Source: Pseudomonas profundi (GTDB taxonomy: Bacteria > Pseudomonadota > Gammaproteobacteria > Pseudomonadales > Pseudomonadaceae). Taken from it: a DNA stretch of 64,000 nucleotides. The stretch spans positions 62,001 through 126,000 of the forward strand of contig NZ_VTPZ01000003.1 in assembly GCF_008638305.1 (NCBI RefSeq), read 5' to 3'. The translations under genes were made by a program, and so were the position numbers. Positions 1 to 64,000 of the stretch are shown here, piece after piece (the stretch's first letter is position 1; each line of letters opens with the position of its first letter). The notes beneath the pieces were generated by a model. It was not told the DNA's origin. It saw only the letters and a program-made list of their open reading frames with translations, and made no database searches.

Positions 1-610
1 GCAACTGCCGGCCCGGTAAACGCAATTGTCCCTGGCCGCGCACCGGTTGCGTGGCAACCGGACCGGCTACGGGTTTGTCAGTTTCAGCGGGTAACGCCGA
101 AGAGACCGGAGTGGCTGCGCTGGCAGGCGGAGCCGAGCTGGGCTTGTGCCCACCGGTAAGATTGGCAATGGTGTCCTGAGCCGTACCGACACTGGCCCGG
201 GCCTTTCGCCCCTCCAGTAGTTCAAGCTTGCCAGCGCGGTGCAGCGCCTTACGCACCTTGGCCACCAACTGCTCGTTGCTGAATGGTTTGCCGATGTAGT
301 CGCTGACCCCGGACTGTATGGCTTCGACCACGTTTTCCTTGTCGCCGCGACTGGTCACCATGATAAAGGGTATAGCCGCCGCGTCCGGCTGCCCTCTGAA
401 CCACTGGAGCAACTCGAGGCCATTCATCTCGGGCATCTCCCAGTCGCATAGAATGAGATCGAAACCCACGCGACTGAGGATCTGCTGGGCCTTGCGACCA
501 TCGACCGCCTCTTCGACCTGCACGCCGGGAAAATGACTACGCAGAGCCTTTTTCACCAGGTCACGGATGAACGGAGCGTCGTCGACTACCAGGACCGAGA
601 CTTTCGCCAT
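1..610 (-). CDS. Response regulator with N-terminal CheY-like receiver (3' end outside window)
   Basis: Reading the minus strand from the ATG at 610 gives MAKVSVLVVDDAPFIRDLVKKAL, a CheY-type receiver. It has the acidic pair VVDD near residue 10, the phospho-acceptor Asp in the LILCDWEMP segment near residue 54, a TSRGDKENV segment with the conserved Thr/Ser, and the conserved Lys in IGKPF near residue 105. After about residue 125 comes a Pro/Ala-rich linker (GGHKPSSAPPASAATP) followed by RGQGQLRLP, and the frame is still open at base 1. From memory, pseudomonads have response regulators with this receiver, linker and a second C-terminal region; the output part is off the window. The protein probably relays a phosphorylation signal in the cytoplasm. 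Its target cannot be deduced here. Confidence 0.85.
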   Translation of the reverse strand, partial: MAKVSVLVVDDAPFIRDLVKKALRSHFPGVQVEEAVDGRKAQQILSRVGFDLILCDWEMPEMNGLELLQWFRGQPDAAAIPFIMVTSRGDKENVVEAIQSGVSDYIGKPFSNEQLVAKVRKALHRAGKLELLEGRKARASVGTAQDTIANLTGGHKPSSAPPASAATPVSSALPAETDKPVAGPVATQPVRGQGQLRLPGRQL

Positions 611-767
611 GTTGATTCTCTTTGAACAGATAACCTGCGCAGCTTACCGCAGAGTGCTGGCAAACCCCAATCAACCAGCGGGGATTTCAGGCAATTTAGC
701 GCGTGGCAGAGGGTTCGGCCTGAGGAGAAGTGACAACACCCCGCCCGCCATGACGACAGGCGGGGGA

Positions 768-978
768 CTAGGGTCTGTTGCCGTTTCATCGCGAGCCGCG
801 TTGCTGTGTCAAATGGCGCCAGGCCGGGCGGCGATCCGCAAGGCGCGGGACGCAGGAAATGGTTGTTCCCTTGCCCAGTCCGCAACGCCTCATGGGGTCA
901 TTTGCCAGGCAACCTAGGCGGCCCCACCCGAAGGGACGGGGCCCGTCGCGGCCGTGACGAAACGGCAACAGACCCTAG
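768..978. mobile_element. MITE-like element with perfect 20-bp terminal inverted repeats
   Basis: Bases 768-787 read CTAGGGTCTGTTGCCGTTTC and bases 959-978 are their exact reverse complement, enclosing a 211-bp segment. The interior has a GC-rich hairpin around 919-943 (GGCCCC...GGGGCC) and no convincing reading frame. Both ends carry CTAG at the extreme tip, which may be part of the end or a palindromic target. The size, perfect ends and lack of coding capacity fit a miniature inverted-repeat element or a mobile non-coding repeat. A related terminus (GGCAACAGCCCCTA) occurs at 8975-8988, at the right edge of the tandem repeats. No transposase is present, so mobility is inferred. Confidence 0.6.
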
Positions 979-982
979 CGGG

Positions 983-2149
983 TCAGACGCCCTGAACGGT
1001 GCCGTTGACCGCGTTGAGGAATAGCTTCTGATACGCTGCTGCATCCAGCTGGCGAGCGTTGGTGCGAGCTGTTACATCCTTGGCTGACATCTTGCCAACC
1101 AGTTCGGCCTGACTGTCGTCAACACCGATCTCTGCCAGCGTGTGCGGGATGTCCAGCTCCTTGCGCAGGTCGAGTATCCATTGCATCACACCGTCAAAGT
1201 TGGCCTGTTCCAGTCCCAGGTAGCGCGCCAGACGGACAGTCTCTTGTTCAATGGCGGGCCGGTTGGCCTCCATGACGTAGGGCAGCATGATTGCGTTAAG
1301 CAAACCGTGGTGACTGTCGTAGAGCGCGCCTACGCTATGCGATACCGAATGAATCGCGCCCAGCCCGCGCTGGAACGCCGTGGCGCCCATACTCGAGGCA
1401 ACCATCATCTGCAAACGGGCATGGATGTCCGAGCCGTCAGCCGTTGCGCGGGGCAGGAATTCCTTGATCAGGCGAACACCTTCCAGCGCGATACCTTCGG
1501 CCATCGGATGAAAGACTGGCGCGAAGAAGGCTTCGATGTTGTGGGCCAGCGCGTCCATACCGGTCGCCGCAGTGAGTTTGGGCGGCAGACCAACGGTCAG
1601 TTCAGGGTCAAGGATGACGATCGGCGGCATCATGCGCGCGTTGAAGATGATGCGTTTGCTATGCGATTCCTCATCGGATATCACCGCAGCCTGACCTACT
1701 TCCGAGCCGGTGCCCGCGGTAGTCGGCACGGCAACCAGCGGCAGCATTTTGCTGACATCGACCACAGCCGGGTTCTGCGCTTCCCAAAGCGTGCAGCTCT
1801 GGTTTGCGATCAGAGCGATGGCCTTGGCTGCGTCGATAGCGGAACCGCCACCGAAAGCGATCACGCCATCATGTTCACCTTCGTGAAGCGCCGCAACACC
1901 GTCAGCCACGTTGCCGCCAGTAGGGTTGCCCTTTACGCCGGTGAACAGTCCGGGACGCAGACCGTGGTCGCGGCATTGCTGCAAGGCCTGCTCGATCATA
2001 GGCAGTGCGGCCAGGCCGGGGTCAGTAACCAGCAGCGGCGCTTTCATACCCAGCTGACCACAGCTCTTGGCCAGTTCGCTGATACGTCCGGCGCCGACTT
2101 TTACCGCTGTCGGATAGTGCCAATTCATGCTGTAAGAGGTAATTTCCAT
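983..2149 (-). CDS. Iron-containing alcohol dehydrogenase
   Basis: A 388-residue protein of the Fe-ADH (group III) family, the usual length. The N-terminal half is a Rossmann-like NAD(P)-binding domain with the signature GGGSAIDAAKAIA near residue 100. The C-terminal half is helical and carries the metal ligands: ATGMDALAHNIEAF supplies Asp and His, GAIHSVSHSVGA supplies a His, and YDSHHGLLNA supplies the last His. Family members reversibly oxidise alcohols or diols to aldehydes with NAD(P). The substrate cannot be read from sequence. The ATG at 2149 has GGAGAACTC just upstream. The gene stands alone; a MITE-like element begins 5 bp beyond its stop codon. Confidence 0.9.
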   Translation of the reverse strand: MEITSYSMNWHYPTAVKVGAGRISELAKSCGQLGMKAPLLVTDPGLAALPMIEQALQQCRDHGLRPGLFTGVKGNPTGGNVADGVAALHEGEHDGVIAFGGGSAIDAAKAIALIANQSCTLWEAQNPAVVDVSKMLPLVAVPTTAGTGSEVGQAAVISDEESHSKRIIFNARMMPPIVILDPELTVGLPPKLTAATGMDALAHNIEAFFAPVFHPMAEGIALEGVRLIKEFLPRATADGSDIHARLQMMVASSMGATAFQRGLGAIHSVSHSVGALYDSHHGLLNAIMLPYVMEANRPAIEQETVRLARYLGLEQANFDGVMQWILDLRKELDIPHTLAEIGVDDSQAELVGKMSAKDVTARTNARQLDAAAYQKLFLNAVNGTVQGV

Positions 2150-2415
2150 GAGTTCTCCGCTACCCTCATCAGGATTGAAATTTGCTTGATTTTACAACCC
2201 TTGACCGCTGGATTGCTGCCATCCGGGGTACAAAATTCAAAATTGTCCCGAAACATACCCAAATCGAGGGCTGTAGTCTATCTACCAGGGATCATGCGAC
2301 AACCTGGCGCTTGATTAAATTGAATCGCAGTGCAAACTTGCGGTCACAGGATCTACAATCCGCCGACAAAACAAGCAGGCCTGACCTGCGACAGAACAGC
2401 CTCTGAGGATATGTC

Positions 2416-2742
2416 ATGAAAAAGTTTTTGTTACCCCTTGCCGTCACCGGCGCACTCTTCTCTGCTCAAGCGGTCACTGCCCAGGAAGCGGGCGAAGGCG
2501 GCGAAGCCTTGTTCAAAAGCAAGCCCTGCGTTGCCTGCCATAATGTCGACGCGCAGCTGGTTGGCCCGGCTCTGAAGGCTGTCGCTGCCAAATACCAAGA
2601 AGAAGAAAATGCAGTCGAAACCATTGCTGCCAACATCAAGAATGGTTCTTCCGGCCAGTGGGGCGCAATCCCCATGCCGCCGAACCAGGTTACCGAAGAT
2701 GAAGCCAAGCTTCTCGCTGAATGGGTTATGACTCTCGAATAA
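2416..2742 (+). CDS. Cytochrome c551-type class I c-type cytochrome
   Basis: A 108-residue protein with a signal peptide (residues 1-22, cleaved after a VTA-like site) followed by an 86-residue mature domain. The haem-binding CVACH motif lies near residue 39, the axial Met lies in IPMPPN near residue 87, and a conserved C-terminal helix ([13 protein letters not shown]) ends the protein. Together these match the Pseudomonas cytochrome c551 family, small periplasmic electron carriers that donate to terminal reductases such as cd1 nitrite reductase or cytochrome c peroxidase. No denitrification gene is nearby, so the partner is unknown. AGGA lies 10 bases before the ATG, and a strong terminator follows the stop codon, so the gene is probably transcribed alone. 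Confidence 0.9.
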
Positions 2743-2754
2743 CCGTTGAGTATC

Positions 2755-2796
2755 AAAAAAAGCCCGCTTCGGTTGAATCGAAGTGGGCTTTTTTGT
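2755..2796 (+). terminator. Rho-independent terminator after cytochrome c551
   Basis: Near-perfect stem AAAAAAGCCCGCTTCG / CGAAGTGGGCTTTTTT with a short loop and T-runs on both strands. It starts 13 bases after the cytochrome stop and can end transcription in either direction, insulating the pst operon. Confidence 0.9.
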
Positions 2797-2914
2797 GCCT
2801 GGAGATCCTTCAAGCATCGCTGTCAGACCGCTTTAGACTGCGCTTTTCAGAAAGAACAAGGCCGTCGAGGGAGCATCAGCTACAACCGACCACGTTTTTT
2901 CTGCTTTGTTTCGG

Positions 2915-2948
2915 CTGTCACAAAAGAGTCATCTTCCATGGATATATT
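2915..2948 (+). promoter_or_regulatory. Pho box and -10 element of the pst operon
   Basis: Bases 2915-2921 CTGTCAC, 2922-2925 AAAA and 2926-2932 GAGTCAT match the PhoB box (two CTGTCAT repeats with a 4-base spacer) at 12 of 14 repeat positions. TATATT at 2943-2948 lies 10 bases downstream, the usual place for the -10 element of a PhoB-activated promoter lacking a good -35. Expression of the downstream operon is therefore expected to rise under phosphate limitation. phoB and phoR are not in the window. Confidence 0.85.
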
Positions 2949-3047
2949 GGCTTCGTCGCCGAAAGGTCGGCTCAGGTTTCACAGCGGCATGCGCTGCAAC
3001 CTCAACCGATTTAGTGACCAAACCTAAATGTGGACAGGATATTGACC

Positions 3048-4049
3048 ATGAACAAAGCACTTACCGCCGCTTCCGTGACACTGATGTCCGGGATCTTAGC
3101 CGCACCCTTCGCCATGGCAGCTGAAACCGTTCAGGTAGATGGTTCCAGTACCGTTTTCCCGATTACCGAAGCTGTTGCCGAAGAGTTCCAGAAGGAAATG
3201 AAAGGCGACATCCGGGTGACCGTCGGCGTCTCCGGTACTGGCGGCGGCTTCAAGAAGTTCTGTAATGGTGAAACCGCCGCAACAGGTGCTTCACGTCCGA
3301 TCAAAAAAGAAGAGGCCGAACTGTGCAAGCAGAACGGTATCGAGTTCATCGAACTCCCTGTCTCCATGGATGCACTGACTGTTGTCATCCACCCCGATAA
3401 CGACTGGGCCACGACTATGACGGTCGAGGAACTGAAAAAAGTCTGGGAGCCTGAAGCACAGGGCAAGATCACCAACTGGAACCAGATCCGTTCCTCCTTC
3501 CCCGACAAGCCGCTGCGCCTCTATGGTGCCGGCACCGATTCCGGGACCTATGACTACTTCACCGCTGCCATCGTCGGCAAGGAACACTCCAGCCGCGGCG
3601 ATTTCACCGCCAGTGAAGATGACAACGTGCTGGTTCAGGGCGTGGCCAACGACCCGAGCGCCATGGGCTTCTTCGGTCTTGCCTACTATGAAGAAAACAA
3701 GGACAAGCTGGACGCTGTAGCGATTTCATGGAAGGGCAAGGAAGCGGTACTGCCTTCCGTCGAGACCGCTGGCAACGGTTCCTACCAGCCGCTGTCGCGT
3801 CCGATCTTCATGTACGCCAGCAAGAACAAGATGCAGTCAGAACCGCATTCCATGAAATTCATGGAATACTATCTGAACGAAGATAAATCCGCCGACCTGG
3901 TAGAGGAAGTTGGCTATGTGCCGATGAGCTCAGAATCCTACCAGGCAGCCCTGCGCACCCTGCGTGAACTGGAAGTAGGCACTGCCTTCACCGGTTCAGA
4001 GATCGGCGTGAACGTTGTAGAGTTGCTCAGCCGCGACAAGCACTACTGA
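3048..4049 (+). CDS. pstS: Phosphate ABC transporter, periplasmic substrate-binding protein PstS
   Basis: A 333-residue protein with a signal peptide (residues 1-24, ending in FAMA). The mature part starts [22 protein letters not shown], and this GSST loop binds phosphate. A second ligand segment is [16 protein letters not shown] near residue 65, and [12 protein letters not shown] near residue 165 is the third. PstS captures phosphate in the periplasm and delivers it to PstCA. I chose the ATG at 3048 over an upstream in-frame ATG at 3030, because it gives a clean signal peptide and follows GGACAGGAT. It is the first gene of the operon, directly behind the Pho box. Confidence 0.95.
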
Positions 4050-4069
4050 GTAGATCGGCAGAAAAGCAG

Positions 4070-4091
4070 GAGTGCGCCAGATGGCGCGCTC
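4070..4091 (+). terminator. Intercistronic hairpin between pstS and pstC
   Basis: GAGTGCGCC-AGAT-GGCGCGCTC forms a 9-bp stem with one G-T pair, 20 bases after the pstS stop, followed by only a weak T-rich stretch. Such hairpins often protect or attenuate, so that the binding protein is made in excess of the membrane subunits. That role here is inferred. Confidence 0.55.
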
Positions 4092-4146
4092 TTGTTGCCG
4101 TTTCTGAACCCTGACCATCAGCAAGTTTCACCGCAGCAGGCCTATT

Positions 4147-5085
4147 ATGCTTAACACGCCAGATGACCAGTTGCGAGCCGCTGTTACCCCGGCTCCCAAC
4201 TTCCTGCGCAAGCGTGCAATGATCGACAAGCTGGCGAGATGTATTCTGTTCGCCGCTGCCGCCGTATCGGTCTTCGTGACCATCGGTATCGTTTACATTC
4301 TGGTCAGCGAGTCGCTGGTTTTCTTTGAGAACGTCTCGCTGACGGAATTTCTGACGTCCACCACCTGGACTCCCCTTTTCGCAGCACCCTCCTTCGGGAT
4401 CTGGCCGCTGCTATCCGGTACGCTGACTGTATCCGCGATTGCCCTGTCGATCGCCATTCCACTCGGCTTGCTGCTGGCGATCTACATGAGCGAGTACGCA
4501 CCGCCGAAGGTGCGTGAAGCAGTCAAACCGGTATTGGAGATGCTCGAAGGCGTACCGACCATCGTTTACGGCTACTTCGCCCTGATGATGGTGACGCCCC
4601 TGTTGCAGGCCTTCATTCCGGGGCTGCCCGGTTTCAACATGCTCTCGCCGGGTATCGTTATGGGCATCATGATCCTTCCCTATACGACCTCGCTCAGCGA
4701 GGACGCCATGCGCGCTGTACCGCGCGAGCTGCGAGAAGGCGCCTACGCACTGGGATATTCACGTTTTTACACAGCGATCAAGGTCGTGATCCCGGCAGCC
4801 ATTTCCGGTATTACCGCGGCCTTCATTCTTGCCATGTCCCGCGCCGTCGGAGAAACCATGGTGGTGGCGATTGCGGCAGGCCAGATGGCCAACTTCACCT
4901 TCAACCCAATGGAAGGTGCCGCGACCATCACCACCTTCATCGTGCAGGTCAGCCTCGGCGACGTACGCCATGGCTCGATTGGCTACCAGTCCATCTTCGC
5001 GGTCGGTCTTGTGCTGTTCCTGATGACGCTGCTGTTCAACGTCATCGGCTTCATGCTGCGCCGCCGCTACCGTCTGGCTTATTGA
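4147..5085 (+). CDS. pstC: Phosphate ABC transporter permease PstC
   Basis: A 312-residue integral membrane protein with about six transmembrane helices. The first, ILFAAAAVSVFVTIGIVYIL, is near residue 35. The BPD-type permease EAA loop lies in the C-terminal third, where the conserved segment RELREGAYALGYSRF reads into SRAVGETMVVAIAAG. With PstA it forms the inner-membrane channel for phosphate driven by PstB. It is the short form typical of most bacteria; I recall that some Pseudomonas PstC proteins are about twice this length. pstA begins 8 bp after the stop codon, so the two are surely co-transcribed. Confidence 0.95.
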   Translation: MLNTPDDQLRAAVTPAPNFLRKRAMIDKLARCILFAAAAVSVFVTIGIVYILVSESLVFFENVSLTEFLTSTTWTPLFAAPSFGIWPLLSGTLTVSAIALSIAIPLGLLLAIYMSEYAPPKVREAVKPVLEMLEGVPTIVYGYFALMMVTPLLQAFIPGLPGFNMLSPGIVMGIMILPYTTSLSEDAMRAVPRELREGAYALGYSRFYTAIKVVIPAAISGITAAFILAMSRAVGETMVVAIAAGQMANFTFNPMEGAATITTFIVQVSLGDVRHGSIGYQSIFAVGLVLFLMTLLFNVIGFMLRRRYRLAY

Positions 5086-5093
5086 GGTAAAAC

Positions 5094-6029
5094 ATGGCTA
5101 CGTTAAATCAAACTATCAGTGACGCGCAGGGCCATGCCTCGCTGGTCCGGCGCAACAAGAATCAGGACATCCTGATCGCCGGGCTGGGCATGCTGATCCT
5201 GGTGATCGCCATCTCTACGCTGCTGGCGATGTTCCTGGATCTGTTCATTACCGGCCTGCCACGCTTGCAGGATCCTGACTTCTACATGAGCTTCCCGTCG
5301 CGCAAGGCGGAGCAAGCGGGCATCCTCTCGGCCTGGGTCGGCACTATCCTGGTCATGATCGTTACCGCTGCCATCTCGATACCACTGGGCGTCGCTGCTG
5401 GCGTCTATCTCGAGGAATACGCTGGCTCCAACTGGATGACCGACCTCATCGAGATCAATGTCACCAACCTCGCCGGCGTGCCGTCAATCGTGTACGGCCT
5501 GCTGGCGCTCGGCCTGTTTATCTATGCGTTCGGCATGAGCGAGACGGTATTGGTCGCGGGCCTGGTGCTGTCGCTGCTGATTCTGCCGGTAATCATCGTT
5601 TCCACGCGGGAAGCCATCCGGTCGATACCGGAGGCGTACAAGGAAGCCGCGATCGGTCTTGGCGCGGATCAATGGCAGACCACCTACGCCTACATCCTGC
5701 CAGCGGCGCGTCCGGGCATCATCACCGGCGCGATAGTCGGCCTGTCACGGGCGATCGGCGAAACAGCACCGATCATCACCATCGGCGCGCTGACCTACAT
5801 TGCGTTCCTGCCCAACGCGCCGATCAGCGGCGACTTCCCGTTCATCAATTTCGACTGGATCACCAGCCCGTTCACGGTCATGCCGATCCAGATGTTCAGC
5901 TGGGTGTCTCGTCCGCAAGCCGAGTTCCAGATCAACGCCGCGGCAGCAGGGGTTGTATTGATGGTGCTGACGCTGATGATGAACGCCATCGCTATCTACA
6001 TTCGCTACAAGGTTCGCCACAAGGACTGA
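5094..6029 (+). CDS. pstA: Phosphate ABC transporter permease PstA
   Basis: A 311-residue membrane protein with about six helices, beginning with DILIAGLGMLILVIAISTLL near residue 25. The ABC-permease signature EAYKEAAIGLGADQW precedes SRAIGETAPIITIGA, which matches the PstA consensus. It pairs with PstC in the phosphate channel. A sizeable periplasmic loop between the last two helices is present, as is usual for the family. The start follows GAGGTAAAAC closely, and the stop is 51 bp before pstB. Confidence 0.95.
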   Translation: MATLNQTISDAQGHASLVRRNKNQDILIAGLGMLILVIAISTLLAMFLDLFITGLPRLQDPDFYMSFPSRKAEQAGILSAWVGTILVMIVTAAISIPLGVAAGVYLEEYAGSNWMTDLIEINVTNLAGVPSIVYGLLALGLFIYAFGMSETVLVAGLVLSLLILPVIIVSTREAIRSIPEAYKEAAIGLGADQWQTTYAYILPAARPGIITGAIVGLSRAIGETAPIITIGALTYIAFLPNAPISGDFPFINFDWITSPFTVMPIQMFSWVSRPQAEFQINAAAAGVVLMVLTLMMNAIAIYIRYKVRHKD

Positions 6030-6080
6030 TACCGGTCCCAAACCAGGCTCCTCGTACATAGACGATTACGGTAAACATAT

Positions 6081-6977
6081 ATGACTTCCTTCAGCAAAAG
6101 CATTGGCATGATGAAAAACGTCAGCACGACCGCAGAACCCGTAGCAACCAAACGGACCCATAGCGCCCCTCCGCCCGCCTCGGCCGGACAGGAAGATACC
6201 TGGCTGCTCGAACCGGAAGAGGAATTGCGTGCGCGGGTGTCTGATCTGGAGTTCTGGTATGGCGACGGTACCCAGGCTATCCAGAAACTGAATATGCCTC
6301 TGGTAGACAAGCGCGTCACTGCCTTGATTGGCCCTTCAGGCTGCGGCAAGAGTACCTTCCTGCGCTGCCTGAACCGCATGCACGACCTGTACAAAGGCGT
6401 GAAATATTCCGGCGAGATCACCCTGATGCCGGAGAACGTGAATCTCATCGAGCTCGACCCGATGGTGGTCCGCCTGCGAGTGGGCATGGTTTTCCAGAAG
6501 CCCAACCCCTTTCCCAAGACCATCTACGAAAACACCATCGCCGGGTTGCGCATTCGCGGCATCAAGAAGCGCGCAGTGCTGGATGAAATGGCCGAGAAGT
6601 CGCTGCGCCAGGCGGCGCTGTGGGATGAGGTCAAGGACCGCCTGCATCAATCTGCCCTGAGCCTCTCCGGCGGTCAGCAGCAGCGCCTGTGTATCGCCCG
6701 CGCTTTGGCGGTACAACCGGATATCCTGCTGCTCGACGAACCCACGTCGGCGCTGGATCCGATCGCGACGGCGCGCATCGAGGATCTGCTCAATGAGCTG
6801 GAAGGTCAGGTCACCATCCTGATGGTGACGCACAACATGCAGCAGGCTGCGCGTATCTCCAACTACACCGCTTACATGTACATGGGTCAACTGGTCGAAT
6901 TCAACGAGACCGATGCGCTGTTCACCCGCCCGAAGTGCCAACGCACGGAAGACTATATTTCCGGCCGGTTCGGCTGA
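6081..6977 (+). CDS. pstB: Phosphate ABC transporter ATP-binding protein PstB
   Basis: A 298-residue ATPase. Walker A is GPSGCGKST near residue 86, the Q-loop follows in [16 protein letters not shown], the ABC signature is LSGGQQQR near residue 194, and Walker B is [12 protein letters not shown] near residue 215. The switch His is in [13 protein letters not shown]. It hydrolyses ATP to drive phosphate uptake through PstCA. The protein carries about 50 extra N-terminal residues ([17 protein letters not shown]...) before the conserved domain, longer than the usual ~257-residue PstB, so a later start is possible. The phoU start lies 17 bp downstream. Confidence 0.95.
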
Positions 6978-6994
6978 TAAAGGAGTCCCAGATA

Positions 6995-7720
6995 ATGACA
7001 ACAGATCGCGAAAGCCACCTTAAGCATATTTCCAGCCGCTTCAACGCCGACCTCAGTCAGCTCAAGCAGGATCTGCTGGAAATGGGTGGGCTGGTTGAAC
7101 AGCAACTGCGCCAGGCCGTCGAGGCACTCATCAACAGCGATGTTGAGCTGGCCCGTGAAGTCAAAGCCGGTGACAAGAAGGTCGACGCCATGGAACTGGC
7201 TATCGATGAAGAAGCCAACCGCGTCATCGCCAAGCGCCAGCCCACCGCCAGCGACCTGCGTCTGGTCATGTCGGTGGTGAAGATGGTCGCGGATATCGAG
7301 CGTATCGGCGACGAGGCGAAAAAGATTGCCAAGCTGACTATCGCACTAGCCGAAGAAACGACCAGCCCCTGGGGCCGCGTCGAAGTCCGGCATATTGGTA
7401 ATCATGTCGCCGTCATGCTGCGCGATGCCCTGGATTCCTTCGCCCGCTTCGACACCCAGGTAGCCCTGCAGGTCATGCGCGAGGACGATACCGTAGACAG
7501 CGAATACCGCAGCGCAACCCGCACCCTGGTCACCCACATGATGGAAGACACCCGTAACATCACCCGCTGCCTGAATATCATGTGGGTACTGCGCGCACTG
7601 GAACGCGTCGGCGACCACGCCGGTAATCTGGCGGAGCAGGTTATCTATATGGTCGAAGGCACCGACGTGCGCCACGCGCCGATGGAAATAGCCGAGCGCG
7701 CTGTCGAGGGTCGAGGTTGA
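6995..7720 (+). CDS. phoU: Phosphate signalling complex protein PhoU
   Basis: A 241-residue all-helical protein made of two PhoU repeats. Each has the metal-binding type E/DxxxD motif: DKKVDAMELAIDEEANRVIAKRQP in the first repeat and EDDTVDSEYRSATR in the second. Conserved AxxLERIGDxA-like segments are seen at MVADIERIGDEAKKIAKL and RALERVGDHAGNLAEQV. PhoU links PstB activity to the PhoR kinase and represses the Pho regulon when phosphate is plentiful. The start at 6995 follows AAAGGAGT at the ideal distance, and the operon ends at a strong terminator 20 bp after the stop. Confidence 0.95.
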   Translation: MTTDRESHLKHISSRFNADLSQLKQDLLEMGGLVEQQLRQAVEALINSDVELAREVKAGDKKVDAMELAIDEEANRVIAKRQPTASDLRLVMSVVKMVADIERIGDEAKKIAKLTIALAEETTSPWGRVEVRHIGNHVAVMLRDALDSFARFDTQVALQVMREDDTVDSEYRSATRTLVTHMMEDTRNITRCLNIMWVLRALERVGDHAGNLAEQVIYMVEGTDVRHAPMEIAERAVEGRG

Positions 7721-7741
7721 GGTCGGTTCGCAATGAAGCTG

Positions 7742-7767
7742 AAAGGGCCTATACAGGCCCTTTTTTT
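7742..7767 (+). terminator. Rho-independent terminator after phoU
   Basis: AAAGGGCC / GGCCCTTT stem with a 6-base loop, followed by a T-run (TTTTTTTATT). It closes the pst-phoU operon. Confidence 0.92.
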
Positions 7768-7934
7768 ATTTGTTTTGGCACAAACTGTCCGACCGGATTA
7801 GCGGTAGCCCACGAGCACGTTCATCCCCGGAAAGCACCAAACCACCTTTGGCAAAGGGGGCTAGGGGGATTGGCTTTTCGACTCAAAATGTTTCGCCAGA
7901 CTGGCTCAAGGTCATTGTGCCCGGCTGAACCGAA

Positions 7935-8961
7935 GCCAGTCGCCCACCGGCTGTCAGGATTACACAAGACGCCGTAAACCCCTCCCTGGGGGCTTGGTGA
8001 AAACATCCCTGTTTTCAACACTTGCTCCACTCTGACTGCCGGCGGGCTCGGTCGAGCATCGGCGTGATGCGGAGACTAAACCGATGTTGGGGTGTGCCAT
8101 CAGGCAACTCAAATCTCTACGCGAAGCGAGGCGACAGGACTGAGTCGACCGTGCGATGACAGGGATGTCATCGACGAGTTTACAGGGACGTACTTGCAGC
8201 GTGTCGGCGCAGCCCTGTCGGCTCGCAGAAGCTGGTCTCGAGCTCTCACCCAACTCAAACTAGCGGCCACGTCCCAAGCCAGTCGCCCACCGACTGTCAG
8301 GATTACGCAAGACGCCGTGAACCCCTCCCTGGGGGCTTGGTGAAAACATCCCTGTTTTCAACACTTGCTCCACTCTGACTGCCGGCGGACTTGAATGAGC
8401 ATTGGCGTGAAGCGGAGATTAAAAGCGCTTCCAGATTTTCCTGTCAGGCAACTCCGATCTTCATGCGAAGCGTGACGACAGGGCTAAGCCGACCGTGCGA
8501 TGACATGGATGTCATCGACGAGCTTACAGGGATGTACTTGCAGCGTGTCGGCGCAGGCCTGTCGGCTCGCGGAAGCTGGCCTCGAGCTCTCACCCAACTC
8601 AAACTAGCGGCTACGTCCCAGGCCAGTCGCCCACCGGCTGTCAGGGTTACGCAAGACGCCGTAAACCCATCCCTGGGGGCTTGGTGAAAACATCCCTGTT
8701 TTCAACACTTGCTTCACCCTGACAGCCGGTGGGCTCGGTCGAGCATCGTCGTGATGCGGAGAGTAAACCGGTGTTGGGGTGTGCCATCAGGCAACTCAAA
8801 TCTCTATGCGAAGCGAGGCGACAGGGTTGAGCCGACCGTGCGATGACAGGGATGTCATCGGCGAGCTTACAGGGACGTATTTGCAGCGTGTCGGCGCAGC
8901 CCTGTCGGCTCGCGGCAGCTGGCTTCGAGCTTTCACTCAACTCAAACTAGCGGCTACGTCC
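7935..8961. repeat. Three tandem copies of a ~343-bp non-coding repeat
   Basis: Copies start with GCCAGTCGCCCACC at 7935, 8278 and 8622, spaced 343 and 344 bp, and the last runs to about 8961. Each has the same order of blocks: GACGCCGTRAACCC, a CCCTGGGGGCTTGGTG block, the hairpin GAAAAC-ATCCCT-GTTTTC, a variable ~100-bp middle, the hairpin GATGAC-AGGGAT-GTCATC (less perfect in copy 2), TTACAGGGAYGTA, and ACTCAAACTAGCGG. Copies 1 and 3 are closest; copy 2 diverges in the middle. Short frames inside it exist on both strands but differ between copies, so I regard the array as non-coding. From memory, related extragenic repeats recur in Pseudomonas, Marinobacter and Halomonas genomes. Confidence 0.85.
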
Positions 8962-9096
8962 GGGGTCGAACGCCGGCAACAGCCCCTAACCATTGAGTGA
9001 TAACCCGCTATCACATAACATAGGCGCCTTCGCAGTTTTCAGTTTTCCCGCTTGACTGCTGCTACAAAAATTAAAACGCACATTACCGAGCATTCG

Positions 9097-9489
9097 ATGC
9101 AAGACCTAGACATGGATCCAACCCCTCGGGGAGAGCTGGCGCTCAAGATCACCACCTTGCCACGAGACTGCAACAGTTTCGGGGATATTTTTGGCGGCTG
9201 GCTGGTAGCACAGATGGACGTCGCCGGCACCAGCACTGCGGCGCGCATTGCCCGCGGCAGGGTCGCCACCGTCGCAATCGATCGCATGGGTTTCATGGTG
9301 CCGGTATCGGTCGGAGCCCAGCTGGCGTTTCACTGTCACGTTCTGGATGTTGGCCGCAGCTCGACCAAGATCTGCGTTGAGGTGTGGAGTGAGGATCTGG
9401 CGCACGATGGGATTCGCAAGGTTACCGAAGCGATATTCGTTTTTGTCGCCATCGATGACCGTGGCCGCACGCGTATCATACCTTCCTGA
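9097..9489 (+). CDS. Acyl-CoA thioesterase of the hot-dog family (YciA-like)
   Basis: A 130-residue single hot-dog domain. The segment SFGDIFGGWLVAQMDVAGTSTAARIARGRVATVAIDRMGF matches YciA/acyl-CoA hydrolases: it has the GGW(L) helix start and the conserved Asp after the helix. This places it among cytosolic enzymes that release free CoA from acyl-CoAs. The open frame extends upstream to a TTG at 9052, but the first ATG at 9097 gives the usual length, so I prefer it. The tandem repeat array ends 135 bp upstream. The gene converges on uvrD. Confidence 0.8.
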   Translation: MQDLDMDPTPRGELALKITTLPRDCNSFGDIFGGWLVAQMDVAGTSTAARIARGRVATVAIDRMGFMVPVSVGAQLAFHCHVLDVGRSSTKICVEVWSEDLAHDGIRKVTEAIFVFVAIDDRGRTRIIPS

Positions 9490-9509
9490 TTCTGCGTCGC
9501 CGTAGCTCA

Positions 9510-9534
9510 GGCGCTGGAGCTAAAACCCAGCGCC
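9510..9534. terminator. Hairpin between convergent thioesterase and uvrD genes
   Basis: GGCGCTGG / CCAGCGCC perfect 8-bp stem with a 9-base loop (AGCTAAAAC), placed between the two convergent stop codons. There is no T-run on the plus strand, so termination is only inferred from its position. Confidence 0.5.
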
Positions 9535-9547
9535 GTCTAGCATACCG

Positions 9548-11728
9548 CTACATCGCCTCAAGCTTGGCGTAGGCAACCATCAGCCACTTACTGCCTTCAT
9601 CATCAAAGTTGACCTGAATCCGCGCCTGCGCGCCGTGCCCTTCATAGTTCAGCACCACGCCCTCACCAAACAGCGAATGCATGACCCGCTGGCCCAACGC
9701 GAAACCGGTGCTCTCGGTCGCTTCCTGAGCGAACATGGTGCCTTTGCCCTTGCCGGGGCCGAAGGGCCGACTGACCTGACTGCCCAGGCGCACCTCGCGG
9801 ATCAGTTCCGCCGGGATCTCGCGAACGAAGCGTGACACCTTGTTGAAGGTCTCGCTGCCGTATAGCCGCCGTGTTTCTGCCCAGGTGATGACCAGTTGCT
9901 GCATGGCCCGGGTGATCCCGACGTAAGCCAGCCGGCGCTCCTCTTCCAGCCGACCCGGCTCTTCCAGGCTCATCTTGTGCGGGAAGAGCCCTTCCTCCAT
10001 TCCGGCCAGAAACACCAGCGGAAACTCGAGGCCCTTGGCGCTGTGCAGCGTCATCAGCTGTACGCTGTCCTCAAAACGGTCGGCCTGCGTCTCACCCGCC
10101 TCCAGCGACGCGTGGGCCAGGAAGGCCAGCAGGGTGTCGCCTTCTTCTTCTTCGCTGGCCATCTCGTTTTCAAAAGCCCGCGCAGCCGATACCAGTTCCT
10201 CAAGGTTTTCCACCCGCGCCTGCGCCTTCTCGCCCTTCTCCTGCTCATGGAAACGCAACAGCCCGCTGTGCTCGATCACCTGCTGGGCCATGCTGTACAA
10301 GGGCATCCCCTCGACCCGTTCGGTGATGTCTTCGATCATCTGCATGAACGCCTGAACGGCATTGGCGGCGCGGCCAGGCAATCCCTTGTTGTCGAGCAAA
10401 TCGCAGCCGGCCTGCCACAGCGACACATCCTGCTCGCGGGCGTGCTGGCGCAGGCATTCAACGGTCTTGTCGCCGATACCGCGAGCGGGCACGTTGATAA
10501 TGCGTTCCAGTGCGCCGTCATCGCCGCGGTTGGCAATCAGCCGCATATAGGCCATGGCGTTCTTGATCTCGGCTCGCTCGAAGAAGCGCTGGCCACCGTA
10601 GATCCGATAGGGAATCGCCGCGCGCAGCAGGGCCTCTTCTAGCACCCGGGATTGTGCGTTGGAGCGGTAGAGAATGGCCATCTCGCTACGCGCCATGCCT
10701 TCACCGACTGCCTGTTCGATCCGTTCAACGATGAAGCGCGCTTCATCCTGCTCGTTGAAGCCGGCGTACAAGGCGATCGGCTCGCCTTCGTTATCTTCGG
10801 TCCAGAGTTCCTTGCCCAAACGCCCCGCGTTGTGGCCGATCAGCGAGTTTGCGGCCTTGAGGATGTTCGCCGTTGAACGGTAGTTCTGCTCCAGGCGAAT
10901 CAACTCGGCGGACGGATAATCCGTCTGGAATTGCTGGATGTTTTCGATGCGTGCGCCGCGCCAGCCGTAGATCGACTGATCATCATCGCCGACCACCATC
11001 AGGCTGGGATTCTTGCCGGCGATCAACCTGAGCCAGGCGTACTGCACCGCGTTGGTGTCCTGGAATTCGTCCACCAACAGATGCCGGAAACGCGCCTGGT
11101 ACTGTTCACGCAGCGCGTTATTATCGCGCCACAATTCCAGCGAGCGCAGCAGCAATTCGGCGAAGTCCACCACACCGGCGCGGGCACAGGCCTGTTCGTA
11201 GGCCTGGTAGATGCGCAGCATGGTGGTGAGGTACAGATCGCCGGCCGGCTGAATGTGCTGCGGACGCAAGCCTTCATCCTTCTGACCATTGATCCACCAG
11301 AGCGCCTGACGCGGGGCCCACTGGTTTTCATCCAGACCCAGCTCGCGAATGACGCGCTTGACCAGCCGCAGCTGATCGTCGCCATCCAGAATCTGGAACT
11401 GTTCGGCTAACCCCGCCTCGCGCCAGTGCGCCCGCAACAGGCGGTGCGCCAGCCCGTGGAAGGTTCCGACCCACATACCCTGGGGCGAGATTCCCAGCAG
11501 TTGTTCGATGCGTGCGCGCATCTCGTAGGCGGCCTTGTTGGTAAAGGTCACCGAAAGAATGCTCCAGGGCGACGCGTTCTCAACCTGGCACAACCAGGCG
11601 ATACGGTGCACCAGCACGCGGGTTTTTCCAGAGCCGGCGCCAGCCAGCACCAGTTGTTGTCCGGGAGCCGCAGATACGGCCTGGCGCTGGGCGTCATTGA
11701 GCGAATTAAGCAGATGAGAGATATCCAT
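9548..11728 (-). CDS. uvrD: DNA helicase II UvrD
   Basis: A 726-residue superfamily 1A helicase, close to the 720 residues of E. coli UvrD. Visible motifs are Q motif LNDAQRQAV, motif I LAGAGSGKTRVL (residues ~29-40), motif Ia SVTFTNKAAYEMRAR, motif II VDEFQDTN near residue 220, motif III GDDDQSIYGWRGA, motif IV RLEQNYRST, motif V TLHSAKGLEFPLVF, and motif VI EERRLAYVGITRA. It unwinds DNA 3' to 5' in nucleotide excision and mismatch repair. The C-terminal ~50 residues form a Tudor-like tail (GQRVMHSLFGEGVVLNYEGHG...). It is transcribed alone. I saw no clear LexA box in front of it. Confidence 0.95.
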   Translation of the reverse strand: MDISHLLNSLNDAQRQAVSAAPGQQLVLAGAGSGKTRVLVHRIAWLCQVENASPWSILSVTFTNKAAYEMRARIEQLLGISPQGMWVGTFHGLAHRLLRAHWREAGLAEQFQILDGDDQLRLVKRVIRELGLDENQWAPRQALWWINGQKDEGLRPQHIQPAGDLYLTTMLRIYQAYEQACARAGVVDFAELLLRSLELWRDNNALREQYQARFRHLLVDEFQDTNAVQYAWLRLIAGKNPSLMVVGDDDQSIYGWRGARIENIQQFQTDYPSAELIRLEQNYRSTANILKAANSLIGHNAGRLGKELWTEDNEGEPIALYAGFNEQDEARFIVERIEQAVGEGMARSEMAILYRSNAQSRVLEEALLRAAIPYRIYGGQRFFERAEIKNAMAYMRLIANRGDDGALERIINVPARGIGDKTVECLRQHAREQDVSLWQAGCDLLDNKGLPGRAANAVQAFMQMIEDITERVEGMPLYSMAQQVIEHSGLLRFHEQEKGEKAQARVENLEELVSAARAFENEMASEEEEGDTLLAFLAHASLEAGETQADRFEDSVQLMTLHSAKGLEFPLVFLAGMEEGLFPHKMSLEEPGRLEEERRLAYVGITRAMQQLVITWAETRRLYGSETFNKVSRFVREIPAELIREVRLGSQVSRPFGPGKGKGTMFAQEATESTGFALGQRVMHSLFGEGVVLNYEGHGAQARIQVNFDDEGSKWLMVAYAKLEAM

Positions 11729-11871
11729 GCGCGCATTCTACCAGCCGCTGCCCACCGGTCGGTAGGAAACCGACCACAGCCTTGATGTCAGCGCTGGATG
11801 TCATGGTTTCAGCCGTGCGGGGGGGGCTGTGCCAAACCCGGGCGGTGATGTAAGGTGCGTGTTCAGGGAGA

Positions 11872-11891
11872 AATGCCATCATGATGGCATT
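11872..11891. promoter_or_regulatory. Perfect 20-bp palindrome upstream of the GGDEF/EAL gene
   Basis: AATGCCATCATGATGGCATT is its own reverse complement with no spacer. It lies 41 bp before the ATG at 11932, in the gap between divergent uvrD and the GGDEF/EAL gene. It could be an operator for a dimeric regulator or a leader hairpin. I cannot name the factor. Confidence 0.5.
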
Positions 11892-11931
11892 CTTGGAGCG
11901 GAAGCGCTGAGCATTTGAGGGATCATTGACC

Positions 11932-14772
11932 ATGGCGTTTCAGGACAGTTACGCACCCGGCACTCATATCGACCTGCGCATACGCCAGCTCGATCTGCTA
12001 TATGAATATTCTCGCCTACCGCAATGGTTGATCCTGCTCGCCGCGGTTCTGATCAGCATCCTGGTCTGGGATCACGTCGATCATACCCTGCTGCTTGGCT
12101 GGCTGGCGCTGGTTCTCGCACTGACACTGCTGCGTAATCTGCTGACCAGCCAGTATCGACAGAGTCCGCCCGAGGCGCGTTTGAAACCGCGATGGCGGGT
12201 GCTCTTCTATCTTGGCAATGCCCTGACCGGCTTCGCTGCGACCTACATCCAGATCGGCCTGGTCCCACTGGAAACATTCACCTTGCAGGCTCCTGCTTAC
12301 AGCCTGACTACCGGTGTCAGCCTGTGTGTCAGCATCATCTACGCCAGCCGGTTTCTTGCTTTTGCCAGCTTTCTGGTGCCCGCCTGGCTGCCGAGTATCA
12401 TCTTTTTACTGACCCGTGATGACTCTATCAGTGTGTATTGGGGTGTCATGGGGGTGACCGTATTTTCCTGCATTCTGCTTGCCGGGGCTTTCATTAACCG
12501 CTCCGTTACCCGGACCATTCGTGCAGACGATCACAACCTTGCGCTGGTCGCCCGGCTGGAGCAGACCCACCAGCAGGCCAAAGCACTCAATGAGCAGCTT
12601 ACAGCTGAAGTCCAGCACCGGCGACGCGCTGAACAGGAGCTGCTGGAGAGCCATGAGGCACTCGAGCAGCGAGTCCAGCAACGAACCGCCGAGCTTGAAG
12701 ATATCAGCCGGGCACTGCGTTCCAGCCAGGACCGGCTTAGCCTAGCGCTGGAGGTCAGCGGACTGGCGTTGTGGGATTGGGACCTGAAATCGGATCAGGT
12801 CGAGCATTCCAAGCTGGACACCATCTTCGGCCTGCCGCCCGAATCACGCCCGACAATGCTCGGGGATCTGCGGCCGCACCTGCACCTTGACGATGTGAAA
12901 ACAGTACGTGCTGCGCTGATCGGACATATGAAGGATCAGAAGGCACCCTACCGGCTCGAGTACCGCGTGAAGCATGCCGACGGCCACTGGTTATGGGTCG
13001 AGGATAGCGGCCGTGCCGTGGAACGCGACGCCACAGGCCGCGTGTTACGGATGCTCGGTACCCGTCGGGACATTTCTGCGCGCAAGCTCCAGGAAGAGGA
13101 AGCGCTGCTGGCGGCGACTGTATTCGAGGCGTCATCCGAGGGCATTCTCATTCTCGACCGGCAGCTTCAGGTGTTGGCAGTCAACCAGGCGTTCAGTGTG
13201 ATCACTGGCTATACCGCAGGCGAGGTCATCGGCAAGGTGCTGAACATTCTCGGCCAATCCATGGAGCCCGAGGACTACCAACAGCTGGTAAGCACGTTGC
13301 ACAGCCAGGGTCGCTGGCAGGGTGAGCGGATCGCGACCCGCCGCAACGGCGAACAGTATCCACAATGGCTGCAGCTCGCAGTGGTACGCGACGAGCGCGG
13401 CAGGATTATCCACTATGTAGCCTTCTTCGCTGACTTGACCGTACATCGCCAGAACGAAGAACAGGTCACCTATTTGACCAACTACGATCCGCTCACGCAG
13501 CTGGCCAATCGCAATCTGTTTACCCAGCAGCTTAATCAGGCCACCGGCCGCGCGCGCACCGACAAGCGAAATATAACGCTGCTGCACCTGAATCTGGATC
13601 GATTCAAGCATATCAACGATACATTGGGTCACGCTGTGGCAGACCTGTTGCTTCAACAGATCGCGTTGCGGCTGGGCGAGATGGATCAGTCCGATCTCCT
13701 CGCGCGACTCTCAGCCGACGAGTTTGTCATCCTGGTAGAGAGACAGATGAGCCGCCACGACCTGGAGCAACTGGCAGCGACCCTGCTTGAGGAAGTACGC
13801 AGCCCGACCCTGATCGGTGCGCACGAGTTGGTAGTGACGGCATCCATCGGGATCAGCCAGTTTCCCGGTACAGCGCGTAACAGCCTGCATATGATTGCCC
13901 AGGCCAACCAGGCAATGCATCACGCCAAGCATCTTGGCGGTAACAACTATCAGTTTTATACCCATCTGCTGCAGTCCTACAGCCTTGATCGTCTACAACT
14001 GGAGAATCAGCTGCGCAAGGCGCTTGTCGACTCTCAGCTGGTCGTGCATTACCAGCCCAAGCTGGACCTGACGACCGACCACGTCACGGCCGCCGAGGCA
14101 CTGGTCCGCTGGCAACACCCGCAGCGCGGGTTGCTGTTGCCCGGGCAGTTCATTGCAATGGCCGAAGAGACCGGCATGATCGTCCCGCTGGGGGAAATAG
14201 TGCTGCGCCAGTCCTGCGCACAGGCCAGCCGGTGGTATCACCAGGGACCGGCGCCGGTACGTATAGCAGTCAACCTGTCGGTGCAGCAGCTACGTCAGGA
14301 GAACTTCTCGCGGGTTGTGCTCGATATTCTTGAAGAATCCGATCTGCCGGCTCAGTTCCTGGAACTGGAGCTGACCGAAAGCATGCTACTTGAGCATCTG
14401 GACGTGGTGACACGCAATATCGCCGAGCTCCAGGAGATGGGCATCAGGCTGGCGGTGGATGATTTCGGCACGGGTTATTCATCTCTCGCCTACCTAAAGC
14501 GTTTCCCGCTGCATACGTTGAAGATTGATCGGGCCTTTATCGCGGAGCTTGAGGACGGTGCGCAGGACGCGGCGATCGTGCGCGCCATTATTGCCATGGC
14601 GCACAGTCTCGGTCTCAACGTGGTGGCCGAAGGCGTCGAGCTGGAAAGTCAACTCGAGCTTCTCCGCGATTACGGTTGCGATGAAATACAGGGCTACCTG
14701 ATCAGCCGCCCCTTGCCGGCCCAGGCTTTTGCCAGACTGCTGACTGACGCCCAGCAAAGCCTGCCCATCTGA
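11932..14772 (+). CDS. Membrane PAS-GGDEF-EAL protein, probable c-di-GMP phosphodiesterase
   Basis: A 946-residue protein. Residues 1-190 hold about six membrane segments (for example LPQWLILLAAVLISILVW). A coiled coil follows (KALNEQLTAEVQHRRRAEQEL), then two PAS domains starting near LEVSGLALWDWDL (residue ~275) and AATVFEASSEGILIL (~390). The GGDEF domain is degenerate: the signature reads SADEF within ARLSADEFVIL. The EAL domain looks complete, with EALVRW, VNLS, ELTES, DDFGTGYSS, LKIDR, AEGVE and IQGY. I infer that it degrades c-di-GMP, with the GGDEF part possibly binding GTP as a regulator. Start: ATG at 11932; the open frame begins 6 bases earlier with TTG. It converges on zwf with a 7-bp gap. 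Confidence 0.9.
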   Translation: MAFQDSYAPGTHIDLRIRQLDLLYEYSRLPQWLILLAAVLISILVWDHVDHTLLLGWLALVLALTLLRNLLTSQYRQSPPEARLKPRWRVLFYLGNALTGFAATYIQIGLVPLETFTLQAPAYSLTTGVSLCVSIIYASRFLAFASFLVPAWLPSIIFLLTRDDSISVYWGVMGVTVFSCILLAGAFINRSVTRTIRADDHNLALVARLEQTHQQAKALNEQLTAEVQHRRRAEQELLESHEALEQRVQQRTAELEDISRALRSSQDRLSLALEVSGLALWDWDLKSDQVEHSKLDTIFGLPPESRPTMLGDLRPHLHLDDVKTVRAALIGHMKDQKAPYRLEYRVKHADGHWLWVEDSGRAVERDATGRVLRMLGTRRDISARKLQEEEALLAATVFEASSEGILILDRQLQVLAVNQAFSVITGYTAGEVIGKVLNILGQSMEPEDYQQLVSTLHSQGRWQGERIATRRNGEQYPQWLQLAVVRDERGRIIHYVAFFADLTVHRQNEEQVTYLTNYDPLTQLANRNLFTQQLNQATGRARTDKRNITLLHLNLDRFKHINDTLGHAVADLLLQQIALRLGEMDQSDLLARLSADEFVILVERQMSRHDLEQLAATLLEEVRSPTLIGAHELVVTASIGISQFPGTARNSLHMIAQANQAMHHAKHLGGNNYQFYTHLLQSYSLDRLQLENQLRKALVDSQLVVHYQPKLDLTTDHVTAAEALVRWQHPQRGLLLPGQFIAMAEETGMIVPLGEIVLRQSCAQASRWYHQGPAPVRIAVNLSVQQLRQENFSRVVLDILEESDLPAQFLELELTESMLLEHLDVVTRNIAELQEMGIRLAVDDFGTGYSSLAYLKRFPLHTLKIDRAFIAELEDGAQDAAIVRAIIAMAHSLGLNVVAEGVELESQLELLRDYGCDEIQGYLISRPLPAQAFARLLTDAQQSLPI

Positions 14773-14779
14773 CCCGGGG

Positions 14780-16249
14780 CTAGCGTTCGTCGAGCCAGGT
14801 ATGTCCCTGGCGCTCGAGCAGACTGTCCGCCGCTTCAGGTCCCCAGCTCCCGGCAGCATACCGCTTGGGCGACCGGTAGCTGTTCTGCCAGCCTTCGATA
14901 ATCGGATCAACCCAGCGCCAGGCGGCCTCGATTTCATCACGGCGCATGAACAGCGTGGCATCCCCGTCGATCACATCGAGCAATAAGCGTTCATAAGCGT
15001 CCCAGCGACGGCGCTTGAACGCATCGGCGAAATTCAGATCCAGCTCGACTTCCTGCAATGCCATGCCCCGGCCGGGCGATTTGGCCATCAATGACAGGCT
15101 GATACTTTCGTCAGGCTGCAGCCGGATGACCAGACGGTTACCGGGCGCGAAATCGCCGCGCTGCGGGAACAACCGGTGCGGCACAGCCTTGAACTGCACC
15201 ACAATTTCGGATTTACGCTGCGCCAGCGATTTGCCGGTACGCAGGTAAAACGGCACTCCGGCCCAGCGCCAGCTGTCTATCTCAGCCTTGAGCGCGACAA
15301 AGGTTTCAGTATTGCTGTCGTGATCGACGCTTTTCTCAAAATAGTAAGCGGGCAGCTTCTCACCTGCCCGCACCCCCGCTGAATACTGGCCCCGCACCGT
15401 GTGGTCCTGAACGTCCATGCCACCGATGGGCCGCAGAGCTTCGAGAATTTTCAGTTTTTCGTTACGCACCGACTCAGGTTCGAAGTGCACCGGTGCTTCC
15501 ATCGCCACCAGACACAACAGCTGCAACAGATGGTTCTGTACCATGTCCCGGATCGCGCCGGCCTTGTCGTAATAATCGCCGCGATTTTCCACGCCTACCG
15601 TTTCCAGCACGCTGATTTGCACATGATCAACATGCGCATTGCGCCAGAGCGGTTCGAACAGGGCGTTGCCGAAACGCAACGCCAGCAGATTCTGTACCGC
15701 CTCCTTGCCGAGATAATGGTCGATACGGAACACGCGCGACTCATCAAAGACCGAGCCGATCTGATCATTGATCTGATTGGCGGTTTCCAGACTCTGGCCC
15801 AGCGGCTTTTCCAGCACAATGCGCGCTTCGGCGGTGACCAGTCCGGCTGAGTCCAGATGTTTGGCGGTGGAAGCAAACAGGTTCGGCAGGGTCGCCAGAT
15901 AAAACACGCGGATACGATCCGGATGCTCGCCCAGCCTTTCACCCAGACGCGAATAGGAGGTCCGTTGACTGACGTCCAGCGTCATGAATTCGAGCCGTTG
16001 CGCAAAGGCCTCCCACACCGACTGATCAAAATCCCCCTGCGCCACGTGCTGGCTGACATGACGCTGCACCAGTTTGCGATAACTCTGCGCGTCGTGCTTG
16101 CCGCGTGCAGTAGCGATGATGCGCGTCTCGGCATGCAGATGCCTGTCTCGATGCAGGTAATACAGGGAAGGCAACAACTTGCGCATCGCCAGATCCCCGG
16201 TGCCACCAAATACCACTATGTCGCAGGCCAGGCCGCGTTTTGCTGACAC
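14780..16249 (-). CDS. zwf: Glucose-6-phosphate 1-dehydrogenase
   Basis: A 489-residue enzyme oxidising glucose 6-phosphate to 6-phosphogluconolactone with NAD(P), feeding the Entner-Doudoroff pathway. The coenzyme fingerprint is FGGTGDLAMRK near residue 15, and the substrate-binding motif RIDHYLGKE lies near residue 175. EKPLGQSLE precedes it as expected. The frame is open further upstream, but the GTG at 16249 with AGGAG 7 bases before it puts the fingerprint at the usual distance, so I take this start. pgl and eda are not downstream here. The divergent neighbour is hexR with its operator between them, so repression by HexR is very likely. Confidence 0.95.
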   Translation of the reverse strand: MSAKRGLACDIVVFGGTGDLAMRKLLPSLYYLHRDRHLHAETRIIATARGKHDAQSYRKLVQRHVSQHVAQGDFDQSVWEAFAQRLEFMTLDVSQRTSYSRLGERLGEHPDRIRVFYLATLPNLFASTAKHLDSAGLVTAEARIVLEKPLGQSLETANQINDQIGSVFDESRVFRIDHYLGKEAVQNLLALRFGNALFEPLWRNAHVDHVQISVLETVGVENRGDYYDKAGAIRDMVQNHLLQLLCLVAMEAPVHFEPESVRNEKLKILEALRPIGGMDVQDHTVRGQYSAGVRAGEKLPAYYFEKSVDHDSNTETFVALKAEIDSWRWAGVPFYLRTGKSLAQRKSEIVVQFKAVPHRLFPQRGDFAPGNRLVIRLQPDESISLSLMAKSPGRGMALQEVELDLNFADAFKRRRWDAYERLLLDVIDGDATLFMRRDEIEAAWRWVDPIIEGWQNSYRSPKRYAAGSWGPEAADSLLERQGHTWLDER

Positions 16250-16416
16250 AGCAATTCTCCTGTTACGCTGTTGAAAGGCGCCTTGGGGGAGGCTGGCTAT
16301 TCTTGAATAACCGGCGCGTCCCGGCATCAGAGAGCGTCTGGGTCGGTCCGCATCGAGGCGGAAGCAAGTTTCTTCAAACCGTTAATACGCTGCCATTAAC
16401 GCTGGTTCGGCGCTTT

Positions 16417-16433
16417 TTGTAGTATAACTACAA
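16417..16433. promoter_or_regulatory. HexR operator between zwf and hexR
   Basis: TTGTAGT-ATA-ACTACAA is a perfect 7-bp inverted repeat with a 3-base spacer, matching the known gammaproteobacterial HexR site (TGTARTNNNAYTACA). It lies 43 bp before the hexR GTG and 168 bp before the zwf start, so it can act on both. A second dyad, GTTAAT-N8-ATTAAC, lies at 16381-16400 and is unassigned. Confidence 0.85.
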
Positions 16434-16475
16434 GAAATCTCATCCCAATGGCACCCAGACTAGCATGAAGTCCAC

Positions 16476-17351
16476 GTGAATTTGCTCCAGCACATCGCCG
16501 CCAGCCGCCAGCTGCTCCGCAAGTCAGAGCTCAAGGTCGCAGACCACGTTCTTGCACATGCGGCGCAGGTAATGCACTCATCCATGGCCGATCTGGCCCG
16601 GGAAGTGGGCGTGAGTGAACCGACCATTGTGCGCTTCTGCCGGGCTATCGGCTGTACCGGATTCCAGGACCTCAAACTGAGACTAGCGCAAAGCCTCGCG
16701 GCCGGAGCCAGTTTTGGCCAGTTTTCGATAAACGAGGATGACAGCGTCGATCAGCTGTCACACAAGATCTTCGATACGACACTGGCGACTCTGATGGAAG
16801 TACGCGAACGGCTCGACACCGCAGCCACCGAACGGGCAATCGAGGCGATGGCCCATGCACGGCGGGTGGAGTTTTACGGTTTCGGTGCCTCCGGTGCCGT
16901 AGCCAGCGATGCACAGCACAAGTTTTTCCGCTTGCAGGTATCCACAGCGGCCTATTCTGACCCGCACATGCAAGCGATGTCAGCCGTTACCCTGGGCCCT
17001 GAAGATGTCGCCGTGGCGATCTCGCAGACCGGGCGCACCAAGGACCTGTTGCATTCCGCATCGCTGGTCGCGGAAAGCGGCGCGACGCTGATCAGCCTGT
17101 GTCCGAGCAATACGCCGCTGGCAGAGCTCGGCAAAATCCACATTCCCATCGATGTGACGGAAGATACGGAGATTTATACGCCGCTGTCTTCGCGTATTGC
17201 CCATCTGGTGGTGATCGACGTGCTGGCGATGGGCATGGCCATGCGCCGTGGACCGGAACTGGTCAATCATCTTAAAAGCGTCAAGCGCAGCCTGCGCGGC
17301 TTGCGGTTGTCCCACAAGGCAGGCCAACGCAGCGCCGACAGCCACGACTGA
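16476..17351 (+). CDS. hexR: HexR family transcriptional regulator (RpiR type)
   Basis: A 291-residue regulator. The N-terminal RpiR helix-turn-helix reads MADLAREVGVSEPTIVRFCRAIGC (residues ~38-62). A SIS sugar-phosphate domain follows, with YGFGASGAVASDAQHKFFRL (~130) and VAISQTGRTKDLLHSA (~182). HexR represses zwf and Entner-Doudoroff genes and is released by 2-keto-3-deoxy-6-phosphogluconate. The start is a GTG at 16476; no earlier start is likely, because the operator ends 42 bp upstream. The divergent arrangement with zwf supports the assignment. ppiC follows after 29 bp on the same strand and may be co-transcribed. Confidence 0.93.
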   Translation: MNLLQHIAASRQLLRKSELKVADHVLAHAAQVMHSSMADLAREVGVSEPTIVRFCRAIGCTGFQDLKLRLAQSLAAGASFGQFSINEDDSVDQLSHKIFDTTLATLMEVRERLDTAATERAIEAMAHARRVEFYGFGASGAVASDAQHKFFRLQVSTAAYSDPHMQAMSAVTLGPEDVAVAISQTGRTKDLLHSASLVAESGATLISLCPSNTPLAELGKIHIPIDVTEDTEIYTPLSSRIAHLVVIDVLAMGMAMRRGPELVNHLKSVKRSLRGLRLSHKAGQRSADSHD

Positions 17352-17380
17352 AAGCCTTCCTCTGCAGGAGACTCGACACG

Positions 17381-17659
17381 ATGCCTACCGCGATGGCCCG
17401 CCACATTCTGGTAAAGACCGAAGCACAAGCCGCAGATCTGAAGAAACGCCTCGCTGCCGGCGAAGCCTTCGATGTGCTGGCGAAGAAATATTCGACCTGC
17501 CCATCACGCAAGCGCGGCGGCGACCTGGGCGAAGTGCGCCCGGGTCAGATGGTCAGGGCGATTGATCAGATCATTTTCAAAAAGCCGCTCAAGAAGATCC
17601 ACGGCCCGGTGAAAACCCAGTTCGGCTATCACCTGGTGCAAGTCTTCTACCGCGACTGA
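17381..17659 (+). CDS. ppiC: Small parvulin-type peptidyl-prolyl isomerase PpiC
   Basis: A 92-residue stand-alone parvulin, the same size as E. coli PpiC (93). It starts ATARHILVKTEAQA-like (MPTAMARHILVKT), continues with the conserved FDVLAKKYSTCPSRKRGGDLGEVRPGQMV, and ends GPVKTQFGYHLVQVFYRD, which holds the typical catalytic and substrate-cleft residues (His in RHIL, Cys in STCPS, Phe and His in FGYHLV). It has no signal peptide and so acts in the cytoplasm, speeding cis-trans isomerisation at proline. CTGCAGGAG lies just before the start. hexR is 29 bp upstream. Confidence 0.9.
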   Translation: MPTAMARHILVKTEAQAADLKKRLAAGEAFDVLAKKYSTCPSRKRGGDLGEVRPGQMVRAIDQIIFKKPLKKIHGPVKTQFGYHLVQVFYRD

Positions 17660-17682
17660 CAGCCACCCTTCTCACACATCAC

Positions 17683-17703
17683 CTTCTAGCTTCTAGCCTC
17701 TAG
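17683..17703. repeat. Short tandem heptamer repeat
   Basis: CTTCTAG, CTTCTAG and CCTCTAG lie head to tail between ppiC and the convergent GFA-family gene, followed by a degenerate fourth copy. A simple slipped-strand repeat with no seen function. Confidence 0.6.
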
Positions 17704-17710
17704 CTTTCAA

Positions 17711-18196
17711 CTACTGACTCAACCCCAGCCGTTCGTGCCATTCGGCAATCGACTCCTCGGGATATTCCCGATATTCCTTGTCGCCCGGCCGGGTCTCCGG
17801 CTCCGCCCATGCCGCGCGTGAGCCCAGCATCATATGCGTGCGCTCCGGCGGGACCGGCAATGGCGTATCGATCGCCGAGGCGAACGGATGAATCAATTCA
17901 GGCCACTCAGGGCTGAACAACCATAAGCCCGATCCGCAGCGGCTACAGAAGTGCCGCTCGGCGCTGCTGGCTCTAACGCTGCCATCCTCGCCCGGCATCA
18001 CTGCATGGTAAATGGTGATATCTTCCCGGCCGGTCACCTCCATACTGGCCGTATCGCCACTCAGATTGATTGCATACCCTCCTCCGCCCTGCGTCTTGCG
18101 GCAGATCGAACAGTAGCAGCGCTGATAGGGATAGGGGTGCGCGCTTTCAAGTTCGAAGCGCACCGCGCCGCAATGACACGAACCTTTCAATTGCAT
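17711..18196 (-). CDS. GFA family zinc protein (CENP-V/GFA domain)
   Basis: A 161-residue protein with the GFA fold. The N-terminal zinc motif is CHCGAVRFEL (residues 7-9), then CYCSICRKTQGGG near residue 28, and FCSRCGSGLW near residue 87. These cysteine pairs are the zinc ligands of the glutathione-dependent formaldehyde-activating enzyme family and of centromere protein V. Many bacterial members have no shown activity, so I only give the family. The protein is cytoplasmic. It converges on ppiC, and nothing in the context indicates a substrate. Confidence 0.85.
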   Translation of the reverse strand: MQLKGSCHCGAVRFELESAHPYPYQRCYCSICRKTQGGGGYAINLSGDTASMEVTGREDITIYHAVMPGEDGSVRASSAERHFCSRCGSGLWLFSPEWPELIHPFASAIDTPLPVPPERTHMMLGSRAAWAEPETRPGDKEYREYPEESIAEWHERLGLSQ

Positions 18197-18552
18197 CTAT
18201 GCCTCCTTGGTGATTTCTGTCGCCTCGCCCTCGACAGGTCAGGGCAAAGCCTGACGCGTTTGCGGCCTGGGCGGGTTAGCCGGCCAGGCACCCTGGCCGC
18301 CGATACATGACGTCATACCCCGCGCGCGATATCCGCGACCGCTTCGCCTGATGTTTCTTCGTTGGCAGCCATCGGATTGAGTTCACGCGACCCGTGGATT
18401 TGTGACCATTCCCAAATCTGTCGTTCACCTCCGTTCGTCGACCCGCAGAGTCCGTTGTAGGCAGGCGCAGCGGCATCTGAGGCGCGCCGGCAACCGCCCC
18501 GCGCACCGGAGCTCCTGCTACAATGCCAGGCACTTCAACGCGGAATCTGACC
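18197..18552. other. Intergenic region between GFA-family and cvfB-like genes
   Basis: A 356-bp gap holding the divergent promoters of both genes. The only clear structure is an 8-bp stem hairpin, CGGCCAGG-CAC-CCTGGCCG, at 18281-18299. I see no convincing small reading frame here. Confidence 0.5.
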
Positions 18553-19395
18553 ATGGCTGCAATCGGGCGCTTCAACACACTGCAAATCGTCAAACACACC
18601 GGATTCGGCCTCTATCTGGACGGCGGACCGGACGGCGAAATACTGCTGCCAAACCGTTACATACCCAAGGACCAACCGACCGAAGTCGACGACTGGCTCA
18701 ATGTGTTCATCTACCTGGACAGCGAAGACAAGCTGATCGCCACCACCGAAACGCCCAAGGTCCAGGTAGGGGAATTTGCCAGTCTGAAAGTAGCGGAAAT
18801 AAACCGGGTCGGCCTGTTCCTCGACTGGGGTCTGCCCAAGGACGTTCTGCTACCCCATTCCGAAGAAAAACGCCCGCTGAAAGAGGGTGACTACTGTGTG
18901 GTGTATCTGTATCTGGACCGGCATACGCGCCGTATCACCGCTACGGCATATCTGGACCGGTATCTCGACAAGCTACCGGTGCGCTACAACCCGGGCGATG
19001 AGGTGGACCTGCTGATCGTGTCGCCAACCGATCTCGGCTACAAGGCCATCATCAACCACTCGCACTGGGGCTTGATCCACAAGAACGAGGTGTTCAAGTT
19101 CCTGCGCAGCGGCATGCGCGAAAAAGGCTATATCAAGGAAATTCGTGCCGATGGCAAGATCAGTCTGAGCTTGCAGCCGGTCGGTAGCGGGGCTGGCGAT
19201 CAACTTCAGCAGCAGATTCTCGAGCAACTTGATGCCCGGCAGGGGGTGCTTGCCTTGAGCGACAAGAGCCCGCCAGAAGCCATCACCAAGGCGTTCGGTG
19301 TGAGCAAGGGCAGCTTCAAGAAGGCTATCGGTGGTTTGCTGAAACAGGGCCTGATTGTGATCCACCCCGACCGCATTGAACGCAGCCAGCGCTAA
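18553..19395 (+). CDS. S1 RNA-binding domain protein, CvfB-like
   Basis: A 280-residue protein of the CvfB/YitL type. Three S1-like OB folds are seen: IGRFNTLQIVKHTGFGLYLDGG at the N-terminus, VGEFASLKVAEINRVGLFLDWGLPKDVLLPHSEE from residue ~75, and a third around LIVSPTDLGYKAIINHSHWGLIHKNEVF. It ends in a winged-helix segment (ITKAFGVSKGSFKKAIGGLLKQGLI) followed by a short basic tail. Homologues bind RNA and affect virulence-factor expression in Staphylococcus; the Pseudomonas role is not known to me. The start at 18553 aligns with the family N-terminus; the frame is open 30 bases further up. Confidence 0.88.
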   Translation: MAAIGRFNTLQIVKHTGFGLYLDGGPDGEILLPNRYIPKDQPTEVDDWLNVFIYLDSEDKLIATTETPKVQVGEFASLKVAEINRVGLFLDWGLPKDVLLPHSEEKRPLKEGDYCVVYLYLDRHTRRITATAYLDRYLDKLPVRYNPGDEVDLLIVSPTDLGYKAIINHSHWGLIHKNEVFKFLRSGMREKGYIKEIRADGKISLSLQPVGSGAGDQLQQQILEQLDARQGVLALSDKSPPEAITKAFGVSKGSFKKAIGGLLKQGLIVIHPDRIERSQR

Positions 19396-19444
19396 AGGCG
19401 CTGGCAGTCAGAATCCGGGCCGAAAGCAACCAATGACATAGCGC

Positions 19445-20029
19445 CTAACCAGTAATTTCGAACCATAGCCATACGCCAGCCAGCACCAGCAGCAGCACCC
19501 CGAGCGGCCTGGAATACTTGTCCCAGATTTTCATCGCCGCATCGCCGGCAATCGCCACCAGCAACGCCAGACCAAAATAGCGCGCACCCCGGCCGATCAT
19601 GGCGGCAAGCAGGAATAACGCAATCGGATAACCATTCGCGCCAGCGGCCAGCATGGCGATCTGAAAGGGCACCGGCACTATGCCGATAGTAAGGATCGCA
19701 ACAAAGCCTTCTTCGCTGAAGCGCGACTGAAACTGCTCGTATGAGTCCTGGTTACCGAAAAAATTAATCAGCGTGTCGCCCCAGTGATCCATCGCGAAGA
19801 CGCCGAAATAATAACCCAGTGTTGCGGCTGTCAGATTCCCCGCCAACGCCACACCTGCAATGGTCCATTTGCGCTCGGGATGACAGAGCATCCAGGGAAT
19901 CAGGATGACCTCGATGGGAATCGGCACCAGCAATGTTTCTGCCATCGAGGCGGCAAATAACAACCAGAGCGCGTGGCGTGAGCGATCGAGCCGGTCCAGC
20001 CAGGCCCTGGGTGAGGTAACTTTCGGCAA
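19445..20029 (-). CDS. YqaA/DedA-like (VTT domain) inner-membrane protein
   Basis: A 194-residue membrane protein with about five hydrophobic segments, for example HALWLLFAASMAETLLVPIPIEVILIP near residue 20. The VTT (SNARE-associated) signature is visible in GNLTAATLGYYFGVFAMDHWGD and in IVPVPFQIAMLAAGANGYPIALFLLAAMIGRGARYFGLA. It belongs to the YqaA branch of the DedA superfamily, proposed to move lipids or affect membrane potential; the exact role of YqaA is unknown. A strong hairpin separates it from the upstream gene, so it is probably transcribed alone. Confidence 0.85.
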   Translation of the reverse strand: MPKVTSPRAWLDRLDRSRHALWLLFAASMAETLLVPIPIEVILIPWMLCHPERKWTIAGVALAGNLTAATLGYYFGVFAMDHWGDTLINFFGNQDSYEQFQSRFSEEGFVAILTIGIVPVPFQIAMLAAGANGYPIALFLLAAMIGRGARYFGLALLVAIAGDAAMKIWDKYSRPLGVLLLVLAGVWLWFEITG

Positions 20030-20122
20030 GCGGGAAATCCTTGTAAAACGAGAACCTTGGTGAGACCGTCGCGTCGCAGGTCTGGTTCGCTTTCAACGCA
20101 ACTATACGCGCTGAGCCATACA

Positions 20123-20150
20123 TACCGACGCAGCGGACGCTGCGTCGGTA
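20123..20150 (-). terminator. Strong 13-bp hairpin downstream of the 20157-20702 gene
   Basis: TACCGACGCAGCG-GA-CGCTGCGTCGGTA is a perfect 13-bp inverted repeat 6 bp beyond the stop codon of the upstream minus-strand gene. There is no T-run, so it may be a Rho-dependent or mRNA 3'-protecting hairpin rather than a classic terminator. Confidence 0.6.
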
Positions 20151-20156
20151 CGCCCC

Positions 20157-20702
20157 TCAGGGCCGCTTGGCGGTTTCTCTATCCGCAGCCTGCATTCCGC
20201 TCACCTGCGGCGCATCGTTGATGCTACCGTCCCCTGCTGCGGCCCGTCCGCGCATTTTCTCAGCAGGTTCGGAAAAACCACTACGATCGCTATAGTCATA
20301 CACCGTGACCAATTGCTTCTCCTTGCCCAAGCCCCGGGCGCAGGCCAGGTCAGCGGCGGCAATCGCCGCTACACCGCCCAGCGCGATGGCGGTGTTCACC
20401 GGTTCGTTACCGCGCTGGGCCGCAACCCCCAGCGTCGCCAGATCCAGTGCGTCTCCACCAATGCGCGCATAGATCCATGGCGCGGGCTTATCGGTCATCA
20501 ACAAGCCGACCCCGGTGGCAATCTCGCGCAGACCATAAAGCCGCAGCAATCCGGCCCGGCCCGGCAGGCCAACGGTACTGGCCAGCGCGCGCGGCATCAG
20601 CAGCTCGGCGACACCCAGGCCAATGCTGAGCCAGCCCAGGCTCCGTGCGGCCTTGTGTGCAGCATGATTGGTGCGGTATTCCCGACTCGATTTACGTTGC
20701 AT
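20157..20702 (-). CDS. Unknown membrane protein paired with zinc alcohol dehydrogenase
   Basis: A 181-residue protein I cannot assign firmly. After a basic N-terminus come hydrophobic stretches: SLGWLSIGLGVAELLMPRALASTVGL, LLRLYGLREIATGVGLLM, and VNTAIALGGVAAIAAADLACA. A hydrophilic C-terminal tail follows (SEPAEKMRGRAAAGDGSINDAPQ...). Proteins with this GLREI-TGVG pattern are sometimes fused to a cyclase/dehydrase-like START domain; that part is missing here. The second ATG at 20702 is preferred because GAGGAG lies 8 bases before it, while the first ATG at 20708 is only 2 bases away. Only 12 bp separate it from the upstream dehydrogenase, so they form an operon. Confidence 0.7.
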   Translation of the reverse strand: MQRKSSREYRTNHAAHKAARSLGWLSIGLGVAELLMPRALASTVGLPGRAGLLRLYGLREIATGVGLLMTDKPAPWIYARIGGDALDLATLGVAAQRGNEPVNTAIALGGVAAIAAADLACARGLGKEKQLVTVYDYSDRSGFSEPAEKMRGRAAAGDGSINDAPQVSGMQAADRETAKRP

Positions 20703-20714
20703 GATCATATCTCC

Positions 20715-21887
20715 TCAGGGCTTCAGCACGACTTTGACGCAGCCGTCATGCTTGTCGCGGAAGGTCTTGTACAGGTCCGGGCCATCTTCAAGCTTGGCCG
20801 TATGGGTGATGACAAACGACGGATCGATCTGCCCGTCCTGAATGCGCTTAAGCAGGTCATCAGCCCAGCGTTGGACATGGGTCTGCCCCATGCGGAAGGT
20901 CAGTGACTTGTTCATGGCTGCACCGAAGGGAAGCTTGTCCAGCAGACCGCCGTACACGCCGGGAATCGACAGGGTACCGCCGGGGCGGCAGACGTACATC
21001 ATTTCGCGTAACACATGCGGGCGGCCAGTTTCCATGAAGGTAGCCTGCTTGATCCGGTCATACATCGCGTCGATCGAGCGCGCTGCGTGGGATTCCATTC
21101 CGACCGCATCGATGCATTTCTCGGGCCCCTTGCCCTTGGTCAGCTCGCTGAGTCGTTCAACCACACTTTCTTCATCAAAGTTGATGGTGATCGCGCCGCC
21201 AGCACGGGCCATGGACAACCGCTCCGGAACATTGTCGATACAGATGACCTGCTCGGCGCCAAGCAGAATGGCGCTGCGTATGGTGAACTGACCAACCGGA
21301 CCCGCTCCCCAGATAGCCACAGTGTCGGTACGCTGAATATCGCACTGCACGGCCGCTTGCCAGCCCGTCGGGAAGATATCGCCAAGGAACAATGCTTGCT
21401 CATCAGTCATGCCCTCTGGCACGACCACAGGCCCGACATCAGCGAAGGGCACTCTTACGAATTCAGCCTGACCACCGTCGTAGCCACCGGTGAGCTGCGT
21501 ATAACCAAACAGGCCGGCGGTGGTGTGACCAAACAGCTTGTCGGCCAGTTTGGCGTTGCGGTTACTTCGCTCACACACTGAAAAATTGCCGCGCCGGCAT
21601 TGGTCGCACTCCCCGCAGCTGATAGTGAATGGCACGACAACCCGATCGCCAACCTTGAGCTTCTTGTTGGCAGACCCGACTTCCATCACTTCCCCCATGA
21701 ACTCATGGCCCATGATGTCCCCGTGGGTCATGCCCGGCATGAAGCCGTCGTACAGGTGCAGGTCGGACCCACAAATAGCGCACGAGGATACCTTTACAAT
21801 CGCGTCACGCGGATCTTCGATGGAGGGGTCGGGTACGTGATTGTCACAACGAATATCTTTCTTGCCATGCCAGCGGAGTGCTCTCAT
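20715..21887 (-). CDS. Zinc-dependent alcohol dehydrogenase, formaldehyde-dehydrogenase-like
   Basis: A 390-residue medium-chain dehydrogenase. The catalytic zinc site is [15 protein letters not shown] near residue 38, with [12 protein letters not shown] supplying His and Glu. The structural zinc loop is [15 protein letters not shown] near residue 95. The NAD(P) fold has [28 protein letters not shown] near residue 190. It resembles glutathione-independent formaldehyde dehydrogenases and related stress-induced dehydrogenases; the substrate is not certain. The start at 21887 has AGGAGATTCCC just before it; the frame is open upstream but without a better start. The downstream partner is the unknown membrane protein. 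Confidence 0.9.
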
Positions 21888-22305
21888 GGGAATCTCCTGT
21901 TCGGATGAACGAATGCCGCGTGGTGATTCCTTCGATGTGCTACTACGCCGATTGCGCAGCAGTGCGCGTTCCACTGCAATGATGTGCCGGAAGCATACGG
22001 CCGGCGTCCCGCGGCGATTGCATACAAAGGGTTAGTACATGGCGGGAAGACAAAAGTTGCCGAGACGTGCAAGATTGCCGCCGGTTACCGACGAGCTGTT
22101 CCGCTTTCTGACACATTCGCCGCAAATAGGAATCTTATTCGGCATATTCGGGGGAACTTGGAAGCAACATAGGAATCTTTATAGCGGATCCCTACATCGC
22201 CCCGCCTCGCTTGCCGGCCTCAACATCTACCTGAGGGCTGCGAAACAGGCGAAACAGACAGCCGCAGCCGTTCGGCGATAGTTTTCAAACTCTGGTGGTC
22301 GCATC
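21888..22305. other. Intergenic region with a possible sigma-22 (AlgU) promoter
   Basis: A 418-bp gap between divergent genes. At 22154-22159 GAACTT is followed 16 bases later by TCTTT at 22176-22180, resembling an AlgU/RpoE-type promoter (GAACTT-N16/17-TCnnA) pointing at the receiver gene 120 bp downstream. The -10 match is partial. An 80-codon frame at 22039-22281 looks unlike a natural protein, and I do not call it. Confidence 0.3.
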
Positions 22306-22671
22306 ATGAACATACTGATCGTAGAAGATGAAGCACTGATCGCAATGCTTCTTGAAGAAATGCTCGATACCCGCGGCTATAACGTCGCGGCGCATGCCTC
22401 GACACTGGCTGAAGGCGAAACCATGGCGTCATCGCTGGACGTGGACGTGGCCATTCTGGATGTCAGCCTGGGCGGCGACTCGGTGTTTCCGGTAGCTGAA
22501 CGCTTATCCGACCGGGGCATTCCGTTCATGTTCACGACCGGCTTCGGCGCGGCCGGCATGCCTGAGGTGTGGGCGGATCGTCCGGTCTTCAGCAAGCCAT
22601 ACGAAATCGACTCGCTGATTGCGACTATCCAACAGTTGGTACCAAGCGCACCGGTCGCTGCGGCAGGCTAG
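22306..22671 (+). CDS. Single-domain response regulator (CheY-like receiver)
   Basis: A 121-residue receiver with no output domain. Acidic residues VEDEAL sit at ~8-10, and the phospho-acceptor Asp lies in VDVAILDVSLGGD near residue 52. The switch Thr is in FMFTTGFG near residue 80, and the conserved Lys is in VFSKPYEI near residue 98. This FTTGFG/KPY form is typical of stand-alone receivers related to those controlling general stress or sensor-kinase relays in proteobacteria. No kinase gene is next to it, so it is an orphan. The ATG at 22306 is the first start after the divergent region. Confidence 0.88.
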   Translation: MNILIVEDEALIAMLLEEMLDTRGYNVAAHASTLAEGETMASSLDVDVAILDVSLGGDSVFPVAERLSDRGIPFMFTTGFGAAGMPEVWADRPVFSKPYEIDSLIATIQQLVPSAPVAAAG

Positions 22672-22825
22672 GCACCAGCGTCTCGCACTCTGCTCGCTCC
22701 TGGAGGTTCTGGTCTGCCTGGATACACGTCTGTCCGTGGTTTGGCGCTACTGGTTCCTGCATCAAGGAACTTCAGCGCTATTCACCCCTTCTATATCTGA
22801 ACATTCCTGATGTCAGAGGTAGAAA

Positions 22826-23185
22826 ATGAAAAAGATCCTCTTAGCTTGTGGTTTGGCCACCTGCTTTCCTCTTGTTGCCGCTGCAGATAACGTAGAGCTG
22901 GAGAAGGAATTGAACGGGCTGGATATTCAGACTGAAGTGGTGGGCGACACCGGCACCACCGCGGGCCCCGCTACTGGCGGAACCAGCGGAGTCCAGGCAC
23001 TCAGAGTAACCAATAATGGCGACGTCACTGCCAACTGCAGACTTGAACCTCATCCATCCGAGCCAGCGATGACCGGCTCGCCTGAAACCCTTATCGAAGC
23101 GGGCGATTCAGCCACCTTGCGTCTGGAAGGCAGCTATTCAAGCGCGACCATTCGCTCGAAACTGGTCTGCGAAGAAGAAAGCTGA
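22826..23185 (+). CDS. Small secreted protein of unknown function
   Basis: A 119-residue protein with a clear signal peptide (MKKILLACGLATCFPLVAAA, residues 1-20). The mature part is acidic, begins DNVELEKELNGLDIQTEV, has a Gly/Thr-rich stretch (GDTGTTAGPATGGTSG), and then a beta-rich region with two Cys (ANCRLEP and KLVCEEES) that could form a disulfide. The pattern VTNNGDVTANCRL...GDSATLRLEGSYSSATIRSKLVC suggests a small immunoglobulin-like periplasmic domain. I do not recognise a function. The start follows AGAGGTAGAAA. It has no operon partner; the ROK kinase starts 98 bp downstream and may have its own promoter. Confidence 0.75.
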   Translation: MKKILLACGLATCFPLVAAADNVELEKELNGLDIQTEVVGDTGTTAGPATGGTSGVQALRVTNNGDVTANCRLEPHPSEPAMTGSPETLIEAGDSATLRLEGSYSSATIRSKLVCEEES

Positions 23186-23283
23186 GGTGTTAGCCGGATC
23201 CGGAATGGTTGCGACTGCCCGGATCCGGCCTGATCAGACGCACCGACCATAACCCATCTTCCACACATAACACGGGAGCCATA

Positions 23284-24012
23284 TTGAAACCGGGCATTCT
23301 GGTATTCGACATCGGCGGCAGCGGCATCAAGGCCGCGGTAGTTGATGAGCAAGGCAATCTTCTGAGCGAGCGCTTGCGTGTGCCCACCCCGCATCCATGT
23401 CTGCCTTCGGTGCTTGTCGACACCCTCGTCCAGCTGGTCGCGCTCTGTCCGGCCTACAATCGCATATCCATCGGATTCCCCGGCGCGATTCGCAATGGAC
23501 TCATTCTCACCGCAGCCAACCTCGATAGCCGCGAGTGGATTGGTTTTGACTTGCCTGATGCCCTTTCCCGCCGAATGGATAATCATCCCGCACGGATCAT
23601 CAACGATGCCGATCTGCAGGGGTTTGCCCTGATTCGGGGTAAGGGACTGGAGCTGGTTATTACTCTGGGCACAGGCTTCGGCTCGGCACTGTTTCGCGAC
23701 GGGCAATTAATGCCGCACCTGGAGCTTGCGCACCATCCGGTGGCTGACAACCTGACCTATGACCAATATCTGGGAAATGCCGCGCTGAAACAGATCAACG
23801 CAGAGGTGTGGAACGAGCGGTTACTGCGCGTGCTCGATGTGCTGGAGGTCTTGCTGCATCCCGATCACATCGTGCTGACGGGAGGCAACGTGCGGCTGGT
23901 CACGGTCGACCTGCCATCCTCGGTCAGGATGGCGCCCAGCGATACAGGTATCAGCGGCGGCGCCGCCTTGTGGCGGCACCAGAGCCAGGGCGTTGGAGAT
24001 CCTGCCCGGTAA
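23284..24012 (+). CDS. ROK family sugar kinase, polyphosphate-glucokinase-like
   Basis: A 242-residue actin-fold kinase without a DNA-binding domain. The phosphate-1 motif is ILVFDIGGSGIKAAVVDEQG at the N-terminus. IGFPGAIRNGLILTAANLD and NDADLQGFALIRGKGLELVITLGTGFGSALF hold the catalytic Asp and phosphate-2 region, and DHIVLTGGNVRLV is the adenosine motif. The VITLGTGFGSALF form resembles polyphosphate/ATP glucokinases, so it probably phosphorylates glucose or a related sugar in the cytoplasm. The start is a TTG at 23284 with GGGAG upstream; the open frame reaches back to 23209, but those residues do not fit the family. It converges on the phosphoribosyltransferase gene. Confidence 0.82.
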   Translation: MKPGILVFDIGGSGIKAAVVDEQGNLLSERLRVPTPHPCLPSVLVDTLVQLVALCPAYNRISIGFPGAIRNGLILTAANLDSREWIGFDLPDALSRRMDNHPARIINDADLQGFALIRGKGLELVITLGTGFGSALFRDGQLMPHLELAHHPVADNLTYDQYLGNAALKQINAEVWNERLLRVLDVLEVLLHPDHIVLTGGNVRLVTVDLPSSVRMAPSDTGISGGAALWRHQSQGVGDPAR

Positions 24013-24027
24013 CCGTGGACCGCTACG

Positions 24028-24999
24028 TCAGGGTGTCAACGGCAGATGGCGGTCCATGAACCGCTTGACCTTGCCCAGGGCCTTGTCGCGAAACGACAAG
24101 CTTTTGCGTACCGCCTGAGACTTCAACCCTGACAGACTTGCCCCCGGGGAATACATCTCGTTTGTTTCCAGACAGAACACCGGCTTGCTGGTGAGCCGCA
24201 TGATCTCGCGAGCCTGAAGCTCTTCGTTTTCAATGAACAGCACAGCATGCGGGTCGCTACGATAGACATCAGCCTTGAACTGTTTGTGCATATCCAGGCG
24301 CCGTCGTTCGGCGGCACTGGGCAGATCCAGCATATGCAACTGCTGATAGCGCACCCCGTGACGTTCGAGCCAGGCTTCTGTTTCGCAACGGTATTTCTCC
24401 AGCCGACTGGTAACCAGATGCTTCACCTCGACCGAAGGGATAAATAGCGGCCTGGCATGCTCGAGAAACCCGAGGTAGTTTGCCCCATCATCGTTCTGCA
24501 TCCGCGTCGGATCAACACACAGCACGCCATCGATATCCAGGCACGAATGGCTGATCAGCGGGTGGTGCATGATGTTCCATTCAAATACACGTGGCTGCTC
24601 TACCGCCTCGAGGAAGATATCCACTGCCTCAGCGTTATTTCGCTGAGCGAAAGCAACCATGGTCACTACCTCGCCCGAAAAGATGCTGCTGACCTTGTCG
24701 CGAGCTTCGCGCATGGACCCGCCTGAGGCGATACTGTCATCCACCAGCAGGATTTTCCGGGCCTGCTGCGGCAGGCGTAGCGCTTCATGCTTGTACGTGC
24801 GAGTGTGCCCCTTCTTCAATTCATCGTTGCGTTCGAAGGCGTACAGATCGGTCAGCGGTAGATTGAGTTTCAACGCGACAATACTGGCTACCAGCATTCC
24901 GCTGCGAGGGATACCCACAACCAGGTCTACGTCAGTGGGCACTTTACTCGCGAATCGATTGGTGAGTGTCGACAGATCACTGACACTTCGGTAATTCAT
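24028..24999 (-). CDS. Phosphoribosyltransferase-HAD phosphatase fusion protein
   Basis: A 323-residue two-domain protein. Residues 1-150 are a type I phosphoribosyltransferase: VVGIPRSGMLVASIVALKLN near residue 30, and the PRPP loop ILLVDDSIASGGSM near residue 85. Residues ~150-300 are HAD-like: SCLDIDGVLCVDP is motif I, KHLVTSRLEKYR is motif II, the HKQFKADVYRS region supplies the motif III Lys, and AVLFIENEELQA resembles motif IV. The pair suggests transfer of a base from or to PRPP and removal of a phosphate, perhaps in nucleotide-sugar or modified-nucleoside chemistry. I know of such fusions near tellurite-type and surface-polysaccharide clusters, but no pathway is shown here. GAGGAG precedes the ATG. 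The RWVF protein gene lies 159 bp upstream on the same strand. Confidence 0.82.
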   Translation of the reverse strand: MNYRSVSDLSTLTNRFASKVPTDVDLVVGIPRSGMLVASIVALKLNLPLTDLYAFERNDELKKGHTRTYKHEALRLPQQARKILLVDDSIASGGSMREARDKVSSIFSGEVVTMVAFAQRNNAEAVDIFLEAVEQPRVFEWNIMHHPLISHSCLDIDGVLCVDPTRMQNDDGANYLGFLEHARPLFIPSVEVKHLVTSRLEKYRCETEAWLERHGVRYQQLHMLDLPSAAERRRLDMHKQFKADVYRSDPHAVLFIENEELQAREIMRLTSKPVFCLETNEMYSPGASLSGLKSQAVRKSLSFRDKALGKVKRFMDRHLPLTP

Positions 25000-25107
25000 A
25001 GCTGCTCCTCAGCCTAACGGTTTTATTATTCCCGCTGCTACCCACTCCAGCGGTCTGTTCAATTTGCGTCCTCGTGTACCGCCTTTGTCTGGCTCAGTCA
25101 GATCGCT

Positions 25108-25146
25108 GGCCAGCCTCGTGACGGGCTAGCCCGGCCACGACTGGCC
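25108..25146 (-). other. Long imperfect hairpin between the small exported protein and the PRTase-HAD gene
   Basis: GGCCAG pairs with CTGGCC, CTCGTG with CACGA(C), and GGGCTAGCCC closes the top. It starts 13 bp past the stop of the small gene and could stop or attenuate readthrough into the PRTase-HAD gene. There is no T-run. Confidence 0.4.
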
Positions 25147-25158
25147 ATGCTTGTATGC

Positions 25159-25437
25159 TTAGAATACCCAGCGTTGAGCGCTTGCCTTGTTCTCGGCGTA
25201 GTTCTCGCCCTGGGCGACAAACGGAAGCGTCGCAGGCTTGGCGGTGCTCTGCTGGGTAATCGAAAGGGGTTGCGCCGGGCTTTCTTCGAAGCTGACAGAA
25301 TCGAACTGCATGCCAGCGGAGCGCTCCCAGGCGGGAGCAGATGGGATGATCTTCTGCGAGGATTGCGGCCCAGCAACCATGGCAATCGCCATAACGGCCA
25401 GAACTAGAGGCGCTCGTTGTAGACGTTCAAGACTCAT
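25159..25437 (-). CDS. Small exported protein with C-terminal QRWVF motif (copy A)
   Basis: A 92-residue protein of no family I know. Residues 8-25 (RAPLVLAVMAIAMVAG) form one hydrophobic segment, a signal peptide or N-terminal anchor. The rest is extended and polar, with FDSVSFEESPAQP in the middle and SAQRWVF at the very end. A second protein at 53130-53375 shares this plan and the same QRWVF-stop. The ATG at 25437 is chosen because GGGGAG lies 6 bases before it; the upstream ATG at 25443 touches the ribosome site. The promoter is sigma-54 type (see the next entry), so a dedicated enhancer-binding activator should control it. Confidence 0.7.
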   Translation of the reverse strand: MSLERLQRAPLVLAVMAIAMVAGPQSSQKIIPSAPAWERSAGMQFDSVSFEESPAQPLSITQQSTAKPATLPFVAQGENYAENKASAQRWVF

Positions 25438-25491
25438 GTGCATCTCCCCAAAGCATTGGCTGAAAGAGCTCTAACGCGTTGGGTAAATATC

Positions 25492-25614
25492 GCAAGTCCT
25501 GTGCCAGTTCACACTTTTGGGTAAACTCATATAAAACAATAGCTTACGAAATACAAAAAGCGTTGCCACCATGCAGGGTGCATGATGTGGCGCTTCGATA
25601 TCGTGCAAAGTGCA
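25492..25614 (-). promoter_or_regulatory. Sigma-54 promoter with two upstream TGCA-N3-TGCA sites (copy A)
   Basis: On the minus strand TGGCACA-GGAC-TTGC runs from 25506 to 25492, with GG at 25505-25504 and GC at 25493-25492. The predicted transcription start is about 43 bp before the ATG. Upstream lie TGCAGGGTGCA (25572-25582) and TGCAAAGTGCA (25604-25614), 32 bp apart; the nearer site is 67 bp from the -24 GG. Between them and the promoter, AAACAATAGCTTA (25534-25546) is one mismatch from the IHF consensus. The layout matches the one at 52955-53080. Confidence 0.7.
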
Positions 25615-25739
25615 AAGTTCTGCGTCCTGGCGGGAACTTTACTTCAACCAGGTTGACGCGCCACGTACGGCAACGGAGTGGAGACAATAAATTGGACAAC
25701 CATCATTGGCTTCGGTGCCGTAGGGTGGCCTGCGAGCGA

Positions 25740-27362
25740 TCAAAGGGACAGCCGTCTGGTCAACTCGCTCAGTTGGTTAGACATTTCGTGCAGACCTGCA
25801 CTCGCCTGGGCGGTGCGCTCGACGTCACGCTGGTTGCTCGCGGCAATTTCGCTTATCTCGGTGATATTGCGAGAAATATCCTCTGACACGCTGGTCTGCT
25901 CCTCGGCTGCGGTGGCGATCTGGCGATTCATATCGCGGATCGCTTCGACCGAAAGTGTTATTTCACGCAGGCGCTCGCCCATCATATTCACCTGGCGCAT
26001 TCCGGTTTCACTGCTTGACTGCCCCCCTTCTATGGCACGCGCGGCATGCTCCGCGCCGTCACGGACGTTATCGATAATCTGTTGGATCTCGGCGGTTGAC
26101 GCACTGGTGCGCTGGGCCAGGGTGCGTACCTCATCTGCCACAACAGCGAACCCACGCCCGGCCTCACCGGCTCGAGCCGCTTCGATTGCCGCGTTCAGCG
26201 CCAACAGATTGGTTTGCGCAGCGATGCCCTGAATGACCTCAAGTACCTTGCCGATACGCTGGCTATCCCCTTCGAGCTGTCCAATGATTTCGGCAGTACG
26301 GGAAATCTCACCGAGCATCGACTGCATGGCCGAAACGGTCTGGCTCATATCTTGCTCGCCCTGGCGAGTGTGATCGTCGGCCAGGTCAGCTGCACTGGCG
26401 GCGTCTGCGGCATGCCGGGCCACTTCGGCGGCGGTCGCCGACATTTCCTGCATGGCAGCGGCGACCTGATCAGTACGGGAGAACTGCTCCCTTGCACCAT
26501 CAGTCATACGTGTCGCCACCGTGTTGAGTTCGCCGCTGGCGTGGTCAAGCTCGCTGGTACTCTGTTCAAGCTTGCGAAACGTATCGGCAAGGAAATCACG
26601 AAGCTGGTTCGCCGCCCGCGCCAGCGTACCCAGCTCATCGTTGCGATCGGTTTTGTTCGGCAAACCGATACGGCCACTGGCAAGCTGCTCTATCTGGCTG
26701 ATCAAGCCCGTAATGGGTGCGACCAGACGCTGGTTCACCAGCCAGACGCTGAGCATGCAGATCAGCACGGTCGAGCCCAGCAACAGGCCAACGCCAATCC
26801 AGATGGCACGACTTGCCTGCTCTCCGATAATCCGGCCCTGCTCGAGGGCGTAGGACTCAATGGTATCGACCAGTGACGCCATCTGATCGCTGGTCGCACG
26901 ATCGATACCTCGCACATTCCGATCGCCGGCCAGCGGATCGAAACCGCCAGTCCTGTAAGCCTGCAGGCCGACACGGTATGCGTCGCGGAGCCGCTGATGC
27001 TCCGTGCGCAACTGTTCGACCTGCTGGCGAGCCTGGGGCTGGATATCCAGAGCCGCAATTTCCGTCAGCAATGCTTGAACCTGCTGCTCTTCCTTTTCAA
27101 ACTGGGCCCAATAGCGCTCCATGTCCTGACCGTTGCCGCCGCGCAGCAATACGTTCTTCCACTCCTGTACCTGCCCCTTGAAGGCCAGGTTCGCATCGTT
27201 GACCAGGCTTGACGCCTGCAGCGGCCCCTCGATGAGCGAGCGATAGCTGCTCATACCCTTCGATAGCGTATTCAGACTGGTTAATGCCACCAGAACCATC
27301 AGCGTCAGGCTGCCAACCAGCAGCACCAGGGTCTGGGTACGAAGTGAAGAGGATGTAGCCAT
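25740..27362 (-). CDS. Methyl-accepting chemotaxis protein
   Basis: A 540-residue transducer. Transmembrane segment 1 is [19 protein letters not shown] (residues ~12-30). The periplasmic part of ~155 residues looks helical (4HB type). TM2 is [24 protein letters not shown] near residue 185, followed by a HAMP domain ([21 protein letters not shown]). The signalling tip [41 protein letters not shown] lies near residue 380. There is no C-terminal pentapeptide for CheR tethering. It senses an unknown ligand and passes the signal to CheA/CheW. The upstream region of the RWVF gene copy A lies just downstream of its 3' end. Confidence 0.93.
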
Positions 27363-27528
27363 GATCAGGGAATTCTATTTCGTGGAGTGAAGTGTGTGTT
27401 TCGGCCGCAAAGCCCCGAACTTGAGCGATCGAGACTGCGAAAAATAAAGATGTGTAAAGCTCACCGGCCAGCTTACGAGACGCCGGCGGCCACACTATAC
27501 TGGCCGCACAACCACTGGAGCCCTCGCA

Positions 27529-28623
27529 ATGACCCTTATGACGTTCGGATACCTGATCGCCGGTTTGATCCTGCTTGTTGCAGGTGCAGAAATCCTGGTC
27601 AAGGGGGCAGCCAAACTCGCTGCTCAGTTCGGCATCCCTCCGTTGATTGTGGGCCTTACCGTGGTTGCCTTTGGCACCAGCGCGCCGGAAACCGCCGTCA
27701 GTGTACAGGCGGCACTGGATGGCAGCGGTGATCTGGCAATCGGTAACGTGGTCGGCAGCAACATCGCCAACGTGCTGTTCATTCTCGGCGTGACAGCCCT
27801 GATCGCCCCGCTGATAGTGTCGCGCCAGCTGATCCGGCTGGATGTACCGATCATGATCGGCGCCAGCCTGCTGGCTCTGGCGCTGGCGTGGGATGGCGCG
27901 CTGAGCAAACTCGACGGGGCAATACTGTTCGTCTGCATCTTGGCTTACACCGCGTTCCTGATCATCAGTAGCCGCCGCGACAAGCAGGACGCAGCGGATG
28001 ATGAGTTCGACAAGGAATATGGACTGCACGAGACGCCAAAGCCCTACGCCTGGCTGATCAACCTGGCACTGGTTGTGGTCGGCCTGGTATTGCTGGTGTC
28101 GGGCTCCAATTTTCTGGTGACCGGTGCGGTCAGCCTGGCACGGGCTCTGGGTTTGTCAGAGCTGGTCATCGGCCTGACGGTGGTGGCGATCGGCACCTCC
28201 TTGCCTGAGCTCGCCACCTCCGTGCTGGCAGTCATTCGAGGCGAGCGGGACATCGCGGTGGGCAATATTGTCGGCAGCAATATCTTCAACCTGCTCTGCG
28301 TCCTCGGGCTGGCGGCTCTGGTGTCGCCTGAGCCGATACTGGTTGCGGCCAACGCCTTGATATTCGACTTCCCGGTGATGATTGCGGTCGCTGTGGCGTG
28401 CCTGCCGATCTTTTTCTCCGGCTACCGCATCAACCGCTGGGAAGGTCTGTTGTTTCTCGCGTACTACGCTGCCTATACCTTCTACCTGGTGGTTTTTTCA
28501 GCCGGGCGCCCGGTAGCCGAGGTGTTTGGTGACGCCATGCTCGGCTACGTATTGCCATTGACTGCTATCACGCTGATCGTCGTCGGCGGCCGTGCGTGGC
28601 AGCAGCAGAAAACTGCTCGCTAG
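27529..28623 (+). CDS. Calcium/sodium antiporter, CaxA/YrbG type
   Basis: A 364-residue cation exchanger of the CaCA superfamily with ~10-11 membrane helices. The two alpha repeats are visible: VVAFGTSAPETAVSVQAALDG with VGSNIANVLFILG in the first half, and VVAIGTSLPELATSVLAVIRG with VGSNIFNLLCVLG in the second. A hydrophilic acidic loop between them (RRDKQDAADDEFDKEYGLHE) marks the half-way point. It likely exports Ca2+ against Na+ or H+ across the inner membrane. The gene overlaps the convergent PhoD-like gene by 4 bp at its stop codon (shared CTAG). Confidence 0.92.
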   Translation: MTLMTFGYLIAGLILLVAGAEILVKGAAKLAAQFGIPPLIVGLTVVAFGTSAPETAVSVQAALDGSGDLAIGNVVGSNIANVLFILGVTALIAPLIVSRQLIRLDVPIMIGASLLALALAWDGALSKLDGAILFVCILAYTAFLIISSRRDKQDAADDEFDKEYGLHETPKPYAWLINLALVVVGLVLLVSGSNFLVTGAVSLARALGLSELVIGLTVVAIGTSLPELATSVLAVIRGERDIAVGNIVGSNIFNLLCVLGLAALVSPEPILVAANALIFDFPVMIAVAVACLPIFFSGYRINRWEGLLFLAYYAAYTFYLVVFSAGRPVAEVFGDAMLGYVLPLTAITLIVVGGRAWQQQKTAR

Positions 28624-30545
28624 GGCTGGCTGGCGGGGGGAAACAACACCTCGGGACCACGCGCATCAAGCTGGCGAATCTCTGCCGGGCGGCCCTGTGC
28701 GTCCAGCCTCACCAGGCCGACGCCCGTACCGTTCCAGAGGCGCTCGCCGGCCCTGGCGCCTTCGGGATCCCGGGGCGTAATGCGCATGCGGCGGCGTTTG
28801 GTCAGCCAGTTCAGCGGCGACCAGGGTGCATAGAGCCAGCGGTTGAGTCGATCCAGCCAGTCGAGCAGCGTATCCGGGAAGGCATTTTTCAATCCGCTGC
28901 TGGTGATCTGCCAGATACGCGGGCCCTGTCGGCGGTGACGGATACGGATGTCATACACGTAGGAATAGTGGACGTCCCCGGACAACACCACGTAGTTACC
29001 CGGGGTGCGTGAATGGCGAAAGATGTTCAGCATCACCTGCGCCGCGCCCCGATGCGCCATCCAGTTTTCCGCATCCACCAGTAGCGGTTTGCCGGCCAGG
29101 GTAAACAGCTTCTGGATGATCTCGATCAGCTTTACCCCGAACATCGGCGCCGGCGAGACCACTACCACGCTCGGTTTATCCAGCAAGGCTTGCTGCATTT
29201 CGGTCAATGCTTCCCAGTCCATCAGTCCGGAGGGCCGACCCGGGCTGCGCTCACTGCGCCAGCGCCGGGTCCGCGTATCCAGCACCAGTAGATGCGGCGT
29301 GCCTGGCACCTCGTATTCCCAGCCCTGGTATCTCAATAGCCAGTCAATGCAGGCGTCCTGCTCCTGCGAATCCAGCTGTCCTTCACTGCCAAGCTTGTTC
29401 AGGAATGTGTCGGCCCGGTCAATCGCATCGGCTACCTTGTCAGGCGCGTTACCCCATGCCTGACATAACAGATAAGCCAGCAGGGCGTTGCCGATGATGC
29501 GCTTTGACAGGGGATGACCATAGGCGGTGCTTTCCCACTCGGCGGAGAGGTTCCAGTCATCGGTCACATCGTGGTCATCGAAGATCATCAGCGAAGGCTG
29601 ATGCGCCAACAACCGGGCCACGCTGGGTAACCCGGCGGTGAATCGCTGCAGAATCTCACGTTCCTGCGCAAAGGTTTTCCGGTGCTCGGCAGATAACCGA
29701 GGCTCGACTACATCCACCAAATGCCACGGCTCGGGCGACCAGACCAGAAGATACATGGCCATGGTCTCGGCAAAGGTAATCAGATGATTATGTGCGTGCG
29801 CCGAGGTAAAGATCGGCTTTCTGGCTCCGCCGAAGAAGCGACGCCGCACCGCCGCGCTCGACGCCACGTCAGGCAGCAGTTCTTCGCGCTGATAATAGCC
29901 CTGCCCGGCGGCATAGAGCGCCTGACTGTCGGGCACCGTGGCGCCTTCAAGCGCTTCATCGAACAGTCCGAGACGCGAGATCAGTTGATGGATTGCCACC
30001 AGCATCGGACCGGCAACATCGTCGGCATACACCTGGTCACCGGTCATGATCAGCCAGGCGGGCCGCTGCTCTGGTTGGTCCAGCCGTTCTGCCAACCATG
30101 CATCGGCACGCACCAGTCCATCCAGGCCGTCAAAGTGTGGCTTGCGGCAGGAGCCGTGCAGGAGATTGCGATTGTGGGACGCAATAACGAACGCAGGCCG
30201 CTCACGCCCGGAATGGCAAAGGTAAGGCAGGGCCGTAGATAAACGCAGCGGCGCGCCGCCTGCCTCCCACAACAGGTCGTATTCAATGTCCGTATCGGCT
30301 GGCAATGGCGGCACCATCGCCACGTCCAGCATATGAATCCAGGCGTGGCGGCCGATCGGGATCCTGCGACACCTGTGTCCGTCGAGCGTGACAGATCGCT
30401 CCGCAGCCAATGCCGGTTGCAGGACCAATTCAAAATCGAGCGGCCGCGTGGCCACCAACCATATCAGCAGCCGCTCTGGAGCGAGCCGGCGCAATAGGGG
30501 GCCGGTGAGAAAGGTGGGCAAAGCGACGTTCGCAGGTTCGGGCAT
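28620..30545 (-). CDS. PhoD-like metallophosphatase family protein
   Basis: A 641-residue protein of the alkaline phosphatase D-like metallophosphatase group. Metal-binding motifs are MTGDQVYADDVAGP near residue 167, MIFDDHDVTDDWN near residue 322, and VVLSGDVHYSYVYDIR near residue 520. A beta-rich N-terminal domain of about 130 residues precedes them. There is no signal peptide, so unlike classical Tat-exported PhoD it should be cytoplasmic or peripheral. It hydrolyses phosphate esters or diesters, substrate unknown. No Pho box was seen upstream, so it may not belong to the phosphate-starvation response. Confidence 0.82.
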   Translation of the reverse strand: MPEPANVALPTFLTGPLLRRLAPERLLIWLVATRPLDFELVLQPALAAERSVTLDGHRCRRIPIGRHAWIHMLDVAMVPPLPADTDIEYDLLWEAGGAPLRLSTALPYLCHSGRERPAFVIASHNRNLLHGSCRKPHFDGLDGLVRADAWLAERLDQPEQRPAWLIMTGDQVYADDVAGPMLVAIHQLISRLGLFDEALEGATVPDSQALYAAGQGYYQREELLPDVASSAAVRRRFFGGARKPIFTSAHAHNHLITFAETMAMYLLVWSPEPWHLVDVVEPRLSAEHRKTFAQEREILQRFTAGLPSVARLLAHQPSLMIFDDHDVTDDWNLSAEWESTAYGHPLSKRIIGNALLAYLLCQAWGNAPDKVADAIDRADTFLNKLGSEGQLDSQEQDACIDWLLRYQGWEYEVPGTPHLLVLDTRTRRWRSERSPGRPSGLMDWEALTEMQQALLDKPSVVVVSPAPMFGVKLIEIIQKLFTLAGKPLLVDAENWMAHRGAAQVMLNIFRHSRTPGNYVVLSGDVHYSYVYDIRIRHRRQGPRIWQITSSGLKNAFPDTLLDWLDRLNRWLYAPWSPLNWLTKRRRMRITPRDPEGARAGERLWNGTGVGLVRLDAQGRPAEIRQLDARGPEVLFPPASQP

Positions 30546-30644
30546 GCAGCCTATGATTCAGCGCAGCCGAGGGAGTTCCGGACATGCCTGCCGACAAGGC
30601 GCGCTAGGCAGTTCAGGCAGGCAGCGCGCTGCCTGAACCGGACC

Positions 30645-30866
30645 TCAAGCTGGCTTGGCCGATTCGTCCACCGTGGCGGGATACCCGGCGTCCTTGAGGG
30701 CTGCAGTCAGCGCTAACGAGTCCGCGCTGCCTTCGACGGTCGCCCGCCCTGCGTCAAGATCCACTGCCACATCGTTCACGCCAGGCACCTCGTTCAGCGC
30801 TTTGGTGACATGTTTGACGCACGAACCACAGTTCATACCTTCGACTTGTAGAAAAACGGTGCTCAT
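30645..30866 (-). CDS. Heavy-metal-binding CopZ-type copper chaperone
   Basis: A 73-residue HMA domain, the full length of CopZ proteins. The metal site is EGMNCGSCVKHVTKAL near residue 10, with the two Cys of the CxxC motif. The rest follows the beta-alpha-beta-beta-alpha-beta pattern (VDLDAGRATVEGS..., LKDAGYPATV). It carries Cu(I) in the cytoplasm to an efflux ATPase such as CopA, which is not in the window. The start at 30866 gives the usual N-terminus (MSTVFLQVEGM); an upstream in-frame ATG at 30884 is less likely, because GAGGAGCAAGCT sits right before 30866. A CueR-type operator lies 49 bp upstream. Confidence 0.9.
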   Translation of the reverse strand: MSTVFLQVEGMNCGSCVKHVTKALNEVPGVNDVAVDLDAGRATVEGSADSLALTAALKDAGYPATVDESAKPA

Positions 30867-30914
30867 AGCTTGCTCCTCAATCACGCCGGCAATCGACAGG
30901 CTTCAATCCTCCTC

Positions 30915-30937
30915 CTTGACACCATGTCATGGTCAAG
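30915..30937 (-). promoter_or_regulatory. CueR/MerR-type operator upstream of copZ-like gene
   Basis: A 23-bp dyad with CTTGAC at 30915-30920 and GTCAAG at 30932-30937, and an inner ACCATG-T-CATGGT. This is the form of MerR-family copper operators (CueR), 49 bp before the copZ-like start. It suggests copper induction. No cueR gene is adjacent. Confidence 0.65.
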
Positions 30938-30959
30938 CCCCGCACGAAGCGACGACGCC

Positions 30960-31499
30960 CTAACCTCCCAGGGCAGACACAAGCGCCTTGTTGAACGCGT
31001 CCAGATCGTCGGGTTTGCGGCTACTGATCAGCTTGCCGTCTACAACCACTTCCTTATCGACCCAGTCGGCGCCAGCGTTGCGCAGATCGTCAGCCAGCGA
31101 TGGCCAGCTGGTCATGGTCTTGCCGCGTACCAGGTCGGTCGAAGCGAGAATCCAACCGCCGTGGCAGATCACCGCGATGACCTTGTCGGCGCCGGCTGCT
31201 CCGCTAACCAGAAGTTTGGCCGATTCTTCCAGGCGAATATTGTCGCCATTGACCACACCGCCGGGTAGCACGATGGCGTCATAGTCTTCAATCTTCGCCG
31301 CATCGAAGGTCTTGTCCACATCGAAGTCATCCGCGGGATCCGTGTGATTCCAGCCTTTCACCTTGCCGCTCGTGTTCGACAGAATCTCGGTTGTCGCGCC
31401 GGCGTCTTCCAGCGCTTGTTTGGGGCCAGTCAGCTCAACCTGCTCGAAGCCGTCGGTGACCAACAGGGCGACGCGTTTGCCGTTCAGGGAATTGCTCAT
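30960..31499 (-). CDS. DJ-1/PfpI family protein (type 1 glutamine amidotransferase fold)
   Basis: A 179-residue protein of the PfpI/YhbO group. The start NGKRVALLVTDGFEQVELTGPKQAL includes the Glu of the catalytic elbow, and VIAVICHGGWIL near residue 108 holds the nucleophile Cys next to His. The family includes proteases, deglycases and general-stress proteins of the cytoplasm; YhbO protects against oxidative and heat stress in E. coli. I infer a stress role here. It lies 93 bp upstream of the copZ-like gene in the same direction, but with the copper operator in between. Confidence 0.9.
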   Translation of the reverse strand: MSNSLNGKRVALLVTDGFEQVELTGPKQALEDAGATTEILSNTSGKVKGWNHTDPADDFDVDKTFDAAKIEDYDAIVLPGGVVNGDNIRLEESAKLLVSGAAGADKVIAVICHGGWILASTDLVRGKTMTSWPSLADDLRNAGADWVDKEVVVDGKLISSRKPDDLDAFNKALVSALGG

Positions 31500-31632
31500 T
31501 GCAGTCTCCAGTTATGAAACAGTGTTCCTGTTACGACAGGGACCACAATGAAAGTTCATGCCGCCCATCCCGCCGGGACCCACAGCGCTCATAGCGGGTC
31601 TTATTGGTTACAGGCAACCATTGGGGTGGCAT

Positions 31633-32292
31633 ATGCAATCATCCGGAATCGAAAACATCGCTGAACGGGACATACCGCCGGCGCCATGGCAGCTACAGGG
31701 TTCGGCCTGTGTTTCGCTGTGGCGGCTGCCAACCGAGGCGTTGCCGGACTCGGCGCCAGGCATTCGCTTTGTCGACGTGGCGGGCCACACGCTGGTCGCA
31801 ACCCTGTGGGCCCGTTACGCGCCTGGCGGTACGCTGAGCTACGACGAGCTGGCGGTTGCGGTAATGGCGCGCGGCGCGGGCCTGTTCAACCCGGCCTGCA
31901 GCATCATCAATATATGGGTCAGCGATCCGCTTGCAGCCGCAGGCGGCACACGCCTCTGGGCCATACCCAAGGAGTTAGCGAATTTCGCGGGCGAACTCTC
32001 TGCGCTCGGCCGGGGCGCGGCAGTGCGGGCTACAGACCAGCAAGGCAATACGCTCGCCTCGCTGCAGTTTGAATCGCGCTTTGATATTCCCGGTACGCTG
32101 CCGCTGCAGGGTTTTATCATTCAAAGCGGCGCAGGCGGACCGATCCGGACCCGATGCGCTGTCAAAGGCAAGGCACGTTCAGGCCGTGCACTGTGGGACT
32201 TTCCTGCATCCGGACCCCTGGCATTCCTGCATGGCCGAACCCCATTTGTCAGCCTGCGAATGGATTCGCTTCAGGGGCGTTTCGGGTTATAG
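31633..32292 (+). CDS. Acetoacetate decarboxylase-like protein
   Basis: A 219-residue protein with an ADC-like fold. The family N-terminus PPAPWQLQGSACVSLWRLP is clear, and RLWAIPKELANF in the middle carries a Lys equivalent in position to the Schiff-base Lys of acetoacetate decarboxylase (F/YPKK motif). Whether it decarboxylates is unknown; many ADC-like proteins act on other substrates. I take the ATG at 31633, which has TTGGGGTGG just upstream; an earlier in-frame ATG at 31558 would add 25 residues that do not resemble the family. Its 3' end overlaps the convergent oxidoreductase gene by 22 bp. Confidence 0.78.
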   Translation: MQSSGIENIAERDIPPAPWQLQGSACVSLWRLPTEALPDSAPGIRFVDVAGHTLVATLWARYAPGGTLSYDELAVAVMARGAGLFNPACSIINIWVSDPLAAAGGTRLWAIPKELANFAGELSALGRGAAVRATDQQGNTLASLQFESRFDIPGTLPLQGFIIQSGAGGPIRTRCAVKGKARSGRALWDFPASGPLAFLHGRTPFVSLRMDSLQGRFGL

Positions 32293-33722
32293 CCGCCCTG
32301 CACCCGCTGGCGGTCGCCGCTGTCCCGGCGCAGCAGGCGCCCTATCCCGCCCGGAACCGGTAAAGGCTTGGCCAGCGCAGCACCCACGCCGCGCTCGGCA
32401 AGCACGGCTTCGGCGGCCATGGCCCCGGCGCGGACTGCACTTTCCATGCAGAACGGCAATCCGGTATCGACCCAGTCTCCGGCGAGAAACAGACCGCGCT
32501 CCACACGCGTGGCGGGACGCAATTCCTCGATCCCAGGCAGCGCACAGGGAATCGACATTGGAATTCGGTGTACCGCCTGCGCGATCAGCCGAGCCTGCTT
32601 GACCTGCGGCGCGAAGTCGGCGATTTCCTCGATGGTGGCGCTGATGATCTCCGCGTCGGACAGATGCGCTACCCGATCACTGTAAATGATGTTGGTGGCG
32701 ATCATTGAGCAAGGGCCGGTGCTACTGGTGCGTACATTCGACAAGTCGTAAAAGTCGGTATTGAGCTCGTCTGGCGACCAGGGCCGCGCCCAGAAGGGCG
32801 TTTCAGTGATTTTGCGATCAAACCATAGATAGCAGCTGATATAAGGGCTGGGCCGAAAGCGCCGCGATACTGAAACCAGCGGATGGGTATCAGGGAGCAG
32901 TGCAGCGATCGCCGTGGGCGGCACGGCCAGCACGATGTTCGGTGCATCGATCTGGCTTCCGTCTGCCAGCGCAACCCCCACCGGATGGCCGCTGCGATAA
33001 ACCACCGAATCGGCGGGATTATTCAGCCTGACTTCGCCGCCGCGCTTTTCGATATACCGAATGGCAGGCCAGGCGTAGAGATCATTCAGGCCTGTCTGCG
33101 AGATGCCAAAAGCCACGTCGTTGTGGCCCAGCGCCTGAGCAATTATTCGCATCAGCGCCGCCGCCGAACAGTCTTCTATCGGCACATTGAGAAAAGCGAT
33201 TGCCGCCGAGGCCCAGAACCAGTCGATAAATTCGGGGCTCACGCCCATCTCTTCCAGGTAATCGCGTCCGGTACGCTGGTCCAGCGCCAGCAGATCATCA
33301 CCGGTACTGCGCAGCACCTGCCAGCCGACCCGGCTATTAGTCAGCAAGCGGCGCAAGGGTACGCTCGGCAACACACGCGCGAGATTACGCACCCAGTGCA
33401 AGGGTGCCGGCAAACCGCCGACCTTGAAGTGAATGGGCCGATGTTTGTCGACCACGGTGAGCAGTTCGTCGGTCTGCCAGTAGATATGGTCGGCGGTGCC
33501 CAGGCGTTCCAGCCAGGCCAGCATATTGCTGTATTTGTTCAGCAGGACATGCGGGCCGATATCCACAACGTCGCCGGTCTCCGGATCGGTCCAGCTGCGG
33601 GCCCTGCCGCCGGGAATGTCATCCGCTTCGAGCACAAGCACGCGCAGCCCGTTGTCAGCCAGCAAGGTTGCACAGGCCAGCCCAGCCACGCCGGCCCCTA
33701 TGATGAGCACATCAGGCCGCAT
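32271..33722 (-). CDS. FAD-dependent amine-oxidase/phytoene-desaturase-like oxidoreductase
   Basis: A 483-residue flavoprotein. The N-terminal dinucleotide fold is VLIIGAGVAGLACATLLADNG, followed by VLVLEADDIPGGRARSW, the FAD motif of the amine oxidase/desaturase group. The C-terminal FAD motif is RGLFLAGDWVDTGLPFCMESAVRAGAMAAEAVL near residue 425. The pattern is close to HpnE and carotenoid desaturases (squalene- or phytoene-related), but no hopanoid or carotenoid gene is near, so the substrate is open. The ATG at 33722 puts the fold at residue 3; the frame is open 24 bases more upstream. It overlaps the ADC-like gene tail to tail. Confidence 0.8.
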   Translation of the reverse strand: MRPDVLIIGAGVAGLACATLLADNGLRVLVLEADDIPGGRARSWTDPETGDVVDIGPHVLLNKYSNMLAWLERLGTADHIYWQTDELLTVVDKHRPIHFKVGGLPAPLHWVRNLARVLPSVPLRRLLTNSRVGWQVLRSTGDDLLALDQRTGRDYLEEMGVSPEFIDWFWASAAIAFLNVPIEDCSAAALMRIIAQALGHNDVAFGISQTGLNDLYAWPAIRYIEKRGGEVRLNNPADSVVYRSGHPVGVALADGSQIDAPNIVLAVPPTAIAALLPDTHPLVSVSRRFRPSPYISCYLWFDRKITETPFWARPWSPDELNTDFYDLSNVRTSSTGPCSMIATNIIYSDRVAHLSDAEIISATIEEIADFAPQVKQARLIAQAVHRIPMSIPCALPGIEELRPATRVERGLFLAGDWVDTGLPFCMESAVRAGAMAAEAVLAERGVGAALAKPLPVPGGIGRLLRRDSGDRQRVQGGYNPKRP

Positions 33723-33782
33723 ACATCGACCGGTCAAAAATCCCAACGTCGTTCACAACCCGCCCCGTTTCTGCTGGTTTAC

Positions 33783-34346
33783 CTAGCCGTGGCTCTTGCC
33801 CTCATCGACGGCTTTCTGAAGGTCCTCATCGGACAGCAGCCGCACATCGGGGTCGGCTGCACTCGCATCGCCTGGCGAAAAGTGGAGTTTTTCCATATAA
33901 GGCGTCGGTTGCTTGCGTCGGTAGTTAAGAAACTCTTCGGCATAGTACGACCGCGCCTCATCGACGTTTTTCGCGCCGGTCACGATGTCATGCATCAGGT
34001 TGAGCGCGAGCATATTGGCCTGCTCGTCATGGCAGCGAGCCGACACCTCGCCCGAGGTCCGCTCGATTTTGATGCTTCCATCGAACGCAGCAAGATCGCT
34101 GAACTTGTCGACCGGGACGCGATAGTCGATGAATGTCGCGACCGAATCGATGTGCTCAGTCGGGAAGTTGTGCTTGAAATAGGCCTTGGTGGCGACAATA
34201 CGTTTCCAGGGTTCGCGCTGGTGCCATACAAATTGCGAATCGGTGACCTCATCGGGCTCACCATGCTGATCGATTACCAGCTGGGCGGCTTCACGTGATT
34301 GTTCGGGCCAGCTTTGAATGGTTTGGCTTGCGGATGTTGTGGACAT
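33783..34346 (-). CDS. Conserved protein of unknown function
   Basis: A 187-residue soluble protein with no motif I recognise. It begins MSTTSASQTIQSWPEQSREAA, has no signal peptide, and has a conserved-looking middle (WHQREPWKRIVATKAYFKHNFPTEHID). It is rich in charged residues and looks like a cytoplasmic enzyme-sized domain or a stress protein. GGAGATTTTGGC precedes the ATG. The upstream membrane-protein gene ends 49 bp before it on the same strand, so the two may form an operon. Function left open. Confidence 0.7.
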   Translation of the reverse strand: MSTTSASQTIQSWPEQSREAAQLVIDQHGEPDEVTDSQFVWHQREPWKRIVATKAYFKHNFPTEHIDSVATFIDYRVPVDKFSDLAAFDGSIKIERTSGEVSARCHDEQANMLALNLMHDIVTGAKNVDEARSYYAEEFLNYRRKQPTPYMEKLHFSPGDASAADPDVRLLSDEDLQKAVDEGKSHG

Positions 34347-34395
34347 GCCAAAATCTCCGTTCGTTTGCGGTTGTTGTCATCTCGCGTTGCTTCGC

Positions 34396-34911
34396 TCACC
34401 TCAGCAGCTTTCTGGCTTGCCTTACACCGATGTCCAATACCACGCCATACACCAGGTGTGCGAGAAAGCCACGGGCATGGGCTTGCCAGGGATACGCCTG
34501 CGGCTTGCCTGACAATCCTGATAGGGCGTTCAACCCTTCGTCATGCATAAGAAACATCCCGAGCCCGAACAGGGTTCCCTTTCCGGCGCTCAAGGCAGGG
34601 ACGCTCTCGTATAGCGCTCCATAGACCGCAGCGGGCGCCATACCAAATACATAATGAGCGGATATTCCGGCGGGATGCGGCTGGGTGATTTCCTTTCCGA
34701 CAGCGCCTGCGACCTTGCTTGCCAGAACGTGGCCAGGGTCCATGCCGCCGGGACGCGCCGCGATTGTGCGCTGTCTGGCCTGTTCAGATTCACGGTTGTA
34801 TGCAAACCAGTCGACCCGATCCATCACCCAGACAGCCAATGCCCCAGCGGCAGCTCCGGCTACCGCACCAGCCAAGGCATTGGTCGACCTACTTTGATTA
34901 CGAAAGGACAT
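34396..34911 (-). CDS. YagU-like (DUF1440) inner-membrane protein
   Basis: A 171-residue membrane protein. It has a Gly/Ala-rich N-terminal helix (ALAGAVAGAAAGALAVWVMDRVDWF), a hydrophilic stretch up to about residue 85, then hydrophobic segments AHYVFGMAPAAVYGALYE and KGTLFGLGMFLMHDEGLNALSG, and a last one near FLAHLVYGVVLDIG. This plan fits the YagU/DUF1440 family, linked to acid survival in E. coli; the match is by pattern only. GGAGGATTC precedes the ATG. The unknown protein gene follows on the same strand. Confidence 0.65.
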   Translation of the reverse strand: MSFRNQSRSTNALAGAVAGAAAGALAVWVMDRVDWFAYNRESEQARQRTIAARPGGMDPGHVLASKVAGAVGKEITQPHPAGISAHYVFGMAPAAVYGALYESVPALSAGKGTLFGLGMFLMHDEGLNALSGLSGKPQAYPWQAHARGFLAHLVYGVVLDIGVRQARKLLR

Positions 34912-35085
34912 GAATCCTCCGTTAAGCGTTAGGAACTCTAAGGGATATGACCTTCAAATTGAGAGCAGCTCTGGACAGGGGAGTTCACCCAGGGCGTAGA
35001 TAATGCCTACCTTCCATCGCGATCTAGGGTCTGGGAAGCAAACGGCGGCTTGAGCACACCGTCTGCCTGATACGCGTTGGTGGCG

Positions 35086-35697
35086 CTAGGGACAGGTTGC
35101 TGCGCTACTGGAGGCCCATCGGCGCGCTGTTTCGGCCATCTCATCGGCGAGCGCAGCGATGGCGTGCTGATGCGCCCGCACCAGGCTTTCCACCTCAACG
35201 CCGGCTGGCTGTTCGACCACGCTGGCGCAGGTCAGGCGACGGCGTTCGCTATCCGGGCTGCTCAGCTCCAGGCTCCACACCACATCCAGCGCAGCATGCC
35301 GGCCGGGCAAGGAATCAAAGCGGCGCACATCGGCACGTACGCTCAATACCGGCTGACCCGTGGTGCCGGGCAGGCCGGCGAGATCGCGGACGCCGAAGCG
35401 CTGTTCCAGCTCGAAGGCCAGGGCGTCGTGAAATTCGTCAGCCGGCGGAGACGCCCAGAGTGCGCTTTCCAGAATCAGCAGCTGACCGTCGCTTTCCCGC
35501 ACTACCAGACTGGGCTGATCCACCTGCAGCGGGATGCGCACGGGCATGACTTGCAGCTGAAAATCCGCCGGCGCGGCGCTCTGCGCGCTGGCCTTCGGTT
35601 GCACAGGGATCAGGGTGTGATAGCGAACCGGGGATGCGGTGCAGGCAACCAGCGTGGACAGGCCGCAGACAAGTAACAGGCGAAAAGACAGGTTCAT
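35086..35697 (-). CDS. pqiC: Outer-membrane lipoprotein PqiC
   Basis: A 203-residue lipoprotein. The signal peptide MNLSFRLLLVCGLSTLVAC ends in a lipobox with Cys at residue 19. The body is an ABC-transport auxiliary domain (VRYHTLIPVQPKA... RIPLQVDQPSLVVRESDGQLLILESALWASPPADEF...), as in PqiC/YmbA. It sits on the inner face of the outer membrane at the end of the PqiB tube. The start ATG overlaps the pqiB stop by 4 bp (ATGA), which indicates translational coupling. It is the last gene of the pqiA-pqiA-pqiB-pqiC operon. Confidence 0.9.
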   Translation of the reverse strand: MNLSFRLLLVCGLSTLVACTASPVRYHTLIPVQPKASAQSAAPADFQLQVMPVRIPLQVDQPSLVVRESDGQLLILESALWASPPADEFHDALAFELEQRFGVRDLAGLPGTTGQPVLSVRADVRRFDSLPGRHAALDVVWSLELSSPDSERRRLTCASVVEQPAGVEVESLVRAHQHAIAALADEMAETARRWASSSAATCP

Positions 35698-37373
35698 GGC
35701 TGGGGCTCCGAGTTAAGTTCACGCGAGGTGGCGCCACCTTCGAAGCTGCCCGGCGCGGCGCCGTCGTTCCGCCCACGAAGCAGGGCCTCCGGGTGACGGC
35801 CAAGGTAATCCGACAAGACCCGTACAGAGCGCACTGCCCGCTGGACCTCCCTGAGGGTGTCGCCCAGCTCCTGACGCTCCGGCGAGTCGGGTGCGAGGGA
35901 CTGATTGGCGTTCTGCAATGTCTGCTCAGACTGCTCCAGCGTGCGCTGCAACTGGGGCAACACATCGGCGTTGACCTGCTTGAGCGTCGAGCGCAGCTCA
36001 CTGAGACTGCCATCGAGGTTGTCGACCAGCGACTCGATGGGCAGCCTGCTGAGTTTGTCGACTATCTCCTGGAGCTGGTCCTGCAACTTGTCGAATCGGC
36101 CGGCAATGGTCGGGATGGTCAGCGGTCGGGCATTGGCATCAAACACGACCGCTGGCGCCTTGCGATCGAAATCGAGCGATATATACAGTTGGCCAGTGAG
36201 CAGATTGCCGGTTTTGGCCTGGGCACGCAGGCCCCGCTCTACCAATAGCTGGAACAGGCGAACGGTGTCCTGTTCGGAATCGCTACCAAGACGTTCCAGC
36301 AGCTTGTCGTAGGCGTCACCCAGGCGATTCGGATACACCACCGCTCCGACTACCACCGGAAAGCTCTGGCTTTGCTCGTCATAGTCGAGCTTCACTGAAA
36401 CCACCTGACCAATCGGTACACCGAGAAACTCTACCGGGGCGTCGACATTCAGCCCACGCAGGGTCTGATCAAAGCGCATCTGCACGAAATGAGGCGGGCC
36501 ATCGCTCGGCGCCATCGCTTGCCGCACATTGTTGTACAGTGTGAACTCCCTGCCCTCTTCCGCCGACATCGCGTTGGGGCTGTAGTTTGGCGCGCGGAAA
36601 GCAATACCGCCGGCAAGAATCGCCGACAAGGACTCGGTATTGACCTTCAACCCATCGGCCGCCACTGACACATCGACCCCGCTGGCGTTCCAGAAACGCG
36701 TGTCGTCGGTAACGAACTCGTCATAGGGCGCGTTAACAAACACCTGCACTTCGACGCCCTTGCCGTCGCCGGTCAAAGTGTAGGACACCACCTGGCCTAC
36801 CGGGATCCGGCGGAAATACAGTGGCGAACCGATCCCCAACGAACCCAGATCCCCGGTGCGCAATGTGAAACGTTTACCCTCGACGCCGAATGTCACCGCA
36901 GGCGGGGCTTCAAGCCCGAGAAACTCACGGCGAGTCTCAGTTGCCTGACCAGGGTCGGCGCCGATGTATGCACCCGATAACAGCGTACCAATGCCCGACA
37001 CGCCGCTGGCACCGATACGCGGGCGGACCACCCAGAAATGCGCATCCTCGCGGGTGAAGGGTTCGGTTCCCTGGTCAAGATCAATGGTCGCAACCACGCG
37101 GGTCTGATCCTCGGTCAGGTTGATCCCGGTCACCCGGCCGATCACCACGTTCTTGTATTTGACCTCGGTCTTGTTGGCCTCGAGACCTTCGGCTGTTTCG
37201 AAGCTCACGGTGATTTGCGGCCCCGCCGACAGCCAGCTTTGCACCACCATTGAAAGTCCGACCAGGGCCGCCACGATCGGCACCAGCCAGATCAGCGAAA
37301 TACGCACACGACGCTGCCTTATTTCAGGGTGTCCGGCACTCGAAGCGGCGTTATGCTCAGGCGTGTCTGTCAT
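35694..37373 (-). CDS. pqiB: Intermembrane transport protein PqiB (MCE domains)
   Basis: A 559-residue protein. One transmembrane helix, ISLIWLVPIVAALVGLSMVV, lies near residues 27-46. Three MCE/MlaD domains follow: the first starts GPQITVSFETAEGLEANKTEVKYKNVVIG, the second near VTFGVEGKRFTLRTGDLGSLGIGSPLYFRRIPVGQV, and the third near PPHFVQMRFDQTLRGLNVDAPVEFLGVPIGQVV. A long alpha-helical tail rich in Gln and Leu (residues ~420-520) forms the needle. PqiB makes a hexameric tunnel for lipid movement between the inner and outer membranes. Gene order and overlaps with pqiA and pqiC support the call. Confidence 0.93.
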   Translation of the reverse strand: MTDTPEHNAASSAGHPEIRQRRVRISLIWLVPIVAALVGLSMVVQSWLSAGPQITVSFETAEGLEANKTEVKYKNVVIGRVTGINLTEDQTRVVATIDLDQGTEPFTREDAHFWVVRPRIGASGVSGIGTLLSGAYIGADPGQATETRREFLGLEAPPAVTFGVEGKRFTLRTGDLGSLGIGSPLYFRRIPVGQVVSYTLTGDGKGVEVQVFVNAPYDEFVTDDTRFWNASGVDVSVAADGLKVNTESLSAILAGGIAFRAPNYSPNAMSAEEGREFTLYNNVRQAMAPSDGPPHFVQMRFDQTLRGLNVDAPVEFLGVPIGQVVSVKLDYDEQSQSFPVVVGAVVYPNRLGDAYDKLLERLGSDSEQDTVRLFQLLVERGLRAQAKTGNLLTGQLYISLDFDRKAPAVVFDANARPLTIPTIAGRFDKLQDQLQEIVDKLSRLPIESLVDNLDGSLSELRSTLKQVNADVLPQLQRTLEQSEQTLQNANQSLAPDSPERQELGDTLREVQRAVRSVRVLSDYLGRHPEALLRGRNDGAAPGSFEGGATSRELNSEPQP

Positions 37374-37980
37374 CGTTTATCTCTGCATCCCATATCAGTC
37401 GCGGATCGAAAGTCATCGCGGCGATCATCGTCAGGACGACAACCAGACCGAAAAACAATATGCCCAGCCGCGGCTCAATGGTGCTCAAGGCGCGAAACTG
37501 CACCAGGGCGGCCACCAGCGCAACGACCAGAACGTCCAGCATCGACCAGTAGCCGATAGTCTCAATGAAGCGATACAACCGCGCTCGCTCGCGCATGGCC
37601 CAGCGACTGCGGCGCTGGACCGTCACCAACAGCACTCCAAGCACCAGGAATTTTGCGCAGGGGACCACTACGCTCGCGATAAAAATGATCACTGCGATAT
37701 CCCACGAGCCATCCCGCCAGAATTCAATCACCCCGCTGAGGATGGTGTTTTCGCTGCCACTGCCGAACATGTCGGTATACATGACCGGAAGCAGATTGGC
37801 GGGCACGTACAGGATCAGCGCCGTGATCAGCAGCGCCCAGGTTCGGGCAAGGCTGTCTGGCTTGCGGTGATGCAATAGCGCATCGCAGCGCGGACATTCG
37901 ATAGCTCCCGACTGACACACCTGACCACAATCGTGACACAGCTGCAGGTCCAGTTCGCTGGCAAAGGGGGGTGAACTCAT
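37357..37980 (-). CDS. pqiA: PqiA-like protein, second half-length copy
   Basis: A 207-residue membrane protein with one PqiA domain. The zinc-ribbon motif CHDCGQVCQSGAIECPRCDALL lies at the N-terminus. About four helices follow (TWALLITALILYVPANLLPVMY is the first). E. coli PqiA is one ~417-residue chain with two such domains; here they are on two separate genes. It is an inner-membrane partner of PqiB. Its start overlaps the stop of the first copy by 4 bp, and its 3' end overlaps pqiB by 17 bp. Confidence 0.88.
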   Translation of the reverse strand: MSSPPFASELDLQLCHDCGQVCQSGAIECPRCDALLHHRKPDSLARTWALLITALILYVPANLLPVMYTDMFGSGSENTILSGVIEFWRDGSWDIAVIIFIASVVVPCAKFLVLGVLLVTVQRRSRWAMRERARLYRFIETIGYWSMLDVLVVALVAALVQFRALSTIEPRLGILFFGLVVVLTMIAAMTFDPRLIWDAEINDDRHA

Positions 37981-38582
37981 CGCACCGGTACCTGTAGCTC
38001 ATTCCACAAGTCCCGCACATCCCGGCCGCTGATGAGGATAATCAACACCGTAAGCATGGCCATCGCCCACAGGCCGAGACCGGCATGCACCTCCAGCATG
38101 CCCGCCAGCTTGATGATGGCGATCAGGATGCCCAGCAGACAGACCTCGAGCATGCTCCAGGGCCGGAGATGTTCCAGCGCGCGCATGCAGGTGCGAAAGC
38201 CCGGCGCTATGCGCCCGCCGCGAGCGTGGTAGAGCACCCAGCCGAGCAAGATGATCTGCAATGCGGGCGCGAAGATAATGCTCAAGCCAGTGACCAGCGC
38301 GATGATGGTGATGCGACCTTCAGCCAGGGCTTCGACACTTGCCCACAGGGTGGCCTCATTGCTCAGTCCCTGCATGCTTATTTCGACAATGGGAAAGGCG
38401 TTGGCCAGCATGAACAGAATCGCCGCGGCGACGGTAAGCGCCAGCAGCTGATCGGTAGTCAGATGCCGGCCGCGCTCCAGCAGCGCACCGCAACGCTGGC
38501 AGTGCGCGGTTTGCTTCGGGGTCAGCGCCGGACGTTGATATACCGAATCGCAGTGTTCGCAAATGATCAGTTGAGGCTGCAT
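37977..38582 (-). CDS. pqiA: PqiA-like protein, first half-length copy
   Basis: A 201-residue membrane protein with one PqiA domain. The N-terminal zinc ribbon is CEHCDSVYQRPALTPKQTAHCQRCGALLERG. Four helices follow, beginning TVAAAILFMLANAFPIVEISM. It is the first gene of the pqi operon and pairs with the second half-copy. The operon is paraquat-inducible through SoxS in E. coli; I saw no clear SoxR or SoxS site here. The start ATG at 38582 is 112 bp from the cytochrome b561 stop, and the promoter is likely in that gap. Confidence 0.88.
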   Translation of the reverse strand: MQPQLIICEHCDSVYQRPALTPKQTAHCQRCGALLERGRHLTTDQLLALTVAAAILFMLANAFPIVEISMQGLSNEATLWASVEALAEGRITIIALVTGLSIIFAPALQIILLGWVLYHARGGRIAPGFRTCMRALEHLRPWSMLEVCLLGILIAIIKLAGMLEVHAGLGLWAMAMLTVLIILISGRDVRDLWNELQVPVR

Positions 38583-38694
38583 ACCACTTCCGCAGTGAGG
38601 AACGTCCCGTTGACCACCATGCTCGGCTTTACTGATGGCCGATCAGAGCGGAAGAATAACTGAACGGAACGCGTGTTGCTCGTGTAGCCAAGGA

Positions 38695-39219
38695 TCAGAG
38701 CATCCTTTTGATGGTGTCGTCGCGCAGGGCCCAGTGATGATAGAACGCGGCGATAGTGTGCCCTAGCACCATTCCCAGAAATAGCCAGGCAAGCGGTGAG
38801 TGCACACTGCCAATATTGGCCAGCCACGGCGTTTCGATGTCGGTACGTTCGGCCAGTTCCATTCCAAAAACGGTTAATCCGTAGCCATTGCCTAGCATGT
38901 AAGAGATACCGGTGACGGGCATCAGCAACATGATGACGTACAACACGAAGTGCCCCAGGCGGACAAAGGGTGCCGTGGGGCCGCGGTGGACGGGGCGATG
39001 CCCGAGCTGACTCAGCACCCACGCGATGCGTAGTACAACCAGCGTCAACACCAGCACGCCAATGGAGACATGCCACGGGCCGAAGTTATCGCCCAGCCAG
39101 TGTTCGCCCTCGCCTATCCGGTCTGTCAGCTTGAAGAACTGCTGAATGATCAGCAGTGTCATCAGCCAGTGGAACCAGCGCGTGACGCTGCCGTAGCGGG
39201 TGGAGTTGTCATGCAGCAT
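38695..39219 (-). CDS. Cytochrome b561 family protein
   Basis: A 174-residue inner-membrane protein with four helices and the family's haem-ligand His residues: RYGSVTRWFHWLMTLL, FGPWHVSIGVLVLTLVVLRI, RLGHFVLYVIMLLMPVTGISYML, and SPLAWLFLGMVLGHTIAAFYHHWALRDDTIKRML. It is likely a di-haem quinol oxidase type, and CybB-like members move electrons from ubiquinol to superoxide. The ATG at 39219 has GGAGCTCGAT before it and fits the usual N-terminus; the longer open frame upstream has no such signal. It may be co-transcribed with the pqi genes. Confidence 0.9.
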   Translation of the reverse strand: MLHDNSTRYGSVTRWFHWLMTLLIIQQFFKLTDRIGEGEHWLGDNFGPWHVSIGVLVLTLVVLRIAWVLSQLGHRPVHRGPTAPFVRLGHFVLYVIMLLMPVTGISYMLGNGYGLTVFGMELAERTDIETPWLANIGSVHSPLAWLFLGMVLGHTIAAFYHHWALRDDTIKRML

Positions 39220-39479
39220 ATCGAGCTCCAGTCGGTTACATGCCCTAAGGCAAGCTGGATTGCGCCGCCGTAGGGAGCACGGATGAGGTTGAGTATAGGC
39301 TCTGCGCGACAGTCGCGCCCCAGGCGAGCCACTCATCGCACTCTGCACGCATGTCTGGAAGCGCCCATCTGTTTTTTACGGCAGAACATGCCGCAAGACC
39401 AGGCTTTGGTTCGCTGTCCGCCATGTCCGCCCGGCTGCGGCGAGCGCCCGATCACCGGCGGTCCGCCGGTATCAATGGC

Positions 39480-39608
39480 GCCAGCTGGGCGCCGCGCATC
39501 CGGATGGACGAAGCGGGTGATGGGCTGAGCCAGAAACAACTCGCCGTGCTGGTCGGTGAGGACGGCTCGACACTGGTCCGGCTGATCGACCAGCTGATCG
39601 GAGCTGGA
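39480..39608 (+). pseudogene. Remnant of a MarR-family regulator helix-turn-helix
   Basis: In the frame starting at 39351, the stretch WAPRIRMDEAGDGLSQKQL continuing AVLVGEDGSTLVRLIDQLIGAG matches the recognition-helix part of MarR regulators (the usual form is DGxSQKxLAxxLGVExPTLVRLxDxLExxG). What precedes and follows it in frame does not look like MarR, and no wing (VERR-type) follows. I read it as the surviving core of a decayed regulator gene. It lies between cytochrome b561 and the glutathione peroxidase gene. Confidence 0.6.
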
Positions 39609-39660
39609 GCATCCACAGTGGTCGGCCATGACGGTGTGGGGCTGATATCGCCCGACGGGG

Positions 39661-40206
39661 TTACTTCCTGGCTAGCTCAGCCTCGATGACTTCCTGAATG
39701 CGCGGGTCTTCGGGTGCCACATCCGGCGCGAAGCGGGCAACCACCTTGCCATCCCGGGAAACAACAAACTTTTCGAAATTCCACAGCACCTCGGGCTCAG
39801 CGTTGGTCTGGATACCGAAACCGGAGAGACGATCCCGCATCGGACCCTCGCCAGTGGTACGCGGCAGCGCCTCGGTCAACTGGCTGTAGAGCGGATGGCG
39901 ATCCTCTCCGGCCACCGAAATCTTGCTGAATAAAGGGAACTGAACCTTGTAGGTCAGGGTGCAGAATTCCTGGATTTCGGCATCGGTGCCGGGCTCCTGC
40001 TCCTTGAAATTGTTGGCTGGGAATCCCAGCACTTCGAGACCCTCGGCGCGGCGGTTCTCGTACAGCTTCTCCAGTCCCTCGTACTGTGGCGTCAGACCGC
40101 ATTTGGACGCCACGTTGACGACCAGCAACACCTTGCCTTTGTAGGGTGCGAGCGTGGTCTGTTCGCCATCGATGGATTGCACGGGAATATCATAGATTGA
40201 TGCCAT
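39661..40206 (-). CDS. Glutathione peroxidase family protein
   Basis: A 181-residue thiol peroxidase. NVASKCGLTPQYEGLEKLY near residue 36 holds the peroxidatic Cys, FPANNFKEQEPGTDAEI holds the catalytic Gln, and WNFEKFVVSRDGKV near residue 135 holds the catalytic Trp/Asn pair. It is the non-selenium (Cys) form typical of bacteria, which often uses thioredoxin rather than glutathione. It reduces hydrogen and organic peroxides in the cytoplasm. The ATG at 40206 has AGGAAAATAGCC before it; a further in-frame upstream stretch is not needed. Confidence 0.92.
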   Translation of the reverse strand: MASIYDIPVQSIDGEQTTLAPYKGKVLLVVNVASKCGLTPQYEGLEKLYENRRAEGLEVLGFPANNFKEQEPGTDAEIQEFCTLTYKVQFPLFSKISVAGEDRHPLYSQLTEALPRTTGEGPMRDRLSGFGIQTNAEPEVLWNFEKFVVSRDGKVVARFAPDVAPEDPRIQEVIEAELARK

Positions 40207-40382
40207 GGCTATTTTCCTGGTCAGAAGCATTGAAGATTTCGACTGTACCGGTTTCACCGCACCACGCAAGCTCAAGCTCATCGGCCATAACCCTATCGCA
40301 AGCCAATCGTCGAATTGTCCAGCACATGAATGTCATAGTGATATCATCGCGGCATCGTACGTATCGGTGGTGGAGCAACGGC

Positions 40383-40745
40383 ATGGCAATTTATAAGGTA
40401 GAGCAGGGCCAGTTGGTCTGGGTGGCAAACGACCTCGAGCATATCGTCGGCGCCGACTGGCAGGACGAGGACGATTCCAATGATGAATTTTTCGGCAGGC
40501 TGGGCTTCGGCAAATATGACGAAGTACTGGACGTCTACACCATGTATCGCCGCTGGGAAAAGGGCGGGCAGGAGGAAATGGCCGGTGCGCGCTGGATGTT
40601 CGACGTCAATATAGATGGCGACAACTTCGACCTTATCCTGGTCGATTCCCTACCAGGCTATCTCACGGTCATGTCTATGCTCGAACCGGTGGTTAACCAT
40701 GCCCTGCGCCAGCAGGGCCGACCGCCGCTACCCGAACGCCGTTGA
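40383..40745 (+). CDS. Conserved small protein of unknown function
   Basis: A 120-residue acidic soluble protein. It begins MAIYKVEQGQLVWVANDLEHIVGADWQDEDD, has a central WMFDVNIDGDNFDLILVDSLPGYLTVMSMLEPVV, and ends in a basic tail (QQGRPPLPERR). There is no signal peptide or membrane segment. I do not know the family. GTGGAGCAACGGC gives a good ribosome site before 40383; the open frame extends upstream to 40146 but overlaps the divergent peroxidase promoter. It diverges from the glutathione peroxidase gene. Confidence 0.7.
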   Translation: MAIYKVEQGQLVWVANDLEHIVGADWQDEDDSNDEFFGRLGFGKYDEVLDVYTMYRRWEKGGQEEMAGARWMFDVNIDGDNFDLILVDSLPGYLTVMSMLEPVVNHALRQQGRPPLPERR

Positions 40746-40844
40746 GCGCACGCATGCCGGGGATCACCGCTTTTATTCCCCGACATCGCGGCCATCCAAC
40801 CCAGCCGAGCACATGCCTGGTTGGCTATCGATAATCCATTGCGG

Positions 40845-41039
40845 TCAGTCCGAACTCGCAAACAAGCTGTCTGGCGCTTTGTCGTCCTCGGCTCTTCGCG
40901 CCTGGATAACCTGATACCGCTCCCACTCCTTCCGGATCTCCTCATAAGGCATGTAAAAGCTCAGGCGATCGCCATGGGCCGCACTGAGAGGATCATGCGT
41001 ATCGGAGAAGATCACATCTGTCCCCATACCCAGGGTCAT
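40845..41039 (-). CDS. Possible small protein of unknown function
   Basis: A 64-residue frame reading MTLGMGTDVIFSDTHDPLSAA to KAPDSLFASSD. The stretch RLSFYMPYEEIRKEWERYQVIQARR looks like a natural helix, and codon use is like the neighbours, but there is no good ribosome site before the ATG at 41039. An in-frame GTG at 41048 is the alternative. No function can be given. Confidence 0.35.
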   Translation of the reverse strand: MTLGMGTDVIFSDTHDPLSAAHGDRLSFYMPYEEIRKEWERYQVIQARRAEDDKAPDSLFASSD

Positions 41040-41223
41040 TCCGAGCACTTGTCATAAATGATCAACTATCCGCACTTCCCAAACCGAGAAAGTTTAGCAA
41101 TCCAGCTTTTCAGTCCCTACCGGTTGTGGCGTTAGACACCCTTGATATTCGTGAGCCACTGGTCACTAGCGTAGCGTTCGCTGCACCTTCTTCGCTCAGC
41201 ATTATGCTCAGGCCCCAACATGG

Positions 41224-41419
41224 CGCACCAATACCGGGAAGCGAGGCGTCGAACCGCACCCTTATGGTTCATCGTCTTGCACCATGGGAGGTCTACCGGG
41301 GGCGGTGCGCATCTTTCATATTTTTTTCTTCCCTGGCCAGAACCCGCGTCATTAACGGCTCGCGCAAAGCTCAACGGGATGACCGAAGGGTGCAGACCAT
41401 CCCTGGCACGCTCCTTGCT
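41224..41419 (+). promoter_or_regulatory. Sigma-54 promoter with NtrC-like sites upstream of nirB
   Basis: TGGCACG-CTCC-TTGCT at 41404-41419 is an exact sigma-54 consensus match, with GG at 41405-41406 and GC at 41417-41418. Upstream are three sites related to the NtrC consensus TGCACC-N5-GGTGCA: 41224-41240 (CGCACC...CGGGAA), 41255-41271 (CGCACC...GGTTCA, best) and 41278-41294 (TGCACC...AGGTCT). They lie 111-182 bp before the -24 element. The leader to the nirB ATG is about 165 bases long and contains a small ACGCC...GGCGT hairpin. NtrC/RpoN control by nitrogen limitation is the natural reading. Confidence 0.75.
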
Positions 41420-41594
41420 CAACCCTTAGTAAGCTTGCCAGGCCAACCAGCCGTCGCCCCCTCTCCTTTACATAACCACCCAGGGGTGATCACGCCGGTC
41501 CGCGCCGTGGCGTTAATAACGATATCCGGGACAGATCGAAGCCTGAACCGCTTTGAGACTCAGCGTTCCGGATTGCCTTGACTGAGGAAAGGCC

Positions 41595-44156
41595 ATGAAA
41601 GCTGACATTTCATCCATCAAGAGCGAAACGCTGGTCATTATCGGTAACGGTATGGTTGGCCATCACTGCGTGGAACAGTTGATCGAACGCGGTGCCATGG
41701 CGCATTACGATATCCATGTGTATGGCGAGGAGCGCCAGCGCGCCTATGACCGTGTGCATCTATCGGAGTATTTCGGTGGGCGTGATGCGGAGTCCTTGGC
41801 GCTGTGCGAAGCAGACCTGTATGGCACCCACGGCGTGCACCTGCACCTTGGTGTCCAGGTGCTGGATATCGATCGCGACAATCAGGAAATCGTTACCAGC
41901 GCCGGGCGTCAGCGCTATGATCGCCTGGTCCTGGCCACGGGCTCCTTTCCCTTTGTACCGCCGATTCCGGGTGCCGAAGGCAACTCCCGCCTGGTGTACC
42001 GCACGCTGGATGACCTGGATGCAATCCGCGACGCCTCAGCCAAAGCTCGCCGCGGCGTGGTGGTTGGTGGCGGCCTGCTTGGGCTGGAAGCCGCCAATGC
42101 GTTGAAGTCCCTGGGCCTTGAAGCACACGTGGTGGAATTCGCTCCGCGGCTGATGCCGGTACAGCTGGACGATCTGGGCGGCGCGGCACTCAAGGCAAGA
42201 ATCGAAGCGCTTGGCGTCGGCGTACACCTTTCGCGTGCTACCAGCGAAATCGTCCCGGGCGAGGAATACGCCTATCGGATGAACTTCAACGACGGTGAAT
42301 ATCTTGAAACCGACCTGATCGTCTTCTCCGCCGGCATCCGCCCACAGGATGCGCTGGCGCGCAGCGCAAGCCTGGAAGTGGGCGAGCGTGGCGGGGTAAT
42401 CATCGATGACGATTTCCGCAGCAGCGACCCGACCATCTACGCCATCGGTGAGTGCGCCTCCTGGAATGGCAGCTGCTTTGGCCTGGTAGCCCCCGGCTAC
42501 AGCATGGCGCGCAACCTGGCGTCACAGCTGGTTGGCGAGCAGCACGAAGCCTTCTCCGGCGCCGACATGTCGACCAAGCTCAAACTGCTCGGCGTTGACG
42601 TGGGGTCAATCGGTGATGCGCACGCCGCCACACCGGGTGCGAAAAGCTATCGCTATATCGATGAAGCCAACAACAGCTATCGCCGGCTTGTCGTATCCGC
42701 CGACAACAGCACCGTTATCGGCGCGGTTCTGGTTGGCGACAACAGTTACTACGACACCCTGCTGCAGTACGCGCAGAACGGCATCAAGCTACCGGCGGAC
42801 CCGTCCAGCCTGATTCTGCCGCTGTCTGAGGGCGCACCGACGCTGGGCGCCGATGCACTGCCCGATACCGCCACGCTCTGCTCCTGTCACAACGTCAGCA
42901 AGGGCGCGGTGTGCTGCGCAGTCGATGCCGGCTGTACCGATCTCGGCGAGCTCAAGGCACAGACCAAGGCCGGGACCGGTTGTGGTGGCTGCGCGGCGCT
43001 GGTCAAGCAGGTGTTCGAGCACGAGCTGAGCGCCCGCGGGGTCGAGGTGGACAAGAGCCTCTGCGAGCACTTCGCTCACACCCGTCAGGAGCTGTATGAC
43101 ATTGTCCGGGTGAATAGCATTACCCGCTTTGACGAGCTGCTGGCCAAACACGGTCGCGGTCATATCGGCTGCGATATCTGCAAACCGGCGGTGGGCTCGA
43201 TTCTCGCCTCCTGCTGGAACCAGCCCATCACCGATCCGACGCTGGTGCCCTTGCAGGACACCAACGACACCTTCATGGCCAACATGCAGAAAAACGGCAC
43301 CTACTCCATCGTGCCGCGCATCGCCGGTGGCGAAATCACCCCGGAAAAGCTGATTACCCTCGGCGCTGTGGCGAAGAAATACGATCTCTATACCAAGATC
43401 ACCGGCGGCCAGCGTATCGACCTGTTCGGCGCGCAACTTCATCAGCTGCCGGATATCTGGGGCGAGTTGATTGAGGCCGGCTTCGAAACCGGTCATGCCT
43501 ATGGCAAGTCGCTGCGCACGGTCAAATCCTGCGTCGGCAGCACCTGGTGCCGCTACGGCGTGCAGGACAGCGTCGGCATGGCGATCCGCCTTGAGGATCG
43601 CTACAAGGGCCTGCGTGCGCCGCACAAGATCAAGTTCGGCGTCTCCGGCTGTACCCGCGAATGCGCAGAAGCCCAGAGCAAGGACATCGGCGTGATCGCC
43701 ACTGAAAACGGCTGGAACCTGTACGTCTCCGGCAACGGTGGCATGCGTCCGCGTCATGCGGAGCTGTTCGCCACCGATCTTGATGACGCGACACTGATCC
43801 GCTACATCGACCGCTTCCTGATGTTCTACGTGCGCACCGCCGACAAGCTGCAGCGCACCTCGGTATGGCGCGAGAGTCTTGAAGGCGGCCTCGACTATCT
43901 CAAGGAAGTCATCATCGACGACAGCCTGGGTCTGGCCGACGAACTCGAGGCGCAGATGCAACTGGTCGTTGATCGCTACGAATGCGAATGGGCCAACGCG
44001 ATCGCGGATCCGGAGAAACTCAAGCGCTTCCGCACCTTCGTCAACGACCAGCGTGGCGATCCGGACATTCATTTCGTCAAGGAGCGCGGCCAGCCTCGCC
44101 CTGCCCGCGCATCCGAACTGCACCTGATTCCCGTCACCCAGGAGGCTCTGTCATGA
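41595..44156 (+). CDS. nirB: Assimilatory NAD(P)H nitrite reductase, large subunit
   Basis: An 853-residue enzyme reducing nitrite to ammonium with six electrons. Domains in order: an FAD/NAD oxidoreductase (LVIIGNGMVGHHCVEQL at the N-terminus; GVVVGGGLLGLEAANALKSLG near residue 155), a BFD-type [2Fe-2S] domain (CSCHNVSKGAVCCAV...GTGCGGC, ~433-475), and two sulfite/nitrite-reductase repeats. The siroheme/[4Fe-4S] ligands are in KSCVGSTWCRYGVQDS and VSGCTRECAEAQSKD (residues ~645-695). AGGAAAGG precedes the ATG. It overlaps nirD by 4 bp. It sits behind the NtrC/RpoN-type promoter. Confidence 0.95.
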   Translation: MKADISSIKSETLVIIGNGMVGHHCVEQLIERGAMAHYDIHVYGEERQRAYDRVHLSEYFGGRDAESLALCEADLYGTHGVHLHLGVQVLDIDRDNQEIVTSAGRQRYDRLVLATGSFPFVPPIPGAEGNSRLVYRTLDDLDAIRDASAKARRGVVVGGGLLGLEAANALKSLGLEAHVVEFAPRLMPVQLDDLGGAALKARIEALGVGVHLSRATSEIVPGEEYAYRMNFNDGEYLETDLIVFSAGIRPQDALARSASLEVGERGGVIIDDDFRSSDPTIYAIGECASWNGSCFGLVAPGYSMARNLASQLVGEQHEAFSGADMSTKLKLLGVDVGSIGDAHAATPGAKSYRYIDEANNSYRRLVVSADNSTVIGAVLVGDNSYYDTLLQYAQNGIKLPADPSSLILPLSEGAPTLGADALPDTATLCSCHNVSKGAVCCAVDAGCTDLGELKAQTKAGTGCGGCAALVKQVFEHELSARGVEVDKSLCEHFAHTRQELYDIVRVNSITRFDELLAKHGRGHIGCDICKPAVGSILASCWNQPITDPTLVPLQDTNDTFMANMQKNGTYSIVPRIAGGEITPEKLITLGAVAKKYDLYTKITGGQRIDLFGAQLHQLPDIWGELIEAGFETGHAYGKSLRTVKSCVGSTWCRYGVQDSVGMAIRLEDRYKGLRAPHKIKFGVSGCTRECAEAQSKDIGVIATENGWNLYVSGNGGMRPRHAELFATDLDDATLIRYIDRFLMFYVRTADKLQRTSVWRESLEGGLDYLKEVIIDDSLGLADELEAQMQLVVDRYECEWANAIADPEKLKRFRTFVNDQRGDPDIHFVKERGQPRPARASELHLIPVTQEALS

Positions 44157-44524
44157 CCCAACTGAATATTGATAACACCGCCCGCGCCATCAGCTGGCGC
44201 CCCCTTTGCGAACGCCGCGACCTGGTCGCCAACTCAGGCGTGGTGGCCTGGCTTGACGAAGCGCAGGTTGCGCTGTTCCACCTGCCAAGCACGGAACAGG
44301 GCGAACAGATATTCGCACTGGAAAACCGCGACCCGAAATCCGGCGCCAATGTCATTGGCCGCGGCATCGTCGGCAACCTCAAGGGCGAGCTGGTAATTGC
44401 CTCGCCTTTATACAAGCAGCACTTTCGCCTGAAGGACGGCAGCTGTCTGGAGTATCCCGAACAGCGCCTGCGGGCGTGGCCTGTGCGTCTTAACGGTGAT
44501 CTGGTGGAAATCGCGGAGGCCTGA
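44153..44524 (+). CDS. nirD: Nitrite reductase small subunit NirD
   Basis: A 123-residue Rieske-fold protein without the Cys-His cluster ligands, as usual for NirD. Recognisable parts are ISWRPLCERRDLVANSGVVAWLDEAQVALFHLP, NRDPKSGANVIGRGIVGN, and the C-terminal ASPLYKQHFRLKDGSCLEYPEQRLRAWPV. It associates with NirB in the cytoplasm and is needed for activity or stability. The ATG overlaps the nirB stop (ATGA), showing coupled translation. nirC-like follows 42 bp on. Confidence 0.93.
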   Translation: MTQLNIDNTARAISWRPLCERRDLVANSGVVAWLDEAQVALFHLPSTEQGEQIFALENRDPKSGANVIGRGIVGNLKGELVIASPLYKQHFRLKDGSCLEYPEQRLRAWPVRLNGDLVEIAEA

Positions 44525-44566
44525 TGCCTCCGCGACACCTCCTCTTACATATCTGAGTAAATTGTT

Positions 44567-45394
44567 ATGTCTTATCTGGTACCCGCTGAATTCGTCACCA
44601 AAATGGTCGATGCAGGTGAATCAAAAATCTTCATGGCCACCCGCGATGTGCTGATCAGAGCCTTCATGGCCGGCGCCATTCTCGCTCTGGCGGCAGTATT
44701 TGCCGTGACCATCTCAGTACAGACCGGCGTCCCGATTGTCGGTGCGATCCTTTTTCCGGTCGGCTTCTGCATGTTGTACCTGCTGGGCTTCGACCTGCTT
44801 ACCGGCGTGTTTGTCCTTACACCCCTGGCGTTGATTGATCGGCGTCCGGGCGTAACGATAGGCGGCGTACTGAAACACTGGGGTTTTGTGTTCGTCGGCA
44901 ACTTCTGCGGCGCCCTGACTGTCGCGGTGCTGATGGCGATCACCTTCACCTATGGCTTTTCCATCGAACCCGGTGAAGTCGGACAAGTGATTGCCAACAT
45001 CGGCGAGAACCGTACCGTAGGCTACAAGCAGTACGGCGCGGCGGGGATGCTTACCGTATTCATCGGCGGAGTGCTCTGTAACTGGATGGTCTCGTTGGGC
45101 GTGGTTGGCGCGATGATCTCGACCACAGTAAGCGGCAAAGTCATCGCCATGTGGATGCCTGTCATGCTGTTCTTCGCGATGGGCTTCGAGCACTCGGTGG
45201 TCAACATGTTCCTGTTCCCCTCGGGCCTGATCATGGGCGGCGATTTCTCGCTACTGGACTACCTGATCTGGAATGAACTACCGGTGGTGCTCGGCAACCT
45301 GATCGGCGGTCTGTCACTGACCGGCCTGACGCTCTACACCACCCACGTTAGAACCGCGCCCAAGCGCCCTAACTACGCAGCCAAGGCGCTCTAA
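44567..45394 (+). CDS. nirC: Formate/nitrite transporter family protein (NirC-like)
   Basis: A 275-residue membrane protein with six helices in the FNT (aquaporin-like) fold. FMAGAILALAAVFAVTISVQTG near residue 30, LLGFDLLTGVFVLTPLALIDRRPG near residue 75, and WMVSLGVVGAMISTTVSGKVIAMWMPVMLFFAMGFEHSVVNMFLFPSGLI hold the conserved pore and slit residues of the family. Placement in a nitrite-reductase operon indicates that it is a nitrite channel. The next gene starts 1 bp after its stop, so they share a transcript. Confidence 0.92.
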   Translation: MSYLVPAEFVTKMVDAGESKIFMATRDVLIRAFMAGAILALAAVFAVTISVQTGVPIVGAILFPVGFCMLYLLGFDLLTGVFVLTPLALIDRRPGVTIGGVLKHWGFVFVGNFCGALTVAVLMAITFTYGFSIEPGEVGQVIANIGENRTVGYKQYGAAGMLTVFIGGVLCNWMVSLGVVGAMISTTVSGKVIAMWMPVMLFFAMGFEHSVVNMFLFPSGLIMGGDFSLLDYLIWNELPVVLGNLIGGLSLTGLTLYTTHVRTAPKRPNYAAKAL

Positions 45395-45395
45395 A

Positions 45396-47165
45396 GTGGG
45401 AGTAACCCAGTCGTGTCTGCGGCTGGGCCGTGATCAGGCCCCCGGGCCTGGTCATTTGCGCATTGCCGTCGGCCAGTACTCCGACAAGGGCCGCAAGCAG
45501 ACCAATCAGGATTTTCACGGGCTGTGCATACCCTGCGAGCCGCTGCTCAGCTCCAAGGGCATCGCCATTGCGCTGGCAGACGGCATCAGCAGCAGCGATG
45601 TCAGCCATATTGCCAGCCAGTCAGCGGTCGCGAGTTTTCTCGAAGACTACTACTGCACCGCCGAAACCTGGTCAGTGAAAAAATCCGTGCAGCGCGTTCT
45701 GGCTGCCACCAACTCCTGGCTGTACGCCCAGACCCGGCAGAGCCAATACCGCTACGATCTCGACCGCGGATATGTGTGCACCTTCAGCGCCATGGTAGTG
45801 AAATCGCGCACGGCACACCTCTTCCACGTCGGCGATGCCCGCATTTACCGTGTACAGGGCAACGCGCTGGAACAGCTCACTGAAGATCACCGGATGCGGG
45901 TATCCGCGGACAAGAGTTACCTGAGCCGCGCTCTGGGCATTGATGCCTGGCTGGATATCGACTACCGCACCCTGCAAGTTGAAGTTGGCGACACCTTCAT
46001 GCTGCTCACCGATGGTGTGTACGAGCATGCCAGCAGTCGCTTCATGCTCGCTGCCATCGCGGCGAACCCCCTGGATCTGGACCTGGCCGCCCAGCGCATG
46101 GTTGAAGAAGCGCTTGAGCAAGGCAGCGACGACAATCTCACGGCGCAGATCATACGTATCGAAGAGTTGCCGGATCAGGCCGCCGATGAGTTGCATCAAC
46201 GACTGACCGAACTGCCGCCACCGCCCATCCTGCAGCCGGGGGAGGTGTTTGATGGCTACCGGATTATCCGTGAAGTGCATGCCAGCAGTCGCAGCCATGT
46301 ATATCTGGCCGAGGACGAACAGGAACCCGGGTTTATCGTTCTGAAAACCCCGTCTACTGATCTACGGGACGATTCAGCCTATCTGGAACGCTTTCTGACG
46401 GAAGAGTGGATTGCCCGCCGCATCCGCAGCAACCACGTACTCAAGCCCTGTCCGATCAATCGGCCGCGCAATTATCTGTATACCCTTACCGAATACATCG
46501 AAGGGCAGACGTTGGCCCAATGGATGCTCGACAACCCGACGCCGGATGTCGAAACCGTTCGCGGCATTGTCGAGCAGATCGCCAAAGGGCTGCAGGCCTT
46601 TCATCGAGCGGAGATGCTGCATCAGGATCTGCGCCCCGAAAACATCATGATCGACAGCAGCGGCACAGTGAAGATCATCGACTTTGGCTCCGCCAAGGTG
46701 GCCGGTCTGGCAGAGATCACCGCAGCGGTGCAACACAACGACATTCTCGGAACAGCCCAGTACACCGCTCCCGAATACTTCCTGGGCGAGAGCGGCACGC
46801 CGCTTTCAGATATGTTTTCGCTGGCCGTGATTACCTATCAGATGCTCACTGGCAAACTGCCCTATGGTGCGGAAGTGGCCAAGTGTCGTACGCGCGCCGC
46901 GCAGAACAAGCTGAAATACCAGTCAGTGCTGGACGACAACCGCGAGATTCCCGCCTGGCTCGACGAGGTACTGAGAAAAGCGCTGCAGCCTAGCCCCAAC
47001 AAGCGTTACACAGAGCTATCGGAGTTCGCCTTCGAGCTGCGCCGTCCCAGCCGCGAGCTGGCCAATCGCGCCCGCCCACCTTTGATCAAACGCAATCCTG
47101 TGCTGGTCTGGCAGTGGATTTCTGCCGTTTTACTCGTGGTCATTATTCTGCTGTTGATGCGCTGA
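45396..47165 (+). CDS. PP2C phosphatase-Ser/Thr kinase fusion in the nitrite operon
   Basis: A 589-residue bifunctional protein. Residues ~22-245 are a PP2C-type phosphatase: SDKGRKQTNQDFHG, LADGISSSDVSHIASQ, HVGDARIYRV, LLTDGVYEH and GSDDNLTAQIIRI supply the metal-binding Asp residues. Residues ~280-560 are a kinase: IVLKTPS (ATP Lys), the loop MLHQDLRPENIMI (HQD in place of HRD), and IIDFGSAKV (DFG). One C-terminal helix, VWQWISAVLLVVIILLLM, anchors it in the membrane. The start is a GTG at 45396. From memory, P. aeruginosa has a similar kinase gene next to its nirB/nirD/nasA genes. I infer a regulatory role on nitrate/nitrite uptake or assimilation. Confidence 0.9.
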   Translation: MGVTQSCLRLGRDQAPGPGHLRIAVGQYSDKGRKQTNQDFHGLCIPCEPLLSSKGIAIALADGISSSDVSHIASQSAVASFLEDYYCTAETWSVKKSVQRVLAATNSWLYAQTRQSQYRYDLDRGYVCTFSAMVVKSRTAHLFHVGDARIYRVQGNALEQLTEDHRMRVSADKSYLSRALGIDAWLDIDYRTLQVEVGDTFMLLTDGVYEHASSRFMLAAIAANPLDLDLAAQRMVEEALEQGSDDNLTAQIIRIEELPDQAADELHQRLTELPPPPILQPGEVFDGYRIIREVHASSRSHVYLAEDEQEPGFIVLKTPSTDLRDDSAYLERFLTEEWIARRIRSNHVLKPCPINRPRNYLYTLTEYIEGQTLAQWMLDNPTPDVETVRGIVEQIAKGLQAFHRAEMLHQDLRPENIMIDSSGTVKIIDFGSAKVAGLAEITAAVQHNDILGTAQYTAPEYFLGESGTPLSDMFSLAVITYQMLTGKLPYGAEVAKCRTRAAQNKLKYQSVLDDNREIPAWLDEVLRKALQPSPNKRYTELSEFAFELRRPSRELANRARPPLIKRNPVLVWQWISAVLLVVIILLLMR

Positions 47166-47274
47166 CCTGGCCGCTAATCAGGCTAAATGGCCAACTTCGT
47201 GGAACCTTTAGCCTTCACCCTGCGCCTATCCTCTACACTCGTGAATATTCAGAAGCATTGATCGGAGTAGACGG

Positions 47275-47811
47275 ATGAGATGGATCAAGCGGTTGGGCAC
47301 AGTCGTCATCGTGGCCCTTGTTATCAGCGCGGCGCTGGGCCTGCATTACATACTGCCAAAACATGACGTTGTGCATGTCACCGGCGTTGAGGTCAAACGG
47401 GTCGATGATGACGGCGTGGTCAATGCCGAGAATCCGGCTGAAGGGCCTACCCGCGACATGTACTTCATCAATACCGCGGATCCCGACAGCAACAAGGTGC
47501 GGGTGTACCGTAACGAAGATACCGGCTGGGGCTTCCCCTGGTATTTCAAGTTCGACTCCGCCGATGTGCAAGCCCGCGCTCAGGATTTTTCGCGGAACAG
47601 CAATCAGCTGGCGCTGATTCGCTATTACGGCTGGCGGCTACAGATGTTCTCGACATTTCCGAACATCACTGACATCGAGGCCACCACCACCCGGGACGAG
47701 CCCCTGCCTATATTCAATATACTGTTCTTCCTGGTGGTCGGTGGTGTGATTATGGCGGTTTTCCTGGCGACGCGTAGACGCTCGCAGCGACGTCTGGATA
47801 GGCCCATTTAA
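47275..47811 (+). CDS. DUF1523 family membrane protein
   Basis: A 178-residue protein with an N-terminal helix (RLGTVVIVALVISAALGLHYIL) and a C-terminal one (NILFFLVVGGVIMAVFLATRRRSQRR), so both ends lie in the cytoplasm with a ~110-residue periplasmic domain between. That domain carries HDVVHVTGVEVKRVDDDG, the DMYFINTADPDSNKVRVYRNEDTGWGFPWYFKFDS segment and ALIRYYGWRLQMFSTFPNI, the signature of DUF1523. The function is unknown. It stands alone and converges on the maa gene with a 5-bp gap. Confidence 0.85.
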   Translation: MRWIKRLGTVVIVALVISAALGLHYILPKHDVVHVTGVEVKRVDDDGVVNAENPAEGPTRDMYFINTADPDSNKVRVYRNEDTGWGFPWYFKFDSADVQARAQDFSRNSNQLALIRYYGWRLQMFSTFPNITDIEATTTRDEPLPIFNILFFLVVGGVIMAVFLATRRRSQRRLDRPI

Positions 47812-47816
47812 ACAGC

Positions 47817-48389
47817 TCAATCCGCAATGGCCTTGATCACCCGGCATGGATTGCCCGCGGCAAACACCTCAGCCGGTATGTCGCGGGTCACCACGCTGCC
47901 CGCGCCGATTACGGTACCGGCACCGACAGTTACGCCCGGACAGACAACAGCGCCGCCGCCAACCCAGACGTCATCGCCAATGGTGACTGGTTTGCCTGAC
48001 TCAAGTCCGGTGCGCCGCTGTGCTGCGCTCATCGGGTGAGTTGCGGCATACACCTGCACGCCCGGCCCAAACAGCACGTTCGAGCCAATAACGACGCGCG
48101 CCACATCCAGAATCACACAGTTGAAATTGAAGAAGACCCTGTCCCCGAGCGTGATGTTATCGCCGTAATCACATAAAAAGGGCGGCTCAATCGTCACATC
48201 GCTACCGCAGTCAGGCACCAGCTCACGGAGCAGCCGGTCACGCTCGGCCTGCTCGCTATCACTGGTATGGTTGAATGCTCTGGTGAGCAGCCGCGCCCGG
48301 TTCCGCGCGGCTACCAGCTCCGGCGACAGCGGATCATAGAGTTCGCCACGCAGCATCTTGTCTCGTTCTGGAACCGTGCTATTGCTCAA
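47817..48389 (-). CDS. Maltose/sugar O-acetyltransferase (Maa-like)
   Basis: A 190-residue hexapeptide-repeat acetyltransferase. The N-terminal helix pair MLRGELYDPLSPELVAARNRARLLTRAFNH is the Maa signature. The left-handed beta-helix runs through ITLGDRVFFNFNCVILDVARVVIGSNVLFGPGVQVYAATH (with the catalytic His), and GKPVTIGDDVWVGGGAVVCPGVTVGAGTVIGAGSVVTRD forms the last coils. It transfers acetyl from acetyl-CoA to sugars. I start it at the TTG at 48389, which overlaps the mepA stop (TTGAGCAATAG) with GAGG upstream; an ATG at 48356 is the alternative. Confidence 0.85.
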   Translation of the reverse strand: MSNSTVPERDKMLRGELYDPLSPELVAARNRARLLTRAFNHTSDSEQAERDRLLRELVPDCGSDVTIEPPFLCDYGDNITLGDRVFFNFNCVILDVARVVIGSNVLFGPGVQVYAATHPMSAAQRRTGLESGKPVTIGDDVWVGGGAVVCPGVTVGAGTVIGAGSVVTRDIPAEVFAAGNPCRVIKAIAD

Positions 48390-49215
48390 GTACGGCCTCA
48401 CAGGCTGCCGGTACAGTGCGGCGCGGACTGGATTCGCGCGCCAGTCGGGGGGTTGGCTGGATGTTATCGCAGCCTTCTCCTGGGGGCGGTGCAGGCTGAT
48501 CGACGCATTCCGGCGAACCCGCAGGGCAACGCAGACGGACATGCAGATGCTCGTCATGCGCGGGCCATGGCCGGATCCTGCGCAGCCAGCTCCGGTCTTC
48601 CCAGTTGCGCTCACACAGATCCCGCTTGACGGCGGCATCGACAAAGATGCGCGCCACACGGTCATCAAGCGCGGCAAGGTGAATCAGCTCGGCGTGCCTG
48701 TCGGTCCAGCGCTCAGGATCCATTCTGCCGGTCTCCGGATCGACCAGGATGGGCTGTTCCAGCTTCTCTCGGCGACCAGGTTCCAGCGCCGGCAAATCAA
48801 GCCGGAACCAGATATCCACATCCAGGCCGCTTTGATGACTGACATGCCCATAGGACATGGGACCACCTCGCGGCTGCGCCATATCGCCCACCAGTATCGG
48901 GCCGAAGCCTTCCTCATCCACCCGCTGGCCGAGCGCCTGAATGTAATCAACCAGCGAGGGGTGTCCATAATGGCGACGCCGCTCGAGATCGACCGCCTGA
49001 TAGCCCGTGCCTTGCTCGGGCAGCTGCTGCGCGCCGATCAGGCAGGCACCGCCGTGATGCCCGATGATACGGGGCTCACCCTCCACCGGCCCCACCACCG
49101 TCGACCAGTCCTGCTGGGCAGCGGCGTCGGTTGGCCAGGTGATTGTCAGAATGCCCACTGTCATCAGGCTGAGCACCAGCAAGGCAGTACGGATCGGATT
49201 GAAAAAACTGCGCAT
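48379..49215 (-). CDS. mepA: Penicillin-insensitive murein endopeptidase MepA
   Basis: A 278-residue periplasmic LAS-family metallopeptidase with a signal peptide (to about DAAA, residue ~33). Zinc and active-site motifs are IIGHHGGACLIGA, MSYGHVSHQSGLDVDIWF near residue 120, and WPAHDEHLHVRLRCP near residue 218. It cuts the D-Ala-meso-DAP cross-links of peptidoglycan. The Cys-rich C-terminal tail (CPAGSPECVDQPAPPPGEGC) is usual for the family. The start at 49215 gives a clean signal peptide; the open frame reaches further up. It lies 14 bp after the alpha/beta hydrolase gene and overlaps maa. Confidence 0.9.
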   Translation of the reverse strand: MRSFFNPIRTALLVLSLMTVGILTITWPTDAAAQQDWSTVVGPVEGEPRIIGHHGGACLIGAQQLPEQGTGYQAVDLERRRHYGHPSLVDYIQALGQRVDEEGFGPILVGDMAQPRGGPMSYGHVSHQSGLDVDIWFRLDLPALEPGRREKLEQPILVDPETGRMDPERWTDRHAELIHLAALDDRVARIFVDAAVKRDLCERNWEDRSWLRRIRPWPAHDEHLHVRLRCPAGSPECVDQPAPPPGEGCDNIQPTPRLARESSPRRTVPAACEAVLEQ

Positions 49216-49229
49216 GGAAGCTGGCCTTA

Positions 49230-50354
49230 TCACTTGTGCTGGCGCGCCAGCCAATCGAGACCCGGACGATAGAGCATGTCGTGCTCCCCCTCAAAGATCA
49301 CCAGTTCGGCCGGGCCCGACTGAAGATGTAACACCACGTTCGCGTTTGCTTCTTCGAACCGGGGATAGTCGCCGTCCTGATGAATCGAACGCTCGCTCAG
49401 CGCCTCGGGGATGCTGCGCTCGGCGTTCAGCTGTTCGATCAGGTCGGGTGCGATCCTGTCGTCCTCCTTGGCCAGATCGTTGAAGGCGCGCAATGCCTGC
49501 TCCGGCGGAACGGTCTCATCGCCCAGGCCATGCGCGATATGAACCGGGAATTCACCGCGTACGTCCTGTAATCGCGACCGCGGGCTGCGTTCCAGGCACT
49601 CGGCATAGGCATCGGTGCCTTGCTCCGGCGCGCCACCGCAGGCGCCGGCAATTTCGCCGGCGTATTTCGCACCCTGCGAGTCGTTCCACTGATACCAGGC
49701 AATCAGGTCATATACCGGCACCCATAACGACACCCCGGCAAACACGTCCGGATGACGGCTGGCCAGATGCATGGCATTCATAGCCCCGCCTGAATAACCC
49801 AGCAGGTAGATCCGCTGCGGATCGATATTGGCGTTCTCGCGCGCATAATCGAGGGCATCCTGCATGTCGGACATCACCAGGTCAGAGGCGGTGGACTCGG
49901 GCCGGCCGTCATTCTGACCGCGGAAGTCCGGATGCATGAACACCCAATCGTTGGCGACCGCAAATTGCGCGATGGGGATATCGATATTCTGCAGATAGTC
50001 TGTGCTCCAGCTATGCAGCACCAGCAGCAGCGGTTTCTCCTGATCCGAACCGGAGTCATAAAACAGCGCCTTCTGCGAAGCGCCGTCAGCCGAGGCGGGT
50101 ATCTCGATGTCTTTCACATCGGGGACCTGTTCGCGCCACCTGGAGAGATCCGCCGCGACCAGACCGCCCGGAAATTCCGTCACCCGCAGATGTTCGCTCG
50201 GATGCTCGACCTGAACCTGCGCCCCGCCATGGCCATCACCCTGCGAAGCCGTTGCCGGGCTGGAGTTTGAGTCACTACAGCCAGAAACAGTCAACAACCC
50301 AAAAATGAGCGCGATGGGTAAACCGAACCTGGTGATACGCCTGGACTGGATCAT
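49230..50354 (-). CDS. Lipoprotein alpha/beta hydrolase
   Basis: A 374-residue secreted esterase-like protein. The N-terminal lipobox LLTVSGCSDSNSS puts the lipid on Cys ~25. The alpha/beta hydrolase core shows LLLVLHSWSTDYLQNID near residue 125, the nucleophile elbow YLLGYSGGAMNAMHLAS near residue 190, and the His-side segment HIAHGLGDETVPPEQALRAF near residue 280. It probably hydrolyses an ester or peptide-like substrate at the outer membrane or in the periplasm; prolyl-oligopeptidase or PHB-depolymerase-like relatives exist. GGAGACACCCC precedes the ATG at 50354. It is the first gene of an operon with mepA and maa. Confidence 0.85.
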   Translation of the reverse strand: MIQSRRITRFGLPIALIFGLLTVSGCSDSNSSPATASQGDGHGGAQVQVEHPSEHLRVTEFPGGLVAADLSRWREQVPDVKDIEIPASADGASQKALFYDSGSDQEKPLLLVLHSWSTDYLQNIDIPIAQFAVANDWVFMHPDFRGQNDGRPESTASDLVMSDMQDALDYARENANIDPQRIYLLGYSGGAMNAMHLASRHPDVFAGVSLWVPVYDLIAWYQWNDSQGAKYAGEIAGACGGAPEQGTDAYAECLERSPRSRLQDVRGEFPVHIAHGLGDETVPPEQALRAFNDLAKEDDRIAPDLIEQLNAERSIPEALSERSIHQDGDYPRFEEANANVVLHLQSGPAELVIFEGEHDMLYRPGLDWLARQHK

Positions 50355-50576
50355 GGGGTGTCTCCGATCGTGGGCGCTCCTTGCCATGGCAGTACTCGGC
50401 CGCGCTGATTGACGGCTATATATTCTGCGACTCCGGGTCTGGATAAATGTTCTGCCGATCAGCTGGGAGTCTGCGACATCCGGATCGAATGGTCATGCCC
50501 CGAGAGTCCGCTCCTGGTTGCCGGCCATGGCTCATTCAGCCGGACCCCTGGCTTGCTGTGGCTCGAAGCGACTCAA

Positions 50577-51128
50577 TCAGGCGTGGATACAACAGATCGT
50601 CGCGCCCCGCGGCGCTGTCAGCTCGTCGACCTCATGGACCAGTCCGGTCGCTATCGCCTCGCTCGGATTGAGGATACGCGGTGCTGCGGTCAGATAACTG
50701 AGGGTATCCAGCGAGTCGCCGACATCCTCGGTCCGTTCGCGGACGATATCCGCATACATCTGAAGGTCGTAATCCAGGCTCATGGCATATTCCGACATGC
50801 GCGAATGATCGACCGAACCATGCAAGGTCCAGTGAAAAGGATGAAACAGGAACTTGCTGTGTTTACAGGCAGTGCGACGCTCGCCCGCGAGATAAATAAT
50901 GTTGCCCATGGATTCGACCGTCCCCAGATTATGGGTATGCACTGGAATGGGCAAAGACATCAAAAAGTTGTACAGCGAAAATCCGTAGCTGCACTCACCA
51001 CCCATTGTGGCAATTTTGACGATCAGCTCGGATGCTTCGCTATTGACCGCGTCCGAGCATTTCCTGATGAGCTGTCCGGTAGTCGATGAGTTGATCGGGC
51101 CGGTGAAATGAACGACATATGACGTCAT
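50577..51128 (-). CDS. ClpP-like serine protease (SppA/ClpP crotonase fold)
   Basis: A 183-residue ClpP-family protein. The catalytic Ser is in LGTVESMGNIIYLAG near residue 73, the His in KFLFHPFHWTLHG near residue 96, and the Asp probably in the LQMYADIVRERTEDVG helix, although the spacing differs from housekeeping ClpP. The oxyanion Gly-Gly is in KIATMGGECSYGF. It lacks the ClpX partner gene and differs from the main ClpP, so it may have a special substrate or be a non-degradative family member. The nearby genes are KGG stress proteins and a GGDEF protein. It is transcribed on its own. Confidence 0.8.
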   Translation of the reverse strand: MTSYVVHFTGPINSSTTGQLIRKCSDAVNSEASELIVKIATMGGECSYGFSLYNFLMSLPIPVHTHNLGTVESMGNIIYLAGERRTACKHSKFLFHPFHWTLHGSVDHSRMSEYAMSLDYDLQMYADIVRERTEDVGDSLDTLSYLTAAPRILNPSEAIATGLVHEVDELTAPRGATICCIHA

Positions 51129-51267
51129 GGCGATCCTCGGGTCTGGTGATCTCCATCGTGATGCTTGATTCAGGCTCGGTCTGCGACGGAAGTTATCCCT
51201 AGCCTAGTCCGCACCTGGGGCTGTTGCTTCGGTTGAGGCATAAAAATTAATACCTACATCCCCAACC

Positions 51268-51294
51268 AAAAAAAGCGGGAGCCTGTGCTCCCGC
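51268..51294 (-). terminator. Rho-independent terminator after the KGG protein gene
   Basis: On the minus strand GCGGGAGC-ACAG-GCTCCCGC is followed by TTTTTTT. It lies 9 bp past the stop of the 51304-51645 gene. Confidence 0.92.
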
Positions 51295-51303
51295 CCAGCT
51301 GCA

Positions 51304-51645
51304 TCAGCTATTGCGGCCGCCGCTATGGCTGTTCTGGCCGCCTTTGCGTCCGGCTTCGGATGCTTTTTCGCGGTCATTGGCGAAGTTGCCGCCACTGTTC
51401 TGACCGCCTTTGCTGCCCGCTTCCGACGCCCGTTCCGGGTCGTTGGCGAAGTTACCTCCGCTGTTCTGGCCGCCTTTGCTGCCAGCCTCAGAGGCGCGCT
51501 CAGGGTCGTTGGCAAAGTTGCCGCCGCTGTTCTGGCCGCCCTTGCTACCGATGTCCTGATAGAATTCCTTGTCGTGGGTTTGCGAGGTTTTCTGACCGCC
51601 CTTCTGACCGGCCTGGCTTGTGCTCATGTTGTCTTTACTGGACAT
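51304..51645 (-). CDS. KGG-repeat stress protein with three tandem repeats
   Basis: A 113-residue, very hydrophilic protein made of KGG repeats (YciG/con-10 type). Three near-identical ~23-residue units, GSKGGQNSGGNFANDPERASEA, run from about residue 33 to 100, after an N-terminal QAGQKGGQKTSQTHDKEF. The DNA repeats are also nearly identical and could slip. Such proteins are linked to general stress and desiccation, and are disordered in solution. GAGGAG lies before the ATG, and a strong terminator follows. A second, shorter copy lies at 52629-52799 on the other strand. Confidence 0.9.
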   Translation of the reverse strand: MSSKDNMSTSQAGQKGGQKTSQTHDKEFYQDIGSKGGQNSGGNFANDPERASEAGSKGGQNSGGNFANDPERASEAGSKGGQNSGGNFANDREKASEAGRKGGQNSHSGGRNS

Positions 51646-51848
51646 ACAACTCTCCTCTAGACAAGTGCAACATCACTTAAATATCAAAGGGATACGGTAC
51701 CGCCTCGGTTGTTTTCCGAGCGTTATACCGCCCTCACCAACTACGAAAGGAAGCCCTCTGGAAAGTTCACAACCATTCAGCAGACCAGGCGTTTTTAGGG
51801 CACACGCGCCCGGCTGAGCGTTTTCTGCCTGGTCCACGCGACGGCATT

Positions 51849-52475
51849 TCAGCCGTTGTGAAAGCGGTAACAGTTGCGACCGGAGTGTTTTGCCTGATAC
51901 ATCGCGCTATCGGCGCGCTGCAGCAGGTCCTCAGCGGATTGTGCATGTCGGTTCAGAATGGCCACGCCGAGGCTGGCGCCAATGCTGACCTCGACCCCGG
52001 ATTCGATTCTGATAGGTTCATTGACTCGCTGCAGGAATCGATCAAGAACCCGCTCGATATCTTCCCGCCGCGCCGTGCCCTCCAGAAGCACCACGAACTC
52101 GTCGCCGCCGAGCCGGGCGACATAATCTGACTGACGGCCCAGCTCGGTCAGCAGCGACGCAACGTGCTGCAGGACCTTATCCCCAACTGCGTGGCCGTAG
52201 GTATCGTTGGCCTGCTTGAACCTGTCGAGGTCGAGCATGACCAGACCACAACTATAGCCCGGATCGCTTTCGACGATCCGCATCGACTGATCGAGCCGCT
52301 TCATCAGGCCGCGACGGTTGCCGACACCGGTGAGCAGGTCGGTAACGGCCATGTGCTCAGCGGCGTGAGCGGCCAGCTGTCGCTCGGTTACATCGCGCTG
52401 CAGCCGCATGCTGCGCTCATCACCGATGGATCTGACCAGACGTTCGATCATGCCACTGCTTGTATCTACTCCCAT
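51849..52475 (-). CDS. Diguanylate cyclase (GGDEF)
   Basis: A 208-residue protein with one GGDEF domain. The active-site motif RLGGDEFVVLLEG is intact near residue 124, and RQSD five residues before it is an I-site for c-di-GMP inhibition. The metal-binding Asp is in VMLDLDRFKQANDTYGHAVGD near residue 82. The N-terminus is only ~45 residues of helix (ERSMRLQRDVTERQLAAHAAEH) with no sensor domain, which is unusual. It makes c-di-GMP from GTP. The start at 52475 has a poor ribosome site, so a later ATG (for example at residue 9) is possible. Confidence 0.87.
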   Translation of the reverse strand: MGVDTSSGMIERLVRSIGDERSMRLQRDVTERQLAAHAAEHMAVTDLLTGVGNRRGLMKRLDQSMRIVESDPGYSCGLVMLDLDRFKQANDTYGHAVGDKVLQHVASLLTELGRQSDYVARLGGDEFVVLLEGTARREDIERVLDRFLQRVNEPIRIESGVEVSIGASLGVAILNRHAQSAEDLLQRADSAMYQAKHSGRNCYRFHNG

Positions 52476-52628
52476 TCAGCTATTTCAAGAAGAATTTTAA
52501 CGACGAATTGGAATTAGCTTTGCTTTCAAAAACAGGAACTTCAAACAACGCGAGGGTCGAATTCTGCAAGAGCGATCGATATCCGGTCGTTCGTGTATGT
52601 CCCTGACACCAAGTGAGGAGATTGACAC

Positions 52629-52799
52629 ATGACTACCAATAAGAACCCAGGCAACTTTGCAAACGATCGAGAGAAAGCGTCGGAAGCAGGGAAAAAAGGC
52701 GGCCACAACAGCGGTGGCAACTTTGCAAACGATCGCGAAAAGGCTTCAGAAGCCGGCAAGAAAGGCGGCCAGAATAGCCATGGTGGCGGCCGTAGCTAA
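52629..52799 (+). CDS. Small KGG-repeat stress protein
   Basis: A 56-residue protein, too short for most ORF calls: MTTNKNPGNFANDREKASEA, GKKGGHNSGGNFANDREKAS, EAGKKGGQNSHGGGRS. It has two KGG units of the same family as the 113-residue protein at 51304-51645 on the other strand; the shared NFANDREKASEAG core shows a recent common origin. GAGGAG sits about 8 bases before the ATG, and a strong terminator lies 10 bp after the stop. It probably acts in stress protection or as a disordered osmotic or desiccation-type protein. I call it on the clear start, stop and terminator context. Confidence 0.88.
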   Translation: MTTNKNPGNFANDREKASEAGKKGGHNSGGNFANDREKASEAGKKGGQNSHGGGRS

Positions 52800-52809
52800 C
52801 ACAACCATA

Positions 52810-52834
52810 AACGGAGGCCACGGCCTCCGTTTTT
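52810..52834 (+). terminator. Rho-independent terminator after the small KGG gene
   Basis: ACGGAGGCC-AC-GGCCTCCGT followed by TTTT. A perfect 9-bp stem. Confidence 0.92.
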
Positions 52835-52954
52835 CCACGCTTCAACGCTAAGCCTTCCCGCCGCTCTCACCTCTCCAATGTCTGAATCTCAATTCTCGTC
52901 TTCATATAAATCGTCTCAAGTGTGCGACAGCTCACAGACGCGCTAGTCAAATCA

Positions 52955-53080
52955 TGCCAAATGCACGGCCATTCGCTGGCCATCGTGCAAAATGCAATAC
53001 TCCTAACACCTGGCGCTTCTTCTATCTTATTGATAAATAAGCACAAAATGACTTACCACTACTTGGTACGAGGCTTGCAA
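52955..53080 (+). promoter_or_regulatory. Sigma-54 promoter with two upstream TGCA-N3-TGCA sites (copy B)
   Basis: TTGGTACG-AGGC-TTGCAA at 53063-53080 matches the sigma-54 consensus with one change (GGT for GGC); GG is at 53065-53066 and GC at 53077-53078. Upstream are TGCCAAATGCA (52955-52965) and TGCAAAATGCA (52986-52996), 31 bp apart; the second is 69 bp from the -24 GG. An IHF-like site lies at 53023-53035 (one mismatch). The predicted start point is ~40 bp before the ATG. The architecture equals that at 25492-25614. Confidence 0.7.
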
Positions 53081-53129
53081 AAGTTATGGGCGCATAAAAC
53101 TAACAAATCCGACCAAAGGAGTTTCGAAA

Positions 53130-53375
53130 ATGGAATATCGCCCGGCTTCGCTTGTCTCACCAGCAATTGCTCTCGTGCTTGGAGCCGCGTTGATGCTCAT
53201 TTTTCAGAACAATATCGACCAGGCCGAAGCAGCGGTCCCAAGCTACCATGGCACCAATGTCAGCGGCTTTGAATGGCAGTCTCAAGCGCCTGTTGAAGCA
53301 GCTACACCTGCATTGCGCATGACCGACAACCCATTGGTACAGACTCCGGCCCGCCAACAACGGTGGGTATTCTAG
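53130..53375 (+). CDS. Small exported protein with C-terminal QRWVF motif (copy B)
   Basis: An 81-residue protein of no family I know. One hydrophobic segment (SPAIALVLGAALMLIF, residues ~10-26) is a signal peptide or anchor. A polar extended part follows with VSGFEWQSQAPVEA, and PARQQRWVF is at the very end. It shares plan, C-terminal QRWVF and promoter architecture with the protein at 25159-25437, although overall identity is low. AAGGAG lies 9 bases before the ATG. The glycosyltransferase gene starts 76 bp after its stop, so the two are probably co-transcribed. Confidence 0.7.
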   Translation: MEYRPASLVSPAIALVLGAALMLIFQNNIDQAEAAVPSYHGTNVSGFEWQSQAPVEAATPALRMTDNPLVQTPARQQRWVF

Positions 53376-53451
53376 ATCGGCAGTCGGTGGTAAGTGGCCA
53401 CCAGGATAGGACGTCACGTTCTGCACGCAGCACTCATAGGGAGGTAAGAAA

Positions 53452-54501
53452 ATGAAGGTCACCGCGGTAATTCTGACGTACAACCGGAAAGACCTCCTGA
53501 GCCAGTGCCTTGATGCGGTCAGTCGCCAGTCCCGGCCCTGTGACGAGATTATAGTCGTCGATAATGCGAGCACTGATGGCACAGAGCAAATGCTTCGTCA
53601 GCTGTCCCTGCCCAATGTGACGATACACCGTCTCTCCGAGAACATTGGCGCCTCGGGAGGTTTCAATGCAGGGTTTCGCCTTGCATATCAGAGCGGCACC
53701 GATCAGGTGTGGATGATGGATGATGACGTCATTCCCGCTGAAGATGCCCTGGAGCAGCTGCTCAAGGCCGACAGGTTACTTGCCGAAAAGGCAATTGAAC
53801 CCGCCTTCCTGCTGTCCACCGCCTATACCGAGCACGGCCTGGTAACCAACGCCCCGAGCATTGACCAGCGCCCCAACCGTATCGCCTATGAAAACTGGCC
53901 CCTGACGCTTGAGCACGGCATCGCACCCGTGCGCCGAGCCACCTTCGTCTCCATCCTGGTTCCGCGGCGTACGCTGGCCACTTACGGGCTGCCGATCGCC
54001 TCGATGTTCATCTGGGGCGAGGATACCGAATACACCTTGCGCATCACTGAACATGCCCCTGGATTTGTCGTGGGAAGCAGTAAGGTGGTACATCTGCGCC
54101 AGGAAAACGGGGCGATCGATATCATGGCCGAGCGTAATCCCAACCGGGTTAAATACCATCGCCATTACGTGCGCAACGAAGTCTTCGTGGCGCGCAAATA
54201 CTACCGCCCCCGCCGGGTGGTGATATCGGTTCTTCACCAATGCAAGATCGCACTGAAACTTCTCAGCCGCGGCGACTTCAACAAAGCCAGCGTCGTGTTC
54301 AGAGGCTTGCTTGAAAGCGGTCCGTTCTACCCGTCCACCGAAGCTGTGGATGCGCCAATCGCAAACCTTGGCGTTACCGTTGATAGCTATACCCCCGGTA
54401 GCAGCATTGCCGGATGGGAGCCACCGGATCAACTGACCCTGGTTGATCTGTGCGATTACCATTTTTCCCGGCAAACCATGGGGTCGGTCAACCTCACCTG
54501 A
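53452..54501 (+). CDS. Glycosyltransferase family 2, galactofuranosyltransferase-like
   Basis: A 349-residue GT-A fold enzyme. It starts VTAVILTYNRKDLLSQCLDAVSRQSRPCDEIIVVDNASTDGT. NIGASGGFNAGFRLAYQSG lies near residue 67, and the DxD-type metal site is WMMDDDVIPAEDAL near residue 85. IWGEDTEYTLRITEHAPGF near residue 190 is the typical acceptor-side motif of GlfT2/rhamnosyl-type enzymes. It probably transfers a sugar onto a cell-surface glycan. GGGAGGTAAGAAA precedes the ATG. The upstream RWVF-protein gene and its sigma-54 promoter should drive it. Confidence 0.85.
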   Translation: MKVTAVILTYNRKDLLSQCLDAVSRQSRPCDEIIVVDNASTDGTEQMLRQLSLPNVTIHRLSENIGASGGFNAGFRLAYQSGTDQVWMMDDDVIPAEDALEQLLKADRLLAEKAIEPAFLLSTAYTEHGLVTNAPSIDQRPNRIAYENWPLTLEHGIAPVRRATFVSILVPRRTLATYGLPIASMFIWGEDTEYTLRITEHAPGFVVGSSKVVHLRQENGAIDIMAERNPNRVKYHRHYVRNEVFVARKYYRPRRVVISVLHQCKIALKLLSRGDFNKASVVFRGLLESGPFYPSTEAVDAPIANLGVTVDSYTPGSSIAGWEPPDQLTLVDLCDYHFSRQTMGSVNLT

Positions 54502-54561
54502 CACCGGATCGCTCCGTCGGTCATCACTCTGTCATAACGCCTTCCTAGACTGCCCCGGCTG

Positions 54562-54588
54562 GGGATGGCGGCATAATGCCGCCATCCC
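54562..54588. other. Perfect 12-bp hairpin between glycosyltransferase and MCP genes
   Basis: GGGATGGCGGCA-TAA-TGCCGCCATCCC, 61 bp after the glycosyltransferase stop and 33 bp before the MCP start. It has no T-run, so it may end the first transcript weakly or sit in the MCP leader. Confidence 0.55.
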
Positions 54589-54620
54589 GACTGCATCTCA
54601 ATCAGCGGTCAGGGGACAGG

Positions 54621-56522
54621 ATGACGATCAGGCGAAAAACGATAATGCTGGTATGCCTCGGGCTGGCTGGCATTTGCTTGTTATACGCTTGCGGGCTGTA
54701 TATCAAACATCTCGAGCGCGGGTTCCAGCGCCTCGAACAGCACCTCAGCAAAACAGCGTTCAACATGGCCAGTCTGGAAGCCGATCTCGCGGCTTTCGCC
54801 AGGGATCCATCCACCGCCCTGGGCGAGCGGATCGAGCAATCGCTGCTTGAACTGGATGCCGGTTGGCCAGTTCTGCAGGCTCTGCAGGAGGACGTGGGGC
54901 TGATTGAAGCCGAGGCGGAAATAGGCCGTCTGATCCAGTATCAGACGGAGATCGGTGCGCATTTCGAACATATGCGGAGTTATTGGGAGCGGATCGGTTT
55001 CGAGCCGGGGGATGGCCTGCTTGGCGAGCTGGACCACGTCTCTGGCCAGATCGCCGTTGTCACCGAGCAGGAGTTTGACGCGGAGCTGATCAGCAAGAGC
55101 GAGCTGTTGGCAGCCCCGCTGTTACGGTTCCGTCTCGATGGCGATCTCGCGCAGTCTTCTCGCTTCCTGAAAACGCACAAGCAGATCAAGCGTTACCTGA
55201 CACGCGACTTCAGGGCTGACGATCCGGCCAACCTGCCCCTGCTGCAAGGTCTGTTTGACCAATATAAAAACCATTTCATGAACCTGGTGCTGGTTACCGA
55301 ACAACTCGGGATTGATGATTCCAAGGGTGTCCGGGTCGCATTGAACGCGTCCCTGGACCTGTTCCGCACAGAAGTCGATCGCTTGCTACAGACCAACCAG
55401 CAGGTTATGCAACAGCGTGCAGTGCATTTTCGCACCCTGGAGCTGGGTCTGACCGCAGCGATTGTTCTCGCCTTCCTGGCAGTGGCCTGGACCTTGATGC
55501 GCGCCATCATGCGCCCCATCGAAGCGCTCACCCACACGCTGCAACACGTACGTGACACCAAGGATATGTCCGCTCGCTTCAGGCAAACCGGGAACGATGA
55601 GATCAATCAGGCCGGGCACGTATTCAATGAAATGCTTGAAGGCTTTCAGCAGCTCAACCAGCAGATCCGCCATAGCAGCGAGTTGGTCGCCAGCGCCTCT
55701 GCTCAGCTATCGATCAACAGTCGCGAGGCGGCCAGCTCATTGAACCAGCAACAAACGCACGTTACGCAATTCGCCGGGGCAATCGACGAAATGGAATACT
55801 CGATGCAGGACGTCAGCCGTAACTGCAGCCACGGCGAACGTATCGCAGCCTTGGCGCAACAGCAGGTCGAGGAAGGTGCTCGTCTGGTCGAGACCAATAT
55901 CGCCTCGCTGCACGTTCTAGCCAACACCGCTCGCGATACGTCGGCTGCGGTGCAGCAGCTTGAGCAGGACAGCGCGCAAATCACCAACATCCTCGACATA
56001 CTCGGCGCGATTGCCGAGCAGACCAACCTGCTTGCACTGAATGCCTCCATCGAGGCGGCTCGGGCTGGCGAGAATGGCCGTGGCTTCGCGGTCGTCGCCG
56101 ACGAGGTCCGCAACCTGGCCCGCCGCTCGCAACAGTCCGCAGCGGAAATCGCCGGCCAGGTCAGCGATTTACAACGCACCGCCCGGCAGGCCGCAACGAT
56201 GATGAACCAGAGTCTGACGGAAAGCGAAACCGCAGTGACCCATGCCGGCGGCATTCTCAAGGCATTTCGTGCCATCACCGATGGAATGCATGAGCTGGGC
56301 GGAAAAACCAGCGAAATCGCGACTGCTATCGAGCAACAGACCGTCGCTGTCGCAGGTATCAATGAACGCATCGGCAGCTTCAGCCAACTGCTGGGCCAAA
56401 GCGCTGTACAGGTTACGCAAAACGCCGTAGCCAGCGAGTCGATAACCGAACAGGCGCACATCATGGAGCAGGCGCTGGCCCGGTTTGCCACCACTCATAA
56501 CGGCGTGGTTGCGAACAGTTAA
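54621..56522 (+). CDS. Methyl-accepting chemotaxis protein
   Basis: A 633-residue transducer. TM1 is [23 protein letters not shown] (residues ~6-28). A large, mostly helical periplasmic domain of about 250 residues follows, resembling a helical bimodular sensor. TM2 is [22 protein letters not shown] near residue 280, and a HAMP-like part ([19 protein letters not shown]) comes next. The signalling tip [46 protein letters not shown] lies near residue 465. No CheR pentapeptide is present. The start at 54621 (after AGGGGACAGG) is preferred to the longer frame. Ligand unknown. Confidence 0.92.
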
Positions 56523-56673
56523 TTGAAAAACAGGCGTATGCGGGTTTACATCAACCGCATGGTCAAGCCGCTGCACGATCCGGATACCCGCGCTTATCCA
56601 AAAGCGCAGGTGCCGGGGAGCGAGCGATGGGATGCCGGGACGCGGCACACGACTAACCATTGTGGGGCTACGC

Positions 56674-57870
56674 ATGCTTGGAGAAACCCGCCAGCGACCG
56701 GAACGGAGTTGGCAGATTTTCGTAATATTTTTGCGTCTGGGGCTGACCTCTTTCGGCGGGCCGGTGGCGCATCTCGGTTATTTCCGCGAAGCGTTCGTCA
56801 TCCGGCGTCGCTGGCTCAGCGAAAAAAGCTACGCTGACGTGGTTGCCCTGTGTCAGTTCCTTCCGGGCCCGGCCAGCAGCCAGGTGGGCATGGCGCTGGG
56901 GTTGATGCGTGGCGGTTACCCGGGCATGTTCGCTGCCTGGTGCGGCTTCACATTGCCCTCGGCGCTGTTACTGATCGCCTTTGCGCTGGGGCTAAGTGAG
57001 TGGGGCGAGGCTGTGCCTGGCGGCATGCTGGACGGACTGAAGATTGCTGCCGTGGCGGTGGTGGCTCAGGCGGTCTGGGGCATGGGGCGCAATCTGTGCC
57101 CGGATAGGCAGCGGGTCGGCATGATGGCGGTGGCGACCTGCATAGTATTGCTGGCAAACAGTCCGCTCAGCCAGATAGCGGTGATCGTACTGGCAGCAAT
57201 CATTGGTACGCTGTTGTTCAAGCCGGCGGTGAATACAAAGCATGAGACCTTGCCGGTCATGTTGAGTCGAGGCGCAGGCACCCTCTGGCTTTCGCTTTTC
57301 GGGCTGCTTTTGCTCGGGTTGCCTGTGCTTGCCGGGGCGATTCCGTCGCAAAGCCTGGCGCTCATCGATGCCTTCTACCGCAGCGGATCCCTGGTCTTTG
57401 GCGGTGGCCATGTCGTGCTGCCCCTGCTGCAAGCGGAGGTCGTGCCGACCGGCTGGGTTGATGGCGAAACCTTTCTTGCCGGCTATGGCGCTGCGCAGGC
57501 CGTTCCCGGACCGCTATTCACATTCGCGGGCTTTCTCGGCGCTGCAATGAACCATGCGCCCAGCGGCTGGCCTGGCGGCGTAATTGCCCTGCTTGCGATA
57601 TTTCTGCCATCGTTTTTGTTGATCGCTGGCGCACTGCCGTTCTGGGAAGCCCTGCGCACCCAGCCGCGCGCGCAGGCTGCGCTGATGGGCATAAACGCGG
57701 CGGTGGTTGGCCTGTTGCTGGCGGCGCTGTACGATCCGGTATGGACCAGCGCTATCCACAGCCCGGCGGATTTTGCCCTGGCACTGCTTGCGTTGACCGC
57801 GTTGACCGGCTGCAAACTACCGTCATGGCTGGTCGTTCTCGGGTGCGGCGGCATCGGCATAGTGCTCTGA
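56674..57870 (+). CDS. chrA: Chromate transporter ChrA
   Basis: A 398-residue long-form CHR protein with two homologous membrane halves. The N-half shows FLRLGLTSFGGPVAHLGYFREAFV near residue 17 and QFLPGPASSQVGMALGLMRGG near residue 57. The C-half shows FYRSGSLVFGGGHVVLPLL near residue 235 and YGAAQAVPGPLFTFAGFLGA. It has about 10-11 helices. It exports chromate from the cytoplasm. The start at 56674 has GGGG 10 bases before it; an upstream in-frame ATG at 56632 (with GGGGAG) is also possible and would add 14 residues. No chrB or regulator is near. Confidence 0.9.
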   Translation: MLGETRQRPERSWQIFVIFLRLGLTSFGGPVAHLGYFREAFVIRRRWLSEKSYADVVALCQFLPGPASSQVGMALGLMRGGYPGMFAAWCGFTLPSALLLIAFALGLSEWGEAVPGGMLDGLKIAAVAVVAQAVWGMGRNLCPDRQRVGMMAVATCIVLLANSPLSQIAVIVLAAIIGTLLFKPAVNTKHETLPVMLSRGAGTLWLSLFGLLLLGLPVLAGAIPSQSLALIDAFYRSGSLVFGGGHVVLPLLQAEVVPTGWVDGETFLAGYGAAQAVPGPLFTFAGFLGAAMNHAPSGWPGGVIALLAIFLPSFLLIAGALPFWEALRTQPRAQAALMGINAAVVGLLLAALYDPVWTSAIHSPADFALALLALTALTGCKLPSWLVVLGCGGIGIVL

Positions 57871-58020
57871 CCCCTGCCCGAGTCGAGCCGCCATGCGCGC
57901 TCATCGGCCCGGCCTGTTACTCATCGGGTTTAGCCCGTACAATACGCGGTCCGCTTTTCCGGTGCTCCCTTCTGTACGCCGGCCGGCACCGACTCCTCTC
58001 TTTTCCCGCAGGGCTTCATC

Positions 58021-59610
58021 TTGATTTCAACCGCGAATATCACCATGCAATTCGGGGCAAAACCCCTTTTCGAGAACGTTTCTGTCAAATTCACCGGCGG
58101 CAATCGCTACGGTCTGATCGGCGCCAACGGCAGTGGCAAGTCGACGTTCATGAAGATTCTCGGCGGGGAGCTGGACCCATCTGGCGGCCAGGTTATGCTC
58201 GAGCCCAATGTGCGCCTGGGCAAACTGCGCCAGGATCAGTTCGCCTATGAAGACTTCAGCGTACTGAACACGGTGATCATGGGCCATGAAGAACTGTGGA
58301 AAGTGCATGCCGAGCGGGACCGCATCTATTCGCTTGCGGAAATGAGCGAAGAGGACGGCATGAAGGTCGCTGAGCTGGAAACCGAATTTGCCGAGATGGA
58401 TGGCTACACCGCCGAGTCCCGCGCCGGCGAACTGCTGCTCGGCCTGGGCATCCCGCTCGATCAGCATAACGGCCCGATGAGCGAGATCGCGCCCGGCTGG
58501 AAACTGCGGGTATTGTTGGCACAGGCGCTGTTTTCCAATCCGGAAGTCCTGCTGCTCGACGAGCCGACCAACCACCTGGATATCAACACCATTCGCTGGC
58601 TGGAAGGCGTGCTGACTTCACGCAACAGCACCATGATCATCATTTCCCACGACCGCCACTTCCTGAACAGCGTATGTACCCATATGGCTGATCTGGATTT
58701 CTGCGAGCTGCGCCTGTTCCCGGGCAACTATGATGAATACATGACCGCCTCGACTCAGGCCCGTGAACGCCTGCTATCGGACAATGCCAAGAAAAAGGCG
58801 CAGATCGCCGAGCTGCAGACCTTCGTCAGCCGCTTTTCTGCCAACGCGTCCAAAGCCAAGCAGGCCACCAGCCGCGCCAAGCAGATCGACAAGATCCAGC
58901 TGGACGAGGTCAAGCCATCCAGCCGCGTCAGCCCTTTCATCCGCTTCGAGCAGCACAAGAAGCTGCACCGTCAGGCGGTCATTCTGGACCAGGTCAGCCA
59001 GGGGTTTGATGGCGTGCCCTTGTTCAAGAACCTCAGCCTGCAGATCGAAGCCGGGGAACGGGTCGCCATTATCGGGCCCAACGGCATCGGCAAGACCACG
59101 CTGCTGCGCACAATGGTAGGCGAAATGCAGCCGCTGGCCGGCACCGTCAAGTGGGCAGAGAGCGCTGACGTGGGCTACTTCGCGCAGGAACACGGCGATG
59201 ATTTCAAGTACGACTGCAACCTGTTCGAATGGATGTCACAGTGGACCCAGGGTGGCGAGCAGCTGGTACGCGGCACGCTCGGCCGGATGCTGTTTTCGAA
59301 TGACGACATCGACAAATCGGTAAAGGTCATCTCCGGCGGCGAGCAGGGCCGCATGCTGTTCGGCAAGATGATCCTGAAAAAGGCCAACGTGATGGTCATG
59401 GACGAACCGACCAACCACCTGGACATGGAATCCATCGAGGCACTCAACCTGGCGCTGGATAACTATCCCGGCACATTGATCTTTGTCAGCCACGACCGGG
59501 AATTCGTCTCCAGCCTGGCTACCCGCATTATCGAGTTGTCCGCAGATGGCGTGACCGACTTCAGCGGCACCTATGAAGACTACCTGCGCGAAATCGGCGT
59601 CGCGTCCTGA
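58021..59610 (+). CDS. ABC-F family ATPase, YbiT-like
   Basis: A 529-residue ABC-F protein with two ABC domains and no membrane part. Domain 1 has Walker [10 protein letters not shown] near residue 34, signature [18 protein letters not shown], and Walker [22 protein letters not shown]. Domain 2 has Walker [10 protein letters not shown] near residue 356, signature [14 protein letters not shown], and Walker [16 protein letters not shown]. The linker is of the YbiT type. Such proteins bind the ribosome E site and help stalled or specific translation. The start is a TTG at 58021, giving [12 protein letters not shown], which equals the YbiT N-terminus. Confidence 0.92.
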
Positions 59611-59653
59611 TCCGGCTCGTGTTCGTCTATCTACGGTGCGGCAGCTAATGCCA

Positions 59654-59803
59654 ACCCTGGGGGTGTAGCGCGCCTGCGCTACGCCAAGCTCGCAAGCAGC
59701 ACGCAAACCCGTCGCCGAGTCCGAACGCGGCCCGAGGCGCACGCCAACCCCAGAGAACCAGCCCGCAGCACACCCTGGGGGTGTAGCGCGCCTGCGCTAC
59801 GCC
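59654..59803. repeat. Pair of REP-like hairpin repeats
   Basis: The same 32-base sequence starts at 59654 and at 59772 (118 bp apart, same orientation). Each holds GTAGCGC-GCCT-GCGCTAC, a 7-bp stem hairpin after a CCCTGGGG block. The layout equals that of REP elements in pseudomonads. They lie in the 305-bp gap between the ABC-F gene and the next gene. Nothing else in the gap looks coding. Confidence 0.75.
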
Positions 59804-59915
59804 GGGTTATGCGGCATCGACCAACCAGCCCCCGCCGCTATAACCTCTCAAGCCGGCACCTTTGGATAAAGCCACGGTCTAAAATCGATCAGACAGGACA
59901 GTCACCGAGGTGAAT

Positions 59916-60287
59916 ATGATCAACAGTCAGCGCGAACAGGGACAGATCGAGCGACGGCTCGTTTCTTCTTTGACTCAAGCATGTGAAACCGCCAAGGCCG
60001 AAATTGTCGGCTTCTCATGGCTGACCCATGAAGCGGAGCGTTATGCGTTCCCCGGCAGTCTACAAATCATCTGGGTGTTCGATACCCGCGAGAATCTTAC
60101 CCGGGCACTCGAGACCGGCCAGGGCAAACGCATGTATCAGCTTAGCGCGGAGGCTCTGAAAGAAGCCGACGTTGCACTCGACACAGTCGAAGCCCATGTC
60201 CGCTTTGATACGGAGGAAGAATGTGCCCGCGTGAATGGCGGTGACTGGCAGTCGCGGCTGGCATCGCTGCGGTCTGCCAGCCGCTGA
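59916..60287 (+). CDS. Conserved small protein of unknown function
   Basis: A 123-residue soluble protein. It begins MINSQREQGQIERRLVSSLTQACETAKAEIVGFSWLTHEAERYAFPGSLQIIWVF and ends SRLASLRSASR. No signal peptide, membrane segment or metal motif is seen. The pattern of aromatic and acidic residues (FPGSLQIIWVFDTRENLTRALETGQGK) suggests a compact alpha/beta domain. I do not know the family. ACCGAGGTGAAT precedes the ATG at 59916. The DksA-type gene follows 76 bp on and may be in the same transcript. Confidence 0.7.
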   Translation: MINSQREQGQIERRLVSSLTQACETAKAEIVGFSWLTHEAERYAFPGSLQIIWVFDTRENLTRALETGQGKRMYQLSAEALKEADVALDTVEAHVRFDTEEECARVNGGDWQSRLASLRSASR

Positions 60288-60363
60288 GCTGCTGCGAGTG
60301 GAACTTAAGCCGGCAATTCATTTCAGATATGAGCCTCAAGCCACCTGAACAAGGCCAACTACC

Positions 60364-60783
60364 ATGAGCGAAACAGCACTCACAACCGAACAATTACTAG
60401 CCCAGCCCGAAGACGATTACATGAATGAGGGCCAGCTGGCGTTCTTTCAGAAGCTGCTGCTGGAACAGCGTGCTGATCTGCAGGTGCGCATCGACGCCGA
60501 GTTTCAGGCTCTACGCGAATACGAACCGGGCAGCGACATTGCTGACAGCGGCAGTGCCGAAGAACAGCGCCAATGGCAGCTGCGCCTGCTGGAAAGGGAA
60601 AAAAAGCTCCTCGACAAGATTGACCAGGCCCTCGACCGGATTGCCGACGGCAGCTACGGCTGGTGTGCCGAAACCGGTGAGCCTATCGGCCTCAAACGAC
60701 TGCTTCTACGCCCGACAGCCACCCTGTCCATCGAAGCGAAGGAGCGTGAAGAGGAGATGGAAAGGCATTTGCGCGAGGCTTGA
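60364..60783 (+). CDS. DksA/TraR family protein lacking the usual zinc cysteines
   Basis: A 139-residue DksA-like protein. A coiled-coil (LAFFQKLLLEQRADLQVRIDAEFQAL and WQLRLLEREKKLLDKIDQALDRIADG) spans residues ~25-95, with the conserved GSAEEQRQWQ loop at its tip. The globular end reads YGWCAETGEPIGLKRLLLRPTATLSIEAKEREEEMERH. In typical DksA four Cys bind zinc; here only one Cys remains (YGWC), so it resembles the zinc-independent DksA2-type paralogues that take over under zinc limitation. It binds RNA polymerase with ppGpp. Family known; role of this copy inferred. Confidence 0.85.
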   Translation: MSETALTTEQLLAQPEDDYMNEGQLAFFQKLLLEQRADLQVRIDAEFQALREYEPGSDIADSGSAEEQRQWQLRLLEREKKLLDKIDQALDRIADGSYGWCAETGEPIGLKRLLLRPTATLSIEAKEREEEMERHLREA

Positions 60784-60908
60784 TCTTCGGCCCGCCCTGC
60801 GAGGCATTTCAACCTTGCCGTTCGTCGCCAGCGGGCCCCTTGTCATGGATACGTCATGGATGTCATCAAGGATAGAACCGTCAGCTACTCACTGCACGGA
60901 GATGCACC

Positions 60909-61106
60909 ATGGCGTTCCATCCAGACAATGCAACCGACAGTACCAGCAGCCTGCGCCGCCAACGGCGACTCGAGCAGGACAAGAAGCGCATGGCCTATCG
61001 GCGAGCCATCGAGGAGTACCGTGACAGCCAGGTCCTGCACAAGCAGGTCTGCGACTTTCATGACCTGCTCGGCAGCCAGCTGCGCGATTCCAGCCACTGG
61101 TCCTAG
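60909..61106 (+). CDS. Small basic protein, PA3496-like
   Basis: A 65-residue protein, MAFHPDNATDSTSSLRRQRRLEQDKKRM continuing to EYRDSQVLHKQVCDFHDLLGSQ. It has a basic helix (RRQRRLEQDKKRMAYRRAIEEYR) like the small PA3496-type proteins of pseudomonads; the match is by pattern only. GGAG lies 8 bases before the ATG. It sits between the DksA-type gene and the convergent glycerate kinase gene. Function unknown. Confidence 0.6.
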   Translation: MAFHPDNATDSTSSLRRQRRLEQDKKRMAYRRAIEEYRDSQVLHKQVCDFHDLLGSQLRDSSHWS

Positions 61107-61137
61107 GGCTCGACAAAGAAGGACACATGCCGCCGCA

Positions 61138-62277
61138 TCAGACGGAGCGCGCAGCCAGGCGCCAGAGCCGGGCGATGTCCGCGGCGCGTGATTGCAGCTG
61201 GCTGTCGGCTTCGGCCATGGCCTGCTCCAGGCTGACCGGTCCCGGCGCCAGACTGAATGCCGCTTCGATACCGGCCTCGTACACCCGCTGATAACCGTCA
61301 CCCAGGCTACCGACCAGTGCGATCACCGGCACCCCGGCGGCCTGGGCGACGCGTGCCACGCCCACCGGCGTCTTGCCGTGCAGGCTCTGACCATCCAGCC
61401 GACCTTCACCGGTGATGACCAGGTCGGCGCCCTGCATCGCCGCGGCCAACCCGGACAGCTCCGCCACCAGTTCAATACCCGGCCGGAAGCTGGCACCCAG
61501 TACCGCCCGGGCGGCAAAGCCCAGGCCACCGGCTGCACCCACACCCGGAACCTCACGATAATCTTCACCCAGGGTGACCGCCATAACGTCGGCGAAATGC
61601 CCCAACGCCCGATCCAGTTGCTCCACCTGCTCCGGCGTGGCGCCCTTCTGCGGACCGAATACATGGGAAGCGCCACGCGGGCCGCACAGCGGATTGTCCA
61701 CATCCGCGGCCACCAGCATTTCCACACTCGTCAGGCGCGGGTCCAGGCCGTCCAGCTCGATGCGCTGCAGATTGATCAGGGCTGCGCCGCCTGTTGCCAG
61801 CGGCTCGCCAGCGGCATCCAGCAACCGCACACCTAGCGCCTGCAGCAGCCCGGCTCCGCCGTCATTGGTGGCACTGCCACCGATACCGAGAATGATACGC
61901 CGGGCTCCGGCATCCAGCGCCGCCAGTATCAATTCCCCGGTGCCGTAGCTGGTGGTGATACGGGCATCACGCTGGGCCGGCTCGATCCAGTGCAGACCAC
62001 TGGCGGCCGCCATTTCGATCACCGCCTGGCCATCCTCCAGCCAGCCCCAATGGGCCTGCACCGGTTGGCCTAGCGGACCGCACACCCTCAGCTCGCGCCG
62101 CTCGCCACCGCTGGCGGCCAGCACCGCATCCACGGTGCCTTCGCCGCCATCGGCCATCGGACACAGGCGGATATCCGCGTCGGGATAGACCGTCTGCCAG
62201 CCCCGGGCAATGGCGCTGGCCACATCGTCGGCACTGAGGCTTTCCTTGAACGAGTCGGGGGCGATCACCAGTTTCAT
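61138..62277 (-). CDS. garK: Glycerate kinase (GarK/GlxK type)
   Basis: A 379-residue class I glycerate kinase. The start MKLVIAPDSFKESLSADDVASAIARGW is the family signature. Further motifs are LCPMADGGEGTVDAVLAASGG near residue 50, GIGGSATNDGGAGLLQALGVRLLDAAG near residue 130, and VITGEGRLDGQSLHGKTPVGVARVA near residue 285. It phosphorylates D-glycerate to 2-phosphoglycerate in the cytoplasm. The ATG overlaps the stop of the upstream permease gene (TGATG), so translation is coupled. The pair suggests uptake and use of glycerate or sugar acids. Confidence 0.93.
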   Translation of the reverse strand: MKLVIAPDSFKESLSADDVASAIARGWQTVYPDADIRLCPMADGGEGTVDAVLAASGGERRELRVCGPLGQPVQAHWGWLEDGQAVIEMAAASGLHWIEPAQRDARITTSYGTGELILAALDAGARRIILGIGGSATNDGGAGLLQALGVRLLDAAGEPLATGGAALINLQRIELDGLDPRLTSVEMLVAADVDNPLCGPRGASHVFGPQKGATPEQVEQLDRALGHFADVMAVTLGEDYREVPGVGAAGGLGFAARAVLGASFRPGIELVAELSGLAAAMQGADLVITGEGRLDGQSLHGKTPVGVARVAQAAGVPVIALVGSLGDGYQRVYEAGIEAAFSLAPGPVSLEQAMAEADSQLQSRAADIARLWRLAARSV

Positions 62278-63635
62278 CACAGCAGCACCAGGCTGAGCAG
62301 CCATACCGTGAACATGCCCACCACACCCTGGATCAGGGTGGCGACCGTCTGCGCCTGATAAGCCGTGGCCACCTTCATGCGGCTGAACTGGGTGACCACC
62401 CAGAAGAAGCTGTCATTGGCGTGGGATACCGTCATGGCGCCGGCACCGATTGCCATTACCGTGAGTACCCGGCCCATCTCGCTGTCCAGACCCAGTTGCC
62501 CGAGCAGCGGCGCCACCAGCGCCGAGGTGGTGACCAGGGATACCGTGCTCGACCCCTGGGCGGTCTTCAACCCGGCAGCAACGAGGAAGGGCATGAACAG
62601 ACCGATGCCCAGGGAGGACAGCGTCTGGCCCAGATAATCCCCCAGCGGCGTGGCACTGAGCACGGTACCAAAGGCACCACCGGCGCCGGTGATCAGTAGA
62701 ATGGGTGCCGAAGCTACGATGCCTTGCGCCACCCGGTCATGCAGCTCCTGTCGCTTGTTGTCCGATTTGAGCAGCGTGCAGGCCAGCGCCAGACCAATCG
62801 CCAGAGCTAAAATCGGCTGGCCGAGGAAAACGATCAGGGTATACAGCCCCCCTTCACCCACGGGGCGGGCAGGCAGGTTGGCCACCGTGCCCAGACAGAT
62901 CAGCGCAATCGGCACGAAGATGGGGGCGAAGGCCTTGGCCGGGCTCGGCAGTTGACCATAGCTGTCGCGCATCGCCTGATAGTCATTGCTGTCCATGATC
63001 GGTGCGCCATTATCTTCCAGTTCGATGTCCTTGCCGATGAAGCGGTTGGCCCACAGCATGCCGGCCATGGCGGTAACGAAAGACACGACCAGACCCACCA
63101 GGATCACCAGCCCCAGACTGGATTCCAGCCCCAGATTACCGGCTGCGGCAATAGGCCCGGGCGTTGGCGGCACAAAGGTGTGGGTGGCATACAGGCCGGT
63201 CGCCAGTGCCACGCTCATCGCCACCACCGACACCTTCATCCGCGCCGCCAGGGCGTTTTTCAGCGAATTGAGAATGACGTAGCCGGAGTCGCAGAACACC
63301 GGAATCGACACCAGATAGCCGATGATCGACACCGTCAGCGTGGGAAAGCGTTCACCCAGCAGGCGAATCACCGATTCCGCCATGGTGATAGCTGCACCAC
63401 TGCGTTCGAGGATGACCCCGATGATGGTGCCAAACACAATGACGATGCCGATGTAACCGAGAATGCCACCGAAGCCTCGGGTGATGTGCCCGACAATCTC
63501 CAGGGTCGGCAACTGGTAGGCGAAGCCGGCCAGCAGCGCGGCACCGAGCAGGGCCAGGAAGGGATGCAGTTTGAGTCGCGTTGTCGCCAGGACAATAAAG
63601 ACAATCAGCGCGATCAGAATCAGGACCAGACCCAT
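62277..63635 (-). CDS. GntP family sugar-acid permease
   Basis: A 452-residue inner-membrane transporter with about 12-14 helices of the GntP family (gluconate:H+ symporter type). It starts LVLILIALIVFIVLATTRLKLHPFLALLGAALLAGFAY and carries ITRGFGGILGYIGIVIVFGTIIGVILERSGAA, CDSGYVILNSLKNALAARMKVSVVAMSVALATGLYATHTFVPPTPGPIAAAGNLG, and AANDSFFWVV-like VSHANDSFFWVVTQFSRM, all typical. Because the next gene is glycerate kinase with overlapping stop/start, the substrate may be glycerate rather than gluconate. A LysR-type gene lies upstream on the same strand. Confidence 0.9.
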   Translation of the reverse strand: MGLVLILIALIVFIVLATTRLKLHPFLALLGAALLAGFAYQLPTLEIVGHITRGFGGILGYIGIVIVFGTIIGVILERSGAAITMAESVIRLLGERFPTLTVSIIGYLVSIPVFCDSGYVILNSLKNALAARMKVSVVAMSVALATGLYATHTFVPPTPGPIAAAGNLGLESSLGLVILVGLVVSFVTAMAGMLWANRFIGKDIELEDNGAPIMDSNDYQAMRDSYGQLPSPAKAFAPIFVPIALICLGTVANLPARPVGEGGLYTLIVFLGQPILALAIGLALACTLLKSDNKRQELHDRVAQGIVASAPILLITGAGGAFGTVLSATPLGDYLGQTLSSLGIGLFMPFLVAAGLKTAQGSSTVSLVTTSALVAPLLGQLGLDSEMGRVLTVMAIGAGAMTVSHANDSFFWVVTQFSRMKVATAYQAQTVATLIQGVVGMFTVWLLSLVLL

Positions 63636-63772
63636 TATCGTGTTTCCTTTATGTGTGTTGGAAGACGGCAGAGCGGCGGCGGAACAGCGTTCCAGCCAAG
63701 GCGCGTCATTATTGGGTATTCAGCCGTCACTGGACAGGCTTTGAGTCATTCAAGCATGCCGCCTCGATACTG

Positions 63773-64000
63773 TCAGCCTGGGGGCTGGCTTCCAGCGCCG
63801 GCCGGCCCACTGAAGTGCTCCGCCAAACGCCTGATCAAGGCACGCTCTTCCCGCATGAAGCCCAGAAAGGCTTCCGCCACGGGGCTCAGGCGCTTGCCCC
63901 GCGCATGCACGGCGCACCAGCTGCGATAGAGTGGCAACCCTAGGAAGTCCAGTTGTACCAGCTCACCGCTACGCAGAAAGGGCGCCGCGGCATGCTGGGT
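63773..64000 (-). CDS. LysR-family regulator, C-terminal fragment (5' end outside window)
   Basis: Reading from 64000 on the minus strand gives 75 residues ending at the TGA at 63775-63773. They read APFLRSGELVQLDFLGLPLYRSWCAVHARGKRLSPVAEAFLGFMREERALIRR, the end of the LysR substrate domain. The N-terminal HTH is off the window. It lies 137 bp upstream of the GntP permease gene in the same direction, so it may regulate that gene, but LysR regulators are more often divergent, so this is uncertain. Confidence 0.85.
   Translation of the reverse strand, partial: TQHAAAPFLRSGELVQLDFLGLPLYRSWCAVHARGKRLSPVAEAFLGFMREERALIRRLAEHFSGPAGAGSQPPG

Follow-up and report, generated by a model that had tools for sequence, protein, structure and literature searches.

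The protease AlgW of Pseudomonas aeruginosa is activated by MucE, a small envelope protein with the C-terminal residues RWVF. The MucE tail SVRDELRWVF, and also WVF alone, activates AlgW, and crystal structures exist (PMC8545111). Expression of mucE depends on AlgU, RpoN supplied in trans failed to raise activity of the mucE promoter, and orthologues of mucE have been reported from P. aeruginosa only (PMC3819740). The gene is reported to be missing in relatives, and an algW mutant of one such relative makes no alginate. In the DegS-RseA-sigma-E system of Escherichia coli, a PDZ-bound C-terminal peptide, there of the YxF type, likewise wakes a protease, and the anti-sigma factor is cut (PMC8545111).

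A second line of work connects AlgW with the two-component system AlgB-KinB. Loss of KinB is reported to act via AlgW-dependent proteolysis of MucA (Damron 2009, cited in PMC3684759), and KinB and RpoN affect AlgW expression (PMC3684759). According to a 2026 review, which leaves the ligand unnamed, AlgB 'activates AlgW' (PMC13001231), and AlgB is covered by an HT-SELEX study (PMC8041468).

Two promoter modules and the small genes behind them

The window, the whole 64,000-nt stretch of the Pseudomonas profundi genome analysed here, contains two similar promoter modules, found where a preliminary description had placed them, copy A on the minus strand and copy B on the plus strand. NtrC-type sigma-54 enhancers combine paired dimer sites with a site for IHF, and both copies hold upstream enhancer sites and a bending site, in the form of two dyads and an IHF consensus match. 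Copy A comprises a distal TGCA-N3-TGCA dyad (TGCACTTTGCA, 25604-25614) and a proximal dyad (TGCACCCTGCA, 25572-25582), which we propose as AlgB dimer sites 1 and 2, followed by an IHF-like site (AAACAATAGCTTA, 25534-25546) with one mismatch to WATCARNNNNTTR, the IHF consensus used for scoring, and by a sigma-54 -24/-12 element (TGGCACAGGACTTGC, 25492-25506). Copy B comprises a distal dyad of the form TGCC-AAA-TGCA (TGCCAAATGCA, 52955-52965), a proximal TGCA-AAA-TGCA dyad (TGCAAAATGCA, 52986-52996), an IHF-like site that matches the consensus on the complementary strand, again with one mismatch (TATCAATAAGATA, 53023-53035), and a -24/-12 element (TGGTACGAGGCTTGC, 53064-53078). The gap between dyads is 21 nt in copy A and 20 nt in copy B, and the proximal dyad lies 65 and 67 nt, respectively, from the TGG of an element that has the invariant GG-N10-GC in both copies. 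The one-mismatch IHF-like site, which had been noted between dyads and promoter in each copy, is present in both, 25-26 nt past the proximal dyad.

Downstream of copy A lies gene A (25159..25437, minus strand; alternative in-frame start at 25443), encoding a protein of 92 aa, and downstream of copy B lies gene B (53130..53375, plus strand), encoding one of 81 aa. Both products have a hydrophobic N-terminal stretch and share their last residues, as described before, these being QRWVF, and we propose both as MucE-like triggers of AlgW. Neither protein matched a family in Pfam or NCBIfam. A family-2 glycosyltransferase gene (53452..54501, plus strand) starts 76 bp after gene B in the same orientation and possibly forms one operon with it. 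The window itself had been said to encode no activator for these promoters, and the family search agrees, giving a receiver-domain match only and no complete NtrC-type protein.

Distribution and geometry of the module, and its tie to algB

Four promoters of the P. profundi genome carry the paired TGCA-N3-TGCA module (gap 20-21, no more than one mismatch). The third copy occupies the intergenic region that separates algB, which is paired with kinB, from a small divergent gene; the fourth precedes a gene for an OsmY-like exported BON protein. With gaps of 20 and 21 nt taken together, the 4.21-Mb genome has 3 perfect matches, 1 place with a single mismatch (copy B), 4 places with two mismatches and 50 with three; taking the 50 as the chance level, one would expect about 3.6 places with two mismatches, 0.16 with a single mismatch and 0.003 perfect matches. 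A consensus sigma-54 site 61-69 nt away was found at none of the 26 two- or three-mismatch places examined (4 of 4 and 22 of 50); among them, one place has a weak sigma-54 site at 70 nt and another a site with one mismatch at 56 nt. The reversed pattern, at three mismatches, occurs at 2 and 1 places, compared with 29 and 29 for the true pattern. The occurrence of the module in this genome is far from chance. A genome-wide scan had been proposed as the test that could refute a shared regulon, and its outcome favors one, since the four promoters precede three small exported proteins and one exported BON protein.

Across the Pseudomonadaceae, half of the genomes scanned (149 of 298) have the strict module with its sigma-54 site, namely 148 of the 250 with AlgB and 1 of the 48 without (Fisher's p 5e-15, a value that ignores shared descent; 28 of the 48 were classed as AlgB-less by elimination, among the matches listed). 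The strict module is absent from 102 of the 250 AlgB-carrying genomes, partly because it is degenerate there. The reversed pattern, too easy a control, occurs in 0 of 298. In G004, a genome of 92% completeness, a dyad pair is present close to the end of a contig, yet no AlgB match reaches E 1e-150. The sigma-54 element was part of the search pattern in the 298-genome scan and in the module-spacing survey. A scan of the genus with gaps of 17-25 nt was overwhelmed, in several genomes, by repeats of the heptamer TGCAAGC, and the gap window was reduced to 19-23 nt, which shuts out perfect 7-nt periodicity.

The same association is seen in gene order. In 23 of 40 module loci of our own selection, from 11 genera, the module is divergent to an AlgB gene (76-99% identity), and among the 30 AlgB loci that resemble the P. 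profundi locus most, 23 combine a dyad pair (up to three mismatches) and a sigma-54-like site 65-67 nt away. We also assembled 60 loci from named records, selected by their AlgB ortholog and not by the module, with no part played by the sigma-54 element, and mostly from one species group (L187-L249 minus L244, L245 and L247, which have 49-58% identity; L250-L266, with 39-45%, were also excluded). A module with 0-3 mismatches is found in 56 of these. The module is thereby associated with algB in both place and presence.

Geometry in the 60 loci is nearly fixed. Among pairs with at most two mismatches, the gap is 20 nt in 42 and 21 nt in 7, and the distance to the sigma-54 site is 64-67 nt in 48 of 49 counts with 0-200 nt allowed; replacing TGCA by CATG, GTAC or ACGT, which have the same base composition, gave zero modules in these loci. 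Minor peaks at gaps of 13 and 27 (20 minus or plus 7) were taken for repeated half-sites. Of 94 distinct modules, 87 have the IHF consensus, with at most one mismatch, at a fixed position, against 0.8% in shuffled spacers. The idea first put forward from copies A and B, a shared sigma-54 module served by a paired-dimer enhancer-binding protein, is therefore supported by comparison, through the 149 of 298 genomes and the fixed spacing and IHF site.

Given that a single contig carries genes A and B at a distance of 27 kb and that their products have a common tail, the shared module might be a product of chance or of a recent duplication without function. We find this scarcely credible: the spacers of the two copies differ while the dyads, the IHF site, the -24/-12 element and the distances are retained, gap and distance recur in the 60 AlgB-chosen loci where other tetramers give nothing, and the shuffled-spacer and tetramer controls both contradict it.

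Because the strict module is tied to the presence of AlgB and its geometry is fixed at loci chosen for AlgB, the activator is most likely AlgB, with predicted DNA binding. The P. profundi protein is an NtrC-type receiver-AAA-HTH regulator with GAFTGA, and its gene adjoins that of a KinB kinase. The kinase in the KinB position is 54% identical to a kinase of another locus (L168), whose match to PDB 3kkb, entered there as 'Sensor protein', has E 5e-64; we take this entry to be the KinB sensor domain. The matches listed for the activator include no AlgB model of NCBIfam, and the name AlgB is in part presumptive. The earlier statement that no activator is described for TGCA-N3-TGCA holds for the portions of the literature available to us, in which main texts searched by terms other than the motif gave no link of AlgB to the dyad or to a WVF-ended gene (an earlier description is possible), but it gives way in that AlgB, encoded beside the third module copy, is now a candidate.

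It is very unlikely, in our estimation, that a different NtrC-type activator binds the dyads and that the algB-adjacent copy merely controls the neighboring gene. Twelve proteins of the genome do match the sigma-54 activator part strongly, and TGCA dyads are not unique to AlgB, as NtrC sites, TGCACC-N5-GGTGCA, also contain TGCA. However, from genus to genus the module comes and goes with AlgB, and one copy is algB-divergent in most AlgB loci examined. NtrC, to our knowledge near-universal in Pseudomonadaceae, would not yield 1 of 48. The PEP-CTERM/exosortase regulator PrsR (TIGR02915) was also considered, and no protein reached its cut-off (best 392.9 bits, cut-off 502.6).

WVF tails and other module targets

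RWVF forms the C terminus of proteins A and B and likewise of the algB-divergent protein. In an alignment of 11 WVF proteins, one of them MucE-like, W, V and F are the sole invariant residues; homology to MucE outside the tail was not seen among these 11 sequences, and orthology to MucE is unsupported. The tails were surveyed in 32 genomes of our own selection, with R and S as the only residues allowed before WVF and with sites reading TGG instead of a stop removed. Of the 62 sites that remained, 28 did not terminate a small exported ORF, defined by our own rule as a start, a ribosome site, a hydrophobic stretch and 50-130 aa, the export call resting on the hydrophobic N-terminal stretch. Of the 34 small exported [RS]WVF proteins, 29 are module-driven or located in the algB-divergent operon. 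The other 5 have no module and include the MucE-like protein of genome G148, where a degraded module is kept at algB and the WVF gene is absent there. One further WVF frame of the P. profundi genome (L093; 137 codons, TTG start, CWVF) fails the rule on length only.

A small exported WVF-ended ORF occurs in 49 of 60 algB-divergent 3-kb stretches and in 0 of 60 control strands, and such an ORF lies within 2.5 kb of the module on the same strand in 15 of 41 cases and on the other strand in 0 of 41. Small, predicted-exported proteins with a C-terminal WVF, the form expected of a MucE-type ligand, are thus found behind the modules. The P. profundi genome also encodes an AlgW, which has AlgW chains as its best solved matches and scores below the NCBIfam DegS cut-off, and a MucA, whose RseA_N match is over the cut-off.

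Directly behind modules, BON proteins outnumber WVF proteins in the loci examined, and other targets are DUF1328 and DUF2383 proteins. Because more modules directly precede BON than WVF proteins, trigger production would be one output of the regulon among several. With no known AlgW link for the BON, DUF1328 and DUF2383 targets, the regulon may serve envelope or osmotic stress in general, and the module could be an AlgB-sigma-54 enhancer whose WVF proteins serve another PDZ-like or sorting partner or have a BON-like envelope role. We consider this unlikely, since all four residues of RWVF agree with the AlgW ligand described in the literature, the proteins are unalike outside the tail, which fits selection on the tail, and the genes for AlgW and MucA were found in the genome.

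A proposed AlgB-to-AlgW circuit and its relation to known systems

Our preferred reading, to which we give a probability of roughly three in four, is that the modules are sigma-54 promoters of an AlgB regulon and produce MucE-like triggers of AlgW. What is read directly from the DNA is the module with its conservation, its geometry and its association with algB, together with the tails and the genes for AlgW and MucA. Two AlgB dimers would each occupy one TGCA-N3-TGCA dyad, with a spacing of about three helical turns, IHF would bend the DNA between dyads and promoter, and AlgB would open sigma-54 RNA polymerase at -24/-12. In P. profundi the products would be three small, otherwise dissimilar RWVF-ended exported proteins and one OsmY-like BON-domain protein. 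Since MucE activates AlgW through its RWVF tail, AlgB activation should place PDZ ligands for AlgW in the periplasm, AlgW would cut MucA, and the envelope-stress sigma factor AlgU would be freed, such that a two-component system starts regulated proteolysis by producing its own trigger. Binding by AlgB and IHF, dependence on sigma-54, export, activation of AlgW and the downstream effect are in each case predicted from sequence.

We lean, by a little, toward a broader proposal: that in much of the Pseudomonadaceae AlgB and sigma-54 make dedicated AlgW triggers, so that a two-component system (responsive in P. aeruginosa to light and KinB) purposely starts MucA proteolysis and does not await misfolded outer-membrane proteins. 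In this proposal the algB-divergent WVF gene would be ancestral, and the lineage of the model species would have lost it and would use AlgU-driven MucE, which would explain why the circuit was overlooked.

If the preferred reading is true, the conserved AlgB-sigma-54 module before WVF exported proteins would give the DNA site of AlgB, and the WVF proteins would be the ligand joining KinB-AlgB to the AlgU envelope-stress response. AlgB-made MucE-like triggers are a candidate for the missing link between the two, and module and tails together suggest how one signaling system could switch on another. How AlgB relates to AlgW becomes directly testable with named genes in harmless strains such as Pseudomonas putida KT2440 (algB PP_0133, kinB PP_0132; PMC12112638).

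The module shares with NtrC-type enhancers two dyads about three turns apart, an IHF site and a -24/-12 element, and differs in its TGCA-N3-TGCA dyad and near-invariant geometry (gap 20-21; 63-67 nt). As in the AlgB-KinB system, the candidate activator of P. profundi is an NtrC-type response regulator from an algB-kinB gene pair; the available text of PMC13001231 and PMC3684759, in contrast, gives neither a DNA motif for AlgB nor an AlgB-controlled ligand gene. Whereas the ligands of DegS are mislocalised outer-membrane proteins, those proposed here would be dedicated small proteins made from a two-component promoter. Finally, the proteins share their tail with MucE, but outside it they are unlike the MucE-like protein of G148, their genes carry an AlgB-type sigma-54 module, and such proteins are spread over many genera of Pseudomonadaceae.

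Four modules of fixed layout

At both promoters of the window the paired dyads and the -24/-12 element are present as first described. Copy A occupies 25614-25492 on the minus strand, 5´ of gene A (25159-25437), and copy B 52955-53078 on the plus strand, 5´ of gene B (53130-53375). Each has two TGCA-N3-TGCA dyads (one of the four being TGCC-AAA-TGCA), a -24/-12 element and, between them, an IHF-like site with one mismatch. The preliminary description also held that both genes encode small exported proteins with a common end; indeed, both products end in QRWVF and have a hydrophobic N-terminal stretch, with export predicted. A further consensus -24/-12 match, at 41404-41418 about 180 bp 5´ of a nitrite-reductase gene, has no dyads, so not every sigma-54 site in the window comes with them. 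That gene is followed by a formate/nitrite transporter gene and then by one for a protein kinase with a phosphatase domain.

Scanning the whole genome (4.21 Mb) for the dyad pair with its gap set at 20 or 21 nt, we found three places with no mismatch, one with one (copy B), four with two and 50 with three. Scaled from the 50 three-mismatch places, chance would give about 0.16 places with one mismatch and 0.003 with none. No consensus sigma-54 site lay 61-69 nt from the pair at any of 26 two- and three-mismatch places examined (4/4 and 22/50), two of which have a weaker site, at 70 nt and at 56 nt. From these counts and this check we recognize four modules, A to D, and the idea that paired dyads might recur near -24/-12 elements above chance was borne out. 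The dyad-pair scan placed module C at C45:24437-24478, between an algB-type regulator gene and a divergent small gene at which its sigma-54 element is directed and whose product ends in PRWVF; the regulator gene, for an NtrC-type response regulator, is followed by a sensor kinase gene. Module D, from the same scan (C23:185426-185468), lies 5´ of a gene for an exported three-BON-domain protein, which is kin to OsmY yet below the cut-off of the OsmY model. Within the window's genus, TGCAAGC/GCTTGCA heptamer repeats are found once or at several places in a genome (L028 in G001, L029 in G002, L036 in G010, matches in G008 and G009), and imitate the dyad pattern once the gap may be 17 or 24 nt.

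We assembled 74 modules: 30 loci returned by a search of 298 Pseudomonadaceae genomes, a further 40 selected by us among its matches, and the four described here. The dyad gap is 20 nt in 63 and 21 nt in 11 (19-23 permitted), and the nearer dyad lies 63-67 nt from the TGG in 70, 53-56 nt in three, about one helical turn shorter, and 71 nt in one (45-75 permitted). In 60 loci picked by AlgB alone, 42 have a pair with at most two mismatches at a gap of 20 and 7 have one at 21; smaller counts fall at gaps of 13 (19 loci), 27 (12) and 14 (4), with singles at 10, 15, 22, 29 and 33. A sigma-54 site at 61-69 nt accompanies 41/42 pairs at gap 20 and 7/7 at gap 21, and most pairs at the other gaps lack one (5 have it at 13, 5 at 27, 1 at 14). 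With 0-200 nt permitted, the distance is 64-67 nt in 48 of 49 counts, and substituting CATG, GTAC or ACGT for TGCA gave zero pairs in these loci. The IHF consensus (at most one mismatch) stands at a fixed place in 87 of 94 distinct modules, versus 0.8% with a shuffled spacer. The reversed pattern was found in 0/298 genomes and in 0/856 start regions of selected loci, versus 119/856 for the true pattern, a weak control, since TGCA occurs more often than the reversed tetramer; three-mismatch places in the P. profundi genome number 29 and 29 for the true pattern versus 2 and 1 for the reversed one. A rigid layout of this kind would be required by a paired-dimer enhancer acting with an IHF bend and sigma-54 polymerase.

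The link to AlgB

Three lines link the module to AlgB: its place, its presence across genomes, and the rejection of PrsR, the sole other named candidate that we tried as activator, whose family cut-off no protein of the genome reached. As to place, AlgB is divergent to the module in 23 of 40 module loci (11 genera), and in 23 of the 30 AlgB loci closest to that of P. profundi a dyad pair (at most three mismatches) stands 65-67 nt from a sigma-54-like site. The 60 AlgB-ortholog loci, taken from named records (P. fluorescens, putida, chlororaphis, viridiflava, Stutzerimonas stutzeri and others; six are MAGs), have the module in 56, with no dyad mismatch in 18, one in 2, two in 28 and three in 8. 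As to presence, among the same 298 genomes 148 of the 250 with AlgB (E ≤1e-150) carry the strict module versus 1 of 48 without, 28 of the 48 being assigned by elimination among the matches listed; the one exception is 73% complete. In G004 a dyad pair lies close to the end of a contig, and the genome has no AlgB match. Both AlgB and the module are missing from some genomes of six genera (g1, g8, g10, g14, g16, g17) in which they otherwise occur. Fisher's value for the association is 5e-15, with shared descent ignored. We put the probability that the module is AlgB's at about 0.88.

The regulator at C has an NtrC-type layout with GAFTGA, and we call it AlgB and the kinase behind it KinB. The name AlgB is partly tentative, since the NCBIfam matches listed for this regulator include no AlgB model. 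The solved sensor domain 3kkb, which we take to be that of KinB, is matched by the kinase encoded at a homologous locus, L168, and the P. profundi kinase is 54% identical to the L168 kinase. At L171 (G137), an in-frame TAG interrupts the AlgB frame close to its C-terminus.

WVF-ended proteins and other putative targets

Six WVF-stop sites occur in the six frames of the P. profundi genome. Three end small exported proteins by our rule, namely the products of A, B and C. By that rule L093, a fourth frame (137 codons, TTG start, CWVF), falls short on length only, and the other two are not ORFs. More widely, 62 [RS]WVF-stop sites gave 34 small exported proteins (32 genomes, 13 genera), with a module within 450 nt in 23, a place in an algB-divergent operon in 20, and either or both in 29. 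Neither applies to L278, L329, L333, L357 and L352, the last a MucE-like protein of G148 (6,588,339 bp, presumably strain PA7) that ends in SVRDETRWVF and has no module. This is in line with the AlgU dependence of mucE stated in the accessible part of PMC3819740. The algB-divergent stretch of G148 contains no WVF gene.

A WVF-ended small exported ORF lies in the 3 kb divergent to algB at 49 of 60 AlgB loci, and at 0/60 in the controls (the opposite strand of that 3 kb; the algB strand downstream). Likewise, a WVF- or WIF-type end occurs within 2.5 kb of 15/41 modules (40 loci) on the same strand and 0/41 on the opposite one. Only W, V and F are invariant over 11 aligned proteins, and searches of Pfam and NCBIfam placed the A, B and C proteins in no family. 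At L075 and L133 the small exported proteins behind the modules end differently, in ERLVF and PRWIF. At L174 (G174:C37, RWVF at 7703) and L175 (G287:C1, RWVF at 1117621), a gene for a small exported protein ending in RWVF lies just past kinB, behind a module of its own (0 and 1 mismatch); G174 also has a TWVF-ended gene divergent to algB, and its algB-kinB pair is thus flanked on both sides.

Among the loci examined, modules directly 5´ of BON-type genes outnumber those 5´ of WVF genes. Behind some modules stand DUF1328 or DUF2383 genes. Genes of the latter two types recur near WVF genes, or first in line, in algB-divergent regions (L169, L170, L174, L175, L178, L180, L186).

A proposed route to AlgU and its relation to MucE

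MucA is encoded in the P. profundi genome, as is AlgW, whose best solved matches are AlgW chains. We suggest that active AlgB would bind the dyads, IHF would bend the DNA, and sigma-54 polymerase would transcribe the BON gene along with genes A, B and C. The WVF-ended products would reach the periplasm, where their tails would open AlgW, which would cut MucA and free AlgU. AlgU activates algB, according to the text available of PMC13001231, which would close a positive loop. Judged from sequence, the whole model, from AlgB binding to AlgU release, seems likely.

Several points stand against it, the larger number of modules directly 5´ of BON-type genes among them. The module at algB of G148 is degraded and no WVF gene stands there, so this best-studied lineage would need another route to AlgW. 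Excerpts of PMC3684759 describe algW promoter activity as RpoN-dependent in P. aeruginosa; a simple scan of the algW strand at the P. profundi algW locus found no consensus -24/-12 element. A. vinelandii is described, in the sections seen of PMC6979010, as having no KinB and making alginate without need for algB.

MucE, AlgW, AlgB and KinB are already known. MucE of P. aeruginosa ends in SVRDELRWVF, and its decapeptide activates AlgW, WVF alone doing so more weakly, with complexes solved (PMC8545111, in part). In the portions available, mucE is given as found only in P. aeruginosa (PMC3819740), absent from A. vinelandii (PMC6979010) and unlisted for P. putida (PMC12112638). The literature surveyed, partly as excerpts, yielded no description of the enhancer module and no AlgB motif or AlgB-linked ligand gene. 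What would be new here is a MucE-like trigger placed under a two-component sigma-54 switch.
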